IMG/VR virus record: IMGVR_UViG_3300027985_000557
Coordinates: 1-64,000 of that record
Length of the DNA stretch: 64,000 nucleotides
DNA from: a virus
Strand: one strand, 5' to 3'
Made by a program: the position numbers and the translations under genes. This document shows, piece by piece, positions 1-64,000 of the stretch. Numbering within the stretch: the first letter of the stretch is position 1; the number at the start of each line of letters is the position of its first letter. The notes under the pieces are model-generated. The model searched no databases. It had not been told where the DNA came from and saw only the letters and a list, made by a program, of their open reading frames with translations.

Positions 1-774
1 CGGCAGCTCATCGAAATTTCGCCAAGCAGCGCCGCACATTTCAAGGCGCTGGAGGCTGAAAAGAAGTCCAGGGAAAAGTTTGAGGCCGCTCTTATGGAAG
101 TCGAAAAGGCTTCGCTGTCCGCAGCCAAGAGCGCCCTGGACAAGGCCGTGGCCCGCGCCCACGAACTAAGGGAGGAACTGAGCGAAGAGGCAGAGAATAA
201 GTTCCGCAGCGCCGTCAAACGGCTGAACCAAGCGCGGTTCGCTGCCTTCGAAGAACTGGCCCGCATCCGACACCTGACCGCCATGGCGAAGGTAGAAGAC
301 ATTATCGCCTTTGCCAAAGAGGCCCTGGAAAGCACCGAGAAAGTTGTCATCTTCGCCCACCACCATGACGTCATGGATGCGCTCATGGATGCCTTTGGCA
401 AGATGGCCGTGTGCGTCCGGGGCGGTATGTCCGGGCAAGAGCGCCAGCGCTCCGTTGACCGTTTTCAAGAAGACCCGTCCGTCCGTGTGTTCGTCGGCGG
501 CATGTATGCCGCAGGCGTCGGCCTGACTCTTACCGCAGCCAGCACCGTCATCTTTGCCGAACTGGATTGGGTGCCCGGCGTCATAGCGCAGTCCGAAGAC
601 CGTTGCCACCGCATAGGCCAAAAAGATTGCGTGGTCGTCTACCACATCGTTCTCCAGGACAGCCTGGATTACAAGCTCGCCCACACCATCGTCAGTAAGC
701 TAGAAGTCATTGAAGCTGCTCTTGATATTCAACCGACCGAAGCCGCCACCCGGCCCGGGGCCATTGTGGCGTAG
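1..774 (+). CDS. SNF2-family DNA helicase/translocase, C-terminal part (5' partial)
   Basis: The frame is open at the left edge, so only the last 257 residues are present. The visible part is the second RecA-like lobe of a superfamily 2 ATPase of the SNF2 type. It shows VIFAHH, then GGMSGQERQRSVDRFQ, then AAGVGLTLTAAS (motif V), then QSEDRCHRIGQ (motif VI with the arginine finger). A charged helical stretch of about 90 residues precedes this lobe. Phage SNF2-type proteins are usually early genes that remodel or unwind DNA during replication or repair; the exact substrate here is inferred only. The N-terminal lobe with Walker A must lie outside the window. Confidence 0.88.
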   Translation, partial: RQLIEISPSSAAHFKALEAEKKSREKFEAALMEVEKASLSAAKSALDKAVARAHELREELSEEAENKFRSAVKRLNQARFAAFEELARIRHLTAMAKVEDIIAFAKEALESTEKVVIFAHHHDVMDALMDAFGKMAVCVRGGMSGQERQRSVDRFQEDPSVRVFVGGMYAAGVGLTLTAASTVIFAELDWVPGVIAQSEDRCHRIGQKDCVVVYHIVLQDSLDYKLAHTIVSKLEVIEAALDIQPTEAATRPGAIVA

Positions 775-782
775 GAGGACAG

Positions 783-1109
783 ATGGACACGACGCGTAGT
801 TACGAATCAATCTCCGAGAAATTTCTTGCGAATGGCTGCGGCCTAGAAGACCATGTCTTCGAGCGCGGTGACCCATTCAACACCGTTGCCCGGCGCGAGG
901 CCCTGCACCAATCATCAGCCGAAGCCCGCGCCTTGGTGAACATCATTCTCAATGCTCCCGGAGAGATTATGCGCATCTTCGGACGCGAGAAAAGCAAGAA
1001 GATGCGCGAACTGCACGTCCTGTCCATCCTTGTCAAGGCGGGCAAGACCTATGACGAGGCTGTGTGCATCATGCACGAAACCAAACACCTCGTCCGCACA
1101 TTTCTGTAG
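783..1109 (+). CDS. Hypothetical early protein, 108 aa
   Basis: The protein is soluble and mostly helical, and no family was recognised. The start follows a good GGAGG eight bases downstream of the previous stop, so it is likely co-transcribed with the SNF2-type gene. The C-terminal half (KSKKMRELHVLSILVKAGKTY) looks like a small helical bundle. There are no membrane segments, and the two lone cysteines are unlikely to form a metal site. Function unknown. Confidence 0.65.
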   Translation: MDTTRSYESISEKFLANGCGLEDHVFERGDPFNTVARREALHQSSAEARALVNIILNAPGEIMRIFGREKSKKMRELHVLSILVKAGKTYDEAVCIMHETKHLVRTFL

Positions 1110-1118
1110 GAAGTAATT

Positions 1119-1241
1119 ATGACAACCCTCATTGAGTGGCTGAATACTCCGGTTGGAATGGTAGTAAGCAAGGGAGAAATTGTCATCCTAGTCACAGCGT
1201 GGCTTGTTCTGGTTGCGGCGCTTGCTCATAACCACAAGTAA
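1119..1241 (+). CDS. Tiny single-pass membrane protein, 40 aa
   Basis: ATG follows GGAAG with short spacing. The product has one clear hydrophobic segment (IVILVTAWLVLVAALA) ending in HNHK. It is the first of three consecutive tiny membrane-protein genes (1119, 1251, 1390), each with its own ribosome binding site. No family was recognised. Early phage membrane peptides often act on host envelope functions or superinfection, but nothing in the sequence fixes the role. Confidence 0.6.
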   Translation: MTTLIEWLNTPVGMVVSKGEIVILVTAWLVLVAALAHNHK

Positions 1242-1250
1242 GGAGTAATC

Positions 1251-1379
1251 ATGGAATCCGTGTCAAACCTTTTGGCGGTACCGATCACTATCGGTACTTA
1301 CCATGGCGAACCAGTCACCATCAGCTTGTGGGTGTGCATCTTAATAGGGTTCTTCCTCGGTTCAATCTCTAGCAGATAG
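1251..1379 (+). CDS. Tiny single-pass membrane protein, 42 aa
   Basis: Starts nine bases after the previous stop, behind an AAGGAG. It has a polar N-terminal half followed by one hydrophobic helix (SLWVCILIGFFLGSI) close to the C-terminus. It is the second of three adjacent tiny membrane proteins. Size, composition and tandem position support a real gene; function is unknown. Confidence 0.58.
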   Translation: MESVSNLLAVPITIGTYHGEPVTISLWVCILIGFFLGSISSR

Positions 1380-1389
1380 GAGGTACGAC

Positions 1390-1602
1390 ATGGAAAATTT
1401 TCTGACAAAGGTAGCGTGGGTCATGGCAGTCATCGGCAGCATTGCCACCATCATCAACTTCATTCGGTTCATTTGGTTGCGCGGAATTGATGAGGAAGAA
1501 CAGGTCCGCGCCTTCTATGGGCTGGCCCGTAAACAGGTAAAATCGTATACCGTTCCGTGGGCAATCGTGACCGTGGTAGCTTTCATCTGGATTTACCGAT
1601 AA
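1390..1602 (+). CDS. Small two-pass membrane protein, 70 aa
   Basis: The product has two hydrophobic helices (about residues 8-28 and 53-69) joined by a charged loop containing RGIDEEEQVRAF, which suggests a hairpin in the inner membrane. An AGGAGG precedes the ATG. It is the third member of the small membrane-protein cluster. The topology resembles small holins or envelope-active early proteins, but the position far from the lysis genes argues against a lysis role. No family was recognised. Confidence 0.65.
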   Translation: MENFLTKVAWVMAVIGSIATIINFIRFIWLRGIDEEEQVRAFYGLARKQVKSYTVPWAIVTVVAFIWIYR

Positions 1603-1619
1603 TCAAATAGGAGCATGAC

Positions 1620-2480
1620 ATGCAAGCTGTGCAAAGAACCTACAAGAACGGCGTTGACGTGCCCTTCCCACGCATTGCGTCCGAACCCCTGTACTTCGGC
1701 AAGCGGACCCCGACCCATTTCGAGGGCTGGCGCGCCCTGGTGGATCAGGAAGACGGCTCCGTCGTGTCCGTCGTGTCGGCCGGGTATCAGATGATCCGCC
1801 ACGAGGCTATCGTGGAAGCCGCCGAGTCAGCCCTCAAGGCGCAGGGCCTCCATTTCGAGCGCAGCATCACCCTCATCCGCGAGGGGGCCAAGATGGTTGC
1901 CACCTACACCATCCCCGAGATCAACGTCACGGTGGGCGACGGCGACGTGCTGAACCCGACCATCATCATCAAGAACAGCTATGATCTGTCCTGGGTCGCC
2001 TCCATCCTCGGCGGCATCTACCGTCTCATCTGCTCCAACGGGGCCTACCTGGGCACCATGTTCGAGAAGTTCCGCCACCGCCACGTGGGCACGCTTAACG
2101 CCGAGCAGATGAGTGCCCGCATCTCCGGCGTGACCCACAGCTTCAACACCTTCAGCGACTTCTACAAGACCCAGGCGAGCATACCGCTCACGAACGACTT
2201 CACCGAGAACGTGCTCGACGCCTTGCCCCTCAACAAGGGCGAGCAGTCCGCCTTGGGCACCCTGCACGAGCGCACCAGCGGTCTGACCATTGACCTCATT
2301 CCCAACCGTCGCAAGGACGAAGATAAGGAGGTCGTGTGGGCCATCAAGGGCGGCGACCACGAGAAGTACTCGCGGGTCAACCTGTTCAACCTGCTGACCG
2401 AGTTCAACACACACCGCGTGGGAAGCGCCGTCCGCCGCGATATGTTCAGCAACAAAATCGCCCGGGCCATGATGCACTAA
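1620..2480 (+). CDS. DUF932-like phage/plasmid protein, 286 aa
   Basis: The length and the pattern (VVSAGYQMIRHEAI near residue 60, NSYDLSWVASILGGIYRLICSN near 120-140, and a C-terminal NLFNLLTEFNTH) fit the DUF932 family of phage and plasmid proteins. These often lie among replication genes and have no settled biochemical role. It is followed by a hairpin that may end or attenuate this transcript, so it could be the last gene of the first early block. Confidence 0.75.
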   Translation: MQAVQRTYKNGVDVPFPRIASEPLYFGKRTPTHFEGWRALVDQEDGSVVSVVSAGYQMIRHEAIVEAAESALKAQGLHFERSITLIREGAKMVATYTIPEINVTVGDGDVLNPTIIIKNSYDLSWVASILGGIYRLICSNGAYLGTMFEKFRHRHVGTLNAEQMSARISGVTHSFNTFSDFYKTQASIPLTNDFTENVLDALPLNKGEQSALGTLHERTSGLTIDLIPNRRKDEDKEVVWAIKGGDHEKYSRVNLFNLLTEFNTHRVGSAVRRDMFSNKIARAMMH

Positions 2481-2500
2481 CCATGTTACAGTCGGACACC

Positions 2501-2524
2501 GGGGGCGGCCCGTGCGCCCCCTTT
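2501..2524 (+). terminator. GC-rich hairpin after the DUF932-like gene
   Basis: Seven-base perfect stem GGGGGCG/CGCCCCC with a seven-base loop, followed by TTT and then directly by the ribosome binding site of the next gene. The T-run is short, so it may be an attenuator or mRNA-stability hairpin rather than a full terminator. Confidence 0.5.
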
Positions 2525-2534
2525 GGAGGACACT

Positions 2535-2750
2535 ATGTCTGAAGGAAAAGCCCATTGGGTTTGTTCTGTCTGCGGCGACATTGGCGACAATGTTCTTATC
2601 ATCCATACCTTCAACGGCCAAGGCAAGGTAGTGGACATCATCGATGTCATGTGCAAGGGAAGCAAGTGCGCGGGCGACGTGAAAATAGTCGGCACCAAAG
2701 AACAGATCGATGAGTGGTGGAAGGCCGATTACGAAAAAGTTGAATATTAG
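2535..2750 (+). CDS. Small zinc-ribbon-like protein, 71 aa
   Basis: The ATG at 2535 is chosen over an upstream in-frame TTG because a GGAGG sits at 2525-2529 with ideal spacing. The protein has CSVCG near the N-terminus and CKGSKC in the middle, a plausible four-cysteine zinc site. It ends in an acidic and aromatic tail. It stops six bases before the primase start, which suggests co-expression with it. Function unknown; a nucleic-acid-binding accessory role is a guess. Confidence 0.65.
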   Translation: MSEGKAHWVCSVCGDIGDNVLIIHTFNGQGKVVDIIDVMCKGSKCAGDVKIVGTKEQIDEWWKADYEKVEY

Positions 2751-2756
2751 CATATC

Positions 2757-3662
2757 ATGATTTTCGACATCAGACGTTTCTTCCGGGACCAAGGCATCAA
2801 GTTCGAGGAAGAGGGTAACAACGTCAGCCCAGGCTGGATTGGTGTCTATAACTGTCCCTTCTGTGGTGACCGCTCCAACCACCTGGGCTTTAACCTCAAC
2901 ACGGGTAACTTCAACTGCTTCGTCTGCCGGTCGAAGGGCTGGGTGTACGATTACCTGGAAAGGGCGCTGGGGCTCTCTAGGGCACAAGCTAAGGCCCTGT
3001 GCCGTGGATACTTTACAGGAGCCCCCAATGACTCGCTACGGCTCGATACGGCCCGTCCTGGCACCCTGGCACTACCCCCCGGGGCGACCCGGGACATGCC
3101 GCCCTTTTACGTTGAGTATCTGAAGTCAAGGGGTTACGGTGAAGAGGTCGTCCAACGATTTGACCTGCACGCGGGTGGCTACTCTGGCCCTTTCAAATAT
3201 CGTTTGATCATACCCGTGTATTGGCACGACCAGCTTGTGAACTACCTGGGGCGCGACGTCACCGGGCAACTTTCCTCACGGTACAAGAACTGCCGCAACG
3301 AATTGGCAGTCGTTCATTCCAAAAGCTGTGTCTACAACATCGATCAGGCCAGCAGGAAGATCATTATCTGTGAAGGTCCGACTGACGTGTGGCGCATGGG
3401 CTCTGGTGCCGTCTGCACCCTTGGAACAACTTTCACCAATGACCAGATACGAACCATCAAGGACGCGGGTGTCACGCACGCCGCTGTTCTATTCGACCCG
3501 GGGCCGAAGTCCCAGCGCCTTGCCCAGATGCTTGCTGGTTCCCTTGACATGATGGGAATTGAATCCATGGTGTACTGCATGGAGGGTGATCAAGACCCAG
3601 GCGAGCTAGACGACGACGCAGCATATGAAATCAGGAAAGAAATAATGGACTTCATGGGTTGA
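2757..3662 (+). CDS. DNA primase, DnaG type (CHC2 zinc finger plus Toprim)
   Basis: Residues about 30-65 form a CHC2-type zinc finger (CPFCGD ... FNCFVC) with surrounding N-terminal primase features. From about residue 200 a Toprim domain is visible with IIICEGPTDVWRMG (catalytic Glu), AVLFDPGP and DQDPGELDDDAA. The usual DxD motif reads DPG, a substitution to note. At 301 residues it is shorter than bacterial DnaG and lacks a helicase-binding domain, as is usual for phage primases. It lies upstream of the putative initiator and DnaB-like helicase. Confidence 0.88.
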   Translation: MIFDIRRFFRDQGIKFEEEGNNVSPGWIGVYNCPFCGDRSNHLGFNLNTGNFNCFVCRSKGWVYDYLERALGLSRAQAKALCRGYFTGAPNDSLRLDTARPGTLALPPGATRDMPPFYVEYLKSRGYGEEVVQRFDLHAGGYSGPFKYRLIIPVYWHDQLVNYLGRDVTGQLSSRYKNCRNELAVVHSKSCVYNIDQASRKIIICEGPTDVWRMGSGAVCTLGTTFTNDQIRTIKDAGVTHAAVLFDPGPKSQRLAQMLAGSLDMMGIESMVYCMEGDQDPGELDDDAAYEIRKEIMDFMG

Positions 3663-3767
3663 CCCTGGCCCGGGTAGGCGATACTTTGCCCATGTAACAG
3701 GCACCACCGTGCGGGGAGTAGTGACCCCGTTCGGGACATCAATCAGCCGAGTGCAGACGGCGCAACT

Positions 3768-3969
3768 TATAATGCAGGAATGTAGGTTATGGATGACCAT
3801 AATCAAGTCCCCTCATGGGGAAAGCCTAAAGAACACCAGCAGCGCGCAAATCCTACGTTCCTGCTATTCTGCACTTTTCATGCGCTGATGGTTCGGGTCA
3901 CTACCCCGGCTTTAGGATTTCCACCACAAGAATGGTCCCGGTCTATTGTGATCGGGACCATTTTTGTTT
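3768..3969 (+). ncRNA. Candidate short transcript or leader RNA in the 326-bp primase-initiator gap
   Basis: The gap 3663-3988 has no convincing gene. It contains a perfect TATAAT (3768-3773) without a good -35 and, about 160 bases on, a textbook terminator (3931-3969). A small local hairpin CCCC-TCAT-GGGG lies near 3810. Together these would define an RNA of about 190 nt ending in the terminator. The same gap holds GTAGTGACCC (3718-3727) and its inverted copy (3895-3904). A noncoding RNA, a leader or part of an origin are all possible; this is inference. Confidence 0.3.
3931..3969 (+). terminator. Intrinsic terminator upstream of the putative initiator gene
   Basis: Ten-base perfect stem AATGGTCCCG/CGGGACCATT with a 12-base loop, running into TTTTTGTTT. 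It ends 19 bases before the start codon at 3989. Genes downstream therefore need read-through, antitermination or a promoter not recognised here. Confidence 0.85.
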
Positions 3970-3988
3970 GAGGACAAGGAGCGCGGAT

Positions 3989-5533
3989 ATGGAAGCCATG
4001 TACGACCAGAGTTTTACCTTGGACCCCTCGAACAGGCCCCGCTACCGGGCCGTTCCTGACTACTGGGATCATATCCTAAAAGGCAACCACCACCGAGTAT
4101 TCACATTCATCTACTTCCACGTGGCGCGCCTCATTGCCTCGAACACAGGCACTGTCAAAAAGTACCGGAAGCGGGCAAATGGCGGTGTCTGGTGCCAAAG
4201 TCCTCTGATAGCCGAACGCCTGGGCTGCACTGAAAAAACCGTGAACAATGCCATAGCTTACCTTGATTCCATCGGGTTGCTTATTCGTGTAAGCAATCCG
4301 TCGCACGCAAGGGAAGAATTACGGCGTGTCTTCTTCGTGAATCATGCGGTCCTGAAGAGACTTGACGCCGCCTACATGAGCGTCAACACGGACGCATGGC
4401 ACGAACGCTATGACTCTTACGAAGAATACGAGGACGCCAAGCAAGAGGCCGTAATGCGGGAGTGGGACAATTTCATCACCGCAGGTCGTGAAGCCGCTAT
4501 TGAACAATTGATTACCGAGTACAAGGTCACGCTACCCCCGGCGGTAAAAATTACCGCCACCCCCGGTGACTTTTACCGTCCCTCTTACTTAGACAATATC
4601 AAAGACAATAAAGAGGTTTCTTCTTCGAAGAAACCGGTGGTTCCGAGCGGAACCACCTGCACGCCGGCTGCGCCCCCTGTGACAAGGCGTCGTGTCCCCG
4701 AAGGTCTTGCCTCCAGTGAAACACCCTTGTTCAAACGCAAACCAGTCCTTGATGCCAAGACAGGACAAGAAGCCCCTTGCAATACCCTTGCCCAACATGA
4801 ACGCTACTTGCTTGAATACTGGAACAGCAAAGACACCTTGCGGACCCATAAGATCCCGTCTGAGGGTTCCGCGCCGACGAACACCGTCAGGCGGTTTATC
4901 ACGGACCTCAAGAAGCTCATGGGCGGCACCTTGTTCAAGGGCCTGCAAGATGTAGATCCTTGTCACGTGCGGGCCTACAGCGTGGCCGAGGTGCGCAAGG
5001 CCATCGACGCGTTTGCCCTGGCCGACCCAGTGCTCCGCGACGGGGTGGGCCTGGACACCTTCTTATTCAATCCTAACCGGGTGGGCGGGCGCAACGGCTT
5101 TGGGCGCTCTTGGTTTCTGGCGGCCCTGCACAACGACGTGCGCGGTTCGATAACCCAGCGCGCTGATGACCATCCCGATCTGACACAGAATTTAATCAAG
5201 CAGTATCGCTATTACCATCTCAGGAACAACCCGGTTCAGTTTGATACCCGGGACATGAACAGTTTTATTCAATCGACTGAAAAGATCTTTGCCCTTTACG
5301 CCAAGTACGAAGAACGGTTCAGAATGCTCAACTACGGCCCTATCGACATCATGCGCAAGGCCGTAGAGGTATCGGCTCATTGGGCCAAGCGGATTGACGT
5401 TACCCCAGCCACCATGCACTGCGACTCTCTGTTCAAAGCTATCGAGGCCTCCATGCTGAAGTCCGGTGTTGTCCAGCAAGACAGCGCCGACGACGAAACC
5501 ACCGTGTTCGACATCTACGCACCCCGCGACTAG
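3989..5533 (+). CDS. Putative replication initiator / helicase-loading protein with winged helix, 514 aa
   Basis: The ATG at 3989 (AAGGAG seven bases upstream) is chosen because the longer reading frame would start inside the terminator hairpin. Residues about 30-105 read as a helix-turn-helix domain (SPLIAERLGCTEKTVNNAIAY ...). A linker at about 220-260 holds TRRRVP and TPLFKRKPV, the basic motif recurring in other replication proteins. The C-terminal half is helical with aromatic residues. Position directly upstream of the DnaB-like helicase, with a DNA-binding N-terminus, suggests an initiator or helicase loader; no named family is certain. Confidence 0.6.
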   Translation: MEAMYDQSFTLDPSNRPRYRAVPDYWDHILKGNHHRVFTFIYFHVARLIASNTGTVKKYRKRANGGVWCQSPLIAERLGCTEKTVNNAIAYLDSIGLLIRVSNPSHAREELRRVFFVNHAVLKRLDAAYMSVNTDAWHERYDSYEEYEDAKQEAVMREWDNFITAGREAAIEQLITEYKVTLPPAVKITATPGDFYRPSYLDNIKDNKEVSSSKKPVVPSGTTCTPAAPPVTRRRVPEGLASSETPLFKRKPVLDAKTGQEAPCNTLAQHERYLLEYWNSKDTLRTHKIPSEGSAPTNTVRRFITDLKKLMGGTLFKGLQDVDPCHVRAYSVAEVRKAIDAFALADPVLRDGVGLDTFLFNPNRVGGRNGFGRSWFLAALHNDVRGSITQRADDHPDLTQNLIKQYRYYHLRNNPVQFDTRDMNSFIQSTEKIFALYAKYEERFRMLNYGPIDIMRKAVEVSAHWAKRIDVTPATMHCDSLFKAIEASMLKSGVVQQDSADDETTVFDIYAPRD

Positions 5534-5544
5534 GAGCTGGCTTC

Positions 5545-7071
5545 ATGAGTCTGAGTAGCAACCCGCGTTTGCAGAAGGTAGTAGGCCATGAAAAGATCAT
5601 TATCACCGGCCTCATCGTGTCGGACACGTTCTGCCAGCAGATTGTGCCGATACTCGACTTCAACATGTTCGAACAGACGTGGATGCGCGCCCTTGTTGTG
5701 AAGTGCGTGGCATACTACGAAGAGTACCACGCCTCCCCGAAGCAAAGTGTCATCTCGCTGTTTGAAGTCCTGCAAGATGAACTGAGCGAAACAGAAGCGG
5801 ACCTTATCGCTACGTTCCTTGAGATGCTGTCCACGGACTACGCCAAGATTGAGGCATCGTTCAATGAACAGTTCTACATCGACGAAGCGGACATGTTCGT
5901 CAAGAAGAAGTCTTTGGAGGCGCATATCAGCCGCATCCAAAGTATGATCGTCATGGGCAAAACGGAAGATGCCTACGCTCTGGCGAACAACTTTAAGCCT
6001 CATGCCCTCAACGGGCACACGAACGGCTTCTGGCGGTTGCGTGAGGACACCAGCTATGTGAAGATAACACACGCGGACGAGGAAACCAGCGACAGCCGCA
6101 TCGTACTGGAGTACCCCGGGGCCGTGGGTCGTTTGATCGGCCCTTGTCGGCGTGGATGGCTGGGCGCTTTCCTGGCCCCCATGAAACGTGGCAAATCCAA
6201 CTTTCTCATGGAATCAGCGGTCCTGGGCGTGCTGAGGGGGCGCAAGGTATTCGTCGCCCTGCATGAGATGAAAGAGGATGAATGGTTCGACCGCCTGCTG
6301 CTGAATATCAGCGGCGGCGTCTACGGCGACAACACGGCCCTGAACATGCCTGTGTTCGACTGCCTGTCCAACCGCGAGGGCACGTGCATCAAGACCTTCC
6401 GCATAAACAAGGAGCCCTACGGCAAAGGGAGCAACCCCCGGTACATGGCATGCAATGTCTGTGAACGGGTCAAGGATGGCGGGCACAAGCCCTGTGTGTC
6501 CTTTCCGCTCACGGAGTTTCCCCGGCTGAAAACGACGGATGCTAGACGCATAACCCAAAGTTTCGGGGCCAGTGCCGGTGGCGACATCATACTTAAGAAG
6601 TATGACGCCAACACCGCCAACAGCAAAACGCTCTACCGAGATTGGCAGTACCTCGCAGATTCTGGCGACGTGTGTGACATCATAATTTCTGACTACGCGG
6701 ACATCCAAGGCCCGGAAGATAAAGGGCAGGTTGATTCTATCCAGCGCATCGACGCTACGTGGCTCGGACTGAAGTGGTTGGCGGACACCACGAATGCACT
6801 TACACTCACGGCCACGCAAGGCAAACTCAAATCCTTGACTGCTGACGACATCGGGCAGGACGACGTGTCCGGGTACATCGGCAAGGCGGCCCATGTTGAC
6901 TTCATGGTGGGCCTGTCACAAACCAAGGAAGAGAAGTCGCAGGGCATTATGCGCCTCAGCAACCTATATCACCGATTTGCGTCCTGTAACGACAACACAT
7001 GTTGTTCAGTACTCCAGCGCCTTGACTGCGGAAAGTACATTCTTGACAGTAGGATGGGAAAGGTGGCCTAA
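5545..7071 (+). CDS. Replicative DNA helicase, DnaB-like (RecA fold), with Cys-rich insert
   Basis: The N-terminal ~120 residues resemble the DnaB N-domain, followed by the ATPase domain. Walker A is APMKRGKSNFL (about 207-217) and Walker B is IIISDYADI (about 379). Between them is an insert with CLSNREGTC and CNVCERVKDGGHKPC (about 272-317), a plausible zinc site. The C-terminal part has a Q/arginine-finger-like segment. The product should unwind DNA 5'-3' ahead of the phage polymerase together with the primase at 2757. Starts 11 bases after the putative initiator. Confidence 0.85.
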   Translation: MSLSSNPRLQKVVGHEKIIITGLIVSDTFCQQIVPILDFNMFEQTWMRALVVKCVAYYEEYHASPKQSVISLFEVLQDELSETEADLIATFLEMLSTDYAKIEASFNEQFYIDEADMFVKKKSLEAHISRIQSMIVMGKTEDAYALANNFKPHALNGHTNGFWRLREDTSYVKITHADEETSDSRIVLEYPGAVGRLIGPCRRGWLGAFLAPMKRGKSNFLMESAVLGVLRGRKVFVALHEMKEDEWFDRLLLNISGGVYGDNTALNMPVFDCLSNREGTCIKTFRINKEPYGKGSNPRYMACNVCERVKDGGHKPCVSFPLTEFPRLKTTDARRITQSFGASAGGDIILKKYDANTANSKTLYRDWQYLADSGDVCDIIISDYADIQGPEDKGQVDSIQRIDATWLGLKWLADTTNALTLTATQGKLKSLTADDIGQDDVSGYIGKAAHVDFMVGLSQTKEEKSQGIMRLSNLYHRFASCNDNTCCSVLQRLDCGKYILDSRMGKVA

Positions 7072-7111
7072 AAATCTGGCAACTTTTTGCATAAATCGTC
7101 ATGGTACTCCC

Positions 7112-7140
7112 TTGCTTTTGGGCATGCCCCGGGGTATTAT
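7112..7140 (+). promoter_or_regulatory. Sigma-70-type promoter candidate before the clamp operon
   Basis: TTGCTT (7112-7117) and TATTAT (7135-7140) are separated by exactly 17 bases, in the 142-bp gap after the helicase. The expected start near 7147 leaves a leader of about 65 nt before the ATG at 7214. This is the best vegetative promoter match seen in the window and would drive the next gene and possibly the sliding-clamp operon. Confidence 0.6.
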
Positions 7141-7213
7141 GACTTTGACACTAGCAACACGGGGCGGAAGGGCCGCCCATAACTTCCAACCAACCCCACA
7201 GCGGGAGGATACC

Positions 7214-8053
7214 ATGGAATACGCCGCCATCAAATCGGCCGTCGAAAAGCTGAACGCCTCGCTCGAAAACAAGATCAAGACCGTGGCCGTCAAGGCCGAC
7301 GACGTGAAGTCCAACTTCTCCAAGGCCATCGGCGACCTGGGCCTGGAAGCCACCCTGGTTCTCGATCCCGACATCATCCGCGCCTTCGTCCACGTGGTCG
7401 GCGCGCTGCCCGATGCCGACTACGCGGGCCTGGACGAAAAGATCCGCACCGTGTACGACGGCATCCCGGACGAGTACTTCGCGGCCCCGGCCAGCGCCGA
7501 GGGCGAGGGCGAGCGCACCGAGGGCGCTTCCGAAGGCGACGGCACCAAGGCCCCGGAGGACCCCAAGGCTCCGGCCGCGCCCAAGGCCCCCAAGGAGCCC
7601 AAGGCCCCCAAGAAGCCCGGTGACAAGGGCTACAAGTCCGAGTGCGCCGACTTTGGCAAGAACTGCGACGACGCCGCCCAGCTCTGCCGGTCCTGCAAGG
7701 AAAGCCGCAACGACGAATACACCGTCTGCGCCGAGAAGACCGCTGCCAAGAAGGCCAAGAAAGCCCCGTCCGCCCCGGTGCGCGAGAAGAACGCCCTCGG
7801 TCACGTCATCGGCTCCATGTCCGCCGACATCGACGAAATGTTCCTCGCCGGCCCCTGCTACGCCGACGACGTCATCAAGGTGCTCATGGAAAAGCACCCC
7901 ACCAAGGACGCCGCGAAGGCCAAGGAAAAGCTGAAGAGCCACATTTCCTGGCTGATCAACCGCGAAGGCCACAAGGTCGTGCAGACCCCCGAAGGCGAAG
8001 GCGACGCCAAGCGCGTCAAGATCGTCTTCACCGCCAAGGCCCCGGCTGCCTAG
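7214..8053 (+). CDS. Acidic/Lys-Pro-linker protein with Cys cluster, 279 aa
   Basis: The ATG at 7214 is preceded by GGGAGG, and the frame upstream overlaps the promoter, so the longer start is rejected. Residues 1-95 are a helical domain. Residues about 95-140 are a low-complexity Ala/Pro/Lys/Glu linker. Then comes a cysteine cluster (ECADFGKNC ... CRSC ... VC) and a C-terminal ~80-residue domain that could be a winged helix. The Cys cluster resembles that at the end of the ssDNA-binding protein. It is flanked by its own promoter and terminator, which suggests high independent expression. Function unknown; a DNA-binding role is inferred. Confidence 0.65.
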   Translation: MEYAAIKSAVEKLNASLENKIKTVAVKADDVKSNFSKAIGDLGLEATLVLDPDIIRAFVHVVGALPDADYAGLDEKIRTVYDGIPDEYFAAPASAEGEGERTEGASEGDGTKAPEDPKAPAAPKAPKEPKAPKKPGDKGYKSECADFGKNCDDAAQLCRSCKESRNDEYTVCAEKTAAKKAKKAPSAPVREKNALGHVIGSMSADIDEMFLAGPCYADDVIKVLMEKHPTKDAAKAKEKLKSHISWLINREGHKVVQTPEGEGDAKRVKIVFTAKAPAA

Positions 8054-8085
8054 CTCACCCGCATCGGGTGGATGAGTTAGGTTTA

Positions 8086-8119
8086 GGCCCTGCCCCATGT
8101 TCCAGGGGCAGGGCCTTTT
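8086..8119 (+). terminator. Strong intrinsic terminator
   Basis: Eleven-base perfect stem GGCCCTGCCCC/GGGGCAGGGCC with an eight-base loop, then TTTTC. A smaller hairpin (CACCCG-CAT-CGGGTG, 8056-8070) lies just upstream. It separates the 279-residue gene from the clamp gene. Confidence 0.88.
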
Positions 8120-8137
8120 CAATCCAAGGAGGAAAGC

Positions 8138-8899
8138 ATGATCAGCGTCAAGTCTAAGGATATGGCAACCTTCCTCAAACGCGTCTACCTCGGGGGCGTC
8201 ATTGAGGACTGCGTACTTCAAACGACCCCCGAAGGCATGTGTGTTCAGGCCCTCGACCTGTCCAACACCCTGCTCCTGTCCGTCGCGGCCCCTTTCGAGG
8301 CGACCCTCAATGCTGGTAACCTGGGCATCAGTCTGCTCGACTGGCTTATCAAGGCCCTTGGCTCATTCGGCGACGGCCAGATCGAAATGGGCATCGAAGG
8401 TAACCGCCTCATCATGCGCGGGGCCGGCAACAGCCTGAAGTACCTGCTCTCCAGTGCCGAGGCCGTCCCGACCATGCCTGAAGACCCGGCCGCCCTTGCC
8501 ACCGTCAAGGATGCCCTGGTCTATTCCGTCAAGCTGGACGACCTGAACAAAGGCAACCTGACCACGAACATCAGCTTGTTCAAGAAACCCACCGTTACGG
8601 TAAACATCAACGCGAACAACGGCAAGGGCACCTGCTCCGTCGTCTGCGGCGCGGAAACCGAGAACCAGTTCACCGTCCAGTTCGGCCGCGTGACCGTCGC
8701 TGAGGGAGCGGAGATTATGCCGCTGTCTTTTGAGGTCAATGCAGCCCACGTCAAAGCCTGTCTGGAAGCCACGTCCAGCGGCGAAGGAACCCCGCTCATG
8801 ATGATGGCCGCGAACCCCAAGTACCCGGTCATCATCTGCCAGGGCATGGACCTCTGGGGATTTCTCCCTGCCGTCGCCCGTCCGAGCGGAGGTGCCTAA
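8138..8899 (+). CDS. DNA polymerase sliding clamp (gp45/PCNA-like)
   Basis: At 253 residues the protein fits a T4 gp45 or PCNA-type subunit with two similar halves. The pattern ISVKSKDMATFLKRVYLGG ... GMCVQALD at the N-terminus is clamp-like, and the C-terminal half (LSFEVNAAHVKACLEA ... YPVIICQ) repeats the fold. The call rests mainly on length, this pattern and the one-base overlap with the clamp-loader gene that follows. Its job would be to tether the family A polymerase and recruit partners. GGAGG precedes the ATG. Confidence 0.72.
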   Translation: MISVKSKDMATFLKRVYLGGVIEDCVLQTTPEGMCVQALDLSNTLLLSVAAPFEATLNAGNLGISLLDWLIKALGSFGDGQIEMGIEGNRLIMRGAGNSLKYLLSSAEAVPTMPEDPAALATVKDALVYSVKLDDLNKGNLTTNISLFKKPTVTVNINANNGKGTCSVVCGAETENQFTVQFGRVTVAEGAEIMPLSFEVNAAHVKACLEATSSGEGTPLMMMAANPKYPVIICQGMDLWGFLPAVARPSGGA

Positions 8900-9837
8900 T
8901 GTCCATCGAATCCTTCATCTGGTACGAGAAGTATCGCCCGACCAACCTCGCCGACATGGTCATGCGGGAGCCCACCCGCGCGGCAATGGAATCCTTCATT
9001 ACCCAAGACGAGATTCCACACCTGCTGCTGCACGGCCCGGCGGGCTCCGGCAAGACCACGGTAGCCAAGATCCTGTACGAAACCATTCCGTGTGCGGTTT
9101 TGGAGTTAAACGCCTCTAGCGGCGACCGTGGCGTGGAAATCATGAAGACCAAGGTGAAGCAGTTCGCCGCGTCGGCCCCCATGCCCGGCAAGGACCTGAA
9201 GATAGTCTTCCTTGACGAAGCGGACGGCCTGACCCTGGATGCCCAGAAGGCTCTGCGCAATACCATCGAGGCCTACCAATCCACGTGCCGCTTCTTGTTC
9301 ACGTGTAACCACTTCGACAAGATGCATGATGCCATTATCAGCCGCTGCATGTGTTTTGAGTTCAGCCAGTTTCCTCTGGCCGACATGAAGAAGCACGCCT
9401 GCGGCATTCTGCGGAAGGAGGGCGTGACGTTTGACCGGGCGGCCGTGGGCCAACTGGTCGAGCGTTTCTACCCGGACTTCCGTACCATCCTCAACTCCAT
9501 GCACCTGGGCTCCTTGTCCGGCACGTTTAATGCGGCGTCCATTGCCGCCCTGAATATTGACCCGGACACGGTCCTCAACTTCCTGCTTGATGGCAAAGTC
9601 GGCGAGCTGCGTCGGTATTGGGCCGGGCTGTCCGACTTCACCTTCATTTACAAAATCCTGTTCGACAAACTGGTGCCCCTCATTGCCCAGCAAAGCGGCA
9701 CGGATGCCGCTCGGGTGGTTGTCGTTCTGGCCGAGTACCTGGGGCGTGACTCTACCATTCCCGACCGTGAACTCAATTTCACGGCCTGCTGCTGCGCCTT
9801 GATGGATATCCTCGGCGCGCCGCACGACTTTGCGTAG
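8899..9837 (+). CDS. Clamp loader large subunit (RFC/gp44-like AAA+ ATPase)
   Basis: Typical RFC-small/T4 gp44 layout. The N-terminal WYEKYRPTNLADMV is followed by Walker A GPAGSGKTT (about residues 47-55), Walker B FLDEADGL (about 103), a sensor 1 region LFTCNHFDKM and the SRC motif (about 147) that carries the arginine finger acting on the neighbouring subunit. The C-terminal third is the helical collar domain. It overlaps the clamp stop by one base and is followed by a gp62-like gene, as in T4. Confidence 0.93.
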   Translation: MSIESFIWYEKYRPTNLADMVMREPTRAAMESFITQDEIPHLLLHGPAGSGKTTVAKILYETIPCAVLELNASSGDRGVEIMKTKVKQFAASAPMPGKDLKIVFLDEADGLTLDAQKALRNTIEAYQSTCRFLFTCNHFDKMHDAIISRCMCFEFSQFPLADMKKHACGILRKEGVTFDRAAVGQLVERFYPDFRTILNSMHLGSLSGTFNAASIAALNIDPDTVLNFLLDGKVGELRRYWAGLSDFTFIYKILFDKLVPLIAQQSGTDAARVVVVLAEYLGRDSTIPDRELNFTACCCALMDILGAPHDFA

Positions 9838-9846
9838 GAGGTCTAC

Positions 9847-10545
9847 ATGCCGCCGCGTAAGAAAGAAGTGCCCCAAGCCGAGTATGGCCGCCTGACCGAC
9901 ACGCTTGGGATCGCCATGGCTAACCCGGTGGCCCTTGAGGAAGAGGGTGTGAGTACGCCGAAACCTGACTTTTTCGGTGATATTCAGAACTACTTCACCA
10001 AGGGTCGCCCGGTGACCACGGACAGCAACGGCAACGAGACGTACATTCAGGCGCGGTTCCTCTCAATGGCGGCCCAGGGCTTTGAAGGGGCCGCCGCCTA
10101 CAACCGGCTCTCTGCCAAACTGCCGAAGTGGGCGCGGGCCGTCGTGCTGTACTGGCTCACCCCGACCTTGTCCCGCGCGCCTCGGATGAACTACATCAAG
10201 GCCGAGAAGGGCAAGGAGACGGACGCCTACAAGGAAGTCATCCAGAAGATCGTAAACTACTTCAAATGCCGGCCGCACCATGCCCCGCAAATCTACGACT
10301 TGCTTGAGGCCCAAAAGTTCGATATATACGGATTCTTCGGGCTGAAGGCACCACGTGGGTTCCTGGGCAGCACGGGTAAGGAGGACGACGATGTCGATAA
10401 ACCTGGACGATCTGCCGGAAGAAGTGCTGGCACACGTACGCAGCCTTCCAAAGGAAGAGCAAATCGAGGCGCTGGGGCGGTTGCAGCGGGGGGAACTCCC
10501 CAAGGGCATGACGAGACGGGGCTCTTTACTCGTCGGCGGCCATAG
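9847..10545 (+). CDS. Clamp loader small subunit (gp62-like) with Arg-rich overprinted tail
   Basis: The first ~181 residues match T4 gp62 in size and general pattern, including RFLSMAAQGFEGAAAYNRLS followed by LPKWARAV. The position directly after the gp44-like gene supports the call. The last ~51 residues are low-complexity Gly/Arg/Thr/Ala, are encoded in DNA shared with the next gene, and end in TGLFTRRRP. That end is the same motif found in RuvC and other replication proteins here. The tail may be a flexible docking arm. Homology to gp62 is weak at sequence level. Confidence 0.62.
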   Translation: MPPRKKEVPQAEYGRLTDTLGIAMANPVALEEEGVSTPKPDFFGDIQNYFTKGRPVTTDSNGNETYIQARFLSMAAQGFEGAAAYNRLSAKLPKWARAVVLYWLTPTLSRAPRMNYIKAEKGKETDAYKEVIQKIVNYFKCRPHHAPQIYDLLEAQKFDIYGFFGLKAPRGFLGSTGKEDDDVDKPGRSAGRSAGTRTQPSKGRANRGAGAVAAGGTPQGHDETGLFTRRRP

Positions 10546-10735
10546 CACGTCGCCGGCCCTGGCCGCCCTTGCTGCCGTGGGCGCGATAGCCGGGCAAGTT
10601 GCCCGTTTGCCGCTCGATATGCTGGCCGACCTTGCCCCGGGTCACCCCCGGGGGCACCGAGCCAAAAAACGAGCCCCTGGACCGGGTGTCGGCACTAATC
10701 GACAGCGCCGCGCCCGCGAAGGTAAGGGCTGGTAG
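10391..10735 (+). CDS. Hypothetical protein, 114 aa, overlapping the gp62-like tail by 155 bp
   Basis: An ideal AAGGAGG (10378-10384) precedes ATG 10391. The first ~40 residues (LDDLPEEVLAHVRSLPKEE, then a Leu/Arg-rich helix) look like a normal folded protein. A small hydrophobic Ala/Gly/Leu segment follows (ALAALAAVGAIAG), then a basic Pro/Arg tail. No family was recognised. The out-of-frame overlap with the upstream gene is unusually long for this genome, where most overlaps are 1-50 bp. Confidence 0.6.
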   Translation: MSINLDDLPEEVLAHVRSLPKEEQIEALGRLQRGELPKGMTRRGSLLVGGHSTSPALAALAAVGAIAGQVARLPLDMLADLAPGHPRGHRAKKRAPGPGVGTNRQRRAREGKGW

Positions 10736-10745
10736 AACACACAAC

Positions 10746-10770
10746 CGGGGGCATGGCCGTCGTGCCCCCG
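10746..10770 (+). other. Intergenic GC hairpin
   Basis: Stem CGGGGGCA/TGCCCCCG with a nine-base loop and no T-run. Closely similar hairpins with GGGGCATGGCC or GGGGGC stems sit before other start codons at 2501 and 14055. It may be a processing, stability or weak termination element. Confidence 0.45.
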
Positions 10771-10789
10771 TTCACATACAGGAGCCACC

Positions 10790-11344
10790 ATGGGTATCCT
10801 CGGCGCTATTGGCGGAACCGAATCGTCACGGGCTGATCGGTTCAACAAACAGGCGGAAGGTCTGTCCAAAGAAGCAACCCGCGCCCTCGAAGTCTCCATG
10901 CTTAAACCCGAACCCATGATCGAGCCTGCTTGTCCCGCGCCGACTACCCGTGGCGTCGTGGATACCAAGGTGGCGTTCTACATCCCTCCCAAACGCTACT
11001 GGCGCATCTTTCAAAAGTTCTTCAAAGTGTCCCGCATGGGCGAGCGCCAGAACGCTAACGGCATTGCCCGTGGCGAGAACTCCGTGCGTGACATCCGCAT
11101 TTTCCTGGCCCTGCTGGATGGACTGGTCAGCGGCAAGCTGAAGTTCAATGCGGAGGCCATGACTATTGAGGCGGCCTTGTCTCCGAGACAGGTGAAGCTT
11201 CTCGAAGATTTCGAGGTTACTCTTCGTCAGCATATCGAGGCCGAAGAACAAGATGCCCCGGGTGTCGCAGCAAGCCTTGTCGATGAAGTGCGCACCTTGC
11301 TTGACGAGGCGTTTGGCTACCCGGCTGAAGATCGGAATAAGTAA
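10790..11344 (+). CDS. Hypothetical protein, 184 aa, heading the modification block
   Basis: Soluble and mostly helical, with a disordered N-terminal ~50 residues rich in Glu, Ala and Pro. A basic aromatic segment (YWRIFQKFFKVSRMGERQ) could bind nucleic acid. No family was recognised. A good GGAG precedes the start. It ends nine bases before the radical SAM gene, so the two are probably translated from one message and may act together. Confidence 0.6.
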   Translation: MGILGAIGGTESSRADRFNKQAEGLSKEATRALEVSMLKPEPMIEPACPAPTTRGVVDTKVAFYIPPKRYWRIFQKFFKVSRMGERQNANGIARGENSVRDIRIFLALLDGLVSGKLKFNAEAMTIEAALSPRQVKLLEDFEVTLRQHIEAEEQDAPGVAASLVDEVRTLLDEAFGYPAEDRNK

Positions 11345-11353
11345 GGAGCTGAC

Positions 11354-12778
11354 ATGGCTATCGAACACAGGGAGACAGAGGACATAAGCGAAGAAGCCCT
11401 CCGGTGGGTCGTGGAGAACAAGGGTATCAGGGGCGAGGATATTGGCAAGGGGTATCAGTCCCCGCGCATTTCCTCGGAGATACCCGACTGTTCCATGCCC
11501 CTGAGCTTTGACGATAAGTCCTTCTGCGCGCTCGGCTGCCTGTACTGCTTCAGCTACATGCAGAAGTGTATCAATCCGTCCCGAAGTGGTCTGGGCCTTC
11601 AGACGGTGGATACCCAAAAGATGATCCAGGCTATGACCGGCAAAGGGGCCAAGGGCCACCACCGCCTTCTCTATGAGCACTTCTACAAACGCCGGTTTCT
11701 GCTCCATTGGGGCGGGCTGGCCGACCCGTTCTGCAACTTCGAGCGGACAGCCGGCTCTACCCGTGAACTGCTGACAGCCCTCGGGGACATGGACTACCCC
11801 ACCCTGTTCAGCTTCAAGGGCGGTACCGTGTTCCGCAAGGAGTACCGCCAGATATTCGAACGGTTCTCCGGGCAGCGTAACTTCGCCTTCCAGGTAAGCA
11901 TCATCACGGCGGACGACGCCCTTGCCAAAGAAGTAGAGGTCGGTGTACCATCACCCACGGCCCGGCTGAACGCCTTGAAGATGCTGTCCGAGATGGGGTA
12001 CTGGACTATTCTGCGTCTGCGTCCCTTCATGATCGGCATCACGGACCCGACCCTTGACGAACTGCTGGAGCGTGCCCGGGACGTGGGTATTCGCGGCGTG
12101 TCCACAGAGTTCTTTGCCATCGACAACCGCTGTACGGCTGGGGCCAAAATGCGGTTCAAATGGCTGGCAAAGTACATGGGCGTGGAGAACCTGCACGAAT
12201 ATTACCAAGCCCTCTCCCCCGACCGGGGCACCTACCTGCGTCTGAACCGCCACGTCAAGGAGCGGTTCATCAAGAAGATCTATAAGTTCTGCTGCGAGAA
12301 CAATCTCACCCTTGGCGTGTCCGACCCTGACTTCAAAGAACTCTGCACGTCTGGCTCTTGCTGCGGCATGCCGGACGATTTCCCCGACAACCGAGCGCTG
12401 GAGAACTGGACGCGTGACCAGCTCACGTTTCACGTGAAACGCGCCCGTCAGATCTACCACCAAAGCGGCCAGCTTGTCGAACTCAAATTCGATGAGGTCT
12501 ACAACGAGCAAACGTCGCCGTACCTCGTCGAACCCGGCCTTGCCAACGATAACTTCGACGTCATCGGCCGCAACTATGCTGAACGCGCCAACCTGACGCA
12601 GAAGCTTCTGCTCCAGGAAAAATGGAACAATCTGCGGTCACCGATCAACCCGCGCAACTACCTGCACAACAAACTTGTTCCGATCGGACTTGATGACAAG
12701 GGCAACTACATCATGCGATACAACCCCCTGGAGTATGAGGAGAGGTGGAAAAAGGAAGGACTTGATCTAACGCGCTAG
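11354..12778 (+). CDS. Radical SAM enzyme, spore-photoproduct-lyase-like superfamily, 474 aa
   Basis: The [4Fe-4S]/SAM motif is CALGCLYCF (CxxxCxxC), about residues 57-64. The following barrel shows HWGGLADPF, VSIITADDALAKEVE and LRLRPFMIGITD, the pattern of the SPL/Rv2578c-type radical SAM group. Additional cysteines near the C-terminal third (FCCENN, CTSGSCCG) may bind a second cluster. Such enzymes repair photoproducts or modify bases by radical chemistry. Here the downstream DUF1653-like and glycosyltransferase genes favour a DNA-modification role; a repair lyase is the main alternative. The substrate cannot be deduced. Confidence 0.8.
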   Translation: MAIEHRETEDISEEALRWVVENKGIRGEDIGKGYQSPRISSEIPDCSMPLSFDDKSFCALGCLYCFSYMQKCINPSRSGLGLQTVDTQKMIQAMTGKGAKGHHRLLYEHFYKRRFLLHWGGLADPFCNFERTAGSTRELLTALGDMDYPTLFSFKGGTVFRKEYRQIFERFSGQRNFAFQVSIITADDALAKEVEVGVPSPTARLNALKMLSEMGYWTILRLRPFMIGITDPTLDELLERARDVGIRGVSTEFFAIDNRCTAGAKMRFKWLAKYMGVENLHEYYQALSPDRGTYLRLNRHVKERFIKKIYKFCCENNLTLGVSDPDFKELCTSGSCCGMPDDFPDNRALENWTRDQLTFHVKRARQIYHQSGQLVELKFDEVYNEQTSPYLVEPGLANDNFDVIGRNYAERANLTQKLLLQEKWNNLRSPINPRNYLHNKLVPIGLDDKGNYIMRYNPLEYEERWKKEGLDLTR

Positions 12779-12787
12779 GGGGTCATC

Positions 12788-13186
12788 ATGGACGGTGAAG
12801 TCGTTATCGGCGGCGTCTACAGGCACTACAAGAACAAACTGAATTACCTAGTAATCGGTACATCGTGGTATGTTAGTGACGCCAAGGAAGGAGTTCTTGT
12901 CCATTATCTTCCGCTGTACGAATGCCATAAAAAATCATTCGCCCGCGATCTTCCAGAGTTCAAGGCGGTCGTCAAGGGTGAAGATGGTATCATGCAACCC
13001 CGGTTTCTGCTCGTAGACCAAGAAGGCCGGTGCGACATGCTTACCATACTCACCGATGTACTTTACAGCGCCCAAATGGCTAAGATCGCCATGTTGAGCT
13101 TTCTGTCGCGGTATAATGACCATGCGGGCCTGGACCTTGACGGCCTGAAACTGGCGACGGATCACTTGAAAAGGAGCATACCGTGA
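12788..13186 (+). CDS. DUF1653-like small protein, 132 aa
   Basis: The N-terminal ~60 residues (GGVYRHYKNKLNYLVIG ... VHYLPLYECHKKSFARDLPEF) follow the DUF1653 pattern of a short beta barrel. The rest is an added helical domain of unknown type. Its stop overlaps the GTG start of the glycosyltransferase, implying translational coupling. Function unknown; it lies between two putative base-modification genes. Confidence 0.6.
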   Translation: MDGEVVIGGVYRHYKNKLNYLVIGTSWYVSDAKEGVLVHYLPLYECHKKSFARDLPEFKAVVKGEDGIMQPRFLLVDQEGRCDMLTILTDVLYSAQMAKIAMLSFLSRYNDHAGLDLDGLKLATDHLKRSIP

Positions 13187-14037
13187 GTACCTTTCACGTC
13201 ATTGTTACTTCCGCCGGACGGGCCGACCGTTTAGTCACTCCGGCGAACCTTGGTTCATGGACGCAAGGATACACAACCTTCGTTGTTCCGCACAACCAAT
13301 ACGATGCTTACGCCCAGGCCCTGAGCACCACTGAAATCCAGGTGGTAGCGGCCCCTGAAGACATTCTGCTCATGTCGCCCAAACGGCAATGGGCCATCGA
13401 ACAGTGCAAGGGCATCGACTACGTCTGCATTCTGGACGACGATCTTGACTTCTTTGTCCGCACGCCGGAAATGAAGCTGGTCAAGGCGACTCCCGATCAG
13501 GTGGACCAGATGTTCCTTGAGATGCACGACACCCTGGACAGCGGCATCCATTTCACGGGTATCAGCTCGCGCTTCGGGAACAACCAAGTCACCGAAGAGT
13601 TCAAGGATGTTGGTCGCGTGTCCCGGTGCTGGGCCTTCAACCGCAAGACCTACATGGACCTCGGCGTCAATATTGCGCCCTTCCCCGAATACTGTATCGA
13701 CGACTTCCATATCATTCTGTCCTTCCTCGAGGCCGGGCATCCCAACCGGGTGTTCTACAAGTACAGCCAGGATGACAAGGGCAGCAACGCGGCCGGCGGT
13801 TGCTCGGCCTACCGCAACTTCGACATCCAGCGGCAGTCGGCCGAATGGTTGGCGAAAAAGCACGCCGGGTTTGTCGAGGTGGTCGAGAAGCGCACCAAGC
13901 ATTCCTGGCCTGGAATGGCCAAGGGAGCCGATGGTAGCAACGTCCGGCATGACGTCCGCATCCACTGGCAAAAGGCCTACCAGAAGGGCCGGGCTGGCGG
14001 CGGCATGTCCGCATTTTTGAAGTCGAGACAGAGCTAA
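13183..14037 (+). CDS. GT-A glycosyltransferase, TET/JBP-associated (TAGT) type
   Basis: GTG start overlaps the previous stop. The N-terminus (FHVIVTSAGRADRL) and the metal/nucleotide-binding DDDLDF (about residue 84) give a GT-A fold. The later pattern (GISSRFGNN, RCWAFNRKTYMDLG, CIDDFHIILSFLEAG, YKYSQDDKGSNAAGGCS) fits the TAGT group described in phages that glycosylate modified thymine or cytosine in DNA. With the adjacent radical SAM and the Nmad1-like and ThyX genes it suggests hypermodified phage DNA. Sugar and acceptor base are unknown. Confidence 0.7.
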   Translation: MSTFHVIVTSAGRADRLVTPANLGSWTQGYTTFVVPHNQYDAYAQALSTTEIQVVAAPEDILLMSPKRQWAIEQCKGIDYVCILDDDLDFFVRTPEMKLVKATPDQVDQMFLEMHDTLDSGIHFTGISSRFGNNQVTEEFKDVGRVSRCWAFNRKTYMDLGVNIAPFPEYCIDDFHIILSFLEAGHPNRVFYKYSQDDKGSNAAGGCSAYRNFDIQRQSAEWLAKKHAGFVEVVEKRTKHSWPGMAKGADGSNVRHDVRIHWQKAYQKGRAGGGMSAFLKSRQS

Positions 14038-14054
14038 CGCACCTCGTTTGGGCA

Positions 14055-14080
14055 GGGGCATGGCCTTTGCGTCATGCCCC
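14055..14080 (+). other. Intergenic GC hairpin
   Basis: Stem GGGGCATG/CATGCCCC with a ten-base loop and no T-run, in the 82-bp gap after the glycosyltransferase gene. It resembles the hairpin at 10746-10770. Confidence 0.45.
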
Positions 14081-14119
14081 AAACCCACCCTCTAAAATGA
14101 AGCAAATTGGAGCACGAAA

Positions 14120-14596
14120 ATGGCCATCACGCCGAAGTACCAGACTTCCGATGGAAAACTGTTCGATACACCTGAGCAGGCAGCAGAACACGAAGAGCAA
14201 AGCGCCGACATAAAGAACGAAGTTAAGGCCGTCATGGCGAAGATAGAAACCTTGACGGGGGTGCGCAGTGCGGGTGACAGGTTCGTGGTAGCGGCCACCA
14301 TTTTGTTGATGCTTACAAATCGTGAACTGTTTGCTGCACATTTTACCAAAAAGAAGATGAGCGCTAAATTGGGCGTTGTGAACAAATGCGAGAACTGCAT
14401 GCACTGTCCGACGTGGAATCTTGTCACGGAACGGACATTAAAGACGGTAGAACGCGGCCTGTGTCGTAAACCTGTGAGTAAAGGAATCATACGCGAACTC
14501 GGTCTTCCGCCTGGGACAAGTGTCCAGATGCCGTGGATTTATCGTAATGCCCAAAAGATGAATTGTCCCGGCTTCATGGAGTTTTTCGAGGCGTAG
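14120..14596 (+). CDS. Hypothetical Cys-containing protein, 158 aa
   Basis: The N-terminus (YQTSDGKLFDTPEQAAEHE) is the common phage/small-protein pattern for a short beta-hairpin followed by a helix. The C-terminal half has CENCMHC, then single Cys residues near positions 120 and 152, which could bind zinc. GGAG lies upstream with wide spacing. No family is assigned; it shares an operon with the next two unknown genes and the polymerase. Confidence 0.6.
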   Translation: MAITPKYQTSDGKLFDTPEQAAEHEEQSADIKNEVKAVMAKIETLTGVRSAGDRFVVAATILLMLTNRELFAAHFTKKKMSAKLGVVNKCENCMHCPTWNLVTERTLKTVERGLCRKPVSKGIIRELGLPPGTSVQMPWIYRNAQKMNCPGFMEFFEA

Positions 14597-14598
14597 CC

Positions 14599-14997
14599 AT
14601 GCGGACGAACGTCGAAAAACTCCATGAGATGTGGGAACTTCGCGAGCGTGTCGGCACTGCCTTCATGCCACGAAACAGCGGCAAGACTCTGCTGCGCGTT
14701 CACGAACTGGCGGCCGGTATCTGTCTTGGCGAACATGACTTGTTTATCGTCAGCCTGACCGCGTACCATGACCTCATGTACCTCATACCCATGATCTTTT
14801 CCGTGTTCGCCGAGTACGGCATAGTACCGGATCAGCCAAGTTCGCACATAAGCATTGAACGGCTAATCGTGCATTATCAGGGACGCCGTATCACCATTCG
14901 GTTCTATGCAGTGCGCGATAGCCGGTATTCCTGCCGCGATGAGTTCACCCGAGGTCTGTCCGACTTCGGCTATGTCCCCATGGGGCATTGGGATTAA
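14599..14997 (+). CDS. Hypothetical protein with degenerate P-loop-like stretch, 132 aa
   Basis: ATG 14599 follows the previous stop by two bases. RVGTAFMPRNSGKTLLRVHE resembles the start of a P-loop NTPase, but the standard Walker A spacing is incomplete and no Walker B is evident in such a short chain. It could be a remnant or minimal ATPase lobe. Function unknown. Confidence 0.55.
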   Translation: MRTNVEKLHEMWELRERVGTAFMPRNSGKTLLRVHELAAGICLGEHDLFIVSLTAYHDLMYLIPMIFSVFAEYGIVPDQPSSHISIERLIVHYQGRRITIRFYAVRDSRYSCRDEFTRGLSDFGYVPMGHWD

Positions 14998-14999
14998 GC

Positions 15000-15500
15000 A
15001 TGAAAGGAATCGTACCCTCTAAGCATGTTCGTCCACACATGCTCACCCTGGACATCGGGCAGGCTGTCTACGACTGCACTGATGAAATCGAAGACCTGCG
15101 CAAAACCCGCGCCCGTCTCATTTACATCATGCGCTCTATCATGCGGATGATAGGCCCCAAGGACGTTTATGGGCACTGGATCTTCGCCAATACCGGAGGA
15201 CAGCGTACCTACCAGCGCACCCTCTCCCAGGTCATGGCCGAAGTCTTTGCCGTGAACAAAAAGACGGCGGATGGCCTTCAGTGGATCATCCTGCTGCACG
15301 GCATGGCTGAGGACTGTGAAGACCTTGCGAAAGAAAATGGACAATTCGCCCTGGCCCACAGATGGAAACTGGTGTACCGTCTTATGGGCTGGGTCCACGC
15401 CCTGTTTGAACCTCAGTACCCGGACGACGCGAGCGCCGAATGGGCCGCCGCCATCATGCTGTACGACCGAATTACCAAGAAAATTGGAATGCAGAAGTAG
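15000..15500 (+). CDS. Hypothetical helical protein, 166 aa
   Basis: The ATG at 15000 is preferred over an upstream in-frame TTG that would overlap the previous gene. The protein is largely alpha-helical with no cysteine cluster, signal or membrane segment. It lies immediately upstream of the polymerase gene (eight-base gap), so it may belong to the replication operon. No family recognised. Confidence 0.55.
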   Translation: MKGIVPSKHVRPHMLTLDIGQAVYDCTDEIEDLRKTRARLIYIMRSIMRMIGPKDVYGHWIFANTGGQRTYQRTLSQVMAEVFAVNKKTADGLQWIILLHGMAEDCEDLAKENGQFALAHRWKLVYRLMGWVHALFEPQYPDDASAEWAAAIMLYDRITKKIGMQK

Positions 15501-15508
15501 GGGGACGC

Positions 15509-18181
15509 ATGGATTTCTTCAGACGGGTGTTGGCACCCGCATGTTCTAAGTGCGGCCTTTCCGGCCGATGCACAACCCATCAGATACCTGTTCGTGGGCA
15601 AGGGCGGCTGGGCGTTCTTTTTGTGGGCACGTCGCCGTCGCCGGAAGAAGATGCGGCCGGGACGCGCGGGGTAGGACCGGAGCATGCCCTGATCCAAGAA
15701 ATGTTCAGTGGGTCGGACATTGACCTGGAGCGGGACTGCTGGCGCGTGGATGCCGTGAACTGTGTGTCCTACAACCGCAAAGGCGAGCGCCGCCAACCCA
15801 CGGACGCCGAGATTGACGCCTGCCGGCCTGTATTACAGAAAGTATTACGCGATCTGAAGCCCAAAACCGTCATTCTCATGGGCAACGCGGCCCTGAAGTC
15901 ATTCTATGGGGCGGAAGGGTCCGGGCATCAGTACCTCAACGTCGAAAGGTACATGAACCAACGCATTCCGGACACTAAGAACGGAGCGTGGGTCACTGCT
16001 ATCTATGCCCCGGAGCACATGGTCGCCAATGACTTCAACCAGAACCTGCGCATGGTCTATGACTTCAGTTACGAAGCCGTCTACGACTGCATAGATTTTG
16101 CCCCGCCCCAGGTGGTGGACTACGACTCCATGGTGCAGGTGCTTACGGAGTTCAAGGACGTTACCAGCGTCTTGCAAGAAGTCATCGCCAAAGTGCCGTC
16201 ACGGTTCACACACGATTACGAAGCGAACTGCATCAAACCGCATTGGCCCGACGCCGTCTTGTATTCCATGTCCTTCAAAACGCCCCTTTCTCGCTTCGCC
16301 TATAGTTTTCCGCTGCATTGGCCGGGGCATTGGTCGGACGCGCAAGCACGGATCATTGACGAACACGTACACCGCATCTTACAGCACCGCCGGATAGGCA
16401 AGGTGGCCCACAACATGTCGATGGAGGATGGTTGGGCCGCCAAGCACCTGGGCGCATTGGTAGCCCCGTGGCTCAGCGACACCATGGTGGCTCAGCATAT
16501 CATCTGTACCGAGCGCAATACCAAGGGCCTCAAAGATCAGGCGTGGTTCCGCTATGGTGTCCACGGGTACGATGACCCGGTGGACGTCTACCTCAAGTCG
16601 AAGGGAACCTACAACAACATTCACCGCGCCCCGAAGCCCCTCATTCTGCACTACGGCGGCTTGGACAGCATATTCACGGACAGACTGTTCGTTGACCAGC
16701 GGGAATACATTGAGGCACAAGGACGCGATGATCCCCGATACCTCGCCGTCGATGACCTGTTTAAGCGCGGGGCCGTGGTCCTGAACCGTATTTCCCAACG
16801 AGGCTTCCGCACAGACGGGGCATTCTACAAGGAGCAGGCTACCAACCTTGAAGCCGAAATAGCCAAGCTGTCCGAGCGCCTGCTCAACTGCCGTGAGGCC
16901 AAACTGTTCACGCGCGAAACGGGCCGGCAACTACGCCTTGATTCTTCTGATGACCTGCGCTACCTGCTGGTCAACGTCATGGGTTACAAGATCGATAAGC
17001 GCACCGGGGCCGACAAGGAGGCCGTGGACAAGGAGATCTTACAGGAGATTGGGTCGCGGTTCGCTAAGAATATGCTGGCCTACCGTAAGGCGGGCAAGAT
17101 TCTTAGCACCTACGTCAGTCCGTTCATAAAGCTGGCCGTGGACGAACGCATTCACCCTAGCTTCAACCTCCATGTGGCCCGGTCTGGCCGGTCCAGTTCA
17201 TCCGAACCCAACTTCCAGAACCTCCCCAAGCGCGACCCCCTGGCGAAGCAGTATGTACGCAAGGGCATCATACCGGACGAAGGCTTTCACTTCTGTGAAG
17301 CGGACTACAGTTCTCTGGAAGTCCGCATCTTTGCGTGTCACTGCCTGGACCCGGTACTCATCGACTATGTGAACGACCCGACCACGGACATGCACCGGGA
17401 CCAGTGCGTCGATCTCTTTATGCTGGACGGCCAGGAGTACGTGTCCAAGGCCATGCGGACGGACATCAAAGCCGGTTGGGTCTTCGCCGAGTTCTACGGA
17501 TCATATTACAAGAGCTGCGCCCGCAAGATGTGGGATGTAATGATCCTACCCAAGAAGATATGTCTGCATGATCCTGTAGCTGGTGGCAACGGTATTACCC
17601 TCATGCAGCATCTCGACAACAAGGGCATCAGGAACCACGCGGACTTCGAGGCCTATCTAGAAGACTACGAAAAGAACAAGTTCTGGTCGCGGTTCGCGGT
17701 GACTAAGGAATACCAGATGAACGCCTTTAAGGAGTACCAGCGTAAGGGCTACATCGAAACCAAGTGGGGCTTCCGGCGGGGCGGCTTCCTGTCCAAGAAC
17801 AAAATCATCAATACTCCGACACAGGGCACCGGCTTCCAGAACCTCTTGTGGTCCCTTGTCGAGATGGACAAAATCCGGCTGAAAGAGAAGTGGCGGTCTT
17901 TCTTTGTTGGCCAGATTCATGACTCCATTAACAGCAACATTCACCCCGACGAATTGCAGTATGTGCTCGATATTCACCACTACATCATGTGCGAGCGCAT
18001 CCGTGAATTGCACGACTGGATCATAGTCCCCCTTGAAATCGAAGTCGCTATCGCCCCGGTCAACGAACCGTGGTACTTCACCAAAGACTACATCAAGATT
18101 CAGACGGGTGAGTGGGTTCAGAAAGACCTGTACCGCCAGGATGAAATCGGTAACTGGTTTCCCAAGGAAGTAGCCACGTAG
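15509..18181 (+). CDS. Uracil-DNA glycosylase-like / family A DNA polymerase fusion, 890 aa
   Basis: ATG 15509 lies behind GGGGG; the longer frame would overlap the previous gene. Residues 1-~195 are a UDG-superfamily domain with an N-terminal CSKCGLSGRC (iron-sulfur type ligands), then VLFVGTSPSPEED and a VILMGNAALKSFYG strand. Residues ~225-420 form a 3'-5' exonuclease with THDYEAN, AHNMSMEDGW and a GLKDQAWFRYG region. The polymerase domain follows, with motif A EADYSSLEVRI (~600), a motif B RTDIKAGWVFAEFYGSYY and motif C QIHDSI (~803, Ser in place of the usual Glu). This is the replicative polymerase; UDG-polymerase fusions occur in some phages. Confidence 0.9.
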   Translation: MDFFRRVLAPACSKCGLSGRCTTHQIPVRGQGRLGVLFVGTSPSPEEDAAGTRGVGPEHALIQEMFSGSDIDLERDCWRVDAVNCVSYNRKGERRQPTDAEIDACRPVLQKVLRDLKPKTVILMGNAALKSFYGAEGSGHQYLNVERYMNQRIPDTKNGAWVTAIYAPEHMVANDFNQNLRMVYDFSYEAVYDCIDFAPPQVVDYDSMVQVLTEFKDVTSVLQEVIAKVPSRFTHDYEANCIKPHWPDAVLYSMSFKTPLSRFAYSFPLHWPGHWSDAQARIIDEHVHRILQHRRIGKVAHNMSMEDGWAAKHLGALVAPWLSDTMVAQHIICTERNTKGLKDQAWFRYGVHGYDDPVDVYLKSKGTYNNIHRAPKPLILHYGGLDSIFTDRLFVDQREYIEAQGRDDPRYLAVDDLFKRGAVVLNRISQRGFRTDGAFYKEQATNLEAEIAKLSERLLNCREAKLFTRETGRQLRLDSSDDLRYLLVNVMGYKIDKRTGADKEAVDKEILQEIGSRFAKNMLAYRKAGKILSTYVSPFIKLAVDERIHPSFNLHVARSGRSSSSEPNFQNLPKRDPLAKQYVRKGIIPDEGFHFCEADYSSLEVRIFACHCLDPVLIDYVNDPTTDMHRDQCVDLFMLDGQEYVSKAMRTDIKAGWVFAEFYGSYYKSCARKMWDVMILPKKICLHDPVAGGNGITLMQHLDNKGIRNHADFEAYLEDYEKNKFWSRFAVTKEYQMNAFKEYQRKGYIETKWGFRRGGFLSKNKIINTPTQGTGFQNLLWSLVEMDKIRLKEKWRSFFVGQIHDSINSNIHPDELQYVLDIHHYIMCERIRELHDWIIVPLEIEVAIAPVNEPWYFTKDYIKIQTGEWVQKDLYRQDEIGNWFPKEVAT

Positions 18182-18206
18182 GCGTTACCTCAGGCAGTTT
18201 AGGCAA

Positions 18207-18228
18207 GGGGCCGTGCTATGTTGGCCCC
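18207..18228 (+). other. Intergenic GC hairpin after the polymerase
   Basis: Stem GGGGCC/GGCCCC with a ten-base loop in the 73-bp gap. There is no T-run. It belongs to the same style of hairpins as those at 2501, 10746 and 14055. Confidence 0.4.
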
Positions 18229-18254
18229 GGGCACCTTAACCAACAGGAGAACGT

Positions 18255-18815
18255 ATGGGAGAACACAATTACAGGGAAGACGTCAAGATCGACAAATTTG
18301 CCCTTGACGAAGAACTGCTTCAGCACCCGGCCAAGTACATGATGTACGCCGAGCTGGCGGCGGACGCGGTGTTCGCCAGGGACAAGGCCAAGGAAAAGCT
18401 CGAGTTCATCGAAGCTGAACTCGACTCCGAATGCCGCGCCCATTGGGATGCGCTGTGCCCCGGTATCAAAATCACCAATGACGGCATCACGGCCTGGATT
18501 CGTCAGCAACCCGTGCGTCGCGAGGCGGTCAATGACCTCAACGTAGCCACCAGGAACATGAACCTGATGACGGCCGCTAAAGAAGCCTTTCAGCATCGGA
18601 AGAAATCCTTGGAAGGACTCAAGGAGCTCTACCTCGCCGGCTACTTCTCGCGTCCGGTCATTCCCGAAGAATCGCGGTACAAGGCGGAACAAGCTCGCGA
18701 GGCCGCGTCCAGCGAAGCTCTCGGAGCCAACCCGCGCCTTGCTGGCCGCCGTCGCCCGGCCCCGCCCCCGCCGAGCGAAACCGCTAAACCTCTCCCTGGG
18801 GCTGAACAAGGGTAA
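18255..18815 (+). CDS. Putative recombination mediator (UvsY-like context), 186 aa
   Basis: The N-terminal ~130 residues are helical with a coiled-coil character (VKIDKFALDEELLQHP ... AELAADAVFARDKAKEKLEF). The same arrangement recurs in phage proteins found next to ssDNA-binding protein and RecA/UvsX genes. The C-terminal ~45 residues are Pro/Ala/Arg-rich and contain LAGRRRPAPPPP, a relative of the basic motif in other replication proteins. Mediator function, loading recombinase onto ssDNA, is inferred from position only. Confidence 0.5.
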   Translation: MGEHNYREDVKIDKFALDEELLQHPAKYMMYAELAADAVFARDKAKEKLEFIEAELDSECRAHWDALCPGIKITNDGITAWIRQQPVRREAVNDLNVATRNMNLMTAAKEAFQHRKKSLEGLKELYLAGYFSRPVIPEESRYKAEQAREAASSEALGANPRLAGRRRPAPPPPSETAKPLPGAEQG

Positions 18816-18817
18816 CG

Positions 18818-18967
18818 ATGCCACAAAATTCATTGGGCATTCTTGCGCTAGTCGGCGGGGCCGGTGCTATGGTATTGCTTTGGCTTTACCTTGCCGCCCG
18901 GCTCGTGTCTTACGGAATAACCAAAAGCTACTTCCAAGCCAGGAAGGAGGAACAACATGGCAATTGA
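18818..18967 (+). CDS. Small single-pass membrane protein, 49 aa
   Basis: Starts two bases after the previous stop and overlaps the first codons of the ssDNA-binding protein gene. It has one hydrophobic helix (LGILALVGGAGAMVLLWLYL) and a basic/acidic C-terminus. The ribosome binding site of the next gene is inside it. It could be a real membrane peptide or a translational-coupling leader for the highly needed ssDNA-binding protein. Confidence 0.5.
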   Translation: MPQNSLGILALVGGAGAMVLLWLYLAARLVSYGITKSYFQARKEEQHGN

Positions 18968-20099
18968 CCGCAGCGCGATTCGCAACAACCTTGCCGGCCG
19001 TACCGCTCAGTCCTACGCCAACAAGGACAATGAAGGTGGCTTCCGTATCTACGTGCGCCCCACCAACGGCCGCCCGGTCTTCCGCAAATTCGCCGAAGGC
19101 CAGATTATGTTCGACATCATCCCGTTTGCTATCACGGCTAACTTCATGCTGGACCCGGATGCGCCTGGCAAGCCCAAGTACCTCGCCGGCCAGTGGCGCT
19201 ACTTCCTGGAAGTCTTCAGCCACATGAACATCGGCCCCAACAACTGGAACGTCGCCTGCCCGAACAAGAACTTCGGCCTGCCCTGCCCTATCTGCGAGGA
19301 GTTCTCGCGGCTCCAGGCGGCCGGCGCGGATTGGGACACCGTCCTGAAGCCGCTGAAGCTCAACCGCCGCTGCGTCTACAACATCTGGATGCACGACGTT
19401 CCAGCTCTCAAGGAAGAAGCCAAGGGCGTGCAGCTCCTGGAAATCGCCCACTTCTCACTGGAAGCCAATATCCTGTCCCTGGCCCGCGACCCCCGTACCG
19501 GCGCGGTCACCGAAATCGCCGACCCGGACAACGGCCGCACGATCTACTTCGAGCGTAAGGGAACGAAAGCGGACAACACCAAGTACACGGGCTTCCAGCT
19601 TCTGCCGCGTGACATCGCCATTCCCGACGAAATCCTGGAGCAGGCCGTTCCTCTGAACGAAGCCATCGAGATTCTGGACTACGAGGCGCTGGACGCCCTG
19701 TTCCATGGCGGAGCTGCCCCGGCCCCGGCCGGTGACGAACCCGGCACCGTGCGCGCCCCGCGTCGTGGCCCCTTGTCCGCCCCGGCCGCCGCTGCCCCCC
19801 AGAAAACGCCCCTGGCGGCCCCGTCCGCTCCCGCCGCGACCCCGCCCCGACGTCCGGCTCCCCAGGCCGCCTCTGAGCCCGAAACGGTTCCGCCTGCCGC
19901 GACCCCGCCGGCTGCTCCTGCCCGTCGTCCGGCCCCGGCGGCTGCTGCCACCGCCGCTGCCCCGGAACCGGCCCCCGCTGCCGGTGGCGACCAGTGCCCC
20001 CACGGTATGATCTTCGGCCAGGACACCGACAAGATCGAGGCCTGCAACGGTTGCGATCTGTACGACGCCTGCGGCGCGGCCTTCGACGCGAACAACTAG
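18957..20099 (+). CDS. Single-stranded DNA-binding protein (gp32-like) with long Ala/Pro linker and Cys tail
   Basis: The first ~250 residues form the DNA-binding core with a gp32-type CPICEEF site and the basic aromatic segment GGFRIYVRPTNGR. Residues ~255-345 are a low-complexity Ala/Pro linker with PPRRPAP and PARRPAP. The last ~35 residues carry CPHG ... FG ... ACNGC ... YDAC (Cys at 347, 363, 366, 372), a likely zinc module. The same module is found with identical spacing at the end of the 131-residue protein at 21811. Position between the putative mediator and the recombinase fits gp32. AAGGAGG precedes the ATG. Confidence 0.78.
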   Translation: MAIDRSAIRNNLAGRTAQSYANKDNEGGFRIYVRPTNGRPVFRKFAEGQIMFDIIPFAITANFMLDPDAPGKPKYLAGQWRYFLEVFSHMNIGPNNWNVACPNKNFGLPCPICEEFSRLQAAGADWDTVLKPLKLNRRCVYNIWMHDVPALKEEAKGVQLLEIAHFSLEANILSLARDPRTGAVTEIADPDNGRTIYFERKGTKADNTKYTGFQLLPRDIAIPDEILEQAVPLNEAIEILDYEALDALFHGGAAPAPAGDEPGTVRAPRRGPLSAPAAAAPQKTPLAAPSAPAATPPRRPAPQAASEPETVPPAATPPAAPARRPAPAAAATAAAPEPAPAAGGDQCPHGMIFGQDTDKIEACNGCDLYDACGAAFDANN

Positions 20100-20105
20100 C
20101 CAGAT

Positions 20106-20137
20106 GGCCCGGATGGGGTAACCTGTCCGGGCCTTTT
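20106..20137 (+). terminator. Intrinsic terminator after the ssDNA-binding protein gene
   Basis: Eight-base perfect stem GGCCCGGA/TCCGGGCC, 12-base loop, then TTTTC. It overlaps an upstream in-frame ATG of the recombinase frame, supporting the later start at 20151. Confidence 0.85.
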
Positions 20138-20150
20138 CATGGAGGAAAGC

Positions 20151-21377
20151 ATGGCCGACACTCCTGTTCGCAGACGTCCCGCCCCTGCCCCTGCGGCCAC
20201 CCCAGCGCCTGAGCCTGTCCGACGCCGGCCCGCGCCCGTAACTGCCCCACAAAGCGCGATCGATAAAGTGGCGGAGCAGGTGGCCGAATCCGCCCTGTCC
20301 GAGCCCCAAAAGCGTGAGCCGGTCAACACCGACATCATGATTTCTACCGGGTCCACCCTGCTCGACCTCGCCATTTCCGGCGGCATCATCCGGGGCGGCG
20401 GCATACCGGGCGGCATCCTTGTCGAGATGTATGGCCCGTCCGGTACTGGCAAATCGGCAGTCATGTGCGAGATACTCGGCAACGTGCAACGAAAAGGCGG
20501 TCTGACCTCCACACAAGACCCCGAAGGTCGCCTCAATGCCGGGTACGCCAAGGTCTACGGCATGAACATCGACCCCAAGTCGTATGATCGTCCTGACACC
20601 GTTGTTCAGGCGTTCACCAACACCCGGAAGTTCATTGCCAGCCATTTTCGCAAAAAGAAGACTGATCCGATAAACGCCATCGGCACAGATAGCCTTGCCG
20701 CTCTCTCATCTGAACTGGAGATGAGCAAGGACGGCGATAAGATGGGCATGAAGAAGGCCAAAGACCTGAACCAGGAAATGCGCCTTACCTGCCGAGACAT
20801 CGCAAACTCAGGCAACCTCGTCATCTGCACAAACCAGGAACGTGGTGAAGGCTACGACGCCAAAACGCCCGGCGGTCAAGCCGTGGGGTATTACGCCTCG
20901 GTTCGCCTTCGTCTTACTCCCGACCACGCCAATGATGTGAAGAAGGACGTCAAGGTCAAGGAAGTTCTGGGCATTGTGGACGAGGACGACGAGGACGATC
21001 CGAATACCAGAACGGAAGCCAAAAAAGGTCGTAAGGGGAAAAGCGAAAAGGGACAGGTCGAGAAAGTACTCGGCATTCGTACGAATATCGCCGTGGTCAA
21101 AAGCTCGGTGGATGACCCCTACCGCATGGCCTACGTCTACATCGTCTTTGGCTACGGCATCGACGACGTGCGCGCCAATCTCCAGTGGATGAAGGATATG
21201 CTTCAGACTACCACCTACGTGACCCCGAGCGGTAAGAAATTCCAGGGTATCGCCCAGGCCATCGACTCGGTAGAAAAGTACGGCGAAGAAGCCGCCTTGC
21301 GGGAGCAGGTCATCGACTTGTGGGAGGCCATCGAGAACGCCCTGAAGGTCAAGCGTAAGCCGAAGGTTAGGATATAG
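20151..21377 (+). CDS. RecA/UvsX-like recombinase, 408 aa
   Basis: The start at 20151 has GGAGG at 20141-20145. The N-terminal ~45 residues are a Pro/Ala extension with two copies of PVRRRPAP. The RecA core follows with STGSTLLDLAISGG, Walker A GPSGTGKS (~94-101), an IGTDSLAAL strand acting as Walker B, and VICTNQERGEGYDAKTPGGQA (L2/motif region). A strongly acidic insert (VDEDDEDDPN) interrupts the C-terminal part. It catalyses strand exchange for recombination-dependent replication and repair. Confidence 0.92.
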   Translation: MADTPVRRRPAPAPAATPAPEPVRRRPAPVTAPQSAIDKVAEQVAESALSEPQKREPVNTDIMISTGSTLLDLAISGGIIRGGGIPGGILVEMYGPSGTGKSAVMCEILGNVQRKGGLTSTQDPEGRLNAGYAKVYGMNIDPKSYDRPDTVVQAFTNTRKFIASHFRKKKTDPINAIGTDSLAALSSELEMSKDGDKMGMKKAKDLNQEMRLTCRDIANSGNLVICTNQERGEGYDAKTPGGQAVGYYASVRLRLTPDHANDVKKDVKVKEVLGIVDEDDEDDPNTRTEAKKGRKGKSEKGQVEKVLGIRTNIAVVKSSVDDPYRMAYVYIVFGYGIDDVRANLQWMKDMLQTTTYVTPSGKKFQGIAQAIDSVEKYGEEAALREQVIDLWEAIENALKVKRKPKVRI

Positions 21378-21379
21378 TC

Positions 21380-21550
21380 ATGGTTAAGTACCCATACTGT
21401 TCATTCATGTTGACCATTCGTTTTCACCCGTTGGCCTGGGGATTACGATTCCGTAACCACCGCCTTACCAAGACGGCAAAGGAGAACGGAAACGATTACG
21501 GATTTATGCGCGTCGGTCCCTTCACTTTTAGCTTCTCAAGAATGCTGTAG
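21380..21550 (+). CDS. Small basic protein, 56 aa
   Basis: Starts two bases after the recombinase stop and ends ten bases before the next start, so it fills the gap exactly. It is basic and aromatic (RFHPLAWGLRFRNHRLTKTA), with no membrane helix. The absence of a clear separate ribosome binding site suggests re-initiation after the recombinase. Function unknown. Confidence 0.5.
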   Translation: MVKYPYCSFMLTIRFHPLAWGLRFRNHRLTKTAKENGNDYGFMRVGPFTFSFSRML

Positions 21551-21559
21551 GAGGTAGGT

Positions 21560-21811
21560 ATGGCACCTTCACCGCTTTCCATACTCCAACTCCGCATCCT
21601 TGAATACCTTGTCAACGAGGCTCCCGACCGTGTGGCGACAAAGCGCATGATTGGTACGGCTATCTTCGGTGCCCAGGAGTTCGTGGCAGACAAGGTGTGG
21701 CCGGATTGCAAGGCGCTGGAGGAAATGGGGCTTATCTCCCGCATGAACGTACTTCACAACGCGGTGTACTCTCCCACGGACAAAGGTTACGAATACATCA
21801 GGACACGATAA
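21560..21811 (+). CDS. Winged-helix-like DNA-binding protein, 83 aa
   Basis: GGAGG precedes the ATG. The whole chain reads as one winged helix: LSILQLRILEYLVNEAP, a recognition-type helix (VADKVWPDCKALEEMG), then a wing LISRMNVLHNAVYSPT and a final helix. It could be a small regulator of middle genes or a DNA-bending accessory factor. No specific family is assigned. Confidence 0.6.
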   Translation: MAPSPLSILQLRILEYLVNEAPDRVATKRMIGTAIFGAQEFVADKVWPDCKALEEMGLISRMNVLHNAVYSPTDKGYEYIRTR

Positions 21812-22206
21812 TGCTTTTACAGTATATGAAGAACCACGTGGCTGATAGGCTGGATCATATTGAAAAACACCTAACCGAAGCACGTCGGCAACTCGCTGTT
21901 GTTTCTTCTGATGAAGCCCTTATAATCCGTATGAAGGCGTGCTTATCCCTTGGCACCGAAATTGATGTAATTAAGGGTGATACCGAATCTATCCTAGCCG
22001 TTATCGGAGCCAAAGGCGATAACGAAGATGCTATGAAAGACATGACTCCGGTCATTGAAGAACTCAACAAAATGCGAGAATTACGGGGGGACACGGTAGA
22101 CAAATGTCCCGGAGGCGGCGGTTTCGGCAAACATCCTGATCATATGAACGCATGCGCCACGTGCCCGGTGTATGACGCATGCGTAGAAGCCTGCGACGGG
22201 GATTAA
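21811..22206 (+). CDS. Helical protein with SSB-type C-terminal Cys module, 131 aa
   Basis: ATG overlaps the previous TAA (TAATG). Residues 1-~90 are helical. The C-terminus is CPGG ... FG ... ACATC ... YDAC (Cys at 99, 115, 118, 124). It matches the C-terminal module of the ssDNA-binding protein at 13 of 26 aligned positions with identical spacing. The shared module suggests a common partner or a shared zinc-binding tail function. Location between recombinase and 5'-3' exonuclease supports a role in replication or recombination. Confidence 0.65.
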   Translation: MLLQYMKNHVADRLDHIEKHLTEARRQLAVVSSDEALIIRMKACLSLGTEIDVIKGDTESILAVIGAKGDNEDAMKDMTPVIEELNKMRELRGDTVDKCPGGGGFGKHPDHMNACATCPVYDACVEACDGD

Positions 22207-22207
22207 T

Positions 22208-23104
22208 ATGATCACAAACAGGAAATTCGTTGTGGTGCTCGACTGTAACGGCATCATGCACATGCTGAAGCATGGCATCAAACGCGACATGTCCCACGGG
22301 GGATATGAAACGAGCATCATATACGGGTTCCTGGGACAGATCCGGTACTATGCGGCTCGTTTCAACACGAGCCGCTTTGTGTTCGCCTGGGACTCGCGTA
22401 AATCTCTGCGAAAAGAACGATACCCGTGGTACAAAGAGAAGGGCAAGGAAGAGACGCCCACCGACCAAGAGATTGAGTTTGAAGCATCTGTCTACCGGCA
22501 GTTCAACCAGATTCGCCGCTACGTGGTGCCGACCATCGGGTTCAAAAATACCTTCCACGTCGCCGGGTACGAGGCTGACGACCTTATCGCCAACATACTC
22601 ATTCAAAACCCGGACAATCGGTTCATACTGGTGTCTCGGGACGCGGACATGTACCAACTCTTGCGGTACTGTCTGATCTGTAATCCGGCAACCAAAGAGC
22701 TTTACAGCACGGCCGAACTGCAAAACGAATATGGTGTCACACCCGAGCAGTGGGTGGACATCAAGAAACTCGGCGGCTGCACGTCTGACAAGGTGCCCGG
22801 GATACCCGGCGTCGGCGAGGGTGTAGCGGGCCAGTGGATCCGAGGCGAGCTAAAGCCGAAAGGAAAACGCTATCAAGCTATAGCGGCCGACCTTGCCAAC
22901 GAAAACAGCGTGGCGGCTCAAAATGATTGGTTGGTGCGCTTACCTCTACCGGGGACACCGGATATTCGCATTTCCTTTGATGACGAAGTACTCAGCCTGT
23001 ACGGCTTCGAGGACGTGTGCTCGCGCTATGGCTTCGCATCGCTTCTGGAAAAGACCACCTTTGAAGTATGGAAAGCGCAACTGAATTTGCGGGAGGAGGA
23101 CTAG
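22208..23104 (+). CDS. 5'-3' exonuclease / flap endonuclease
   Basis: The PIN/FEN fold is evident: VVVLDCNGIMHML (first acidic residue), FVFAWDSRKSLRKERYPWYK, GYEADDLIANIL and ILVSRDADMYQLL carry the metal-binding acidic residues. The helix-hairpin-helix GGCTSDKVPGIPGVGEG binds DNA. At 298 residues the length matches T4 RNase H or T5 D15. It should remove RNA primers and flaps, since the phage polymerase lacks the PolA 5'-nuclease domain. Confidence 0.92.
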   Translation: MITNRKFVVVLDCNGIMHMLKHGIKRDMSHGGYETSIIYGFLGQIRYYAARFNTSRFVFAWDSRKSLRKERYPWYKEKGKEETPTDQEIEFEASVYRQFNQIRRYVVPTIGFKNTFHVAGYEADDLIANILIQNPDNRFILVSRDADMYQLLRYCLICNPATKELYSTAELQNEYGVTPEQWVDIKKLGGCTSDKVPGIPGVGEGVAGQWIRGELKPKGKRYQAIAADLANENSVAAQNDWLVRLPLPGTPDIRISFDDEVLSLYGFEDVCSRYGFASLLEKTTFEVWKAQLNLREED

Positions 23105-23107
23105 CTC

Positions 23108-23908
23108 ATGCGCGCCATTGGGTTGGACATGTCGATCACCTGTGCTGGGGTGGCCATCGTCCATTTGACCTCTGCTGGTCTACACTATCAAACCGTGAAG
23201 CGTGTCACGTCCGCACCGGGCAAGGGCTCGGACGCCTTGCGCTACCACCACATCTGTGAAGAGATTAGCGACATCATCTGCCTGCGGCCCACGGACCTCG
23301 TATTCATTGAAGAGTATGCCTACGGGGCCAACGGCCAGATTACCCGCATTGCCGAACTTGGCGGCACCTTGCGCTACAAAATCCTCGTTGAACAGGAATT
23401 TGACTATGCCCGGTGGTTTGAGGTTGGTCCCTCTGCCCTCAAGAAGTTCATAGTAGGCAAGGGTAACGCGGCCAAGGAACAGGTGATTAAGGAAGTTTAC
23501 AAGCGGTACGGCTATGATGCGGCGGACAACAATGAAGCCGATGCCCTGTCTCTTGCCATGCTGGGCGGCACCCTCATGAACATGGACAACGTCGAGCCGG
23601 CCAAGTACCAACGGGAAGCCATTGAGGCTGTCCTCAAAAGGAACAAGGTCACCCATGAGCAATTTCGACGGCTTATTCCGGCGAAGACAACCGAACCAAC
23701 CACAGCAGGAGCCGCAAAAAGCGCCCCAAGCGGCCCCCGTCGCCGCCCCAGCACAACCCAGCCCAGCGGCCCCGCAGACGGCCAAGGCGGCTCCGTCTGC
23801 ACCCCCAGCGCCCCTACTGCGCCGACGCGCCGACGCCTTAGCGCCGGCCCCGCCCCTGACGTCCCAGGACTCTTCCAGCGAAGAATACCTGTCCAAAGCA
23901 AAGAATGA
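23108..23908 (+). CDS. RuvC-like Holliday junction resolvase with overprinted Arg/Pro tail
   Basis: The RNase H-fold core (residues 1-~180) shows MRAIGLDMS (first Asp), VFIEEYAYGANGQ (Glu) and DNNEADALSLAML (C-terminal Asp cluster), the four acidic positions of RuvC. The remaining ~80 residues are low-complexity Pro/Ser/Thr/Arg with SGPRRRPS, APTRRRLS and, close to the end, PGLFQRRIPV. This tail is encoded in DNA that overlaps the next gene for 254 bp in another frame. The enzyme should debranch recombined DNA before packaging. Confidence 0.85.
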   Translation: MRAIGLDMSITCAGVAIVHLTSAGLHYQTVKRVTSAPGKGSDALRYHHICEEISDIICLRPTDLVFIEEYAYGANGQITRIAELGGTLRYKILVEQEFDYARWFEVGPSALKKFIVGKGNAAKEQVIKEVYKRYGYDAADNNEADALSLAMLGGTLMNMDNVEPAKYQREAIEAVLKRNKVTHEQFRRLIPAKTTEPTTAGAAKSAPSGPRRRPSTTQPSGPADGQGGSVCTPSAPTAPTRRRLSAGPAPDVPGLFQRRIPVQSKE

Positions 23909-24254
23909 ACTCGTCTATGAAGACTACAAACGGCAGCATCCTGAATCCTGGGAAAAGTTCCAAAAGAAGCACTTTGCGGCAGGGGCCACCACGCCCGTAA
24001 ACAGGGGGTGGATCTACTACAAAGACGCCATGCCCCCACGCGAGTGGATGATAGTTCTTTACACGGATGAATCAGGACATAAGCCAGGAGAAGTGTCTGT
24101 TTCCCTCGGCCTCGCCTGCACCCTGTACGACCACATCATGGCAGATTTGAAAATGTTCGGGAAAGATGGTCTTCGGTTCAAATACTGGCAACCCGTTCCG
24201 GTCCCGCCCGGCATGGAAGGGCGGACTGAGTATATAGGGGAAGCAGACGTGTAA
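23655..24254 (+). CDS. Protein with GLFRRRQP motif and disordered N-terminus, 199 aa
   Basis: ATG 23655 is the best start; the overlap with ruvC is 254 bp. Residues 1-~75 are a Pro/Gln/Ala-rich disordered arm beginning FDGLFRRRQP and later PLLRRRADAL. Residues ~80-199 are a compact domain (NELVYEDYKRQHPESWEKFQ ... GWIYYKDAMPPREWMIVLYT). No family was recognised. The N-terminal motif matches that at the ends of RuvC and the gp62-like protein, so this is probably a replisome-associated protein. Confidence 0.62.
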   Translation: MSNFDGLFRRRQPNQPQQEPQKAPQAAPVAAPAQPSPAAPQTAKAAPSAPPAPLLRRRADALAPAPPLTSQDSSSEEYLSKAKNELVYEDYKRQHPESWEKFQKKHFAAGATTPVNRGWIYYKDAMPPREWMIVLYTDESGHKPGEVSVSLGLACTLYDHIMADLKMFGKDGLRFKYWQPVPVPPGMEGRTEYIGEADV

Positions 24255-24279
24255 CCTGTAACCGATGGAGGATTCACAA

Positions 24280-24528
24280 ATGTCCGAGCAAAACAAGATG
24301 ACCAAGATGACCCTGACCTGCCGCAAGTGCATCCAGGAACAGCAGTACGAACCCCTGGAGTTCACGGCGTCCGTGGAAGTGACCTTTACCGAGGCCGACA
24401 CCCGGGAAACCATTCAGCAGAACATTGGCGCGGCCCGGCGTACCCTGATCAATGAGATCAACGCCAGCTTTGACGCTTACTTTGCGAAGCAGGACAAACT
24501 CCGGGAGGAAGCCGTATGTCGGGGGTAG
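24280..24528 (+). CDS. Hypothetical protein, 82 aa
   Basis: ATG 24280 is chosen because GGAGG (24267-24271) precedes it with good spacing; an upstream ATG would place the ribosome binding site inside the gene. One CxxC (CRKC) is present near the N-terminus, with only one further Cys at the end, so a full zinc site is doubtful. The C-terminal half is helical. Its end overlaps the next start by 13 bases. Function unknown. Confidence 0.55.
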   Translation: MSEQNKMTKMTLTCRKCIQEQQYEPLEFTASVEVTFTEADTRETIQQNIGAARRTLINEINASFDAYFAKQDKLREEAVCRG

Positions 24529-24860
24529 GCAAGGCCATCGTCATCATGAACATGCAGCATATTCTCTTTGCCGAGCAGCAGGCATTACTCAATGCCAACT
24601 TCTCCGGTTATGAGATCATGCTCGTACCCATGGACGGCTGGACAAAACAGGAGATGGACGAACGTGCGGACACGCTGCTATGTACCGAACACGACATCGT
24701 GTTCTTGTCCCCGGTTCCTTACCTGCTGATGAGCATCAGCAAACGCGTGGAGCAGGAGAAGTCAACACGCCGTGTTTACCTGTTCCACCGCGATGTCCGA
24801 TACAAAGCCGTGGACCCCAATTCCAAAAGAGGGTGTGTTCCCTGGATGCTCGTACATTAA
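24516..24860 (+). CDS. Hypothetical alpha/beta protein, 114 aa
   Basis: Alternating hydrophobic strands and helices (KAIVIMNMQHIL, YEIMLVPMDGW, DIVFLSPVPYLLMSI, RRVYLFHR) suggest a small Rossmann-like fold without a visible nucleotide-binding loop. The start overlaps the previous gene, and a GGGAGGA lies about 10 bases upstream. No family recognised. Confidence 0.55.
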   Translation: MSGVGKAIVIMNMQHILFAEQQALLNANFSGYEIMLVPMDGWTKQEMDERADTLLCTEHDIVFLSPVPYLLMSISKRVEQEKSTRRVYLFHRDVRYKAVDPNSKRGCVPWMLVH

Positions 24861-24873
24861 CCGGAGGACAGCC

Positions 24874-25203
24874 GTGAAACGCGAACTGCATGTATTCACC
24901 ATTCCGTTGCCTCCGTTGAAAGACGGGGAAACGAATATATTCTCTTCGTTCGCACACATTCTTCACAAGGGCGCGAAGATCCTTGACGCGCTCATGCTGA
25001 ATGACAAGGCGGTAGTGGCGTGCGTGGTGGACGTGACTCAGCCATATGTCGAGGAGCACAGATTTTTTACGATTGCCCTTGGAAACGAGATAAATCTGTG
25101 CGTTGATGACGTCTACTGCGGTATAATACGGGTTGGCCGTCTATGGCATGGGGTGTTTCATCAGCCTGCCAAGACGAAGACCATCTCTATCCCGGAGGGC
25201 TAA
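24874..25203 (+). CDS. DUF7352-like phage protein, 109 aa
   Basis: GTG start at 24874 with GGAGG nine bases upstream. The pattern HKGAKILDALMLNDKAVVAC followed by a short beta-rich end with HRFFTIALGNE is the one seen in small phage proteins of the DUF7352 type. These are common in replication or early regions and have no known role. Its stop overlaps the next ATG (TAATG). Confidence 0.55.
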   Translation: MKRELHVFTIPLPPLKDGETNIFSSFAHILHKGAKILDALMLNDKAVVACVVDVTQPYVEEHRFFTIALGNEINLCVDDVYCGIIRVGRLWHGVFHQPAKTKTISIPEG

Positions 25204-25457
25204 TGCCCATCATGACCATCAAAGACCTCAAGGATTACCTTGAGGCATATGAAGGTGGTGACACCGATCCCGTCTATGGCGTGCTTACCGGACAGCCGGG
25301 CAAGGCCGACGATGACCTTGCGAACTTCATCTCAACATATTTGCAGCCAAACCTCTCCAAGATGCAGCTCGGCTTCTTCGCCTGCGCCAACCTGCCGACG
25401 ACACTTGAAGAGGCCCAAAAACTGCGTGACACAGCCTTCTTCTTTTCAACCCCGTAA
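25203..25457 (+). CDS. Hypothetical protein, 84 aa
   Basis: ATG overlaps the stop of the preceding gene, implying translational coupling. The chain is acidic at the N-terminus (TIKDLKDYLEAYEGGDTDP) and ends in a hydrophobic FFFSTP. The opening segment resembles a short phage-protein pattern in which a helix is followed by DxDPV, but no function is known. Confidence 0.55.
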   Translation: MPIMTIKDLKDYLEAYEGGDTDPVYGVLTGQPGKADDDLANFISTYLQPNLSKMQLGFFACANLPTTLEEAQKLRDTAFFFSTP

Positions 25458-25471
25458 CCAAGGAGTTCCAT

Positions 25472-25819
25472 GTGCCCAAGGTCAAAGCCTATCCCATCGA
25501 CATCACGACAACCGTTCTTGTCGAACGCACCGACGAAAACGGCAATTGGGTTAACCCCCTTGTGATGACCGTCATGCCCAACAACGATGGTGGCATGACG
25601 CGTATGTTCTCCCTCCTGTTCTCTGAAGCCAAAGACCCCTGGTGCGTCCCGGCTTTGCTTCCCCATGTAATCATGGGCGAATACGAAATTACCGACGAAC
25701 TGGCGCAGCAGTATCGCGAAATGGTCAAGAAGATCAAGCACAAAATCCAGATGGAAACGTCCGGCATCGTCGCCCCGTCCCAGGCGGCCTTGCGGGCCAT
25801 TCAGAAGGGGAATGCCTAA
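25472..25819 (+). CDS. Hypothetical protein, 115 aa
   Basis: GTG at 25472 is used; the neighbouring ATG at 25470 is in another, short frame. AAGGAG lies eight bases upstream. The first two thirds are beta-rich, with a helical, lysine-rich C-terminal third. It ends by overlapping the thyX start (TAATG), which suggests co-regulation with nucleotide synthesis. No family recognised. Confidence 0.55.
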   Translation: MPKVKAYPIDITTTVLVERTDENGNWVNPLVMTVMPNNDGGMTRMFSLLFSEAKDPWCVPALLPHVIMGEYEITDELAQQYREMVKKIKHKIQMETSGIVAPSQAALRAIQKGNA

Positions 25820-26622
25820 TGCCTGCCGCCGGACTTTCGGTCGAACTCTTGGCTTATACGCCGAACGCGCTGGCCCTGGTCAATGCGGCCATGCGCCAGT
25901 GCTACTCGGACGGCTACGCCATCGACATCTTCGATAAGGCTGCCGATGCCCTTTCCGGGGCCGACAGCTTTGAAGAATACAAGCGGCTGAGCGACTTCAT
26001 CGAAGATGTTATCGCTTCGGGTCACGAGTCGCCAGTCGAACATGTCAACTTTACCTTCGCGGTGTCCGGTATCAGCCGCGCCCTGTCCCACCAACTCGTG
26101 CGCCATCGCATCGCCAGCTACAGCCAGCAGAGCCAACGGTATGTGGATGCCAACGGTTTTGCCTACATTATTCCGCCGGCTATCGAAGCCATTCCAAAGG
26201 CCAAGGCCGCGTTTATCACTATGATGGACGAGGCGGCGGAAACATACCAAGAGCTCCAGGGGATGCTTATCGAAGCTGGGCACAAGGCCACGGCCAACGA
26301 GGACGCTCGGTTCGTACTGCCCAACGCGTGCGAAACCCGCGTGGTATTCACCATGAACATTCGCGCCCTGTGGAACTTCTTCGGTCTGCGGTGCTGCTCC
26401 CGAGCACAGTGGGAAATCCGGGCCATGGCTGTCAAGATGCTGGGCCTGTGCCGTGCCATGGAACCCGCTCTGTTCAAATTGGCAGGAGCCAAGTGCCTCC
26501 GTACCGGCTACTGCAACGAAGGCCCCAAGCGCACGTGCGGTAAGCGCCCGTTGTTACCCGTGCCGATTACGCCACTTTACACCGACGAAGAACTTACCGA
26601 ACTTAGCAAGGACTGGCCCTAG
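25819..26622 (+). CDS. thyX: Flavin-dependent thymidylate synthase ThyX
   Basis: The signature RHRxxSxxxxSxR is present as RHRIASYSQQSQRYV (about residues 94-108). The surrounding pattern ASGHESPVEHVNFTFAVSGISR and LPNACETRVVFTMNIRALWNFFGLR is the standard ThyX fold for FAD and dUMP binding. At 267 residues it is close to family length. It makes dTMP from dUMP with methylenetetrahydrofolate. In a phage with possible thymine modification a changed product (hydroxymethyl-dUMP) is conceivable, though the known hydroxymethylases are ThyA-type. The ATG overlaps the previous stop. Confidence 0.95.
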   Translation: MPAAGLSVELLAYTPNALALVNAAMRQCYSDGYAIDIFDKAADALSGADSFEEYKRLSDFIEDVIASGHESPVEHVNFTFAVSGISRALSHQLVRHRIASYSQQSQRYVDANGFAYIIPPAIEAIPKAKAAFITMMDEAAETYQELQGMLIEAGHKATANEDARFVLPNACETRVVFTMNIRALWNFFGLRCCSRAQWEIRAMAVKMLGLCRAMEPALFKLAGAKCLRTGYCNEGPKRTCGKRPLLPVPITPLYTDEELTELSKDWP

Positions 26623-26630
26623 GAGGCGCT

Positions 26631-27230
26631 ATGTTTCGTATCGAGGAATACAGGGGACTCCAGCTTGTGTGGCTGGTGTCCGAGTGCATCAACGACAAGG
26701 ACGAGCTGCTGTACATCTACGACCCGGGCACTAAGGACTTCTTGGTACCCAAGAAGGGGCGCGTGCCACTGCATGCGCTGTTCGCAACTCTGCTGGGCAA
26801 CGGCACCGAAAACAAGGAGTACAAGGGCGCTTGCGCCGTACAGGACTTCTTTTTTCTGCACGAAGAGTTCATGCAGTGCCTTGAACCCAAGCACAAGCGG
26901 AACGACATCTGCATGAACCCGTACTACACGGGCGCGACCCGGGCCTATCGCACGGTACGAATCCTTGAAATCGTGAATGTGAAGCAGTACACGGCTTGCG
27001 GCAACGACGGCCAGAAGTACACCAACCTGAGCATCAGCTACCGCGTCGAAGATACCAAGACCGGCGACCAGTACATCAAGAACGAGGAAGAACTCCTCTC
27101 CCTCGACGAGATCGACGAGGAAAAGGCCAGTGACGCCATTTTCCGCAAGATCAAGAAGTTCGTGACCGACCTGGGCAAGGAGTCGGCCGGCGCTACCCTT
27201 GTATTCAAGGGCAAGGCCTACAAGTTCTAA
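26631..27230 (+). CDS. Hypothetical protein, 199 aa
   Basis: GGAGG precedes the ATG, eight bases after the thyX stop. The chain alternates strands and helices, with a Lys/Glu-rich C-terminal half (EEELLSLDEIDEEKASDAIF). It has scattered cysteines but no CxxC pair. It is followed by a perfect long palindrome. No family recognised. Confidence 0.6.
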   Translation: MFRIEEYRGLQLVWLVSECINDKDELLYIYDPGTKDFLVPKKGRVPLHALFATLLGNGTENKEYKGACAVQDFFFLHEEFMQCLEPKHKRNDICMNPYYTGATRAYRTVRILEIVNVKQYTACGNDGQKYTNLSISYRVEDTKTGDQYIKNEEELLSLDEIDEEKASDAIFRKIKKFVTDLGKESAGATLVFKGKAYKF

Positions 27231-27238
27231 CCGCAACC

Positions 27239-27264
27239 GGGGGAGGGCCTCGAGGCCCTCCCCC
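27239..27264 (+). other. Perfect 26-bp palindrome, hairpin-forming, between two genes
   Basis: Two 13-base arms (GGGGGAGGGCCTC and its complement) with no spacer. It is followed by TT and then GGGGG, which serves as the ribosome binding site of the next gene. Without a T-run it is a poor terminator; it may instead control message stability or access to the adjacent ribosome binding site. Confidence 0.65.
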
Positions 27265-27275
27265 TTGGGGGAATT

Positions 27276-27572
27276 ATGCACCTGGGCGAACTTGAATGGA
27301 AGACCAACGGCAAAAAGGCGCACAAGCTCCACGGCGTGTTTCCCTACCAGCCCGTGGTTCAGGAAAAGAAATTCGGCCATGGTAACGCCGCGCAAACCCT
27401 CATCGTCGTGCTTATGAATGGGCACCCCATCAAGGGTGGATTTGACACCATCAACGAAGCCAAAGTTTACGCCGAGGATTGGGTCTTCTCGACGTGCAAG
27501 CAGCTCGCACAAACCCTGGCCTTCCGGCAGCACGAACGCATCAATGCGGAGGCGGCTCGTGTCGGCGTTTGA
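27276..27572 (+). CDS. Hypothetical protein, 98 aa
   Basis: Short protein starting just after the palindrome. GKKAHKLHGVFPYQPVVQEKKF is basic, and a central GFDTINEAKVYAEDWV segment resembles the strand-helix end of small DNA-binding or AP2-like modules. The next gene has a similar GYDTLEEAKTRAAKIL segment, so the two may be distant relatives. The last codons overlap the next start by 14 bases. Function unknown. Confidence 0.55.
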   Translation: MHLGELEWKTNGKKAHKLHGVFPYQPVVQEKKFGHGNAAQTLIVVLMNGHPIKGGFDTINEAKVYAEDWVFSTCKQLAQTLAFRQHERINAEAARVGV

Positions 27573-27867
27573 TGAAAAAACAGAAGTGAAGTGGGTAACC
27601 TCATGGGGTGGAACTACTTACGTGCTCAGTGGCCTCCACCCCTTTGGGGCCTCTGTGTGGAGCGGGCGTAACGAGCAAAATACGTATGATTGGCGTATCT
27701 CGATCTGCGGTGTTAAGATGAAAAAAGGGTACGACACCCTAGAAGAAGCGAAGACCCGCGCCGCGAAGATACTGCGCAAGGTCATGTTTCGCGGCATCGA
27801 GCACCTTGACGCGTACCTTGAGCAAAAGGAATCTGCTGAAGGAGCCGACCGTGATAAAGGAAATTGA
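27559..27867 (+). CDS. Hypothetical protein, 102 aa
   Basis: GTG 27559 is chosen because GGAGG (27548-27552) precedes it; the longer frame lies inside the previous gene. KWVTSWGGTTYVLSGL and GYDTLEEAKTRAAKIL suggest a small three-stranded sheet plus helix, parallel to the preceding protein. It overlaps the start of the Rad50/SbcC N-half by 17 bases. Function unknown. Confidence 0.55.
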   Translation: MSAFDEKTEVKWVTSWGGTTYVLSGLHPFGASVWSGRNEQNTYDWRISICGVKMKKGYDTLEEAKTRAAKILRKVMFRGIEHLDAYLEQKESAEGADRDKGN

Positions 27868-28933
27868 GCTTATCAACTTTCAGGGGCACGAGCACAGCAC
27901 TCTCAAACTCTCCCCAGGGCTCAATGTCATCACGGGTCCGTCCGATAACGGCAAGTCTTCTATTATCCGTGCCCTCAAGTGGGTGCTCCAGAACCGTCCC
28001 CAAGGGGACAGCATTTGCCGGCACGACACCAACGAAACCAGGGTAATCGTACGAACCAGCGACCACGTTGTGGAGCGTTTCCGCAAGGGCCGGGAAAACG
28101 CTTATGTCGTGGACGGCGAGATATTCAGGGCGATGCGCGGCGGAGTACCCGAAGAGGTGGGAAAGGCTTTGGGCATGTCAGAATCTAGTCTGCAAAGTCA
28201 GCATGAAACCCACTTCTTAATCAACCGACCCCCCGGCGAAGCAGCCAAGTATCTGAACGAACTGGCTGACCTGTCTGAGATCGATGCTGCCATCAAAAAG
28301 GCGAACAGTCTCGTCGGCAAGGCCCAGAACGATAAGCGGCATGCGGAAGTCGAACTTCAGAAACTAGACGATAAAATCGCGGAAAGCGCGAACCTGGATG
28401 CCATCGGCGTGCTGGTCGCCCGCATCGAAAGGGCGGCCGGGGCGCAAGCCACCTTGCGCGCCAAGTCGGACACACTGCTCAAAATCCTGGTTGCGTTCGA
28501 CGAAACCGTTGCCCAAGAAGCCAAAGCCAACAAGGTTCTTGAAGCTGAGGCCGACATCATGGATTTGCGGTGGCGTATCACACAGCACTGCGAACTTGAG
28601 CAACGGTTCACTATTGGACTTCAGCACTACGATGCCCTCCTTGATGCGCAGGAGGCCGTGGATAGGCTGAAGGTAGTGGAAGGTGCGGATGACCTTGCTG
28701 ATCTTAAACAAGAGGTCACGGACTTTATCAACCAGCGTGAGGTCTGCACCGATTTGATGCAGATTCTCACGAACATTCAACGGCTGCAGGAGTCGGAGCA
28801 AAGAGTACGGGGCACCGTCGATAGCATGCAAGGGGAACTTGCGACCCTGTGGGCTGATCTTAAAGTTTGCCCGACGTGTGGGGCTACAATGGGCCAACAA
28901 ACCGCGCCTGTCCAGCGTAGGAGGCCCGCGTGA
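27851..28933 (+). CDS. Rad50/SbcC/gp46-like ATPase, N-terminal half (Walker A, coiled coil, zinc hook)
   Basis: GTG start with GGAG nine bases upstream. MIKEIELINFQGHEHSTLKL and Walker A GPSDNGKSSIIRAL (about 29-42) are typical of Rad50/SbcC. A Q-loop-region segment MSESSLQSQHETHFLIN follows, then ~170 residues of coiled coil. The chain ends at CPTCG (about 340-344), the half-hook, followed by TAPVQRRRPA. Signature motif, Walker B and H-loop are absent; they occur in a separate gene at 31504. With the SbcD-like product it should form the resection nuclease of phage recombination. Confidence 0.85.
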   Translation: MIKEIELINFQGHEHSTLKLSPGLNVITGPSDNGKSSIIRALKWVLQNRPQGDSICRHDTNETRVIVRTSDHVVERFRKGRENAYVVDGEIFRAMRGGVPEEVGKALGMSESSLQSQHETHFLINRPPGEAAKYLNELADLSEIDAAIKKANSLVGKAQNDKRHAEVELQKLDDKIAESANLDAIGVLVARIERAAGAQATLRAKSDTLLKILVAFDETVAQEAKANKVLEAEADIMDLRWRITQHCELEQRFTIGLQHYDALLDAQEAVDRLKVVEGADDLADLKQEVTDFINQREVCTDLMQILTNIQRLQESEQRVRGTVDSMQGELATLWADLKVCPTCGATMGQQTAPVQRRRPA

Positions 28934-29865
28934 AACTGTACTGCTCCGCTGATTTGCACCTCAGGGCCGTGGCCCCTGTGAACCGCATCGACGACTACGT
29001 GGCCGAACAGCAACGGAAAGTCGAGTTTATAATCAACCATGCCTACGAAAATCCCCTGGCTCCGGCTATCATCTGGGGCGGGGACATCTACGACCACCAC
29101 GATGTTCCGTATTGGGTTACGGAACGATACATCAACGTGTTTAAGTCCCGGAAGACGTACCTCTATGATCCCCAGCACCTCGTGGTCTTCGGGCAGCATG
29201 ACCAGCGGTTCCACACATCTGACAAGGTGAACACGCCGCTCGGGACAACCCTAGCCGGCGTCGAGGTCATGAAGTTGTTATGGGCGGAGCCCGTCGTTTT
29301 CGAGAACGCCGGGGAGAAGCCTGTCCACATCTACGGCATGTCCTGGGGCCAGAATATTCCCGGCGTCATCACGACCGACAACGTGGTGAACATTCTGGTC
29401 GCCCACATGATGACCACGGAAAACGGTCCCTTGTGGCCGGGGCACGAAGGGTTCACCAAGGCGTCCGATTTCCTCAAGGATCATCCGGAGTTTAACTACG
29501 TCGTGACCGGCGACAATCATCAGCAGTTCGTTACCCGATACCGAGGTCGTCAGTTGATTAACCCCGGCCCGGTCATGCGGACGGAAATCGACAAGGTGGA
29601 TTTCGAGCCGGCATTTTTCATTCTGGACACCGTGTCTGGAGAAGTCGAGCGTGTGCCATTTCTCGTAACCCCGGGCAGCGAAGTGTTCTCTGTCGCGAAG
29701 GTCCAGGAGTCCAAGGAGCGAGACGAACGCCTTGAAACCTTCATTATGTCCCTGAAGGGAAACCAGGAGGAGACACTCAGCTTTCGTAAGAATCTCACCG
29801 TGTTCATGGAGAAGAACAAACTTGATGAACCTGTAGTGGAAGCTATTCAGGAGATCATGCGGTGA
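28930..29865 (+). CDS. SbcD/Mre11/gp47-like nuclease
   Basis: GTG start overlapping the stop of the ATPase N-half. Metallophosphoesterase motifs appear in order: SADLHL (DxH), GGDIYDHH (GDxxD), FGQHDQR (GNHD with Gln for Asn), LVAHMM and TGDNHQQF (GHxH equivalent). Length 311 is typical for phage gp47. The C-terminal ~70 residues are a capping/partner-binding helical region. It should cut DNA ends in complex with the split Rad50-like ATPase. Confidence 0.9.
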   Translation: MKLYCSADLHLRAVAPVNRIDDYVAEQQRKVEFIINHAYENPLAPAIIWGGDIYDHHDVPYWVTERYINVFKSRKTYLYDPQHLVVFGQHDQRFHTSDKVNTPLGTTLAGVEVMKLLWAEPVVFENAGEKPVHIYGMSWGQNIPGVITTDNVVNILVAHMMTTENGPLWPGHEGFTKASDFLKDHPEFNYVVTGDNHQQFVTRYRGRQLINPGPVMRTEIDKVDFEPAFFILDTVSGEVERVPFLVTPGSEVFSVAKVQESKERDERLETFIMSLKGNQEETLSFRKNLTVFMEKNKLDEPVVEAIQEIMR

Positions 29866-30188
29866 AAGAAGAGAAGCCGTTCAACGAGATTGGCTTTGCT
29901 ATCATGGTGGCGTGCATTCTGGGTGCTCCTATGCTCATAGGGGCTTTGAAGAACCAAGAAAACGACTTCAGAACGAGGCAATTACGCTTTCCGGTTACAC
30001 CAATGGCCCAGCGGTCATGCACGGCAGCAAACGCCCAGGACGGCATCTCTCCGGCTCCAGAAAAGCTGTTCCAGGTCCAGGCCCCCGGCCAGTGCCCCCT
30101 GGACGCCCAGCAAGACGACAAGAACATGACCAAGGAACTCATAAATGGGTTCTACAGCCCCGTAGCCCCCGGCGGGATAGGAGAATAA
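29862..30188 (+). CDS. Small membrane-anchored protein, 108 aa
   Basis: GTG start overlaps the previous stop. Residues ~9-29 form a hydrophobic helix (IGFAIMVACILGAPMLIGAL), followed by a soluble, Pro/Gln-rich tail with two cysteines. A membrane anchor or uncleaved signal is likely. It sits inside the recombination-nuclease cluster between the two halves of the ATPase. No family recognised. Confidence 0.55.
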   Translation: MKEEKPFNEIGFAIMVACILGAPMLIGALKNQENDFRTRQLRFPVTPMAQRSCTAANAQDGISPAPEKLFQVQAPGQCPLDAQQDDKNMTKELINGFYSPVAPGGIGE

Positions 30189-30189
30189 C

Positions 30190-30441
30190 GTGGAAGCGCA
30201 AGTAATGCTGGCAAAGATCAGTGGGCTGGAAAGCCAGATCGAAAAGGCCAAGCACGACAAGGCCCGGCTGAGCGGACGGGTCGAGGAACTCGTCAAACGC
30301 CTTGAAGTCGAGTTTGGCGTCAAGACCGTGGAAGAGGCCGAGGCCCTGCTCACCAAAATGCAGGAGGACATCAAGGACGGGGCCGCCCGCCTGGACAACA
30401 TGTTCACCCGCATGAAAGAAAAGCACGGCTGGGAGGTGTAG
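30190..30441 (+). CDS. Short coiled-coil protein, 83 aa
   Basis: GTG start one base after the previous stop. Nearly the whole chain is a charged coiled coil (GLESQIEKAKHDKARLSG ... LDNMFTRMKEKHGW). In this setting it could pair with the short coiled coils of the split Rad50-like ATPase, but that is a guess. No other features. Confidence 0.6.
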   Translation: MEAQVMLAKISGLESQIEKAKHDKARLSGRVEELVKRLEVEFGVKTVEEAEALLTKMQEDIKDGAARLDNMFTRMKEKHGWEV

Positions 30442-30442
30442 C

Positions 30443-30940
30443 GTGTCACTCGATGATGTTCATATTCGTATGAATGATACCGGGGAGTACACGTTGATCC
30501 TCAAATCGGATAAATGTGATCCACAGACAGGGAAGCGCCTTACCGTAGAACTTGGCGGATTTTCCACCAAGGATCTTCTTATGCTGCGGAACGCCATAAG
30601 TAATGACTTGATGGCGTGGGACGATGACGGAGTTATACCTCAACCTGATGGCATGTCATTCAAACAACTTTTGTCCTTTGTGTGGGCGATCGAAGAATCT
30701 AGCGAGATAATTCAGGCGATCTGCAAACTCCTGCGGTTTGGTGCGTTGAATAGCCCCCCGGGAAACGAATGGACAAACCACGACCTGCTCGCTAAGGAGA
30801 TCGGTAACTTCCAAGCCGCCGTCAACCGCCTTTTGCGCGAAGGTCGCCTGAGTACTGAGGGCATGCGGTTCGGCATGGTCGAGAAGGAAACCCAACCCAT
30901 ACCGGGCCTTGATTTCCCGGTACCAATCAAGGAGGAGTAA
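30443..30940 (+). CDS. MazG-like domain protein, 165 aa
   Basis: GTG start. The N-terminal ~60 residues form a beta-rich domain. The C-terminal half has WAIEESSEIIQAICKLLRFG and NHDLLAKEIGNFQAAVNRLL, the two-helix pattern with EExxE and E(I/L)GN that marks MazG-related pyrophosphohydrolase-like proteins common in phages. One usual acidic residue appears replaced in the second helix (GN in place of GD). Nucleotide clean-up or (p)ppGpp-type signalling are possible roles. Confidence 0.55.
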   Translation: MSLDDVHIRMNDTGEYTLILKSDKCDPQTGKRLTVELGGFSTKDLLMLRNAISNDLMAWDDDGVIPQPDGMSFKQLLSFVWAIEESSEIIQAICKLLRFGALNSPPGNEWTNHDLLAKEIGNFQAAVNRLLREGRLSTEGMRFGMVEKETQPIPGLDFPVPIKEE

Positions 30941-31329
30941 TGCCTGAATTTCGCAAAGGCAAGGAGATTGACTTCAAACTTAATCTCGACAATGGCAAGT
31001 ACACGTTCATCCAGTACAAGGATGGCGGTTCTGAGGCCCTGCGTTACGGAGAGCCCTGGCAGGACACCACCGGCAACAACCTCGTATTCGCACTGGCGCA
31101 CAAGCTGCACGAGGTCATTGGCGTTCTCGCTGCAACGGCGGAAGCCATGCGGTCGGCGTCTGACAGGTCAGCAAAGGTCGGCCTCAGCCTTGTAGAGCAA
31201 GTCCGGCAGGCCCAGGTACAGGCCGGCGAGGATATGGTAATCAACAACCTCAAGGCCCGTGGGTTGTTCACTACTGATGTCATGGACAGCCAGGGAAAAG
31301 GAGAAGACGATGGGCGTGAGAACAGTTGA
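30940..31329 (+). CDS. Hypothetical protein, 129 aa
   Basis: TAATG overlap with the previous gene. The N-terminal ~45 residues are beta-rich with several Asp/Lys. The middle is helical (LAHKLHEVIGVLAATAEAMRS), and the C-terminal ~25 residues are disordered and acidic. It overlaps the next gene by 20 bases. Function unknown. Confidence 0.55.
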   Translation: MPEFRKGKEIDFKLNLDNGKYTFIQYKDGGSEALRYGEPWQDTTGNNLVFALAHKLHEVIGVLAATAEAMRSASDRSAKVGLSLVEQVRQAQVQAGEDMVINNLKARGLFTTDVMDSQGKGEDDGRENS

Positions 31330-31507
31330 GCTGGATGTCTACGTCCGCTCGGTGCGGGGCGAGAGTGTCGATGTCGAATACGACGGCGTCACGGCCAACC
31401 TTCCCCTTTCGCAGGTGTCGTGCGAAAACGACTTGTTCGACATGGTCGGGGATGAGGTCACCATCGAAATCCCCGAATGGCTCGCCATGGACCGGGGCCT
31501 GATATGA
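31310..31507 (+). CDS. Small beta-rich protein, 65 aa
   Basis: AAGGAG precedes ATG 31310. A five-strand barrel is likely (VELDVYVRSVRGESVDVEYDG, EVTIEIPEWLA), similar in size to SH3/OB-like modules. Its stop overlaps the start of the ATPase C-half (ATGA), so the two are translationally coupled. Function unknown. Confidence 0.58.
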   Translation: MGVRTVELDVYVRSVRGESVDVEYDGVTANLPLSQVSCENDLFDMVGDEVTIEIPEWLAMDRGLI

Positions 31508-32106
31508 CCGAACAGGAACGGTATGCTGAACTGAGTCGGCGGTACATCAGCGCCAAGGCCGTGCGCCAGAGCCATCTTGACGAACGAGAAAAGCGGGTCA
31601 CCGCCCTGGAGGCCTTGGATAAGCGGATCGACGCCCTGACCAAAGCTCGTGAAGTCGTTATGCTAGTCGGCAAGAACACGCAGCAGGCCCTTGAATATCG
31701 CATCAGTACGCTGGTGTCCCTGGCCCTGGCAACCGTGTTTGATGACCCGTATGAGTTCAAGATCAACTTCGTGGAGCGCCGTAATACGGTGGAAGTTGAT
31801 TTCGTCCTCATACGCGATGGCAAAGAGTATGACATTCTTGACGGCACCGGGGGCGGCGTGAGTGACGTCGTGTCCTTTGCCCTGCGGGTGGCCGACTGGA
31901 AACTCCGTGGGGGCCGTCCGACGCTCTTGCATGATGAACAGTTCCGCAACGTCTGGCCGGCGGGCCAGCCCAAGGTGAGCACATTGCTCAAGAAGCTCAG
32001 CCATGACCTCGGCCTTCAGATAGTTCTGGTGTCCCATCAGGACTTGGTCAACGAGGCCGCCGATAAGACCTTTGCTGTCTTGAATAGCGCCGTCAAAGAG
32101 GCGTAA
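31504..32106 (+). CDS. Rad50/SbcC/gp46-like ATPase, C-terminal half (signature, Walker B, H-loop)
   Basis: The ATG overlaps the preceding stop (ATGA). After ~60 residues of coiled coil the second ATPase lobe appears. DGTGGGVSDVVSFALRVADW is the ABC signature helix (~112), TLLHDEQF the Walker B with catalytic Glu (~139) and VLVSHQDLV the switch His (~178). Walker A and the hook are missing here and lie in the gene at 27851. The 200-residue chain thus complements that protein to a whole Rad50/SbcC head, separated by six genes. Confidence 0.82.
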   Translation: MTEQERYAELSRRYISAKAVRQSHLDEREKRVTALEALDKRIDALTKAREVVMLVGKNTQQALEYRISTLVSLALATVFDDPYEFKINFVERRNTVEVDFVLIRDGKEYDILDGTGGGVSDVVSFALRVADWKLRGGRPTLLHDEQFRNVWPAGQPKVSTLLKKLSHDLGLQIVLVSHQDLVNEAADKTFAVLNSAVKEA

Positions 32107-32109
32107 TTT

Positions 32110-32535
32110 ATGCGCATATTCACAGGGTACTACCCCAACACGGGGCTGATGCTAGAAGGTAACATGCTTGCCAGCATTTCCAGATCACGCCCCGCGTTCT
32201 GGGAAGACTTACCTATTATCGAAGAACTTGCCCCACCCGCGTATCTACTGAATCTGCGTAATGACGGCCTCGTGACTGACCGTCAATTCTCCGTGGTCTA
32301 CGCGGCAGAAGTTCTGGGTAAGTTCTCCTCAGCACAAAACCTCGTAGCCATGCTGTACGCCCGATTCGGTAACCAAAAGCCGTTGGGCCTGATATGCTGG
32401 GAAACGCCAGACGCATTCTGTCATCGGCACCTTGTCGCGGACTTTCTACGGATGGCCGGCTTGACAGTTCCCGAATGGGAGAAGCCTGTCCATAACCCTA
32501 TAACCGATTCACCCTTTTTTAGGAGGAAAGTATGA
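32110..32535 (+). CDS. DUF488-like protein, 141 aa
   Basis: LGLICWETPDAFCHRHLVADFL is the conserved DUF488 pattern (CxE ... CHR). It is found in a widespread family of unknown biochemistry often encoded by phages with nucleotide or base metabolism genes. The N-terminal half is beta/alpha. It overlaps the next gene by four bases (GTATGA). Confidence 0.7.
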   Translation: MRIFTGYYPNTGLMLEGNMLASISRSRPAFWEDLPIIEELAPPAYLLNLRNDGLVTDRQFSVVYAAEVLGKFSSAQNLVAMLYARFGNQKPLGLICWETPDAFCHRHLVADFLRMAGLTVPEWEKPVHNPITDSPFFRRKV

Positions 32536-33173
32536 CCGACCCACAGATTCGTGCCGTGCAGGAAGCTATCATGGACTTCGTCAATAGCGTCGAAGGCTTG
32601 CGCGTCAGCCAGGATGGTGTCGTGTCCGGCTCGTGGGTTAAGGCAAAGTTCGACACATTGAAGGAACTTGGCATCAGCTTGGGCACGGTTGCCGGCACCG
32701 GCACCGGCACCGTGGTCCCGGTCGGCCTTCAGCCGGAAGCGCCTTGGGAACGTCCGGTCAAGAAAACTCCCAGTTTTGGCATCGACAAAAAGATCAACAA
32801 CTTCCTTGCCGACAAGCCGGCGCATTGGAACGGACGATTCTTTTTCTTGATGATCGAACGCATGGTCGAGACGTTCATACGTAAGAACACCGACTATGCC
32901 GGCCAAGACCACCAGGGCGCGGACATGCTCGTCAGCTTCCGCGAGTCCGAGGACATCCAGGTCAGCATGCTCAAGGGCATCCTTGTTCGTGCTGGGGATA
33001 AGTGGCGGCGGATCAAGAACTTGACGCGCGAAAATCGCGCGGGTATGGTGCGCGATGAAACCATCGTGGACACTATGCTTGATCTGGCGATTTACATGGT
33101 CATCGCCATCGTCGCGCACATGTCCACGCATCCCACCAACGAACACGAGGTGCAGAGTGAACGAGTCGATTAA
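32532..33173 (+). CDS. Nucleotide-modification-associated domain 1 (DUF1599/Nmad1)-like protein, 213 aa
   Basis: ATGA overlap with the previous gene, behind AGGAGG. The C-terminal ~115 residues match the family in pattern: FIRKNTDYAG, VSMLKGILVRAGDKWRRIKNLT, and ETIVDTMLDLAIYMVI. This MazG-like helical family was named for its association with hypermodified-base genes in phages. The N-terminal ~85 residues are a separate segment with a Gly/Thr linker. It supports a nucleotide-modification pathway together with the TAGT-type glycosyltransferase; the direct reaction is unknown. Confidence 0.68.
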   Translation: MTDPQIRAVQEAIMDFVNSVEGLRVSQDGVVSGSWVKAKFDTLKELGISLGTVAGTGTGTVVPVGLQPEAPWERPVKKTPSFGIDKKINNFLADKPAHWNGRFFFLMIERMVETFIRKNTDYAGQDHQGADMLVSFRESEDIQVSMLKGILVRAGDKWRRIKNLTRENRAGMVRDETIVDTMLDLAIYMVIAIVAHMSTHPTNEHEVQSERVD

Positions 33174-33636
33174 GACCCTTAACGAGTACCAAGCCGCCAC
33201 CGAAACCGTGGCGGTCTATCCGGGTTCCGACCGGGAAGTGACCACGGCCTTGACCGAAATGCTCATGCAAGAGATTGGTGAGGCTATGCGGTCACCGGAA
33301 GCGGGAACTGACGAGGCTCTCGCCGGAGCGGCCCTTATCCTGCCGCTTCTCCGCAACATAGGCCATCTCGGCCTGTTCTATACCAGCCTGGGCCTTGCCG
33401 GTGAGTCCGGTGAGTTCTGCGAAAAGGTCAAGAAGCTTCTGCGTGACGGCCAGGGGGTCATTACCGACGAACGCCGGCTGACCATGGCCCAGGAACTCGG
33501 CGACATCCTCTGGTATGTGGCCCAGGCCGCCAAGCAGATCGGTTTTGATCTCGAAGCCATCGCGAACATCAATATGAACAAACTGCTGGATCGCAAGGAC
33601 CGGGGCGTCCTCGGCGGGTCCGGGGATTCCAGGTAG
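33157..33636 (+). CDS. MazG-type nucleoside triphosphate pyrophosphohydrolase, 159 aa
   Basis: GTG 33157 overlaps the previous gene by 17 bases. TSLGLAGESGEFCEKVKKLL supplies the ExxE motif and TMAQELGDILWYVAQAA the ExxD motif of MazG, with the usual ending RKDRGVLGGSGDSR. It should hydrolyse (deoxy)nucleoside triphosphates and may remove non-canonical or host nucleotides, useful if the phage uses a modified base. Confidence 0.85.
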   Translation: MNESIKTLNEYQAATETVAVYPGSDREVTTALTEMLMQEIGEAMRSPEAGTDEALAGAALILPLLRNIGHLGLFYTSLGLAGESGEFCEKVKKLLRDGQGVITDERRLTMAQELGDILWYVAQAAKQIGFDLEAIANINMNKLLDRKDRGVLGGSGDSR

Positions 33637-33639
33637 GAT

Positions 33640-34200
33640 ATGAGCGCCTCCCTTGCACGTTGCAAGGGGGCCATGGCTACGAATAGGGCGGTCCTCCGGC
33701 AATGGGCCGCCCTCAGTCTCACCACCCTTGCTATTGTCTTCTTGTCAACCGGCGCCCTACCTACCGCAGCAAACGCCAATGATCAAAAGGTCGTGGCGCC
33801 CTTATTCGACCGATCAAAGCGTGCGCGGCGTATGATGGAGGAGTTTATGATTGGCGATCGTATTCAGGTCGAGGTAACCGCATATTCGTCCGAGTCACCG
33901 GAAACCGGGAATATCACGGCTTCGGGGCAAAGGGTTCGGCGGGGCATCATTGCCGTGTCGCGTGATCTTGAAAGCGTCTATGGTCTGAAGTTCGGCGACC
34001 TCGTCGAGATTGAAGGCGTCGGCACTTTTGAGGTGCAGGACCGCATGAACAAACGATGGACGAAGCGGATAGACATCTGGTTTCCCACTGAGCGCGAGTG
34101 CATCAACTTCGGAAAGCAGAACAGAACCCTTATCATCCTCGGAAAGGACGGCCCTGATGAAAGAGCTAGTTGCGAAGGTACAGGCCCATACCCTGCTTGA
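33640..34200 (+). CDS. Exported 3D-domain protein (double-psi barrel), 186 aa
   Basis: A signal-type N-terminus (AALSLTTLAIVFLS, then TAANA) is visible whether translation begins at 33640 or at ATG 33673 (175 aa). The mature part matches the 3D domain: VEVTAYSSESPETGN, SGQRVRRGIIAVSRDLE, and DRMNKRWTKRIDIWF with its three conserved Asp. This domain is related to the catalytic core of MltA-type lytic transglycosylases and RlpA-like proteins. It may act on peptidoglycan or on superinfection; it is far from the lysis cassette. Confidence 0.75.
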   Translation: MSASLARCKGAMATNRAVLRQWAALSLTTLAIVFLSTGALPTAANANDQKVVAPLFDRSKRARRMMEEFMIGDRIQVEVTAYSSESPETGNITASGQRVRRGIIAVSRDLESVYGLKFGDLVEIEGVGTFEVQDRMNKRWTKRIDIWFPTERECINFGKQNRTLIILGKDGPDERASCEGTGPYPA

Positions 34201-34738
34201 TCGTGACCGCCTGCTGGCCCTGGCCAGCAACGCACAGATCTGTAAACGATATTCCGGCGACTTCGCGGAGTTCGGTGTCTACCGGGGCGGCGGGGCCTTG
34301 CTCCTGCGATCTATTGCCCCGGAAAAGACCTTGCACCTGTTCGATACCTTCCAAGGTATCCCGGAAGATGATGTCATGCCTGACGGTCACAAGGCTGGTG
34401 ACTTCAGGGACACGTCCATCAAAGACGTGCGCAAGCTGCTCGGTGATTCGTTGAGGGTCATGTACCACCAAGGATGGTTTCCCCTCAAGCGCATGCCGAA
34501 CACCCTTTACGCCTTGGTTCACATGGACGCGGACACTTACCAGAGCACCAAAGCTGGAATCGACTACTTCGCCCCGCGCCTTGTCCCTGGCGGCCGTATC
34601 ATTTTTGATGACTATGGGTGGAAGGACTGCCCCGGCGTGAAGAAGGCAATCCACGAGCATTTGCTTCATTGTCCGCCGAACAAATACTACACCGTGTCCG
34701 AAGCCCGCTATCAGCTCACGTTCATACGGGAAAAGTAA
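34157..34738 (+). CDS. TylF/macrocin O-methyltransferase-family protein, 193 aa
   Basis: Overlaps the previous gene by 44 bases with its own GGAAAGGA. DFAEFGVYRGGGALLL (SAM-binding), LHLFDTFQGIPEDD and ALVHMDADTYQSTKAGIDYF with GGRIIFDDYGW (metal and catalytic region) are the TylF family pattern. Such enzymes methylate sugar hydroxyls. It may methylate a sugar on modified DNA or on surface glycans; last gene of the + strand arm before the terminator. Confidence 0.85.
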   Translation: MKELVAKVQAHTLLDRDRLLALASNAQICKRYSGDFAEFGVYRGGGALLLRSIAPEKTLHLFDTFQGIPEDDVMPDGHKAGDFRDTSIKDVRKLLGDSLRVMYHQGWFPLKRMPNTLYALVHMDADTYQSTKAGIDYFAPRLVPGGRIIFDDYGWKDCPGVKKAIHEHLLHCPPNKYYTVSEARYQLTFIREK

Positions 34739-34799
34739 AAAACCGAGAGCCATACAGAGCCGCATTTGCGTTTTTCAGGGGTAACCTACCCCAAACTAT

Positions 34800-34834
34800 A
34801 GGCCCATGGCAAACGAGCTGCCATGGGCCTTTTT
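34800..34834 (+). terminator. Strong intrinsic terminator at the convergent junction
   Basis: Twelve-base perfect stem AGGCCCATGGCA/TGCCATGGGCCT, seven-base loop, then TTTT. It ends the + strand arm. On the other strand the stem is not followed by a T-run, so late transcription may read through or stop less efficiently. Confidence 0.93.
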
Positions 34835-34858
34835 GCGCGACTAGCGGCGGTCTGGCGG

Positions 34859-35434
34859 TTATGCGGCCCGGTAAAAGGGACCGATAAGGCGGTAGAGGAC
34901 ACCGTCCCACCATTTTGAGATGTCAGGCGGCTGTGGAGCGAAGCCTTGCGGGGCAGAAGTCTTGCGTTTCAGCCCGGCATATTCAGTAGCGAAGCCGAAG
35001 GCTTCCGAGCAGAACAGTTTCTCGTCGTCTTCTCGCACGCGGCCCATGATTTGCTTGAACAGATCAGGATAATCATAAGGAGTCTGCTTCAGCATCATGT
35101 CCATGAGGTAAAAGCGGAAAGCTTCTTGGACCTCGACGGTCAAGCCGTGCGGAACGAACAGGTAAAGGGTTCCTTCAAAGTCCCGGAAATAGTGGCTGAG
35201 GTATGTCGGGGTCAACCCGTGTTCCAGAGCCTCGATGAGAGTGACCCGCTCTTCGCGAACCATGTTCGCAGGGTAGCGCACCACCGGAGCTGCGTGACTG
35301 CAATAGGCATCGTGCCCTTCAAAGCACCGAATGGCTTTCCCCAACGGGCTGGAGGAAGCCGTAAGGATGCAGGAGCCGGTGACGCACAGGTCACGGCCGC
35401 CTTCCAGATAGGGGATGTCAATGATGGCGGGCAC
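34859..35434 (-). CDS. NlpC/P60-superfamily (permuted papain-like) protein, 191 aa
   Basis: GTG start behind AGGAGG. GGRDLCVTGSCILTASSS and YCSHAAPVVRYP carry the His-type motif, and LFCSEAFGFATEYAG carries the Cys, the arrangement of permuted NlpC/P60 proteins such as YiiX. It is the last gene of the late arm, next to the lysis lipoproteins, so a cell-wall or lipid-processing role in lysis or release is possible. No signal peptide is seen. Confidence 0.68.
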   Translation of the reverse strand: MPAIIDIPYLEGGRDLCVTGSCILTASSSPLGKAIRCFEGHDAYCSHAAPVVRYPANMVREERVTLIEALEHGLTPTYLSHYFRDFEGTLYLFVPHGLTVEVQEAFRFYLMDMMLKQTPYDYPDLFKQIMGRVREDDEKLFCSEAFGFATEYAGLKRKTSAPQGFAPQPPDISKWWDGVLYRLIGPFYRAA

Positions 35435-35443
35435 GGCGGCCTC

Positions 35444-35809
35444 CTATTTTAACAAGGTGTTCACGACAATGGGCAAGGCGGCGGTGACCGCCGCGTCGAG
35501 TGCCGACTTGGCGATACCCCACTTCTTTTCCGTGGAATTGTTTTTGAACGCCTCCGTGGCAGTAATAGCTTGCTCGACAACGGAAGCCGCCGCATCAACT
35601 TTTGCCGTCACTGACGGATTGTCCGCTTTGGCCTTGTTCAAAAGATCGAGCATCTTGGTGGCAGATTCGTTCAAGTAGGTGACGCCGGCCACGGCTTGCT
35701 CCTGGGAGATGACAGGCTGGACAGGGGCGGTTGTCGTCTGCGTTCCGACACAGCCGATGAAGCAAAAGGCGACGATGGTGCTGATGAGGAAAAGAATGAA
35801 CAGGCGCAT
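35444..35809 (-). CDS. Lipoprotein, 121 aa
   Basis: The N-terminus MRLFILFLISTIVAFCFIGC is a type II signal with Cys20 as the likely lipidated residue. The mature part is helical and Ala-rich. GGAG lies ten bases upstream. Location in the lysis cassette suggests an outer-membrane lysis or spanin-related role, but it is longer than typical Rz1. Confidence 0.68.
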   Translation of the reverse strand: MRLFILFLISTIVAFCFIGCVGTQTTTAPVQPVISQEQAVAGVTYLNESATKMLDLLNKAKADNPSVTAKVDAAASVVEQAITATEAFKNNSTEKKWGIAKSALDAAVTAALPIVVNTLLK

Positions 35810-35810
35810 A

Positions 35811-35933
35811 CTACTCTCCTTCGCGTACGATTAGAGGTTTTGGCACGTAGCCGTCCGGGCCACCCCGGCCGTCATTCTGCCAGACAGTATCCCCGACCCC
35901 AAACCGAATGGCTGGCTTCCAGCAGCCAGCCAT
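35811..35933 (-). CDS. Small lipoprotein-like ORF with uncertain start, 40 aa or longer
   Basis: From ATG 35933 the product is a short soluble peptide. The frame upstream, inside the end of the endolysin gene, encodes LLLLILTLTMAGC, an excellent lipobox, but offers no ordinary start codon close to it. A start further inside the endolysin gene (frame open to 36131) would give an embedded lipoprotein, as Rz1 is embedded in Rz. The real start is undecided. Confidence 0.4.
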   Translation of the reverse strand: MAGCWKPAIRFGVGDTVWQNDGRGGPDGYVPKPLIVREGE

Positions 35934-35964
35934 GGTGAGAGTAAGGATCAGTAGAAGGAGCGCG

Positions 35965-36684
35965 CTACCTTTCAGGAAATGCCGTGAGCAGCGCCGCCCA
36001 AGTATACTTTCCGATGATTCCGTCGTCGTCAAGGCCGTGCTCCTTTTGGAACTTGATGACCCCGCCGTAGGTCTTCTGACCAAAAAGGCCGTCATCCTTG
36101 AGGCCGAGCTTCTTTTGGACCCAGGCCACATCGCTGCCGGCGCACGTCAGGCTGAGAATACGCATGCCCAGCGGGTAGACCCGCAAGGATTCAGTCTGCT
36201 GCGCCGACTTAGCTATGGCGATATTGCCGGACGGCGCGGAAATACGGAAGCCCTTGGGATTGAGGTTCAGCACGTATTTGTAGTCGAACACCGGGCAGGC
36301 TTTGTTCGCCACTTCACAATGCCCGTGATAGTGGACGATGCCGCCATAGGCCGCATCGATTTTGTCAGCCAGAGCGCGCAGGGTAGCGAACTGCTTCTCG
36401 TTGAAGTCGGACTGCTTGAGACCGTCCAGGCAAACGGCGATGCTCCCGGTATTGTGCCCTTCCTGCGCGGCCGGAATTTCTTCCAGGCCCCGGTAGGTCG
36501 GGATGAGGGTACCTTCGCGATCGATGATGTAGTGGTAGCCCGTCGTGCGGAAGCCCCGGGCCACGTGCCACGAGGTAACAGCGTCCAGGAGCTTTTTGCC
36601 CATCAGGTCGCCGTTGCCGTAGGCGGTGCAGTGCAGGAATACACGGGTCACAAGGCGTTTCGGTTTCGTGAACTCGATTGTCAT
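35965..36684 (-). CDS. Endolysin: N-acetylmuramoyl-L-alanine amidase plus peptidoglycan-binding domain, 239 aa
   Basis: The start at 36684 follows GGAGG. Residues ~1-150 are an Amidase_2 domain with VFLHCTAYGNG (first zinc His), GYHYIIDREG, AQEGHNTGSIAVCL and IVHYHGHCEVANKACPVFDY (second His and cysteine/Asp region). Residues ~170-236 form a PG_binding_1 domain (AWVQKKLGLKDDGLFGQKTYGGVI). There is no signal sequence, so release needs the holin. It cleaves the amide between muramic acid and the stem peptide. Confidence 0.92.
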   Translation of the reverse strand: MTIEFTKPKRLVTRVFLHCTAYGNGDLMGKKLLDAVTSWHVARGFRTTGYHYIIDREGTLIPTYRGLEEIPAAQEGHNTGSIAVCLDGLKQSDFNEKQFATLRALADKIDAAYGGIVHYHGHCEVANKACPVFDYKYVLNLNPKGFRISAPSGNIAIAKSAQQTESLRVYPLGMRILSLTCAGSDVAWVQKKLGLKDDGLFGQKTYGGVIKFQKEHGLDDDGIIGKYTWAALLTAFPER

Positions 36685-36700
36685 GGTGTCCTCCATGAGG

Positions 36701-37255
36701 TTATGGGCCAGCGTGCGCCCCAGCGGCGGCAACGGCGGCCTTAACCGCCGGAGTATTATGCCACATCCACAGGGCAACCAAGGCGATCAAAACCGCAACG
36801 CTATAGGCAATTCGTAACTCCCACTTGATGCGGTCCCATGATTCTGCCAGGGTCTTGGCTGGTTTTACTTCTTCCACAATCATAGCTTTCAGCGTGGCGA
36901 CAATATCTTCCAAACATTTCTTGGTAAGGATGTCGCGGGTGTCGTCACGCTCTTTTTGGATTGTATGCCTGGAATCGCAGGCTTGGTTACGGATGCGGTG
37001 GCCCTCGTCGATAGCCACCTTGACCTTTTCAAGAATCTCGATAATGTCAGAAGACTGCCCTTCGGTAATCTCCCGAAGGGCGTCTATGATGGTCTGGCGA
37101 GTCGGCTCGCTCTGCGCCATATCAACGATACGCTGAATCTGCTGCGTCACCAGGGCAAGCAGTTGTGATTGCTTGTTCTGGGTTTCTTGAAATGGAAGCA
37201 GAACGGACTGAAGTAGACTGACAAGCTCCCTCAGTTCATCGACTCCTGCCATCAT
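36701..37255 (-). CDS. Coiled-coil protein with C-terminal membrane helix, 184 aa
   Basis: The first ~140 residues are coiled coil (LRELVSLLQSVLLPFQETQ ... IIEILEKVKVAIDEGH). A hydrophobic helix near residues 149-165 (IAYSVAVLIALVALWMW) and a short Ala-rich end make it tail-anchored with the bulk in the cytoplasm. Its start overlaps the stop of the response-regulator gene, so the two are coupled. It could be a signalling partner of that protein or a lysis factor. Confidence 0.65.
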   Translation of the reverse strand: MMAGVDELRELVSLLQSVLLPFQETQNKQSQLLALVTQQIQRIVDMAQSEPTRQTIIDALREITEGQSSDIIEILEKVKVAIDEGHRIRNQACDSRHTIQKERDDTRDILTKKCLEDIVATLKAMIVEEVKPAKTLAESWDRIKWELRIAYSVAVLIALVALWMWHNTPAVKAAVAAAGAHAGP

Positions 37256-38127
37256 CCACCTTCCATTTTTGCGAGCATTCTTTCCGTCTCGAACAAGGTG
37301 GAAAAGGCCTCGTCCGTCTTCTCCTTGATTTCCTGGTGCTGATCACTCATGCGATTGCGGGCCAGTTCAAGGAGTTCCTTTGTCCGCTGATGGCGGTACG
37401 TTGTGTCACGGCCCACACACTGCACTTCCGTAACATGTCCTTGGACGTTGCGAATTGCACTAGCCCGCCATGAAATCCACCGACCATTCATTGTAAACTC
37501 CCCGCCATCAGCGATCTCGCACTGGTTGGCGAGGACGCGCCCCACCGTAGTGAACTGCTGTTTGGCGGCCCCGTCGAGGTAATCGCCTATCAGCGTCCCT
37601 TGCATTTCACCTTCGATCATATTGCAAAGATCGGCAAAGGATTTGTTCACAAAGGTTACAATCCCGTTTGGGCGGAACCTGCAAATATAGTCTGGTGTAA
37701 GATTTACAACAGAATCGTAAAGTTGGCAACGGTCTTGAAGTTGTTTTTCCATCTCCCATTTTTCGACCGTCAATATCAAGATTAGGGGGAGAGCTGAAAT
37801 ATCACATTTGCGTACATAGGAAGACGCGCCCGCATGGATACTGGCCTTGGCGATGTCTATATTGTCCGTCCCCGTCAGCACGATAATGGGGATATTCGGG
37901 CACATCTCCCGGACGGCCCGTACCGAGTTGATGCCAGTACTATCCGGCAGCATAAGATCGACAAGGACAACGTCAAGGCATCCCTGATCCATCAATTTTC
38001 GGGCTTCTTCCAATGTGTGACACGGAGTATAGATATAGTCTTCCGACGGCAAGTTCTTTGCCAACAAGGAACGGACGATATGGATTTGGATTTCACTGTC
38101 TTCTATGTGCAGAACACGGAAGCTCAT
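37252..38127 (-). CDS. Response regulator receiver plus PAS domain protein, 291 aa, in the lysis cassette
   Basis: GGAGGG precedes the ATG at 38127. Residues 1-~125 are a receiver domain with E9-D10, phospho-acceptor D57 (VLVDLMLPDS), T85 (IVLTGT) and K107, all intact. Residues ~135-255 are a PAS domain (NLTPDYICRFRPNGIVTFVN ... EVQCVGRDTTYRHQR). The C-terminal ~35 residues are a coiled coil. No DNA-binding, kinase or cyclase output is present. It looks able to be phosphorylated by a host histidine kinase and to signal through protein contacts. Its position between the holin-like and tail-anchored genes is unusual and suggests control of lysis timing. Confidence 0.85.
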   Translation of the reverse strand: MSFRVLHIEDSEIQIHIVRSLLAKNLPSEDYIYTPCHTLEEARKLMDQGCLDVVLVDLMLPDSTGINSVRAVREMCPNIPIIVLTGTDNIDIAKASIHAGASSYVRKCDISALPLILILTVEKWEMEKQLQDRCQLYDSVVNLTPDYICRFRPNGIVTFVNKSFADLCNMIEGEMQGTLIGDYLDGAAKQQFTTVGRVLANQCEIADGGEFTMNGRWISWRASAIRNVQGHVTEVQCVGRDTTYRHQRTKELLELARNRMSDQHQEIKEKTDEAFSTLFETERMLAKMEGG

Positions 38128-38128
38128 G

Positions 38129-38515
38129 CTACCCTCCTTCCCCAGAGGCGGCTGCGCCTTCTGGGCGTCTTCGCGGACCACCTGCCTTCGGTGGTGCGGA
38201 CGGACTAAAGAAGGAATCAGCTATTCCGCTTAATGCCGTATCGGACCCAAGCATGCACCCTTCGCTCTTGGCCTCAATGTTCTTCTGCCACCCTTTGGCG
38301 AACAAGGCCGCTACTGCTCCAAGAAGACCGGTGAAGTCAGTTAAGTTAAGGGGAATAAATTCCTTCTTCTCGATACATACAATCTTCCAAACTGAGATTA
38401 CCTCCATGAATAGGTAAATACTGGCCGCCACAGTCATCATTGTCATTATGCGCATGCTCGAAAGCCGTTTACGGTCATCCGTAAACGGCTCGAGAAGTTT
38501 GGTGAAAAATGTCAT
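38129..38515 (-). CDS. Holin-like two-helix membrane protein, 128 aa
   Basis: Two hydrophobic helices (about 23-46, MRIMTMMTVAASIYLFMEVI and following, and about 58-74, DFTGLLGAVAALFAKGW) with both ends likely cytoplasmic. A disordered charged C-terminal tail contains GGPRRRPEG. The size and topology are those of phage holins. It should form the inner-membrane lesion through which the signal-less amidase leaves. It ends one base before the response-regulator start. Confidence 0.7.
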   Translation of the reverse strand: MTFFTKLLEPFTDDRKRLSSMRIMTMMTVAASIYLFMEVISVWKIVCIEKKEFIPLNLTDFTGLLGAVAALFAKGWQKNIEAKSEGCMLGSDTALSGIADSFFSPSAPPKAGGPRRRPEGAAASGEGG

Positions 38516-38528
38516 ACGGCCCCTCCAA

Positions 38529-38810
38529 TTATCGTTCGCTCACCTTAATTTTCGCAGAACGCTCACAGGTTTTGCCGTTATTGGTAACAATCTTACAGGT
38601 TACGATGTAAGAATTACCCGCAGTCCCTCCAGATAGCCATAGCGTCACCATGCTATCCGTAAATTCGTAACTGTCAATGTCTATTCCATCAGTGACCGTG
38701 AGGGTAACTGATTTGATCGTATCCTGCGAATTAAGCCATCCTGACCAATCAAAGAAATAGTCCAGGATGTCACTCGGATCTTTGGCGCTTGGCCAACTGC
38801 TGATTCCCAT
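38529..38810 (-). CDS. Ig-like tail fibre adaptor protein, 93 aa
   Basis: The start at 38810 overlaps the stop of the preceding gene (TAATG). KDPSDILDYFFDWSGWL, then VTLTVTDGIDIDS, then LWLSGGTAGNSYIVTC and the ending ERSAKIKV make an immunoglobulin-like beta sandwich. This pattern is common in small phage fibre-tail adaptor or decoration proteins. It lies next to the fibre genes, at the distal end of the tail module. Confidence 0.65.
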   Translation of the reverse strand: MGISSWPSAKDPSDILDYFFDWSGWLNSQDTIKSVTLTVTDGIDIDSYEFTDSMVTLWLSGGTAGNSYIVTCKIVTNNGKTCERSAKIKVSER

Positions 38811-39280
38811 TATGCATGCTCCCACACAAAGGTTAATCCGTCGTTGACCATGTTGATCGTCCCTTCCAGAACGGTACGGGCAACCCACAGGCGCACGTAG
38901 CTTCCTGCTGGAATAACCGGACAAATCAGGCGCGAATCAACAGTGTAGGCGGCAAAGCTGCCGGTTATCGGAGGGGCAGTAGTCTCGTTCGGGATAGAAG
39001 TCACCGAGTCTATCGGGGAGTCTTCCAGCCCAAAGAGCGCATCCGTACCCGGGCTTGGGGTGCCAGAACAGTAGATGGTAACATTGTGCGCTTCATCATC
39101 ACCAGAATTTAATATGTCAACCGCGCGATATTCGATACCACCAGCCGAGGATTCAGCAGGAAGCACGTCATCAAAGAGGTTGTTGATTGGTACATCCGAA
39201 AGCTGTTCTTCCGAAGCGGCCCCGCCCAAGCTCATGCCATTCGTAAGCGCGCTCAAATGAAGTTCAAGAACGGAGGGCAT
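38810..39280 (-). CDS. Tail/baseplate structural protein, 156 aa
   Basis: The pattern LGGAASEEQL ... NLFDDVLPAESSAGGIEYRAVDILNSGD followed by beta-rich sequence is typical of small phage baseplate or fibre proteins. GGAG precedes the start. No enzymatic motif. Its neighbours are a fibre with repeats and an Ig-like adaptor, so a distal-tail role is likely. Confidence 0.6.
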   Translation of the reverse strand: MPSVLELHLSALTNGMSLGGAASEEQLSDVPINNLFDDVLPAESSAGGIEYRAVDILNSGDDEAHNVTIYCSGTPSPGTDALFGLEDSPIDSVTSIPNETTAPPITGSFAAYTVDSRLICPVIPAGSYVRLWVARTVLEGTINMVNDGLTFVWEHA

Positions 39281-39298
39281 TACTATTCTCCTTGCTGG

Positions 39299-40552
39299 TT
39301 AATTATCAATCACGACAGTTCTGCTTTCTGCCACAATGCGCACTATTCTGCTTTCTGTCGCGATGCGTATTGTTCGGTTATCTTCTGCGACCACAACCAT
39401 TCTGACAGCAATCGGAGTGGATACGCGGACTATCCCGACATTCCACAACGATTGCTTTTCCTTCTTTATACGGATGTTCCATACAGATCCCCGTGTATTC
39501 AACAAATGAATATTCCATCGAGATGTATGGCTGCTCCGTGTGCCTATATTCCAGTTAGCCTGATGTTCTGTTTTTAGGGTAATATTCCAGGCACTACCGG
39601 TACTATTCTGTACCTTGATGTCCCATCCTGTCGCCTTTGTTTTTTGAACAAGGTTGTTCCAGTACGCCCCCTGCTGACGTGCGGTATAAATATTCCATGA
39701 GGATTCTTTGGTACTCTTCGCTAAAACATTCCACTGTGATGCTGTAGCATCTGTTGTTCGCACATCCCAGCGGGAGTTAAGGGCATATGAAGTAAGTGAA
39801 GTAATAGCGAAGAATAATCGATTTTTCTTAAATATCTGGTATGGATTATTTTCAAGTTCTTTTAGTTCATCATAAGAAAGAAGACGGTTATATAATAACT
39901 GCGGACCAAAGATTGCATTGAGTGGTTCGCCCAACCAATTGATGTTATGGTTTCCAAAGCAAAGGGTGGCCCCTGCTCCAAACGAAAGTGGCTGAGCCGA
40001 AATAATCTTATCGTACAGTCCGCCAAGTCTGCTATAAAACCTCGCTGTAGAGGGGCTAAATCCACCAGAGTATAAATTTATCTCAGTATTTATTTCGAGA
40101 GCGCCAGAACTTAGGGTAAAAGATTGATAAGAAGATGACGCAGTCGCTGAACCAATTTGCAATCCAGTAGAAGCGGCATTTCGACAAAGGCTACAGCCGT
40201 ACGGCCAGTTCCAGTTAGAGGTAGAATATGGAATAGAGCAAAATGTAGCATAGGACGGACTATACGACAATATTCTGCTAAAACTAACAAAGTTGATTTC
40301 AGTAGTGATCTTATCGAGAACGCTAGGAGGCATGGTGATGTAAGCACAATCATAGGAGCCGCCTCCCGTATAGAAAGTGCCATCATCGTTCATGCCAGCC
40401 GAGGTATAGAACATTAGCGCATTATTGGATATTCTGTCTAATCCACCATCAACGAAAACGAGTAATCCAGAAGCTAACGGATGACTCCAGTCGATGAGTG
40501 CCCCATGCGGAGGGGGCACCCGCCACCTTGATTTACGGAATAGACCTGCCAT
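39299..40552 (-). CDS. Tail fibre protein with lectin-like head and tandem WN(I/V) repeats, 417 aa
   Basis: The first ~240 residues have a concanavalin/LamG-like character (IDWSHPLASGLLVFVDGG, LSYDELKELENNPYQIF). From ~260 to ~379 there are exactly ten consecutive 12-residue repeats (consensus xxWN(I/V) then eight variable residues, DNA 39416-39775). The last ~30 residues are three 9-residue repeats of the type AE.R..RI. Such repeats occur in phage fibres, probably forming a trimeric beta shaft. The N-terminal head may bind the virion or a host glycan. Confidence 0.68.
   Translation of the reverse strand: MAGLFRKSRWRVPPPHGALIDWSHPLASGLLVFVDGGLDRISNNALMFYTSAGMNDDGTFYTGGGSYDCAYITMPPSVLDKITTEINFVSFSRILSYSPSYATFCSIPYSTSNWNWPYGCSLCRNAASTGLQIGSATASSSYQSFTLSSGALEINTEINLYSGGFSPSTARFYSRLGGLYDKIISAQPLSFGAGATLCFGNHNINWLGEPLNAIFGPQLLYNRLLSYDELKELENNPYQIFKKNRLFFAITSLTSYALNSRWDVRTTDATASQWNVLAKSTKESSWNIYTARQQGAYWNNLVQKTKATGWDIKVQNSTGSAWNITLKTEHQANWNIGTRSSHTSRWNIHLLNTRGSVWNIRIKKEKQSLWNVGIVRVSTPIAVRMVVVAEDNRTIRIATESRIVRIVAESRTVVIDN
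39319..39399 (-). repeat. Three degenerate 27-bp tandem repeats at the fibre gene end
   Basis: Copies at 39319, 39346 and 39373; the first two match closely (TTCTGCTTTCTG start), the third is more diverged. They encode three 9-residue units rich in Arg, Ile and Glu. Slippage here could change fibre length. Confidence 0.75.
39416..39775 (-). repeat. Ten in-frame 36-bp coding repeats (12-residue WN units)
   Basis: The repeat is clear at protein level (Trp at position 3 of every unit, followed by Asn or Asp) but the DNA has diverged. It points to old amplification under selection for the Trp spacing rather than recent slippage. Confidence 0.8.
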
Positions 40553-40553
40553 G

Positions 40554-40910
40554 CTATATGCTCGTAAGTTCGTGTCCCACGCATTCGACAGTAACGCTTT
40601 GCCCGGTGTTACCGGAGAAGATAGCTCTGGCGTACATGAACTCTTCAGAAATAGAGAATGGAATATCCTTTACGGCGTTAGCTGCCACAGAAGCAGTAAC
40701 GCTGAATAATTTACGCCATGTCACGCTGTCGTTGCTTACTTCGACAGTAAACGTACAACCAATCGTCGGCCCAGTAGCTCCGTTCGTGATACGGGCCACA
40801 CCGCCCAGGCCGAAAGCCGTGGTAAGGTCTATGGCGCTCCCTGTCGTAGTGGCACCGGCCGCATTCGTCGCGGAAGCCTGGAGAACCCGAGCGGTCTTTA
40901 CGATAGCCAT
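40554..40910 (-). CDS. Small beta-sandwich virion protein, 118 aa
   Basis: GGAGG precedes the ATG. The chain is beta-rich with TFTVEVSNDSVTWRKLFSVT and AIFSGNTGQSVTVE, the pattern of an Ig/discoidin-like phage decoration or tail protein. Upstream lies a 67-bp gap without a gene but with a short imperfect hairpin. No enzymatic residues. Confidence 0.6.
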   Translation of the reverse strand: MAIVKTARVLQASATNAAGATTTGSAIDLTTAFGLGGVARITNGATGPTIGCTFTVEVSNDSVTWRKLFSVTASVAANAVKDIPFSISEEFMYARAIFSGNTGQSVTVECVGHELTSI

Positions 40911-40977
40911 CGTGTTTTCCTCCTATTCAGAATTGCCCATATGCACTTTTGCGTAAAAGCACAACCTAAAATGACAA

Positions 40978-41361
40978 CTAGACAGGAGTTGGAACAAAAT
41001 AGCTGTTTTCAGGAACCATCTTGTAGACACCCTGGTCTGCCTTGCAGTAGAACATATAGCCTTCAAACAACGTGAAGAACTTCCATTCTTCGGCGTGAGT
41101 GTCATAGACGGCAAGTTCGCGATCATGCCCCACCCAGGCCCCGGTAGCATCGACGGCCACATAGTAGGCCACACAATCATCAGGGGCCACGGCCGGCGGC
41201 TCGGTGAGCGTGATGCTTTCGACCACCCGTTTCAGGATGGGAAGCAAGAGGTTCAAGCTGGCCGTGTTGGCCGAGAGGACGGTATTCCAGTTGGTCTGCC
41301 CGGAGAACAGCAGTTCCAAACGGTTGATGTCGAAAAGACCGGAAAGAGCGATAGCGGACAT
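40978..41361 (-). CDS. DUF2793-like tail protein, 127 aa
   Basis: The pattern VAYYVAVDATGAWVGHDRELAVYD, EEWKFFTLFEGYMFYCK matches DUF2793, a family of small phage tail proteins that usually precede fibres. The N-terminal ~50 residues are a helical connector. It probably joins tail tip and fibre. Confidence 0.65.
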   Translation of the reverse strand: MSAIALSGLFDINRLELLFSGQTNWNTVLSANTASLNLLLPILKRVVESITLTEPPAVAPDDCVAYYVAVDATGAWVGHDRELAVYDTHAEEWKFFTLFEGYMFYCKADQGVYKMVPENSYFVPTPV

Positions 41362-41370
41362 GGTGTTCTC

Positions 41371-42396
41371 CTAGTTGGTGAAGTAAGTGCCGTCTTCGGC
41401 CGGGACGTCCAAAACGATCGGGTCAGATTCCATACCGTTGTCCCGCTGCCACACCTTTACCGTGGCCGCCCCAGCCGCGCTAGCGTCCATGTACGGCTCA
41501 AAATGGAGGCGTTTCGGGGCATCATTGACGCTATAAGCAAAGTGCCCGGTAAAGTAGGGCGGGTCAAGGTCCACGGAGATTTCCGGGGATAGGTTGCCGG
41601 CCCCGCCGTAGCCCCGGACACGCGGAATCCAGGACAGGGACAAGGTGCTTCCGGTGCGGATGGCCTGGAGACGCGCCGGGCGCAGGGGGTTGCGGCTCTT
41701 GTCATGGATGACCATTTTGATTGGTTCTATGTCCGTGCCGTCCATGGGGTTGCCCAGGTAGTTCATGGGCACCACTTTGAAGTAGAATGTGCCCGTCCCT
41801 GCCAAGGCGTAGGTACATCCGGCCGTCAAGCCGCCCATGACCGGCGTTCCAGCCGCGTGCGCTTGGATTGGGGTGTTGAACAGCCCCCGCACGACCTTTG
41901 TGAGGTGGTAGTCACTGGAACCGATTGGAGTTGCCCCACCGAAACCAAAGATTTCATCGTCGATGCATACGAACCGCACGGGCGTCTGACGAAATAGATC
42001 AGCGTCAGAAATGGGGCCGAAGGCCGTGTCATCCGTAGCCCCGCCCACATAGAGGCCGTGGTCTTTGTCGTAGTGGAACGCATTGATGGGGTATGGGGCC
42101 GTGAGCATGCCGTAAAGCCCAAAGGCGTGCATAGTGGCGATGACGGAAAAGCCCTGATCAGGTAAAGATGACATGAGAATCTGTGCGCCAGTCTGGCCCT
42201 CGTCACTTTTGGCGAACAAAAAGGCAAGGCTCGACAGCCCGTCTCCGATGTCTTGGTCTAGCTCAATGATGTTGACCTGCTCAAACGGCACGTTCACTAC
42301 TTCCGAGAGCGTCGGCATAGTGGTCATGCGTGTTGGGGCCGGAGCGGCATGAGCCGCCATAGCGAGGGCGAGTGCCGGAGAAGTAGGAGTCGTCAT
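41371..42396 (-). CDS. Tail tip/fibre-network protein, 341 aa
   Basis: KVVRGLFNTPIQAHAAGTPVMGG is the hallmark segment of gene-transfer-agent-type tail tip proteins. A C-terminal fibronectin-like stretch follows (SRNPLRPARLQAIRTGSTLSLSW). It lacks the enzymatic domains sometimes fused in these proteins; the corresponding N-terminal part is encoded upstream (42920), suggesting the usual large tip protein is split into several genes. GGAG precedes the start. Confidence 0.65.
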   Translation of the reverse strand: MTTPTSPALALAMAAHAAPAPTRMTTMPTLSEVVNVPFEQVNIIELDQDIGDGLSSLAFLFAKSDEGQTGAQILMSSLPDQGFSVIATMHAFGLYGMLTAPYPINAFHYDKDHGLYVGGATDDTAFGPISDADLFRQTPVRFVCIDDEIFGFGGATPIGSSDYHLTKVVRGLFNTPIQAHAAGTPVMGGLTAGCTYALAGTGTFYFKVVPMNYLGNPMDGTDIEPIKMVIHDKSRNPLRPARLQAIRTGSTLSLSWIPRVRGYGGAGNLSPEISVDLDPPYFTGHFAYSVNDAPKRLHFEPYMDASAAGAATVKVWQRDNGMESDPIVLDVPAEDGTYFTN

Positions 42397-42399
42397 GAG

Positions 42400-42918
42400 T
42401 TACTCCAATACGAGAACGCTGTCATGCGCGTCGCGCCAGTAGACCTCGCGCATCCACGCGTGGGTCGGATCGGGTTTAACGATGAACTCGTCGTACCCGT
42501 CTATCTCCTGAAGAACTGCTGTGTTCGCCTTGTTCGTGAAGAAAAACAACATGGGACACCCGCGCGCCCACCCGGGAATGCGCATGATCTCATTTATGAT
42601 CGGGGACAAGCTGGGAGTGTAGACCACCTGTTCCATATCCCACAGGTCGTCGGAAGTAAGAATCCAATCGACCTTCGCGTTGGTGCGCGGGGCGGCAATT
42701 GCCTCGGCGGCATTGGCCGGGGCCTTCGCTCTGGGCAAGGCGCACCCGCGAATCTGAATGTGCATGGGGGCGCAGCCGTTTACCGACGTCATCATGCGGA
42801 TGCGTGTCTCAATCCCATTCACAGCCTTGTAGTACGTGAACACTCCGCCGCCAACAGAGATCTCGGGCCAAGACAGGGTCGTGAGGCCCATGACGTTTCC
42901 TATATCACCGAGATTCAT
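42400..42918 (-). CDS. Tail tip associated protein, 172 aa
   Basis: The ATG at 42918 overlaps the stop of the previous gene region; the longer frame would run deep into that gene. The chain is alpha/beta with several aromatic residues and no known motif. It is encoded between two tip proteins, so a tail-tip or baseplate role is inferred. Confidence 0.6.
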   Translation of the reverse strand: MNLGDIGNVMGLTTLSWPEISVGGGVFTYYKAVNGIETRIRMMTSVNGCAPMHIQIRGCALPRAKAPANAAEAIAAPRTNAKVDWILTSDDLWDMEQVVYTPSLSPIINEIMRIPGWARGCPMLFFFTNKANTAVLQEIDGYDEFIVKPDPTHAWMREVYWRDAHDSVLVLE

Positions 42919-42919
42919 A

Positions 42920-44407
42920 TTACCACCTTCCCGTAGGTTCTTCGCTCGTAAGCGAAAGGTTCTCAAGATCTTCGAAGAAGATTGTGGTGGAATCCGCTTC
43001 GATTTCAACAGTGCCTTCGTCAAATGGGTTGATGGACACGCTTTTGACCATAAACGCGCCCTTGACGCCATTCACACTGTTCTCAAATACCCAAACCTCG
43101 CCTGGAAGTATATGGGCAGCGCGCAAGGAGCACGTACAGTTGAGCGTCCACGACATGTCCGCCAAAGAGGCCCCGATGTAGTAGGCGTAGAACATGGCTG
43201 TGACGTAGTCCGTGAACCGCGTCAGATCAATGGTGACCGGGCAGGGGGCACCGCCTTTGAGGCGACGAACGTTCTCGTTGTAGAATGAAACAATCTGTTC
43301 TGAGTATTCCACGTTGTCGAGGTACTTGGCCCGGACCTCGGATGGCATGTCCCACACGTCCCTCGGTTTCATGCTGAATGCCGAGAAGTCGTCTTTGATG
43401 GTGCCGGCTACCGAGGCAAATTCAACCATGCTGTTCTTGAGTTGGAACTTACCGTCCTTGATGGCAAGGAAGGCGTAGAGGTTCTCAAGAGCCTTGGCTA
43501 TGAGGTCGCCGCATGATTCTTGTGACGTTATGGACATGTTAATCATCGGCGTGGGCCAGCCGTTATTCTCGACCCCTTCCGGGTTGGCGAACTGCCGGGC
43601 CATGGCCTCAAAAGAGGGCACGTCAATCTGTCCATCGGCCACACCGGCCCGCTTGAGAAGATCATACACGACGTTCGCAGGATTGGCCCCCTTGCTGGCA
43701 TCGGTATAATCCGCGGTCCAGGGGGCAAAGGGGATGCACATGACGCTGAACTCGTAGCTCGGCGTGCGCCAGCCGTCCTTGCTGATGTAGTTCACGCAAT
43801 TGACAGTGGCGATGCCTTCCAGCAAAAGCGGGTACTGGATGCCCGAGATGCCCATGGACTGCGGAGCCGTGTTGCCCACGCCTGTGTTGATGAACGTGGC
43901 GACCGCCCCGAACACGTTGGTCAGCATGCCCGTGGAGGAGTCAATGTAATAGAACATGGTGTTGACACCGACGTTCGACCCATCTTTCCACATGTTGGTG
44001 ATGGCGACAGGAGAGGGAACTGCCGTGTAGGTTTCGCCGTCATCAGCTAGTGATTCGGACCATGAATTACCGCACAAGGCCACGGCCAACCAGAGGGAAA
44101 CGAAGTAGTAGTACCCGGCCACATAGCTGGAAGATCCACCACTGGACCCCTTGCCGCCGGATGCAGTTGATCCCATGTAGGGCATGATGAAGTAGCCCCC
44201 ATACCAGATGTACGTGGGGGCAAGGCGGCAGCTCCCATAAGCGATGGGCACGGGCGTCCCTTCGGTGGTTGTTGCCACCTGAAGGTTCGCGAGGCTGTCC
44301 GGCTGCGGCGTTTCCGTCTTAGTTGAAGAGGAACTCTTTTTGGACAGGAGTTTGGCACCGATTGAGATGCCTACCCCAACGACGCCGACAACGGCTCCAA
44401 CACCCAT
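42920..44407 (-). CDS. Tail tip (host-specificity J/GTA-type) protein, 495 aa
   Basis: The N-terminus has a Gly/Val-rich hydrophobic segment (VGAVVGVVGVGISIGAKLL), then LANLQVATTTEGTPVPIAYGSCRLAP. This is the standard entry of lambda J/GTA tip proteins. The later region (SPIINE-like, VWVFENSVNGVKGAFMVKS) forms the hub domains. It follows the NlpC/P60 gene as in lambda K-I-J order. It should form the tail tip hub contacting the host surface. Confidence 0.75.
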   Translation of the reverse strand: MGVGAVVGVVGVGISIGAKLLSKKSSSSTKTETPQPDSLANLQVATTTEGTPVPIAYGSCRLAPTYIWYGGYFIMPYMGSTASGGKGSSGGSSSYVAGYYYFVSLWLAVALCGNSWSESLADDGETYTAVPSPVAITNMWKDGSNVGVNTMFYYIDSSTGMLTNVFGAVATFINTGVGNTAPQSMGISGIQYPLLLEGIATVNCVNYISKDGWRTPSYEFSVMCIPFAPWTADYTDASKGANPANVVYDLLKRAGVADGQIDVPSFEAMARQFANPEGVENNGWPTPMINMSITSQESCGDLIAKALENLYAFLAIKDGKFQLKNSMVEFASVAGTIKDDFSAFSMKPRDVWDMPSEVRAKYLDNVEYSEQIVSFYNENVRRLKGGAPCPVTIDLTRFTDYVTAMFYAYYIGASLADMSWTLNCTCSLRAAHILPGEVWVFENSVNGVKGAFMVKSVSINPFDEGTVEIEADSTTIFFEDLENLSLTSEEPTGRW

Positions 44408-44410
44408 GGC

Positions 44411-44920
44411 CTACTCCTTGTAGAGGCGATACACGTTCCCGATGCGGGCCGCCCAGGTCTTGGGGAATTTGATTTCGTCAACCTTGCCAAAAGACATGGC
44501 ATGCACGATGGTATCGTTGCCCATGTATATGACGGCATGATTGTTTAGTTGATTGTGAGCGATCTGTAGAGTGACAATATCGCCCCGGTACAAGGGTTGG
44601 GTTACCCTGGTAGCCCTGAGCCCTGAAACGAGGTATTTTTGAATGTGTTTTTCCATGTAGGCCAGAATCAAATCATTGGCCCCGTTGATGAACCAATCGG
44701 CGTGGTAGTAGGTGTAGTTCAGGTGGGTGATGAGTCCCAGCTCTTTGAAGATGCTACCCACCAGTAAAGAGCAGTCCACACCCCGGCCCTTGGCGGCGAC
44801 ACAATGCCGGAACGGGGTGCCGATCCAGGAAAGGGTTTCCTTCGCAAACCGTTGCCATTCGGCTTCATCGGCAAGGAACGGCATGGGGGCCATCCCTTCC
44901 GTGATTACGAGGTCTTCCAT
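44411..44920 (-). CDS. NlpC/P60 tail-tip peptidase, 169 aa
   Basis: SWIGTPFRHCVAAKGRGVDCSLLVG holds the catalytic Cys, NNHAVIYMGNDTIVHAMS the catalytic His. The length and position between the DUF2163-like and J-like genes match lambda K or the GTA peptidase. It should open peptidoglycan during DNA entry. The start overlaps the previous stop. Confidence 0.88.
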   Translation of the reverse strand: MEDLVITEGMAPMPFLADEAEWQRFAKETLSWIGTPFRHCVAAKGRGVDCSLLVGSIFKELGLITHLNYTYYHADWFINGANDLILAYMEKHIQKYLVSGLRATRVTQPLYRGDIVTLQIAHNQLNNHAVIYMGNDTIVHAMSFGKVDEIKFPKTWAARIGNVYRLYKE

Positions 44921-45828
44921 TAGAACATACCTTGCGTTGCGGGGTTCTTCGTCGGGAGTTCAGGGAACCCGAAAAAGTTGTTCATGTTCGCAAACTTCGT
45001 GGAACACGTCGTGATGGACTTGTCGCAGCCAGGGGCTATGATGACACGTTCGTCATCGTAGATTTTGCGGTCAAAGGCCGGGGCAATGGCTATCTGATCG
45101 CCGGCCTGCCAGTTAATCATACGGCGGTCACGTGAGGTATTCCAGTCCCCGATTACGATGCTGCCTCCGTAGAAGTAGGTTTCACCGAACGCACCAATCG
45201 ACGGGTGGGTGAGTTCCCAATGGGTGTGCCCGGCCCAATAGTCGCTCATGGTGACATTCTGAAAATCGCCCCATTGGAGTTGCAGGCTGTAGTTCTGCCA
45301 CAGAAGACCGCAGCGGCGTCCGAACAAGATGTTGTTACACATCTTTTGATAGACCACGTCGGGAAGCAGGCGGTCAAGAATGCGCCGGTCCTCACGAATT
45401 ATGATGGAAACACCATCACCGTCGTACATGGTCGGAACACCTTCCCCGACAATCAAAACCTGATTCGCTTCCGGGGCGGTTATGTGCTGCCAGACAATGA
45501 CCACGATGTAGTTATTGTTCACCTGCTTCAGTAAGAACTGCTGCGAGCCAGCAAGGCCTTCCAGGGTTACTTCCACCTGGGTATCGCGCGGATCCATAGT
45601 GCGGGTAATGGCCCCCCGGGTAATGCCGGCCGGGTAGGCGACGTATGATCCACCAAGATTGGTCCCGCCAAACGGAATGTCGATGGAAAGAGAAATCTCA
45701 CGACCATAAGATGTAAGCCACAGTGGCGCGACGTCGTCCGCGTTACTGAACGCTTTGAAGAAACCAAAGCATTCGGCATACGTTTCGAGTTCTGTCTTCT
45801 GAACGTCAAAGTTCCACTGGTCGCCCAT
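44920..45828 (-). CDS. DUF2163/phage_BR0599-type tail protein, 302 aa
   Basis: C-terminal NNILFGRRCGLLW and APGCDKSITTCSTKFANMNNFFGFPELP are the hallmarks of this GTA-like tail family. The four cysteines in the C-terminal half may bind a metal or iron-sulfur cluster, as in lambda gpL-type tip proteins. The N-terminal two thirds form beta domains. It bridges the tape-measure end and the tip peptidase. Confidence 0.85.
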   Translation of the reverse strand: MGDQWNFDVQKTELETYAECFGFFKAFSNADDVAPLWLTSYGREISLSIDIPFGGTNLGGSYVAYPAGITRGAITRTMDPRDTQVEVTLEGLAGSQQFLLKQVNNNYIVVIVWQHITAPEANQVLIVGEGVPTMYDGDGVSIIIREDRRILDRLLPDVVYQKMCNNILFGRRCGLLWQNYSLQLQWGDFQNVTMSDYWAGHTHWELTHPSIGAFGETYFYGGSIVIGDWNTSRDRRMINWQAGDQIAIAPAFDRKIYDDERVIIAPGCDKSITTCSTKFANMNNFFGFPELPTKNPATQGMF

Positions 45829-45830
45829 GG

Positions 45831-46670
45831 TTACTCCGATTGGTGGTATGAGTCCGAAATGCCCGAGACTACCTGGAACGAGGCGCTAATCTCGATAGCG
45901 CGACCAGAAAGATCCAACCGATTGATATTGCTAATCCAGTTTTCGGTTAAACCGGAGGCAAACGTCCATCGGCGAACACGGCTTACCATGAAGATGTCTT
46001 TGTAAGCTATATCAATCGGGAAAGGCTCTGTCAACATAAGGAAGGAGTCCGCGTTGCACGACGCGATGGGCCTCACATATTGATCGCCATTCTTTTTTCT
46101 GACGAACAAGGCTTGGTCGTTCCAACCAAGCTCCGGCCGCATCCATTCAGGAAACACACGGCGCAGCCCATTTGGGTACATGCGGATCTTAGGATCGCCA
46201 CCTGTAATACCTTCCGTGCAGGCAAACTCTTCGATCCACACAGGCATCCAGAACTCATGCACCTTGCCAAAGGCATAATCGCAGTGAAAATGCCGGATGT
46301 ACTCGCGGACAGAGTGATCCACACATTCCCACAAATAGGTGACGCTAAATCTGTTCTCCTGGCAGTACCGGGTACGGTTCTCGAAGCCAGCGTAGGTAGA
46401 GATACTGACGGCATGATCCATGCCAAACTTGATGGCCGGTACGTCATACAATTTGGGCATGATCATAAGACTAAGACCGTCGTAGGGAAAGACGTAGTCT
46501 TCCACGTAGGGTCGCCAGCGGAACGTGCCATTGTCTTGGAATACCGTAATAGACGGGAAGATGGTCTGTTCCATCTCCCCGCTAAACATATTCGCATCCG
46601 GAGCGAGCGTCACATAGGTGGAACCGCCGCCGAAAATAGATGTTAGTCGTGCTTTTTCGTCAAGAGCCAT
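45831..46670 (-). CDS. Minor tail protein, 279 aa
   Basis: Beta-rich chain without enzymatic motif, encoded directly before the DUF2163-like gene where lambda-type and GTA phages have a distal-tail or DUF2460-like protein. NENWISNINRLDLSGRAIEISASFQ-type ending suggests a tail-tube-like barrel. Annotation rests on position. Confidence 0.58.
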   Translation of the reverse strand: MALDEKARLTSIFGGGSTYVTLAPDANMFSGEMEQTIFPSITVFQDNGTFRWRPYVEDYVFPYDGLSLMIMPKLYDVPAIKFGMDHAVSISTYAGFENRTRYCQENRFSVTYLWECVDHSVREYIRHFHCDYAFGKVHEFWMPVWIEEFACTEGITGGDPKIRMYPNGLRRVFPEWMRPELGWNDQALFVRKKNGDQYVRPIASCNADSFLMLTEPFPIDIAYKDIFMVSRVRRWTFASGLTENWISNINRLDLSGRAIEISASFQVVSGISDSYHQSE

Positions 46671-46679
46671 GACCGCCCC

Positions 46680-47777
46680 CTATTTTGGGGAAAACGGGTA
46701 ATCAAGGACCGGGAGATAATAATCCGGAGTATCAATCACATAATTTGTGACCCTATGATCGACATACGAGCAAACCCCTGTCCCTACATCACCCATCGCA
46801 ACCCAGATATCTGCCCAATCGAGCATAGGCCACGTCTTGATTATATCGAAATTGATGAAATCGGCCGTTGCAACAAGGTTAGTCCCAAGATATGAATCCA
46901 TGTCTGATTGTGTTACAATCATGAATTTGCCGTTCTGCTGTACGAAATGATGGGCCGCATTCATACCTAAAAAGTTGTAGGGTGTCGCACTGTTCATACA
47001 AGTCATTCGTGGTTGCTTCACTGGATCAGCATCGTACGCCCATGTTTTTTCAATCGTCCACGTCGTCGCCGCCAAGGCTGGGGTGCTACTCAAAAGGCAA
47101 CATTGCCCCCGTCGTAAATCTGGAAGAGGATACGTCTGTTTTGACACTGCGACGTAGAGCTTACCGTTGGCCGGAATTACCGGAGACGTATCGGCATATC
47201 CTGACACTGGAAGAATAGGTGTTCCTTTATTCGCATACGATGTCCATTGCGTGGCATCTGGAACATAAAGTTGCCCCGCGTAAGACCACATATTTATGCT
47301 ACAACCTGGAATCTCATTATAAAATCCATGAAATTCCATATTCGTCTTTCGTTCAAGAGGGAGTGTGTTACCCACAATGTTCGACATATTTCCAATGTGC
47401 AGGCCCGCCAGAGACATAAGACAAATGTATTGCCCCCAAAATCCAACGAAAAGAAAGGCGTTATTCCAATTGCCATCAGTAGAAGCCGAAATACCGAGTT
47501 TAATTGGTTCACTCCAATGGACCCCGTCCTGTGATCTAATCAAATAACTGCCGAGGGCGTATTTTCTATCCTGCACACAGGACAGAGAGAAGTAATACCA
47601 TCCGTCGTGGTATAAGGCATTCTTAAGGCTGTAGGACATGACCATACCATCAAGATCGAGTACCGTAGTCCAGTTCTCAAGATCCTTGGTTGTCTGAACC
47701 CTAAAACGAAATTTGTCGTAGATACCATTCGCACCATAGAATAGTGTTGTGCCGGCGACTAGGTTTCTATCAAGCAT
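46680..47777 (-). CDS. Beta-propeller-like tail protein, 365 aa
   Basis: Repeated blades with aromatic and Asp-Gly turns (TTKDLENWTTVLDLDGM, IRSQDGVHWSEPIKL, VVTADFINFDIIKTW-like segments) resemble sialidase/Asp-box propellers. No catalytic triad of sialidases can be made out. It could be a receptor-binding or glycan-binding tail protein. It overlaps the upstream neighbour by eight bases. Codons in this gene look more AT-rich than in its neighbours, a hint of recent acquisition. Confidence 0.55.
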   Translation of the reverse strand: MLDRNLVAGTTLFYGANGIYDKFRFRVQTTKDLENWTTVLDLDGMVMSYSLKNALYHDGWYYFSLSCVQDRKYALGSYLIRSQDGVHWSEPIKLGISASTDGNWNNAFLFVGFWGQYICLMSLAGLHIGNMSNIVGNTLPLERKTNMEFHGFYNEIPGCSINMWSYAGQLYVPDATQWTSYANKGTPILPVSGYADTSPVIPANGKLYVAVSKQTYPLPDLRRGQCCLLSSTPALAATTWTIEKTWAYDADPVKQPRMTCMNSATPYNFLGMNAAHHFVQQNGKFMIVTQSDMDSYLGTNLVATADFINFDIIKTWPMLDWADIWVAMGDVGTGVCSYVDHRVTNYVIDTPDYYLPVLDYPFSPK

Positions 47778-48834
47778 CGTTTAACCCATATATCCAATCA
47801 GTTGAAACGGCTACTTCGGTGTACCCCGGATAATTAGGATCGGATGGATCAGTAATCTCCGGGGGCACATAGGGCACAGGGCCGGGCTTGACATAGCCAC
47901 GCGGGCTTCTAGCGGGGCGACCTTCCCGAACAGTCAAGGAGCCACTAAGCGTTTTGCGATTTACGAGGTCCGGGGAAGAGTCACCGACCCACCCAATGAG
48001 CACCGGGAACATAGCGAATCGGCCGCGCGTGTAGGGAATAGGAGCAGCAGGAAAAACAGTCATGGAGCCAAGGTGAGGAGCGACGTTTGTGGTTGAGTCA
48101 TCATTTAAGGCTACGATCTTGTGAAAACACCCGTACTTCCCCGCCCCGTCCATGACGAACACGTATTCCGAATGATAAAGGTGGTACTCCGGTTCGGTAC
48201 TGAAATACAGATCAGTCTCCCCGGCGGCAATGTCGCAGGAGAACCGATACATCTCAGGGAACAAAGGCACCGCCACTACAAAACGATCAGTGTTCTCCAT
48301 GATATGGAGGAATGGAAACTGTTCGATGTAGGGCACCACGTAGTCAAACGTGTACGTGCGGAACGGTAGCTCGTAGTCGTTTTGCCGCTGTTCCACATGC
48401 GTGGCCGACCGGGTGCTATGTCCCTTAAATTCGCTGATTATCTGCGCGGTAGGGCGCTGTCCGAGGCCACACGGCAAGAGCGGAAGTTGCATGCCCAAGC
48501 CGCCGTAGTACTCGAACATGAAGATGTCTTGTCCCGAGGGTAGCCCAGGCTGCGGGGCAGGTGCCACTTCTTCTATCGTAAAGTCAGCGGAAAAGGAGGC
48601 CCCGAACACTCCGGTTTCGTACATCCGTTTGTTCGTATCGACTACGGATGTACTGAAAAAAACCCCAAACTTCGGGGCATGCACAAGGAGGGAACGCGAG
48701 GTATCGACGTCGGCCGAGAAGGTGGCCCCGAACAGGCCACCTTCCTTAGTCTCGTCGATTCCCGGGACGTTACCGGTCTCGATTTCCGCCGAAACGGTTA
48801 CCGGGAGGTCAAGGGAGACATCGACGTCTGCCAT
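47770..48834 (-). CDS. Minor tail protein, 354 aa
   Basis: The N-terminal ~90 residues contain internal similarity (LFGATFSADVDTSR and VFGASFSADFTIEE, with FGVFFSTSVVDTNK between), three copies of a short beta unit. The rest is a beta-rich domain common to siphovirus distal tail proteins. No enzymatic motif. The position next to the tape measure suggests a tail-tip adaptor. Confidence 0.6.
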   Translation of the reverse strand: MADVDVSLDLPVTVSAEIETGNVPGIDETKEGGLFGATFSADVDTSRSLLVHAPKFGVFFSTSVVDTNKRMYETGVFGASFSADFTIEEVAPAPQPGLPSGQDIFMFEYYGGLGMQLPLLPCGLGQRPTAQIISEFKGHSTRSATHVEQRQNDYELPFRTYTFDYVVPYIEQFPFLHIMENTDRFVVAVPLFPEMYRFSCDIAAGETDLYFSTEPEYHLYHSEYVFVMDGAGKYGCFHKIVALNDDSTTNVAPHLGSMTVFPAAPIPYTRGRFAMFPVLIGWVGDSSPDLVNRKTLSGSLTVREGRPARSPRGYVKPGPVPYVPPEITDPSDPNYPGYTEVAVSTDWIYGLNDA

Positions 48835-48838
48835 GGGA

Positions 48839-49357
48839 TTAACCGTCCTGGGCGGTAACGGTGGCGGTCACTCGCAGAGTTGTGCCGTTGGAAAGCACCT
48901 GGGCCGCCCCGAACTTTGCCGCAGCAAGGAGCACTGCCCCGGTGTCCGACGAGTTGCCCTTGGTGCTGGAACCGACGACAAGGCCCGCGCCGTAGATGGT
49001 CACGTTCTCGGTGATGGAGAACAGCGCCGGGTCGGCCGAGTTGGTGATCTGATTGGCCAGAATGTCCCCGGACTGGAATATGGGGCGAGTGGCTTCGGTG
49101 TACCCGCTGTATTCCGTGACACCCTTCACCGCATAGGTGCTATCCGCCGTGGGGGTTGCGTTGTCGCTGAAGATCATGATGTACCAGTCCGTGGACGGGA
49201 TGACCGCGCCTTTGAACATCACGTCCAGCCAGAACGCGAGGCCTTCATTGGTCATCACGTTGGGCATGAAATCAGATAGGCTGATGATATGTCCGCCCGC
49301 GTCCAACACCTCAGCCTTCCAGAAAGACTTGGCCCGTAAGCCCCCGAATTTACGCAT
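48839..49357 (-). CDS. Minor tail protein, 172 aa
   Basis: Pattern of a small phage tail protein: basic N-terminus, then SLSDFMPNVMTNEGLAFWLD and a C-terminal beta domain with GTTLRVTATVTAQDG. A GAGGA lies upstream. The SDFMPNVMTNEGL segment is frequent in phage tail proteins near the tape measure. Function is structural by inference. Confidence 0.6.
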   Translation of the reverse strand: MRKFGGLRAKSFWKAEVLDAGGHIISLSDFMPNVMTNEGLAFWLDVMFKGAVIPSTDWYIMIFSDNATPTADSTYAVKGVTEYSGYTEATRPIFQSGDILANQITNSADPALFSITENVTIYGAGLVVGSSTKGNSSDTGAVLLAAAKFGAAQVLSNGTTLRVTATVTAQDG

Positions 49358-49399
49358 GATTTTATCCTCGTTTTAGGCTCGTTTTCGACCCGCCGTGGC

Positions 49400-52300
49400 C
49401 TATGACCCGGAAATGCGTTTCAACGTCCTGTTATTGCTCGCTATGATGTTCATTACGACCTTCTGCCCGGCCGTGGTCCCCAGAGCGTCAAGGACCATCT
49501 TGGGGTCCGTGACGTTGATGATATTCACGGCCGAGGAACCCCCACCCGTCGAGCCTTGCGAGGATACCCCCAGGTTGCCCTGGCTGTCCCGCTTCAAGGG
49601 GAGGATGGCCTCCGGGCCTTTCTCGCCCAGGACACCCAGCGCCCCGGCCCCGCCCTTTGCGAACTTGAACACATGCGGAGTATTGAATACCCCGCCGTTG
49701 GCGAACGCATAGGCCCCTCCAGCAAAGGCTGCGCCCCTGGCAAAGAACTGCGCGCCGCCATGGCTAAAGCCGCCGCCCTTGGCGAATAGTGACCCAATAG
49801 CACTGAATAATCCGCCGAGCAAGCCCCCGCCGCCGAGCAAGCCCCCGCCGCCGAGCAAGCCCCCGCCGCCGCTACTGCCCCCGCCAAACAGTGAACTGAA
49901 CAACGAGGTCAGTGTGCTGATGAGTGAAGAAAAAATATTCGTGGTGCCGCTAGACCAATCACTGAAGGTGTTCTTGGACTCTTCAGCAAACTGTGCCACA
50001 TCCGCGCCCATGGCGTAGGAGTTCGCAGTCATGGCCGTGGCCGCTGCGTCCATGGTGCCGGACCCCGCCGCCCCCGTAGCGCCAGCTACAGCATTCGCTA
50101 CCGAGCTACCTGCACTCCCTGCGCCGGTCAAGTTGGCCGTGGACAGCGCCGTGGTCAAACCCTGGATAGCGATCGTATTTGCGCCTGTAGCCGCAGTGTT
50201 CGCCGTCTGTGCGGAAGCCGCTGCCGTGTCCCCGGCCCCGCCGAGGCCACTGATCAGACTACCCGAGTCAAAACCGAAGGCCCCGCCGACGCCCTTGAGC
50301 ATGCTGGACATCATGTTATTCAGGCCAAATTCAATGAACCGCTTGCCGATGTTCTTCAGCATACTGGCGATGGACTCTTCGGCTGTCTTGGTACCGTCGA
50401 TGAGTCCTTCAATCATGTCACCCAGGCCCGACTTGATGTCGTCCAGGGTACCCTTCATGAGTTCTACGACCTGCTGGCCGGTAGTCTTCTGTTCAGCAAG
50501 CCATTCAGCAAGACCGAGCTTCATTTGGTCGTACATGGAGCCTTCGATCTCAATGCGCTTCTTGGCGTACTCCAGCGCACTGATCTGCCCCTCGTTGTAC
50601 TTCTGCTTGAGCAAGGACATGTACTCGCTTTCGGACATAATGCCGTAGGCGTAGTAATCGTCCATGTACCGCTTGCGCGCGTCGTACAGGCTCTTCTCGT
50701 AGCTGACGTTCGCGGCAGCCAGTTCGGCCCTCTTGTTATTGAGATCCGTCTCCAGCTTTTTCTTGGCGTCCGACCCTTCCTTCTCAAGGGCCAGTTCACG
50801 CTGAATCTCAGCGATCTCGGCGTTGACCGACGCCACCTTGGCCGAGTGTTTCTTGCGCTCGATGTCTTGGTAGTAGGTGAAGCTATCATTCATGCCCGCG
50901 ATTTCGAGATCATCGCGAGACTTGTTCAGAGCGATGCTTGTTTCGGCCGCCTGTTTGTCGAACTTCTTCTTGGACTCAATCTGCTGCGCGTAGAGGATGA
51001 GCAGTTCCTTGTTGGCGGCGTTCTGCTCTTTCTCGGCAGAGTCGATGTCGGTTTCCGACTTGGCCTTGGCACGCATCTGATCGGCGACGGCCACGTACTC
51101 CTTGGCTGTCTCGATCTTCTTTTCAATGAGGGCAATCTCCGCTTCTTCGGCAGAGGTTTCCCCCTTGGCAACGGAAAGACGGGACTGTGCCTCTTCCAGT
51201 TCCATAAGAGACTTTAGGTTGGCGATGCGCTTGCGCTCAGCCTTAAACACATCCCCGTGCCCGCCTGCCAGGGAGTTGAGTGATTTAACATGCGCTCGCT
51301 CAGCCCCGGTCGCTTTATTCGTGGCCCCTGTGAGTCCTTCCGTTACCGACTGGACCGCCGGGATAAGCTGAATAACCGGGAGATTGAATTGTTCGCCGAA
51401 CAATGTCCTGAGTGCGGACATCATTCCTTCGTAAATCTTCAGGACAGCGTTCGCATTGTCTATGTTCTGCTGCTGCCACTTCTCATTATTTTCTTTGTTC
51501 GCGAGTGCCCCGGCACCGTCCGTCTTAGCGATGGACTGCTCGACGTTAGCAAGGGCGTCAGCATTCGCCTGCTTCTGGGCCTCCAGTTGCAGCTTGTACG
51601 GCTCGAGAACAGCCTTAGCGACTTCATCAAGGGCCTTGAGCTTTGCGTCACGCTCTTCTTTGGCCGCAGCTTCCTGCGTCTGCTTACCTTCAGCGACAGC
51701 CTTATTAATCTTATCCTGGGCATCGTTGTAGGCGGTAACCGCCTCGTCGATATATCCCTTGCGCAGGACGGCGTTCTCACGTTCAGCTTCCGTCCCGGTC
51801 TTCATGGTTTCTTGAAGTTTCTGGTAAGCGGAGGTCACGCCGTCAATGTTTAAGCTCTTGAGCCCTTCATCGACTTTGGCCTGGGCAGAAGCCATGGCTA
51901 CTTCCGCTTCAGCCGCCTTCTGGGTATTGCCGGCGAGTTCAAGCACCCGCTGCGCCATGTCGTTGGGCATCTTGTCAAGGAATGCCTGAGCCATGGCCCT
52001 GGAGGCCTCGTCGCCCGCGTCCCGCAGCTTCTTGACATACTCGACAGCATTCGCAACAGCGGTGCGCTGTTTATTCGTCGCCTCAGTGTACTCCGCCGCG
52101 TTCTTCTTCGGATCGCTTACCGTCGCAGCATCACCAGCCTCGACCGCTCCAACGTGGGCGTCACTACGGATGTTCTGGAGCTGCTGCTGCCCCTTCTTAA
52201 AAAGGGCGATGTCCGCATCAATGGCGGCTTTCATCTCATCGGTGTGCCCCGTCGCCTTTTTGGCAATCAAGGCGTCGATGGCGGCGAGGTAGTCCTTGGT

Positions 52301-54922
52301 GGAAGCCGTCGCCAAGTCCAGGGTGTTCGCCAACTCAGGAAAAGCGGCAAGGAGGCGCACTGTCTGCTGCTGCCAGAGTTCACCGCCCTCTTTGGCCGAT
52401 CCAATGCTTCCCTTGTATCGCTCAAGCTCCGTAACTTGCTTCTCAAGAGAAGTAGCCAGTTCCGAGTGCTTCTTGATCGCCTTTTCTGTGGAAGTGCCGA
52501 TGTCGGACAGGGCGTAAGCAAGGCCGCCAAGGGCCACAACCCCGGCGGCGACCCAGCCCCATACCGGAACAGCCGCCAAGGCAACGGTGGCGCTCTCAAA
52601 TCCAGCGGTAGCCAAAGCCGCACTGCCGAGGGGGCTTACAAGAGTCCCAATCTTAGCCCCGAAGGCGACAAGGGCATCAAACGACATGGCGACTTTGAGG
52701 GCGCGAAATGCCGTCGTTGCCAGCCCGACCGCAACGGTAAGGGCCGCGAGCTTGATGATGAGGCCGCCCACCGCGCTTTCCGCGAAGGTATTCATCGCGG
52801 TCATCGTGCTATTGATGATGTCGAGGATGCCGCCGAACACGTTCGCAATGCCGTTCTCACCAAGGGTAGCCATGAGAACGGCGAACTTATTCTTCACAAG
52901 ATCAATCTTCGCACCAAGGCCCTGCATCTGCGTTTGGGCCATCTCATGCGCGGCACCAACCTCGTTAAGAGCGAGACTGAACTCCTGAACTTGCTTGGCC
53001 GATGAGGCAAGCTGAATAGCAGCGTTACCCGCCCGCGTCCCGAAGATGTCATAGAAATTGGCATTCCGCTGCAAAAGAGTGCCGAGATTCTCAAGAACGG
53101 TACCGTAGCTGTTCTGCTTGAGGTTGAAGTCATTCAAACTCATGCCGGCTTTAACCACGGCCGTTGTGAACTTACCGGACCCTTCACCAAGAATCTGAAA
53201 GATCTGCCGCAGGCCCGTACCAATAGTGGAAGCCCGGAGGCCCGCATTGGCAAGGGACATGGTGGAAGCCGTGGCATCCTTGAAGCTGATGCCTGCCTGA
53301 CGGGCGGCCACGCCGACGTAGTTGTACGCCGTGTTCAGCTTATCAACGTCGAGCTTCGACTTGTTGATAGCGACGGCCAGGGCATCGACCACCTCGCCGG
53401 ATTGAGCGGCATCCATATTGAAGGCACGGATAATCGTCGTGACAAGATTCGTGGCCTTGCCCATATCCGACATGGTGCCCGTGGCAAGTTCGGTTACCGA
53501 TCCGATAGTTTGCATCGTCTCGGTCGCACTGAAACCGGCTTGGGCAATCTCGGTCATGCCCCCGGCGATGTCTTTGATCCCTTTATTGGACCTGGCTGCG
53601 ACGTTCTTGAGCGTGTCGCCCATGCGGCCCATCTGTTCGTCAGTGGCTCCGGAGATGGACTGGAGATTACGGAGAGACTGGTCGTACTCGACAATGGCCT
53701 GCGAAGCCTTGTAGATGCCGGTGATCAAGGCGGTAGCGATAGCGTAGGAAGCCATCGTCTTGAACGCATTGGCGACTCGGGTCACGGCCCCTTGAAGCGT
53801 ACCCATGATGCCCGTGGCCTGCCGTGAAGCCGTGACGGTCTTACCCATCTCGGCGGCGGCTTCTGTCTGCACTTTTCCGTGCCGGGCAGTCGCCTCATTC
53901 AAAACCTGGGCAGAAGAAGTGAGGGCATTGTACTCCGTTCCGAGAGTCTTGGCCCTGGATGCCGACCGGAGCTGTTCCTCTCCGACCGCCTGAATGTTCT
54001 TGTAGAGTGCCTTATACATCCCCGAGTTGCTGCCGTAATCCTTGGCAACCGCGACGGCGGCTTCCTGGTACTGGCGGCCATACTGCCCCAGGTCTTTGAG
54101 GCCTCTGGCGTAGTCAAGAACACCCTTCTTCGCAGCGGTCATGCCCGTGGACATGTTGGCCGTAGAAGTGGATACCTCGACAAGGCCGTCCCGAGTCATC
54201 TTGGTGACGCCGGCCGCGTTACGCTCTGCCTCGGACAAAACCTGACGAGACGAGGAGAGCTTCTTGTACTCATCCCCCAACAAGGCGGACTTCTGGGCGG
54301 CAATGGCCTGGGACGCGGCGACGTTTTTAATGCCGACCGCAACGGCCTCGAATTGAGCCGTACCGGCTCCGTACTGCTCGGCGGCGCGCTTTACTGCGTT
54401 GCTGTAGACCGTGCCGTAAGACCCGACCTTTTGAATCGCTTTCAGGTAGCTATTGGTGCTGTTCACACCATTTTCCATGGTGTTGTTCAGCAAGGCGAAG
54501 CGGTCCTGCGATTGATACCACGCATTGCCCGCCGAACCCATGGTCCTACTGGTCTTGTAGAGCTGCTTCTCGAGCTTGTCCAGAACAGCGAACTGTTCCT
54601 TCCACGCGGTGGACCCCTGCTGGATACCGCGTTCAGCATTTTGAGCGGAGAGCTTTTTGACGGCGTCGGAGTAGGCCTCGGTCTGCGCCGAGAGCCGCGT
54701 CATGGAGGAAGACTGAGCATCTGCCGCCTGTCCCGCTTTACGAAGAGAACCCGACAACGCGGCGAGCTGCCCTTCAAGGCGAGAAGAGACGTTGTAGACC
54801 TTGTTCATGGCAACCTTGAGGTTGCCAATGGAATTATCCAGCAAAGCCAGGGCGGAAGACAGACTCTTGTCCATCTTGCCCACAATGCTCAGCAGGAGCT
54901 GCTGCTCAGTCTTCCCTGCCAT
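49400..54922 (-). CDS. Tape measure protein (TP901 type), 1840 aa
   Basis: Long helical chain with a TP901-type tape measure region around residues 380-650 (VEYDQSLRNLQSISGATDEQ, GIKDIAGGMTEIAQAGFSAT). A hydrophobic membrane-active region follows, then coiled coils (~1050-1600). The C-terminus is Gly-rich with GLLGGG repeats and GVLGEKGPEAILPLK, typical of these proteins. As tail length scales with tape measure length, a tail near 0.25-0.3 micrometre would be expected. It guides tail tube assembly and is ejected with DNA. Confidence 0.93.
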   Translation of the reverse strand: MAGKTEQQLLLSIVGKMDKSLSSALALLDNSIGNLKVAMNKVYNVSSRLEGQLAALSGSLRKAGQAADAQSSSMTRLSAQTEAYSDAVKKLSAQNAERGIQQGSTAWKEQFAVLDKLEKQLYKTSRTMGSAGNAWYQSQDRFALLNNTMENGVNSTNSYLKAIQKVGSYGTVYSNAVKRAAEQYGAGTAQFEAVAVGIKNVAASQAIAAQKSALLGDEYKKLSSSRQVLSEAERNAAGVTKMTRDGLVEVSTSTANMSTGMTAAKKGVLDYARGLKDLGQYGRQYQEAAVAVAKDYGSNSGMYKALYKNIQAVGEEQLRSASRAKTLGTEYNALTSSAQVLNEATARHGKVQTEAAAEMGKTVTASRQATGIMGTLQGAVTRVANAFKTMASYAIATALITGIYKASQAIVEYDQSLRNLQSISGATDEQMGRMGDTLKNVAARSNKGIKDIAGGMTEIAQAGFSATETMQTIGSVTELATGTMSDMGKATNLVTTIIRAFNMDAAQSGEVVDALAVAINKSKLDVDKLNTAYNYVGVAARQAGISFKDATASTMSLANAGLRASTIGTGLRQIFQILGEGSGKFTTAVVKAGMSLNDFNLKQNSYGTVLENLGTLLQRNANFYDIFGTRAGNAAIQLASSAKQVQEFSLALNEVGAAHEMAQTQMQGLGAKIDLVKNKFAVLMATLGENGIANVFGGILDIINSTMTAMNTFAESAVGGLIIKLAALTVAVGLATTAFRALKVAMSFDALVAFGAKIGTLVSPLGSAALATAGFESATVALAAVPVWGWVAAGVVALGGLAYALSDIGTSTEKAIKKHSELATSLEKQVTELERYKGSIGSAKEGGELWQQQTVRLLAAFPELANTLDLATASTKDYLAAIDALIAKKATGHTDEMKAAIDADIALFKKGQQQLQNIRSDAHVGAVEAGDAATVSDPKKNAAEYTEATNKQRTAVANAVEYVKKLRDAGDEASRAMAQAFLDKMPNDMAQRVLELAGNTQKAAEAEVAMASAQAKVDEGLKSLNIDGVTSAYQKLQETMKTGTEAERENAVLRKGYIDEAVTAYNDAQDKINKAVAEGKQTQEAAAKEERDAKLKALDEVAKAVLEPYKLQLEAQKQANADALANVEQSIAKTDGAGALANKENNEKWQQQNIDNANAVLKIYEGMMSALRTLFGEQFNLPVIQLIPAVQSVTEGLTGATNKATGAERAHVKSLNSLAGGHGDVFKAERKRIANLKSLMELEEAQSRLSVAKGETSAEEAEIALIEKKIETAKEYVAVADQMRAKAKSETDIDSAEKEQNAANKELLILYAQQIESKKKFDKQAAETSIALNKSRDDLEIAGMNDSFTYYQDIERKKHSAKVASVNAEIAEIQRELALEKEGSDAKKKLETDLNNKRAELAAANVSYEKSLYDARKRYMDDYYAYGIMSESEYMSLLKQKYNEGQISALEYAKKRIEIEGSMYDQMKLGLAEWLAEQKTTGQQVVELMKGTLDDIKSGLGDMIEGLIDGTKTAEESIASMLKNIGKRFIEFGLNNMMSSMLKGVGGAFGFDSGSLISGLGGAGDTAAASAQTANTAATGANTIAIQGLTTALSTANLTGAGSAGSSVANAVAGATGAAGSGTMDAAATAMTANSYAMGADVAQFAEESKNTFSDWSSGTTNIFSSLISTLTSLFSSLFGGGSSGGGGLLGGGGLLGGGGLLGGLFSAIGSLFAKGGGFSHGGAQFFARGAAFAGGAYAFANGGVFNTPHVFKFAKGGAGALGVLGEKGPEAILPLKRDSQGNLGVSSQGSTGGGSSAVNIINVTDPKMVLDALGTTAGQKVVMNIIASNNRTLKRISGS
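49814..49867 (-). repeat. Three exact 18-bp tandem repeats in the tape measure gene
   Basis: GCCGAGCAAGCCCCCGCC occurs three times without spacer (49814, 49832, 49850), coding for a GLLGGG unit on the minus strand. Exact identity suggests recent slippage. Confidence 0.92.
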
Positions 54923-54930
54923 GGTTCCCC

Positions 54931-55709
54931 CTAGAGCCCGGTATTACCGAACTGCTTCATCAAGTTGCTGCGCATCTTCTTGGTCAGCCTGTCTCGTTCT
55001 TCTTGACTCATGTCTTCATAGGCTGAAGGATCCTTGAAGATTCCGTCGCCTTGATTGGTAAGCGAGCCCGAGGGGGCGTTTTTAACCAGTTTGCGAAGAT
55101 CGACGCCTTGCAGCTTGGCATCGAAGCACATCTGGTCGAACTGTTTACCTTCTGCGGCTTCAAATAGAAAGTGAACTTGGTTGAAGGTCAGACCTCCGTC
55201 CTTGAAACTCTTGTAGAAGATATGATGTATCGTGTACTGAGGGTACGCCAGCAAAAACCGGGCGGCGACCTCATCCAGCGACAGGGTTACTGAATCTTCT
55301 GCCCCGCCATGCGCTTGATGAGGTTCCGCACGTTTTTTATGTTGCCCTCGTAGTTCAGTTCCCAAATGCCTATGACGATATCCGTGAGCTGCGTGTTGGT
55401 CATGCTGCCCACCACCTCATCGATCTCGTTGGCCGGGACGTCGCTGGCAATGGCAAGGATCTTGCCGAGGTTATCCGTAATGATGGCCATGACATCGGTG
55501 ATGATGCCGGCGTTCTCCAGGCCGTCCTTGACTGAGGCGATGTCCTCGTATTCCTTGGACTTCTCGGCGAACACCTTGACGGCCTCGACGATGACGGTGC
55601 CCATCTTGTTCTGATCGGAGATGGACAAGGGGTAAACGGTAATCTCGCGCAATTCGCGCGATCCGACTTCGTACTGCCGGACCTGAGGATTGAGTTTGCT
55701 TTCGGACAT
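54931..55709 (-). CDS. Tail assembly chaperone, frameshifted long form (G-T fusion), 259 aa
   Basis: The upstream frame (55709 to 55287) and the frame ending at 54931 overlap and are joined by a -1 shift at A-AAA-AAC. After slippage the chain reads ...NIK then KRAEPHQAHGGAEDSVTL and continues to QFGNTGL. Position between the major tail protein and the tape measure is the hallmark of lambda G/GT-type chaperones. The long form bridges tape measure and tail tube protein. Confidence 0.88.
55287..55709 (-). CDS. Tail assembly chaperone, short form (G), 140 aa
   Basis: The zero-frame product, made by ribosomes that do not slip. It is a compact helical protein (VIVEAVKVFAEKSKEYEDIA, NTQLTDIVIGIWELNYEGN) that should coat the tape measure before tube assembly. 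A GGAG precedes the ATG. It terminates 48 bases after the slippery site. Confidence 0.9.
   Translation of the reverse strand: MSESKLNPQVRQYEVGSRELREITVYPLSISDQNKMGTVIVEAVKVFAEKSKEYEDIASVKDGLENAGIITDVMAIITDNLGKILAIASDVPANEIDEVVGSMTNTQLTDIVIGIWELNYEGNIKNVRNLIKRMAGQKIQ
55332..55338 (-). promoter_or_regulatory. -1 ribosomal frameshift site A-AAA-AAC
   Basis: The heptamer is in the correct zero-frame register (atA AAA AAC) and leads to the open -1 frame. Downstream sequence is GC-rich and could fold, but no clear pseudoknot was established. Confidence 0.88.
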
Positions 55710-55734
55710 AGTTCCTTCTCCTTTGGAGATTTAG

Positions 55735-55758
55735 GGGGCCAAGGCGGACCTTGGCCCC
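55735..55758 (-). other. GC hairpin between major tail protein and chaperone genes
   Basis: Perfect ten-base stem GGGGCCAAGG/CCTTGGCCCC with a four-base loop and no T-run. Placed just after the abundant tail tube gene, it may act as partial terminator or 3' stabiliser, lowering expression of the chaperone and later genes. Confidence 0.65.
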
Positions 55759-55766
55759 GTTGCGGG

Positions 55767-56351
55767 TTACTGGAACAGGATGCGGCCGAGGGGACGCTCG
55801 TCCCACACGACGTCGCCGCCGGCCACTTCGGAATCGGCGCGCTTGGATTCGAAGGTGACCGGGACGGCCACGGCGTCTTCGGCCTTCAGGTCCATCTCGA
55901 TGGACGAGGTGGCCTGGGCGCGCGGGAAGATGATGGTGAACTTGTCGATGCCGTTCGGGTAGACGTACTCGGCTTCCATGCGGATGAAGGCCGGGGACGT
56001 CAAGGTGCCGATGACGATTTCGCCGGAGTGGGCCGTGGCGTAGCCGGTGGAAGCATCCTTGCCCATGGCGTAGGCGAGGTTTTTCGGGCTAACTTCCTTG
56101 AACTCGCACTCCAGGGAGGCGGACGAGCGCAGGGGAATGGTCATGTCCTCCATCAGCGGAAAGCCGGATTCCAGCTTCCAGTACTCGGTGTTGCCGGTGT
56201 ACTTGGTGGAGGCCATCGCGCCCATGGAATCGGTCTTGGTCAGGACCGGATCGATCTCGGCGATGTTGGTGGATGAAGCACCCAGGCGAATCTGGGCGAG
56301 GCCAAGGGCAACGGTCGTGGTGTCGCGGGTTACCGGGCCGGTACGGGGCAT
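55767..56351 (-). CDS. Major tail tube protein, 194 aa
   Basis: The size, the Ala/Gly/Thr composition and beta-rich pattern (VALGLAQIRLGASS, SLECEFKEVSPKNLAYAMG, EYVYPNGIDKFTIIFPRAQ) fit a siphovirus tail tube protein. The position directly before the frameshifted chaperone is diagnostic. GGAG precedes the ATG. Expected to be one of the most abundant virion proteins. Confidence 0.85.
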   Translation of the reverse strand: MPRTGPVTRDTTTVALGLAQIRLGASSTNIAEIDPVLTKTDSMGAMASTKYTGNTEYWKLESGFPLMEDMTIPLRSSASLECEFKEVSPKNLAYAMGKDASTGYATAHSGEIVIGTLTSPAFIRMEAEYVYPNGIDKFTIIFPRAQATSSIEMDLKAEDAVAVPVTFESKRADSEVAGGDVVWDERPLGRILFQ

Positions 56352-56375
56352 GGGGATTCTCCTTGTATAGGGAGG

Positions 56376-56642
56376 TTATATGTTGGTCTTCTCGACAGAT
56401 TCGCTGATGTCTTGGTCGTTCGGTTGCCCGATTATATCGTTGGGCGGGAAATAGTTCAGGGTCACGAACTTCCCGCAGTCACGACGGAAACACCGGATGC
56501 GCAATGATCCATGAATGTAGATGTCAACCGGAACAAAGGTTCCCGGCTGCGATTTACCAAACATGAAATGCCAAAGGCCGTTCGGCAGCCGGGTGAGCAG
56601 CTTGCGCCCGCAGTGGGGGCACATGATGAATTTCTCTTCCAT
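56376..56642 (-). CDS. Com-like zinc ribbon protein, 88 aa
   Basis: CPHCGRKLL near the N-terminus and RCFRRDCGKFVTLNYF in the middle give a four-cysteine zinc ribbon like Com of Mu. Com binds RNA and activates translation of the DNA-modification gene mom. No mom homologue was recognised here, so it may instead be a small tail-region regulator. The spacing between the pairs is larger than in classic Com. Confidence 0.6.
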   Translation of the reverse strand: MEEKFIMCPHCGRKLLTRLPNGLWHFMFGKSQPGTFVPVDIYIHGSLRIRCFRRDCGKFVTLNYFPPNDIIGQPNDQDISESVEKTNI

Positions 56643-56643
56643 G

Positions 56644-57123
56644 CTACACCTTTGATGCGAATCGAATCATGGTGGAAAGCTGCCGGGCCTTGGTGTCGTC
56701 GGCAAGGGGTGGGCTCACGGTGGTTTCCTGAATGCGTGTTACCGCCAAGGCACCAATGACTTCCCAATCCTTGTCCGAGTAGCTCTGGTAAAACGGAATG
56801 CGCTTGGGAGGCACCTCGCCCGCGTTGTCGTCAGCGATCAGGTAGCCCATGACCGTATCGCACAGACGGGCCAGGGCAAAGCCTTCGTTATCCTGCCGCG
56901 AACAGCAGAACAAGTCCACGAAAAGCGAAGACAGGGTGTCGCGTTCAAGTGGCCCAATCATGATGGACACCCACTGATCGGCGGCAACACCCTGGACCGT
57001 GGGGGCGGCAAGGCCCCGGTCGAACGTAATGGGAATGCCTTCAACGATCTGGAGATTCTCCAAGAAATATCGCTTCAGACTGTCCCGGATGTTAGCCTCT
57101 CGGGCGGTTGGGTCCAGTGCCAT
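56644..57123 (-). CDS. Tail completion/terminator-like protein, 159 aa
   Basis: Start at 57123 inside the end of the previous gene; the longer frame would have no ribosome binding site. Pattern REANIRDSLKRYFLENLQIVEG and a later beta-rich half resemble small neck/tail terminator proteins of siphoviruses. Position before the tail tube supports the role. Confidence 0.6.
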   Translation of the reverse strand: MALDPTAREANIRDSLKRYFLENLQIVEGIPITFDRGLAAPTVQGVAADQWVSIMIGPLERDTLSSLFVDLFCCSRQDNEGFALARLCDTVMGYLIADDNAGEVPPKRIPFYQSYSDKDWEVIGALAVTRIQETTVSPPLADDTKARQLSTMIRFASKV

Positions 57124-57313
57124 GATCAAACTCGTCCAGAAACGTGCCAAGCAGGGCGGCGAATTTCTTCAACTGCTCGGCGTTCTGGTGGTCTTCGGCC
57201 CCTTCGGTATTGATGGTGGCCTTGTCCAGGGCATCCGCTATGCCGCGTACTTCAGTTAATCTAAGTTCCACCGTAACAAGAATGTCGGCGGGCTGCAAGT
57301 CCAATATCTTCAT
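57092..57313 (-). CDS. Hypothetical small neck-region protein, 73 aa
   Basis: Small helical protein encoded between two neck/tail completion genes, overlapping both (4 bp upstream, 32 bp downstream). The central segment ADALDKATINTEGAEDHQNA is acidic. Tight overlaps suggest coupled translation. No family recognised. Confidence 0.5.
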   Translation of the reverse strand: MKILDLQPADILVTVELRLTEVRGIADALDKATINTEGAEDHQNAEQLKKFAALLGTFLDEFDHGTGPNRPRG

Positions 57314-57831
57314 TTTTTACCCCAAGTGGTGGCTAAATCGCGCAAGGCTTGGCCCACGTACTTCTCGAACTCCGCCTGCATGTTGTCCATGATCGGACTA
57401 AACACCTGCCGAGCGGGGATAGTCATCCACGAGCCGCCCTTGCCCCGGCCCCGGTAGCCCCACTCCGTGAGGCCCACATACCAGTTGATTTCATCGGGCA
57501 GAGAACCGATGTATTCCACGTAGTCGTCAGCCTTGGTTACCGGCTGAGCGCGCCATGCCCGCTCTTGCAGTGCCGCCCGGAGGGCACCCGTCTTGACCCA
57601 AAACTTTGGCGAGTAGCCATGATTCTCTTTCCACTTCTTGTATTTTGCACTCAAGGGGTCATAAGCGGAGGCATACCGCTGCGTTTCAATCGCCCGGAGA
57701 ACGGCACGATAGTAGGCGGTGATGTAAAGACGGGGAAGTTCGTCTTTCCAGAACCGCGTGCGCCGGTCAATAGCCGTACGAGCCTTGTTGAACCGTACCT
57801 CATACCGTTTCTCCAGGCGAGCGTCGAACAT
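57310..57831 (-). CDS. Head-tail joining / gp10-like minor protein, 173 aa
   Basis: ATG 57831 follows GGGGG. The chain has a basic helical N-terminus (KARTAIDRRTRFWKDELPRL), then ALRAALQERAWRA and a Gly-rich strand region GYRGRGKGGSWMTI. Its C-terminus resembles HK97 gp10/Mu-gpG-like neck proteins. The frame extends further upstream, but that part overlaps the next gene. Structural role by position. Confidence 0.6.
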   Translation of the reverse strand: MFDARLEKRYEVRFNKARTAIDRRTRFWKDELPRLYITAYYRAVLRAIETQRYASAYDPLSAKYKKWKENHGYSPKFWVKTGALRAALQERAWRAQPVTKADDYVEYIGSLPDEINWYVGLTEWGYRGRGKGGSWMTIPARQVFSPIMDNMQAEFEKYVGQALRDLATTWGKK

Positions 57832-57832
57832 A

Positions 57833-58219
57833 CTACCCCCGCAAGAACCCGTCCAGCACCCGCTCGAAGACAAGGGGCGTGGGATACTTGGGCATGAGCC
57901 CTTCCATCTGAATCCCGGACTTAAAGATCCTGGGGGCCTGGAAGAACTTCTTGTCAAACACGTTTCGACGGAACAGAGTGAGCACATCCCAATACCGGAA
58001 TGCCGGCTGGAAGTAAACGGGCAGCGCTCGTCGAAGCGGGAGCTCAATGAGTTCGTCCGAATACATGTAGGCGCAGTAGGGGGCCTGAGCCTCTTGAAAC
58101 CGAGGCTCCCTGGTGTCACACACGACGACGTTCCGCAGCAGGTTCTTGCCGAAGGAAGTCACCGCTCCATCAATGTCGGGGACGCGGTCCCCTGGAATGA
58201 TGTAGAGAGTGACGAGCAT
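57833..58219 (-). CDS. Unknown protein of the glycosylation/sulfation module, 128 aa
   Basis: MLVTLYIIPGDRVPDIDGA starts a small alpha/beta protein with no known motif. It overlaps the stop of the sulfotransferase-like gene by one base and has short spacing to the neck gene, so it is the third member of the inserted module. No membrane segment. Confidence 0.5.
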   Translation of the reverse strand: MLVTLYIIPGDRVPDIDGAVTSFGKNLLRNVVVCDTREPRFQEAQAPYCAYMYSDELIELPLRRALPVYFQPAFRYWDVLTLFRRNVFDKKFFQAPRIFKSGIQMEGLMPKYPTPLVFERVLDGFLRG

Positions 58220-58920
58220 TACGCCGCCCCCAGCTTTCGGGTCACCGAAACCATGGCATCATTGGCCTTGGCGAGTTCTTCGGCATCGAACTTCTCCACC
58301 GAAAAGGTCTTAATGAACGACGTCATAGTCGGCTCCATTTCGAGCCCAGCAAGGCCACAAAGGCGCTTTGCCAGGGCGGCGGCCCGGCGGTAGTCCCCGG
58401 GCGCAACCATGGATCCGCCATACGACTTCTCGTAGGCCGTATGCCACGCGCAGCGCAGGTACGACCGCTCATACAGGTCCAGGCCGGGCCAGATTCCTTC
58501 GATGTTAATGCGCGAATCTTCCGGGCAGTCGGTCATGATCAAGGGACGGGACAGGTGCGCCCGTCCGTCCGGGTACAAGGCGTTTGACACGATAAGTTCA
58601 TCAATAGGCCGCGCCGTCTGCAAGAAGATCGGAGTCAGTCCGAGCGGATTATCTTCGAAAAACTGACGGGCATGGATGTACCCCGGGGCCTTGATGACAA
58701 GGGCGTTCCCCTCTTCAGCGCACCAGTAATCCCACAACTTGCTGAGGCCGCTGTAATTCTTGGCGGCGATGGCCGCGTGCATGACCTGGGGCGGCTCGTT
58801 GGTATGCTTGGGGTGCGGGTCCGCACATCCCTTGATCTTGGAATGTGCGAGCAGACACCGCATAAGAAACGTGGTCCTGGAGCGCGGCGCTCCGCCGATG
58901 ACATACAAAAACTTATTCAT
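58219..58920 (-). CDS. Sulfotransferase-like P-loop protein, 233 aa
   Basis: The N-terminus YVIGGAPRSRTTFLMRCLL is the 5'-phosphosulfate-binding loop of PAPS-dependent sulfotransferases (GxPRSGTT-type). A later strand-helix PIFLQTARPIDELIVS supplies the 3'-phosphate-binding Arg/Ser. At 233 residues it is a compact member. It would transfer sulfate to a hydroxyl, likely of a glycan made by the neighbouring glycosyltransferase. The start overlaps that gene's end by eight bases. Confidence 0.75.
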   Translation of the reverse strand: MNKFLYVIGGAPRSRTTFLMRCLLAHSKIKGCADPHPKHTNEPPQVMHAAIAAKNYSGLSKLWDYWCAEEGNALVIKAPGYIHARQFFEDNPLGLTPIFLQTARPIDELIVSNALYPDGRAHLSRPLIMTDCPEDSRINIEGIWPGLDLYERSYLRCAWHTAYEKSYGGSMVAPGDYRRAAALAKRLCGLAGLEMEPTMTSFIKTFSVEKFDAEELAKANDAMVSVTRKLGAA

Positions 58921-60958
58921 TGGTGATTCCCTTGTCAGCAAGAGTGGTCAGCAGGGCCGCGCGCACGGCCTCCGGCTTAATGGTGTTGATGCATGGCGTC
59001 TTGCAGGGCCGCCGGCTAGGCGCTCCCCAGCACGTGGTCAGAATGGGACAGGCATCAAGGCGGTTGGGCTCCAGGTTGACGATGACCCCGTTGTCATCCC
59101 TGGGGTGGGTGACCCGGGCCGGGGCTGGGCCGTACAGGACCACGGCCGGCGTACCGAGCGCCCCGCACAGGTGGGCCGGAAAGCTATCAATCACGACGCC
59201 GGCCGTGGCGTGCCCGACAACCCAGGCGCTCTCCTGAAATGAGAGCTTTCCCCGAAGGTCCAGCGAGGCATAGCGACACAGCGGATCTTCATGGCTACCG
59301 ATCTGAACGACGGGCAAGGGCGTGCCGGCCAGCACCAGATCCATATGCTCGTAGGTTCGATATTCCTTGCTTCCGCCGGCCGTCTGCACGATTATGTACT
59401 TCTCGGGCAAGGCGTCTGCGTGAAGTTCCGGGCGCTGCTTCGTGATGCGCACCGTGTCCGCTTCCAATTGCCCACAGAAGTATGGATACATCTCGTAGAG
59501 CGCGGTATCAAGGGAGTTGAATCCTCCTGTTACGATGCGCTCCCCGTGCGGGTTGTAAACGATGGAATACCGGCGCATCATGTCCGGATTCCAGTCGATA
59601 ACTTCATCCAGGTCCGGATGGTCTTCCACGATGTTGTGGAACTTCTTCTGCGTCATGTAAACAAGGCGCTTGCCGGGGTGCTTCTTCTTGAGTCCTTTGA
59701 AGCACTGCGTGGTCATGAGCACGTCCCCGGCGGCGCTATGCTGGGCGAACAAAACGGCGTCTATCTGGTCCGACGCCGGGCTTATGGAGTTGCTGAGGAC
59801 GCGGTCGATGTGTGCGTTGATGTCCATGGTCCCGGAAAGCCACTTCACGGCCTGCTCAATCCCAATGCGGCTCAGACGGTGGCGAACGTCGGGTTGAAGC
59901 ATGAAGCCAATAGCCTTGGCGATAGCTTCGGGCCGACAACTCTTAACGCGGGTGAACCCATCGCCGTGGGCCGTCGGAACCGGCACCATGTAAGGCACCG
60001 TGAGGCCCACGTAGATGCCTGCGTCTTCGACGAGCTCCCGATGCGCCGGGCAGTTCGACACAATAACCGGGACACCGCACTTCATGGCTTCCAGGGGCGT
60101 GTAGGACAGGCCCTCGAATGCCGAGCACATGACGATCATGTCCATGGCGTTGTAGACCTGAACAAGGCGATTAGTCGGATAGGAGTAAATGGCCTGATCC
60201 TTAGCGAGCACGGCACCCTTTCGGATGCCCGCGTCCGCGCAAAGCTGCGGAAGGTTGAACACGCCCTGCATGTTGGTGTGCAGATAGAGGTGTAGGCGCT
60301 CGTCCTTGGCCGCCGCGAGAGCGAACCCCTCGATAAGACCCATGGGATCTTTACGGAACTGGTTGTTTCCAACGAATCCCACAATGATGGCCTCATCTGA
60401 CAGATGAGGAAATGATGTCCGACGCCCATATTCACGAGCTATTTGCGACCGGGCAAAGAAGTCCAGGTGTGGGGCGGGTGGCCGGAAGTAAGCGCTGGAA
60501 TTGAGGTACGGGGCTACCAGCCCATGCCCGCTTTCCGAATAAATCAGGACGTGGTCGAATACCGAGAACCATACCAGCCAATCCTGGCGCAAGGTCGGCA
60601 GGTCGTAGGGGGCAAGGCACATGGTCTTGAAGCTGTGTGCTTGAGCCATACGGAGCATTTCCGGGTAGATATGGGCATAGCGCCATACGTCCAACCCGAC
60701 GAAAAACACGAGGTCAGGACGGATCGTGTTTATGGTGGAAAGAAGTTTCTTCCCACCCCAGGGGTCGCGGTCGCTGTGCGAAGAAACGATGGGAAAAGAC
60801 ATGATGGTGTCGAAGAGGGTGTCGGGAGCCGGGTCACCGTAAGCGAAAATGGCAATCTCATGCTGAGAAGCATCGATGGTGGACAGAATGCCCGCCATCA
60901 TGTTGCCTGTTCCGCTCCCACAATAGGGATGTTCGCCGACAATAAGGATCTTGGACAT
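58913..60958 (-). CDS. Bifunctional glycosyltransferase: GT4-like N-half plus GT9 (heptosyltransferase)-like C-half, 681 aa
   Basis: Residues 1-~400 are a GT-B glycosyltransferase of GT4 type: IVGFVGNNQFRKDPMGLIEG, AMDMIVMCSAFEGLSYTPLE (E-x7-E motif), CGVPVIVSNCPAHREL. Residues ~405-681 are GT9-like: AVLFAQHSAAGDVLMTTQCF, then KYIIVQTAGGSKEYRTY and GVVIDSFPAHLCGALGTPAVVLYGP. It lies inside the head/neck operon and may decorate virion proteins or host surface glycans. It is tightly coupled to the sulfotransferase-like gene. Confidence 0.82.
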   Translation of the reverse strand: MSKILIVGEHPYCGSGTGNMMAGILSTIDASQHEIAIFAYGDPAPDTLFDTIMSFPIVSSHSDRDPWGGKKLLSTINTIRPDLVFFVGLDVWRYAHIYPEMLRMAQAHSFKTMCLAPYDLPTLRQDWLVWFSVFDHVLIYSESGHGLVAPYLNSSAYFRPPAPHLDFFARSQIAREYGRRTSFPHLSDEAIIVGFVGNNQFRKDPMGLIEGFALAAAKDERLHLYLHTNMQGVFNLPQLCADAGIRKGAVLAKDQAIYSYPTNRLVQVYNAMDMIVMCSAFEGLSYTPLEAMKCGVPVIVSNCPAHRELVEDAGIYVGLTVPYMVPVPTAHGDGFTRVKSCRPEAIAKAIGFMLQPDVRHRLSRIGIEQAVKWLSGTMDINAHIDRVLSNSISPASDQIDAVLFAQHSAAGDVLMTTQCFKGLKKKHPGKRLVYMTQKKFHNIVEDHPDLDEVIDWNPDMMRRYSIVYNPHGERIVTGGFNSLDTALYEMYPYFCGQLEADTVRITKQRPELHADALPEKYIIVQTAGGSKEYRTYEHMDLVLAGTPLPVVQIGSHEDPLCRYASLDLRGKLSFQESAWVVGHATAGVVIDSFPAHLCGALGTPAVVLYGPAPARVTHPRDDNGVIVNLEPNRLDACPILTTCWGAPSRRPCKTPCINTIKPEAVRAALLTTLADKGITNE

Positions 60959-60988
60959 TTCATCCTCCCGGATGATTAGGGTTTGGGG

Positions 60989-61642
60989 CTATTCGCGCGT
61001 ATCCTCCTCAAGGTAGACAACGCTTACCCCATCAAACGAATGCGGTTCCAACGAAGTCACCTTGTAGTGTTCTTCGCCAGAAATCGCGCCCCGGTAGGGG
61101 CTTTCCCCACTCACGACAAAGCGGTCGAGGGGAATTGGCTTAACGTATGCGGGAACATACAGGATAAGGCCCGTCACGTCAACCGCCGCAAAGTCGTGTG
61201 TCTGCTCGTCCAGGCGGGTGGCATAGAGCTTATCCGTGAGCAAGGCGGGAAAGTCGGTCTTGACCGGAAGCCACGTGGTCTTGGTTTTGAACGAATAGGT
61301 TTCCGTCTCCCCGGACGGGCGGAGTAAAGATCCTACAACGTTGCAGCGGTAGAGGACCGCCGACGTCTCGATGATTTGATTCTCGAACAGTTCGGGCAGG
61401 GCCGACATGACCAGATACCGGCGACCATCCACGAGAAAGCGGATGACGTCTCCGGGAACTACCTGGGTGTCATGGAACAGTTTTACGAAAAGGAAGTGCT
61501 GGAACGTAAACGGCTTGGTCATCTGGGTATTTTCCTCATAGTCGAGGTACTCGCCCCTGATGGTAGTCGTTTCCCGTTCAACCTCGAAACCGAGGCCTAC
61601 CTCAACGACAACCGCCTTGATGTCATCGCCCAGCGAAACCAC
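60989..61642 (-). CDS. Minor head/connector protein, 217 aa
   Basis: GTG start with AAAGGA upstream. Beta-rich chain with an OB-like middle (FHDTQVVPGDVIRFLVDGRRYLVMS) as found in head-tail joining proteins of lambda-type phages. No enzymatic motif. The position between connector and glycosyltransferase genes indicates a neck or head completion role. Confidence 0.55.
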   Translation of the reverse strand: MVSLGDDIKAVVVEVGLGFEVERETTTIRGEYLDYEENTQMTKPFTFQHFLFVKLFHDTQVVPGDVIRFLVDGRRYLVMSALPELFENQIIETSAVLYRCNVVGSLLRPSGETETYSFKTKTTWLPVKTDFPALLTDKLYATRLDEQTHDFAAVDVTGLILYVPAYVKPIPLDRFVVSGESPYRGAISGEEHYKVTSLEPHSFDGVSVVYLEEDTRE

Positions 61643-61644
61643 GA

Positions 61645-62091
61645 CTACGAATCCTTTAGGGGGTTGATGATAACCCGGTTACTCGGATCGTAGGTCATGT
61701 CGCGGCCTAGGTCATCGTAAGCAAAACCGGCCGAAGCCACACTGCCGAACACAGCAATGCGGTCCTCAGGCGTGTCAAGGGGCAGCTCGGCAGCGAGCCA
61801 AGCATTATCTTCCATTTCAATCAGCTTGAGGTAATGTTCAAACCTCTGCTGAAGATTGATTTGCTTGTACTTGAATTTGTTGGCGTTCATCACCAACAAG
61901 AGGTAGAGCGCATGCCGGGTGGCCCGCCGCAAAAACCACGTGATTCGGCTATTGCCTTCAAGGGGCAGCGTCCAGCCGGTTTCCCGCTCCGTGGTCCGCA
62001 TGACCTCAGTCAGTTCGTCATCGTCGAACAGGTCGGTAAGACCCTTCAGACGCCCGATCTTGAGGGCATCAATGGCTTCATCTTCGGTCAT
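61645..62091 (-). CDS. Head-tail connector/adaptor protein, 148 aa
   Basis: Helical chain (DEAIDALKIGRLKGLTDLFD ... RRATRHALYLLLVMNANKFKY ... LIEMEDNAWLAAEL) with the size and position of lambda-type adaptor proteins encoded just after the capsid protein. Such adaptors bind the portal. Annotation by pattern and order. Confidence 0.6.
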   Translation of the reverse strand: MTEDEAIDALKIGRLKGLTDLFDDDELTEVMRTTERETGWTLPLEGNSRITWFLRRATRHALYLLLVMNANKFKYKQINLQQRFEHYLKLIEMEDNAWLAAELPLDTPEDRIAVFGSVASAGFAYDDLGRDMTYDPSNRVIINPLKDS

Positions 62092-62118
62092 GCGCTCATC
62101 CTCCCTTGGCCGTTGGAA

Positions 62119-62382
62119 TTACTGCGCGGCGCGGCGACGGCCGCCCGTGCGGGGAGCGGACGGGGCCGCCAGGGGCGGGGTGTCGCCATCGGTTTCCGGG
62201 GTGACATCGGCGTCGGGCACTTCGGCGGTGCCCAGGACGACCACGTGCGGGGCCTTGGCGTTGATTTCCGCCTGAAGAATGTCGGAGTACGGGCTGTCCG
62301 GGAGAGTATGGTTGCCGGCCGGAATGAAGACGTGACCCGACTGGAGATTGACGGTGAGGTTGATGCTGGTCTTGGTAGCCAT
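62119..62382 (-). CDS. Small head-region protein, 87 aa
   Basis: The ATG at 62382 follows GGAG; an upstream in-frame ATG is rejected for spacing. Beta-rich N-terminal half (INLTVNLQSGHVFIPAGNHTL), acidic middle, and a basic end GGRRRAAQ. It follows the capsid gene and could be a decoration or head completion protein. Confidence 0.6.
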   Translation of the reverse strand: MATKTSINLTVNLQSGHVFIPAGNHTLPDSPYSDILQAEINAKAPHVVVLGTAEVPDADVTPETDGDTPPLAAPSAPRTGGRRRAAQ

Positions 62383-62399
62383 GACGCTCTCCTTCATAA

Positions 62400-62426
62400 C
62401 AGGGGGCTAGGCGTTCTAGCCCCCTG
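62400..62426 (-). terminator. Hairpin after the major capsid gene
   Basis: Eleven-base perfect stem CAGGGGGCTAG/CTAGCCCCCTG with a five-base loop, immediately followed on the minus strand by TTATGAAGGAG. The T-run is too short for full termination; a stabiliser or partial terminator that raises capsid mRNA relative to later genes is likely. Confidence 0.65.
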
Positions 62427-62443
62427 ATTGATTGGCTGGATGG

Positions 62444-63664
62444 TTATTTCACGACCATCGTGTAGGTGGTGTCCGGGTTGTAGTAGACCGGGAGGCCCTT
62501 GTCCTGCACGCGAATCCAGACGCCGTCCGGATCCCACTCGTACTTGGTGTCCACGTAGGTGCCCCAACGGCGATCGACGCCGTGGGGGGCCGCGAGGAAC
62601 TCGGCGACGGCCACGCCTTCCGCCGTGGAAGAGAACATGGTGAAGGTGTTGTCCGCGATGTATTTCTTCTTCATGAGCACGCGGTCGCGGCCCATGAGGT
62701 AGCTCTTGGTCGGGGCGGCGTTCACGGTCACGGTGCCGGCCAGCACATCCACGTCGGTGATGGTGCGGTCTTCCCAGACCTTGGGGGTCTTCATGTTCTG
62801 AAAGCGCAGGGTGCCGCCGATCTCGAAGTCGGTGACCTGATCCAGGTAGATCGTGGTGCCGCCCGTGGACGAGGCGTTCTGCATGAGGAACGCCTGGAGT
62901 TCGTAGAACTCGTCGTAGACGTACAGCGGGATGCCGAGCAGCGCGCCGATGACGGCCTTGGGGTTCTTGAACAGGTCGCCGTCGCCGAACTGCGACTTGG
63001 CCAGCAGGGTCTGGATCTTGGTGTCCAGCATCAGCAGGGTCAACAAGGTGCTGTTCAGGATGCCGTATTCGGGCACGACACCGGCATCGTCGGCGAGAAC
63101 CTTCTTGCCGGTCAGGACGTCCTCGAGCGGATTGCGGTTGGCACCGTCGCTCCATTTGCGGTCGGCGGCCAGGGTCACGCGGTGGGTGGCGGGAACGCCG
63201 TAGTCCACGGTGAAGGCCATGCCCTTGGCATCGAGATAGGAGAAGCGGCCGTCGGTGAACATCTTGGCGACCATCCACTCGCGCCGACGCAGGCAGCGGT
63301 TGCGCAGCTTCAGGGTCTGGCGGGCCAGGGTACGTTCGGCGGTCTGGTAGGTCTGCACGGTGCCGGGCTGCTTCAGGTTGTTCAGGAAGGATTCGTCGAA
63401 GTAGGTCTTCTCCTTCCAGTAGGCCGCCTTGGCCGAACCCTCGCCGGTCCCGTCCACGCCAACGGTCGGAGCCGGAGCGCCGGGGGCGACGAACGGGGTG
63501 ATGCCACCCGAGCCGTACTCGTATTCCCACGTGATGGCGTTGGAATCGTTGTTGAAGCTGCCGAACATGCCCATGAAAAACCCGGTGGGGGCCTTAACAG
63601 GCAGCGAGATGAAACGGTTGAGCACCTCCAGGCGGAGGGCCGGGATACCGGAATCGCCTTTCAT
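62444..63664 (-). CDS. Major capsid protein, lambda gpE-type, 406 aa
   Basis: The segment YWKEKTYFDESFLNNLKQPG and TYQTAERTLARQTLKLRNRC, followed by RREWMVAKMFTDGRFSYLDAKG, is the family hallmark. The C-terminal half is beta-rich with WSDGANRNPLEDVL and VYDEFYELQAFLMQNASS. Length is typical for the family. Strong codon choice and a following hairpin agree with high expression. Confidence 0.9.
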   Translation of the reverse strand: MKGDSGIPALRLEVLNRFISLPVKAPTGFFMGMFGSFNNDSNAITWEYEYGSGGITPFVAPGAPAPTVGVDGTGEGSAKAAYWKEKTYFDESFLNNLKQPGTVQTYQTAERTLARQTLKLRNRCLRRREWMVAKMFTDGRFSYLDAKGMAFTVDYGVPATHRVTLAADRKWSDGANRNPLEDVLTGKKVLADDAGVVPEYGILNSTLLTLLMLDTKIQTLLAKSQFGDGDLFKNPKAVIGALLGIPLYVYDEFYELQAFLMQNASSTGGTTIYLDQVTDFEIGGTLRFQNMKTPKVWEDRTITDVDVLAGTVTVNAAPTKSYLMGRDRVLMKKKYIADNTFTMFSSTAEGVAVAEFLAAPHGVDRRWGTYVDTKYEWDPDGVWIRVQDKGLPVYYNPDTTYTMVVK

Positions 63665-63677
63665 GGTTGTTGCCCCC

Positions 63678-64000
63678 TTAGATGACCAGCAGGTTGTTGA
63701 AGATGAACGGAATGGTCACGGCCGCAAGGTCGGTGAGAACCTGGGCATCGTAGTCCACGAGGCTGTTCCGGTACAGGGTCGCGTTCTTGAACACGACGGA
63801 ACCGAGGCCGCCCTGCGGGATGGTGCCGGCTTCGTCGTCGGCCCCGTAGCCGGTATCCACGCCAAGATCGCAGATGCAGAAGGCCTTGGAGAACTTGCCC
63901 GCCGTGCCGGCCTTCGGGTAGCAGTGGGTGTTGTTCGCCATGGTGTAGGTCGCCACGGCGGTCGCGTTGGTGAAGGTGATCTTTGCCCGATAGGCGTCGG
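63678..64000 (-). CDS. Head decoration-like protein, C-terminal 106 aa (5' partial)
   Basis: The frame is open to the right window edge (it reads DAYRAKITFTNATAVATYTM before the GTG at 63956), so the gene probably begins outside. It lies directly upstream of the capsid gene, where lambda-type phages encode the head decoration protein D. The beta-rich, Gly/Ala/Thr-rich chain with SKAFCICDLGVDTGYG is compatible with that, but homology is not certain. Confidence 0.55.
   Translation of the reverse strand, partial: DAYRAKITFTNATAVATYTMANNTHCYPKAGTAGKFSKAFCICDLGVDTGYGADDEAGTIPQGGLGSVVFKNATLYRNSLVDYDAQVLTDLAAVTIPFIFNNLLVI

Follow-up and report, generated by a model that had tools for sequence, protein, structure and literature searches.

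Basic terminal and linker tags on phage recombination proteins and their possible tethering to the SSB-ssDNA complex

Basic motifs in the replication genes of the phage

The window analysed here covers positions 1 to 64,000 of an IMG/VR virus record that is 67,045 bases long. The initial annotation had described a short basic motif (GLFxRRxP, with RRRP variants) in flexible parts of its replication proteins, and all of the quoted motifs were found in the sequence, each in the frame of the ORF named for it (Table 1).

Table 1. Basic motifs and associated features in the 64,000-base window
Feature	Position	Strand	Location and remarks
VTRRRVP	4679..4699	+	Linker of the putative initiator (ORF 3932-5533)
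ETPLFKRKPV	4718..4747	+	Linker of the putative initiator (ORF 3932-5533)
TGLFTRRRP	10516..10542	+	C-terminal end of the gp62-position protein (ORF 9847-10545)
UvsY-like 186-aa helical protein	18255..18815	+	Predicted T4 UvsY fold; PHROG families with function not annotated
NPRLAGRRRPAPPPP	18729..18773	+	Basic tip of the UvsY-like protein; counterpart kept in relatives
gp32-like SSB	18957..20099	+	Three basic motifs in linker
APRRGPL	19755-19775	+	SSB linker; added to the initial list
PPRRPAP	19842-19862	+	SSB linker; added to the initial list
PARRPAP	19917-19937	+	SSB linker; added to the initial list
Acidic four-cysteine element CPHGMIFGQDTDKIEACNGCDLYDAC	19995..20072	+	C-terminus of the SSB; in most relatives; candidate receptor surface
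PVRRRPAP, copy 1	20163..20186	+	N-terminal arm of the RecA/UvsX-type recombinase
PVRRRPAP, copy 2	20214..20237	+	N-terminal arm of the RecA/UvsX-type recombinase
VKRKPKVRI	21348..21374	+	Basic C-terminal tail of the recombinase
FDGLFRRRQP	23664..23693	+	N-terminus of the 199-aa protein (ORF 23655-24254); frame overlaps the RuvC arm
GPRRRPST	23732..23755	+	C-terminal arm of RuvC
PLLRRRAD	23811..23834	+	Second basic motif, arm of the 199-aa protein; added to the initial list
TRRRLS	23825..23842	+	C-terminal arm of RuvC
PGLFQRRIPV	23864..23893	+	C-terminal tip of RuvC
PVQRRRPA	28907..28930	+	C-terminal end of the Rad50-like N-half; no conserved counterpart in relatives

We counted the motifs in the replication half of the window (37 proteins, 9,569 residues) and in the virion half (31 proteins, 8,840 residues), with 300 shuffles for comparison. 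The replication half contained four matches to LFxR[RK]x?P (shuffle mean 0.03, maximum 1), six to RRRP (mean 0.09) and ten to RRR (mean 2.3); since the motif pattern was picked post hoc, these figures are an upper bound and overstate the significance. The 31 virion-half proteins held zero, one and one matches to the same patterns, at or below chance level, and two further matches to LFx[RK][RK] in virion-half proteins lay in surroundings unlike flexible arms. The GLFxRRxP spelling itself recurs in four unrelated proteins of this phage. These counts, taken with a scan of protein families described below, upheld the view that the motif is recurrent, non-random and limited to flexible arms of replication and recombination proteins; an equal frequency in virion proteins was looked for, and the motif proved rare there, both in the window and in the scanned virion families.

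The recombinase showed a UvsX-like PHROG match (E 1.2e-38), and its family profile matched bacterial RecA (~4e-45) far better than phage UvsX (8e-11). It ends in a conserved basic tail, RKPKxR, whereas the end of T4 UvsX is acidic; the tail is dibasic in 66 of 69 relatives. The SSB matched the Pfam gp32 family at the cut-off, and a model of its orthologue in the relative L066 matched the RB69/T4 gp32 core with a Foldseek E of 6.7e-07. An AF2 model of the UvsY-like protein, built from 50 sequences, had a mean pLDDT of 91, and its first 18 matches in the PDB were all T4 UvsY (target TM <=0.79, best E 0.006, identity 10-15%). By this model, the 186-aa neighbour of the SSB, a member of PHROG families 1069/2058, has the T4 UvsY fold. 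In most relatives that were examined, a member of these families is the neighbour of the gp32-like SSB. Because the helical protein is modelled with a UvsY fold and the SSB, through its orthologue, with a gp32 fold, the main carriers of the motifs would form a T4-like presynaptic set (gp32, UvsX, UvsY), in which the recombinase is a candidate UvsX.

The acidic element that ends the SSB follows the pattern CPxGxxFGxDx(n)CxxCxxxxxC, for which no Pfam name was found. A second copy is located at 22105-22182, at the end of ORF 21697-22206, and in two relatives (L013 and L017) the element is a separate ORF of ~53 codons between the SSB and the recombinase.

RuvC and a DnaB-type helicase had PHROG matches, and the initiator a weak PHROG match only. 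The names 'clamp' (8138) and 'gp62-like' (9847) given in the initial annotation are based on gene order only: searches of Pfam, PHROGs, PDB sequences and IMG/VR gave no convincing match for either protein. Direct searches of viral contigs with the gp62-position protein, the clamp, RuvC and the initiator returned no relatives. The arm of the 199-aa ORF overlaps the RuvC tail by 254 nt (23655-23908) in another frame. Both frames of the overlap encode a GLFxRR motif, and codon statistics favour neither. The ORF opens with ATG at 23655, preceded by AAGG, and this is the sole start before a DUF551-like part, whose match is weak and below Pfam's cut-off.

A degenerate tip among relatives

Searches of IMG/VR with the recombinase yielded 95 loci, most of them at 40-47% identity, and no relative above ~47% recombinase identity (best segment) was found; a search of genome contigs gave two distant recombinases only. 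The relatives were sorted by hand, according to their SSB N-termini, into groups A and B, with this phage in group B, and their genes were taken from a simple length-based caller. They share a common module of polymerase, loader ATPase, UvsY-like protein, SSB and recombinase, often followed by an exonuclease and Rad50/Mre11. For the counts, recombinases were clustered at 80% identity and each cluster was represented once; beyond this clustering, loci of the same clade are not independent.

The exact GLFxRRxP/RRRP consensus had no match across 14 related genomes and was rejected as a conserved motif. The expectation that the motif would be kept at the same places while its flanks diverge was borne out for a degenerate tip class, and failed for that exact consensus. 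We defined the loose class as [LIVMF]x(0-2)[RK][RK] within 14 terminal residues and compared it with 2000 shuffles. It was present at the recombinase N-terminus in 20 of 24 group B members (shuffle mean 9.3), at the C-terminus of the UvsY-like protein in 18/22 of group B (10.4) and 33/38 of group A (19.5), and at the SSB C-terminus in 15/24 of group B (8.4); none of the 2000 shuffles reached the observed count in any of these four sets. Tips of the UvsY-like protein in relatives read, for example, NPRLRRRK, SPRLRKRS and NPRLLRRT. The basic motif of the SSB forms the C-terminal tip in most group B relatives and lies in the linker in this phage; in L024, L028, L056 and L066 the tips are alike (KKKILTRRNK, KKKLTRRER, RKRLVRRDK and KKRLTRRER) and the linkers have diverged. 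Docking of the SSB tip into its own chain received no support, as the SSB monomer model leaves the tip disordered (pLDDT ~53).

Enrichment over shuffles together with a direction bias of the hydrophobic residue before the basic pair was seen in the UvsY-like C-tip and the group B recombinase N-tip. The SSB tips of group B lacked directionality (15 forward, 15 reverse). The order was not enriched in the recombinase N-tips of AT-rich group A (12/41 against 15.7 by shuffle), which were dibasic in 28/41, nor in the group A SSB C-tips, where it was mostly absent. In group B, dibasic content was steadier than the hydrophobic residue (22/24 for the SSB, 23/24 for the recombinase N-tip), and AT-rich relatives keep the tips with Lys in place of Arg.

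Control C-termini were not above shuffles for the polymerase (1/15 in group B, 4/30 in group A) or the loader ATPase (1/15 and 0/27), and counts at the same loci were 3/20 and 0/6 for the exonuclease, 3/12 and 1/22 for Mre11, and 4/15 and 5/35 for the Rad50 N-half. An unbiased scan took in 840 proteins from ten genomes, each 80 residues or longer. Among the families found in at least four genomes, the tip was carried by at least half of the members of the recombinase, UvsY-like, RuvC, SSB and primase families, of a PDDEXK nuclease at the place of RuvC, and of DnaB at its N-terminus. The C-terminal match in primase was not counted, as it is probably folded sequence. Tip frequency was 0-25% in virion and unlabelled families and 10-33% in other replication families. 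Terminal enrichment over all proteins of a genome was merely modest (48 group B C-tails against 29.6 by shuffle), and the argument therefore rests on the orthologue groups. Similarity of the tips of different proteins within one phage was weak (p 0.02 to 0.10, with phylogeny ignored).

Counterparts of the RuvC tip (PTLFKRN and PTLTRRSK) end RuvC in two relatives, and tip-like motifs (RPVLIKRKQ, QKILFKRDK, SRVLKKKP and TPVVRKV) occur in the initiator linker of four; the evidence comprises four sequences for RuvC and five for the initiator. From these few sequences, the motif in the initiator linker is probably conserved among relatives. In several relatives a PDDEXK nuclease occupies the gene position of RuvC (L104:3028-3576, L129:17347-17976 and L098:4331-4975), and these nucleases also end in a basic hydrophobic sequence. 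The motifs of the gp62-position, Rad50-like and 199-aa proteins, without a conserved counterpart, could be specific to this window. Taken together, the tips are present, consistently placed, non-random in order and conserved in the recombinase, the mediator and the SSB, and the same holds more weakly for the resolvase and the initiator.

Comparison with T4, cultured isolates and other systems

The acidic A-domain of T4 gp32 is described as an interaction site for UvsX and UvsY, among others (PMC3016280), and it recruits other T4 proteins too (PMC11551737). As in T4, a gp32-fold SSB and a UvsY-fold mediator stand here beside a recombinase and helicase, the SSB tail is acidic in most relatives, and the partners bear basic elements. 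The SSB linkers of relatives have a mean net charge of -17 and -11 and their four-cysteine elements -5.8 and -4.8. In contrast to gp32, the linker of this phage's SSB is non-acidic (net +1, with a four-cysteine element of -4). Further, the partners here bear short terminal tips, as does the SSB in many cases; the termini of T4 UvsX and UvsY lack them. A profile comparison of the group A recombinase N-tips with the T4 gp32 N-terminus was not significant (110 of 1938 shuffles reached the score), and this homology was rejected. A motif described in 1992 (cited in PMC11551737) is likewise short, basic, at the end of an ssDNA-binding protein and tied to assembly on ssDNA, but its consensus and position differ from those found here; the tips of this phage read GLFxRRxP/RRRP, without a Ser/Thr pair.

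Two isolates, Mardecavirus MAR10 (JX556418) and Edwardsiella phage ZHS (OM621816), have a gene order similar to that of this phage: beta clamp, PolA-type polymerase, loader ATPase, UvsY-position protein, SSB, recombinase, RuvC-position protein and gp47/gp46. Both carry basic tips on the SSB, the UvsY-like protein and RuvC, and MAR10 on the recombinase too. Unlike those of this phage, their tips are Arg runs without an LF element, their clamp appears to be of the DnaN type in place of a 253-aa protein, and their SSB lacks the four-cysteine element. The bacterial SSB-Ct hub resembles the tips: it too is a short motif at the end of an SSB, and it goes with the recruitment of many genome-maintenance proteins. 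The SSB-Ct is acidic and sits only on SSB, whereas the tips are basic and lie mainly on partners.

Possible partners of the tips

As we read it, the tag would be a basic pair with one or two hydrophobic residues ahead of it; in many cases a proline precedes it and the arm that bears it is disordered. The carriers of the tag would be the recombinase (N-terminal tip), the UvsY-fold mediator and the resolvase (C-terminal tips), the initiator (linker) and the SSB, at the C-terminal tip in relatives and in the linker in this phage. The GLFxRRxP/RRRP spelling may be a lineage-specific, Arg/Pro-rich version of it, and this phage alone may have drawn three more motif carriers into the same system: the gp62-position protein, the Rad50-like half and the 199-aa protein. 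We tentatively propose that the motifs are one class of terminal or linker tag, which marks ssDNA and recombination proteins and would tether them to the SSB-ssDNA complex. Similar tags on the same proteins in distant relatives imply that they probably help gathering on ssDNA, and the acidic SSB linkers and cysteine element of relatives, together with the precedent of the T4 A-domain, led us to judge tethering the likeliest reading. The likeliest docking surface would be the acidic SSB tail, formed in most relatives by the acidic linker and the four-cysteine element, by analogy with gp32, which recruits UvsX and UvsY through its acidic C-terminal A-domain. Several observations count against tethering: the SSB linker of this phage is neutral, the cysteine element is absent from the SSB of some tip carriers (L068, L074, L080 and MAR10), the SSB monomer model shows no docked tip, the order is unenriched in the recombinase and SSB of group A and without direction in the group B SSB, tips of the same phage are only weakly similar, and few sequences back RuvC and the initiator. 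Basic tails are, moreover, common on DNA-binding proteins.

The main rival, ranked next after tethering and possible though less probable, is that the tips make non-specific electrostatic contacts with nucleic acid and so raise the DNA affinity of ssDNA-handling proteins, with no protein partner. Every well-conserved carrier acts on DNA, the tips of MAR10 and ZHS are plain Arg runs, and the basic pair is more constant than the hydrophobic residue, all of which plain DNA binding would explain. It accounts poorly for the enriched and direction-biased order in the UvsY-like and group B recombinase tips, for the lack of a conserved tip on the DNA-binding polymerase, exonuclease, Mre11 and Rad50, and for the specific spelling repeated in four unrelated proteins here. 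Composition could in principle suffice, with the Pro/Ala/Arg-rich arms of a GC-rich phage generating RRRP repeatedly: a relative with 63% GC (G010) equals the per-residue frequency of RRRP, though its ORF calls probably include spurious frames, and PRRRPEG occurs in one virion-half protein. We consider this improbable, as shuffled arms of the window fail to give the observed counts, the tips of relatives are kept more often than shuffled composition would yield, and the AT-rich relatives keep the tips with Lys.

The tips might instead address another single partner of phage or host, such as the helicase, Rad50/Mre11, a host clamp, or ClpX or another remodeller or protease. Their occurrence on otherwise unrelated proteins would suit such a partner, and tips with LF look like variants of the pentapeptide that binds the bacterial clamp, as basic C-terminal tips resemble ClpX-type tags. 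Internal and N-terminal positions fit a C-terminal degron poorly, and no computed evidence favours any candidate, which makes this reading unlikely. The phage sliding clamp (ORF 8138), the first choice in the initial annotation, turned out to be a poor candidate and is disfavoured, at the least probable end of the readings considered. The motifs do combine LF with basic residues, and the gp62-position protein, expected to contact the clamp, ends in one. However, the tip is absent from the polymerase and the loader ATPase in this phage and nearly all relatives (1/8 for each in the family scan), the identity of ORF 8138 as a clamp is positional, and tip-bearing relatives and isolates appear to have a longer DnaN-type clamp, judged from the beta clamp annotated in MAR10 and ZHS and a weak Pfam match in G011. 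The clamp-position protein (8138-8899, 253 aa) had no detected relatives, and the DnaN-type clamp that relatives seem to carry, of ~341-374 aa, lies upstream of the polymerase.

A more elaborate scheme, which we regard as rather unlikely, would turn the SSB hub around: in a large group of phages, most of them uncultured, the recombinase, the mediator, the initiator, the resolvase and the SSB itself would compete through their basic hydrophobic tips for a single site on the gp32-like SSB, and exchange of tips would order the hand-off of ssDNA from the SSB to the recombinase and the replisome.

Modelling now assigns a UvsY fold to a widespread family that has no annotated function and is usually encoded beside the SSB. 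Should the tips dock to the SSB complex, a single short, transferable peptide would account for the gathering of unrelated proteins at ssDNA throughout a phage group, and deleting tips in isolates such as MAR10 would give a direct test of the hand-off from the SSB to the recombinase.

Follow-up and report, generated by a model that had tools for sequence, protein, structure and literature searches.

The window analysed here, a 64,000-nucleotide stretch comprising positions 1 to 64,000 of the IMG/VR virus record IMGVR_UViG_3300027985_000557, carries on its plus strand the genes of a divided Rad50-like protein. The first gene (27851–28933), which starts with a GTG codon at 27851, encodes a 360-residue protein (N-half) comprising ABC lobe I with its Walker A motif and Q-loop, a coil of ~185 residues, and a terminal zinc-hook motif. 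In its translation, the Walker A motif GPSDNGKS (27935–27958) contains G29, G34, and K35, which are invariant in alignment A1, and the hook motif CPTCG (residues 340–344; 28868–28882) lies 16 residues before the stop. Next to the N-half gene is that of a 311-residue SbcD/Mre11-like metallophosphoesterase (28930–29865). The third member, cc (30190–30441), is a conserved coiled-coil protein of 83 residues, assigned by its family position upstream of the C-half and predicted to be a helical hairpin by AF2 and intrachain couplings. The 200-residue C-half (31504–32106) begins with a coil of ~60 residues followed by ABC lobe II, which contains the ABC signature region GTGGGVSD (31843–31866; G116 and G118 invariant and D121 nearly so in alignment A2), the Walker B Asp-Glu pair D144 and E145 of LLHDE (31933–31938; invariant in A2), and the switch (H-loop) histidine H178 of LVSHQ (32035–32037; from the translation and A2). 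The GTG start of the nuclease gene at 28930 shares 4 bp with the end of the N-half gene (GTGA), and the ATG of the C-half overlaps the stop codon of the small gene just before it (ATGA), which indicates separately translated, coupled genes and no frameshift. Frameshift, intein, and intron readings were rejected on this gene layout.

An earlier, sequence-only reading had proposed a Rad50/SbcC/gp46 protein split at the zinc hook by something other than a simple frameshift, and both points were borne out by the motifs, the coordinates, the overlaps, and the genes between the halves. Its description of the intervening genes as a nuclease and five small genes holds for the layout and needs amending for one of the five (30190–30441), which is cc, a conserved member of the set.

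The identity of each half was established by profile searches. The N-half matches the Pfam family AAA_23 (PF13476; 7e-12) and the PHROGs family phrog_16465, annotated 'exonuclease' (7.7e-41); the C-half alone had no significant match in Pfam and falls in phrog_15167, annotated 'ATPase' (1.9e-21). When profiles of the two families were compared with the PDB, solved Rad50 structures ranked on top for both, archaeal ones for the N family (8.4e-17) and C-terminal chains for the C family (1.9e-14), the best matches of the latter including the B chains of the two-chain Rad50 head crystals 3qkr, 1ii8, and 1f2t. The features of an SMC-like ABC head are thus present in the motifs of lobes I and II, in the PDB profile matches, and in the composite head predicted below. 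A search of the 67,045-base record with AAA_23 identified the N-half as its sole match, with no second Rad50-type N lobe, and 29 of 30 related records contained one match above the cut-off and none contained two.

The nuclease of the window matches Pfam Metallophos weakly, below the cut-off, and is assigned from its conserved motifs and from the match of its family model to Mre11 structures (4tug). Among 112 family members the D.H motif is found in all, a GNHD-like motif in 109, and a GHxH-like motif in 108, with GD..D matched in 35 by our own search pattern. The window nuclease itself carries GQHD and GDNH in place of the Mre11 motifs GNHD and GHxH, and with these variants its activity is not assured.

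A scan of IMG/VR with the single N-half protein returned no matches, and it was alignment-based scans that identified the complete set in 335 loci (201 non-redundant), with the gene order N-half, nuclease, cc, C-half in 332 of the 335. This recurrence puts the arrangement far beyond chance. The split is also present in four isolated phages besides this virus, among them vB_BboS-125, Mvi-JY20, and Tunturi_5, and none of the 379 matches to N and 382 to C was a fused N+C open reading frame. A CxxC close to the C-terminus of the N-half is present in 200 of the 201 non-redundant relatives, at a median of 7 residues before the stop, and in the terminal region of 118 of 119 N-halves in a smaller set, in agreement with the initial claim that the hook is the C-terminus of one chain; the spacing from P-loop to hook is tightly conserved (quartiles 309–316 residues). 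All 124 C-halves with enough flanking DNA have the nuclease as a neighbour, and 123 have the N-half; for the one that does not (L054), the N-half sits in L137, a locus of the same contig. In nearly all loci a member of the cc family is encoded shortly before the C-half; none was found in Magritte and Tunturi_5 at the places inspected. Magritte also has an N-half that lacks the hook. The split of Rad50 is old and uniform. Against 84,980 bacterial and archaeal genomes the C-half profile gave one weak, partial match only, and so provides no evidence for a cellular version of the split.

AF2 models were calculated for pseudo-fusions, in which the intervening DNA was read through with stops as glycine and the cc rows of the alignments were restricted to fusions with cc in frame. 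Overall quality was limited (mean pLDDT 66–76, pTM ~0.5), with both ABC lobes mostly above a pLDDT of 90. The head assembled from both halves superimposes on Pyrococcus furiosus Rad50 (4ncj) with a Z of 27.8 over 284 of 311 residues at 2.8 Å, and that of a second model with a Z of 27.7 over 275 of 311 residues at 2.6 Å; the chains being joined, the proximity of the halves is partly imposed.

Coevolution was analyzed between the separate chains. Six of the top 25 N x C couplings fall in one antiparallel band versus 0.3 expected (a binomial comparison that treats residue pairs as independent), and none fall in the parallel band. The pairs (204,26), (197,33), (191,41), (184,47), (207,25), and (163,64) form a single antiparallel diagonal with heptad spacing in the register i+j 222–234, as for an antiparallel coiled coil leaving the head. 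The band, which was set once 98 loci overlapping the 201 had been inspected, scores 5.4, in comparison with at most 3.9 in 20 shuffles, and the signal recurs in both random halves of the data and with a 21-letter alphabet. The N and C pieces co-evolve as if reassembling. Together with the AF2 structure, these couplings predict the association of the halves on which the sequence-only reading depended.

Couplings also connect both halves to the C-terminal region of the nuclease, at (62,306), (74,292), (70,296), (59,306), and (54,298) for the C-half and at (162,309) and (162,313) for the N-half, and AF2 places helices at nuclease residues ~292–313 in the coupled region. Computation thus supports docking of the C-terminal nuclease helices on the base of the Rad50 coil, in the manner in which Mre11 binds Rad50.

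Homology, conservation of the set, the composite head, the N-C coil register, and the nuclease docking site are supported by these computations, and a multi-chain phage Mre11-Rad50 complex (SbcCD, T4 gp46/47-like), with its Rad50 made as separate chains, is the most likely explanation (probability roughly 0.85). In this complex, ABC lobe I and the ascending coil would come from the N chain, with the CxxC hook at its very end, and the C chain would supply the lower descending coil and ABC lobe II. One Rad50 head would form by non-covalent association through the antiparallel coil, pairing N ~150–207 with C ~25–78 (numbering of locus L015), and the nuclease helices would bind the composite coil base, Mre11-like. 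Two such units may sandwich two ATPs, with the Walker A of N against the signature of C, to drive the nuclease, and the arms could be joined by a zinc ion shared between the CxxC motifs at the two N-chain ends. The complex would be expected to process DNA ends for recombination-dependent replication alongside a RecA-like protein, a 5'-exonuclease, and RuvC.

Rad50 is probably divided into three Rad50-related chains and not two, because cc is as conserved as the other members of the set. In an extension of the multi-chain reading that we put at a little under even odds, N would place the hook at the apex, the cc hairpin would stand in for the absent upper descending coil as a third arm chain, and C would form the lower strand, with the breaks acting as a clasp that opens for DNA while the hook and heads stay intact. 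The conservation and gene order of cc are as tight as those of the halves; cc is predicted to be a hairpin of ~80 residues by both AF2 and intrachain couplings, at a pLDDT of ~90 in AF2 that is matched in the same model by the N-chain helix running up to the hook; the coil of the C-half does not extend far enough to meet the hook; and 205 plus 80 residues approximate the hook-to-end length of T4 gp46. However, no convincing couplings were found between cc and either N or C, cc contains no second CxxC, and its contacts are not readable in the AF2 models; neither models nor couplings show how the hook is placed with respect to cc and the coil of the C-half. It is a more doubtful proposal still that such a discontinuous arm can open or exchange its pieces and thereby provides a gate in the arm for a DNA ring, beyond those of the heads and hook.

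Alternatively, the coil of N might fold back, so that a turn within the N chain forms the apex and the CxxC sits partway along the arm, next to the start of the C chain. In 98 loci, antiparallel couplings between N ~190–238 and ~285–336 (band 520–528, score 4.7) pointed this way, as do two breaks at ~239–246 and ~276–284 in the AF2 model of the L015 N coil. With 201 loci, however, the band score fell to 3.2, barely over the control, and the register shifted to ~502; strong single pairs persist at (227,311), (207,314), and (225,296) but are diffuse, and the other AF2 model has one long N helix in the region, at low confidence. We consider a fold-back unlikely. The apex may be built differently from that of normal Rad50, as initially suggested.

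It is highly improbable that the two halves do not make up one ATPase and are instead remnants, or stand-alone proteins that work with different partners. Their separate names, 'exonuclease' and 'ATPase', and their wide separation in the isolated phage Tunturi_5 (~108 kb apart) and in Magritte fit such a reading, but both keep their catalytic motifs, co-occur near-perfectly, are linked by heptad-spaced antiparallel couplings, and yield a composite head. Nothing found speaks for one intact gene masked by a frameshift, an intron, an intein, or an error of sequencing or assembly, and this reading is practically ruled out by the same-strand genes that occupy the space between the halves, by the N-half stopping a few residues past the hook in 200 of 201 relatives, and by the split in the four isolated phages.

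The set resembles Rad50/SbcC/T4 gp46 in the sequence and fold of lobes I and II, the Walker A and B motifs, the signature, the switch histidine, the CxxC, and a nearby nuclease gene. In contrast, characterised Rad50/SbcC proteins carry both lobes on one polypeptide whose coil turns at the apex, and T4 gp46 (560 residues) and the SbcC of phage fJoAci01 (724 residues) are single chains, whereas here N and C are encoded by separate genes, the N chain stops at its hook, and cc is encoded alongside. Among the annotated intact SbcCs examined, the N profile matches that of fJoAci01 (1.3e-6) and not T4 gp46. The single-polypeptide build concerns construction rather than descent, and the split set is a variant of Rad50/SbcC, not an ordinary member. 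The PDB entries 1f2t, 1ii8, and 3qkr/3qks likewise contain the N and C pieces of a Rad50 head as two chains, and the natural C-half profile fits their B chains best; these are laboratory constructs of intact archaeal Rad50 without the full coil or hook, whereas the break here is natural and located at the hook.

Bacillus phage vB_BboS-125 encodes gp32 and gp35, which belong to the same families as the N- and C-half (phrog_16465 and phrog_15167); its record annotates the two separately and makes no link, and its genome paper does not mention SbcC. Our literature search, with most subscription papers outside its reach, found no published report of a split Rad50/SbcC. According to a jumbo-phage survey, these phages encode cellular-type enzymes in pieces, including RNA polymerase beta' and a minimal DNA polymerase III; the likeness lies in piecewise encoding, the enzymes differ from Rad50, and the survey's SbcC/SbcD passages describe no split SbcC (PMC7824862). 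The hinge-less ocean SMC variants are likewise SMC-like proteins from the environment whose apex is changed, but they are SMC and not Rad50, lack CxxC, and have no split described (PMC12153180).

It is believed that the long arm and apical hook of Rad50 exchange signals with its head along the coil, and long-range allostery has been discussed (PMC5093744). A widespread natural family with a chain ending at the hook raises the question of whether Rad50 can do entirely without an unbroken arm, or without a looped hook. The split set gives a universal complex for processing DNA ends a new and testable architecture, and offers small, separately expressible pieces of head, arm, and hook for structural work. 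Annotation pipelines overlook it because each half resembles an odd fragment; the set ties together phrog_16465 and phrog_15167, families annotated apart, and suggests a function for the cc family, a small coiled-coil family so far without a name. In the same phage, genes for a RecA-like protein, a 5'-exonuclease, and RuvC are located at 20139–23908.

The window covers 64,000 bases of a phage record of 67,045 bases. Within it, the N-half of Rad50 (27851-28933, +; 360 residues) has a P-loop of the SMC/Rad50 type (GPSDNGKS) and a Q-loop region as well as a coil, and its CPTCG lies 16 residues from the stop; the C-half (31504-32106, +; 200 residues) comprises a coil followed by TGGGVSD, LLHDE, and SHQ. 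Rad50 structures were the first matches of both family profiles, and the C-half profile scored best against the B chains of two-chain Rad50 heads. Translations, motifs, and these matches bear out the description given in the sequence-only reading, which proposed a Rad50/SbcC/gp46 split at the zinc hook. The SbcD-like nuclease gene (28930-29865, +) starts within the N-half stop (GTGA) and the C-half starts within the stop of its preceding gene (ATGA), giving the appearance of an ordinary run of coupled genes. In place of the GNHD and GHxH of Mre11, the nuclease carries GQHD and GDNH; since both variants recur in a related locus, L015, they may mark a subgroup.

When profiles built up from the window proteins were used to score ORFs of IMG/VR relatives, a fourth family was found to accompany the N-half, nuclease, and C-half, represented in the window by an 83-residue coiled-coil protein (30190-30441, +). 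All four families were present in 335 loci, including some contigs counted twice, which were removed in the non-redundant count of 201 (90% identity of the N-half); partners were nearly always present where flanking DNA sufficed. The order N-half, nuclease, coiled-coil protein, C-half was kept in 332 of the 335, lengths varied little (medians of 353, 306, 82, and 204 residues, respectively), and no ORF among the relatives scored matched both the N-half and C-half profiles. CxxC lies close to the N-half end in 200 of the 201 loci (median distance, 7 residues). Among 107 C-halves, only one (L122:13840-14463) contains CxxC.

That the split is an assembly artefact is strongly disfavoured by complete genomes of cultured phages that carry it. 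Bacillus phage vB_BboS-125 clusters the N-half (gp32), a protein like the small coiled-coil one (gp34), the C-half (gp35), and the nuclease. Four genes of Microcystis phage Mvi-JY20 follow the standard order, each annotated 'hypothetical'; those for the N-half, nuclease, and C-half match the profiles, and the gene in the coiled-coil position encodes a coiled coil without a significant match. In Microbacterium phage Magritte, the sole exception to the near-terminal CxxC in the first set, the N-half (gp155) is distant from the C-half (gp2). The 308,711-base genome of Tunturiibacter phage Tunturi_5 has the C-half (gp14) at 19 kb and the N-half (gp181), ending in CGKCGDPISKSAA, at 127-128 kb. The halves in this isolated jumbo phage (309 kb; loci L173 and L418) lie ~108 kb apart, and its N-half is two genes from a UvsX-like recombinase gene.

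An intact Rad50/SbcC elsewhere in the genome was not found: the only match in the window record to AAA_23, the Pfam family of the N-half, is the N-half itself. Full-length searches of 30 related records gave one match over the cut-off in 29 and a second in none; Tunturi_5 had no AAA_23 match, its N-half being found by the N-half profile instead. Since many of them may be incomplete, the case from these searches against an intact copy beside the halves is strong but not final.

In locus L049 the N-half, nuclease, and C-half share one reading frame, and in L015 the N-half, coiled-coil protein, and C-half do. We folded each stretch as a single chain with stops read as glycine; the input alignments combined natural rows with comparable read-throughs. 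The lobes scored mostly above 90 pLDDT in both models, and the spacers, which are meaningless sequence, were disordered. By VIA-align, N-half and C-half together superposed on one Rad50 head (4ncj; Z 27.8, 284/311 residues, 2.8 Å), as did those of the other model (Z 27.7, 275/311 residues, 2.6 Å). Because the read-through tether favours proximity, the models support but do not prove association into one head.

Mean-field couplings, which are independent of the fused read-throughs, were computed from 201 paired sets (effective number 195). Those between N-half and C-half gather on one antiparallel register with heptad-like spacing, namely (204,26), (197,33), (191,41), (184,47), (207,25), and (163,64) in L015 numbering, a register that fits a coil extending upward from the head. 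This band held 6 of the top 25 pairs against 0.3 expected, and a matching parallel band held none. It scored 5.4, compared with a maximum of 3.9 over 20 pairing shuffles and at most 2.9 for any parallel band, and was reproduced in two random data halves and with a 21-letter alphabet; the test is not fully independent, as the band was first noticed in 98 loci overlapping the 201. Couplings and composite models together predict the association of the halves that the sequence-only reading supposed. Mre11 binds Rad50 at the coil base (as in entries such as 3qku), and nuclease residues ~292-313 couple with C-half ~54-74 and N-half 162, which would place them at this site.

The C-half coil extends only to N-half ~207; from there to the hook run ~130 residues of N-half coil, broken at two places (L015 ~239-246 and ~276-284). 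The small coiled-coil protein, the obvious candidate to supply the missing strand, is a confident hairpin in the predicted model, a fold that its intrachain couplings (7,74), (19,58), and (17,63) also fit; no convincing couplings to either half were found in the 201 sets. A fold-back of the N-half coil, hinted at in 98 loci, mostly faded in 201.

The set shares its parts with Mre11-Rad50, most probably works as it does, and differs in the divided Rad50 chain and the added small conserved protein. Split RNA polymerase and polymerase III are described in jumbo phages (PMC7824862), and SbcC is intact in SPN3US (PMC5105663). PHROGs labels the N-half and C-half families 'exonuclease' and 'ATPase'. 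A published split Rad50 was not found in the literature searched, most subscription papers being outside its reach, and within that literature we file the set as a previously unreported variant of the Mre11-Rad50 kind.

The split genes lie downstream of RecA-family recombinase, 5'-exonuclease, and RuvC genes. T4 gp46/47 is needed for recombination and host-DNA degradation (database record note), and by analogy we infer a similar role for the split complex. The same genome encodes a family-A DNA polymerase (15440-18181, +; 913 residues; DNA_pol_A, 6.5e-45) with a domain of the uracil-DNA-glycosylase superfamily fused towards its N-terminus (residues 55-201; PF03167, 2.8e-12), and a ThyX-type thymidylate synthase (25819-26622, +; PF02511, 1.6e-67). 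A Radical-SAM-like protein (11354-12778, +), matching below the Pfam cut-off, is by eye possibly spore-photoproduct-lyase-like. One protein (37252-38181, -) joins a response regulator receiver domain (7.8e-16) to a following PAS domain, which is unusual in a phage genome.
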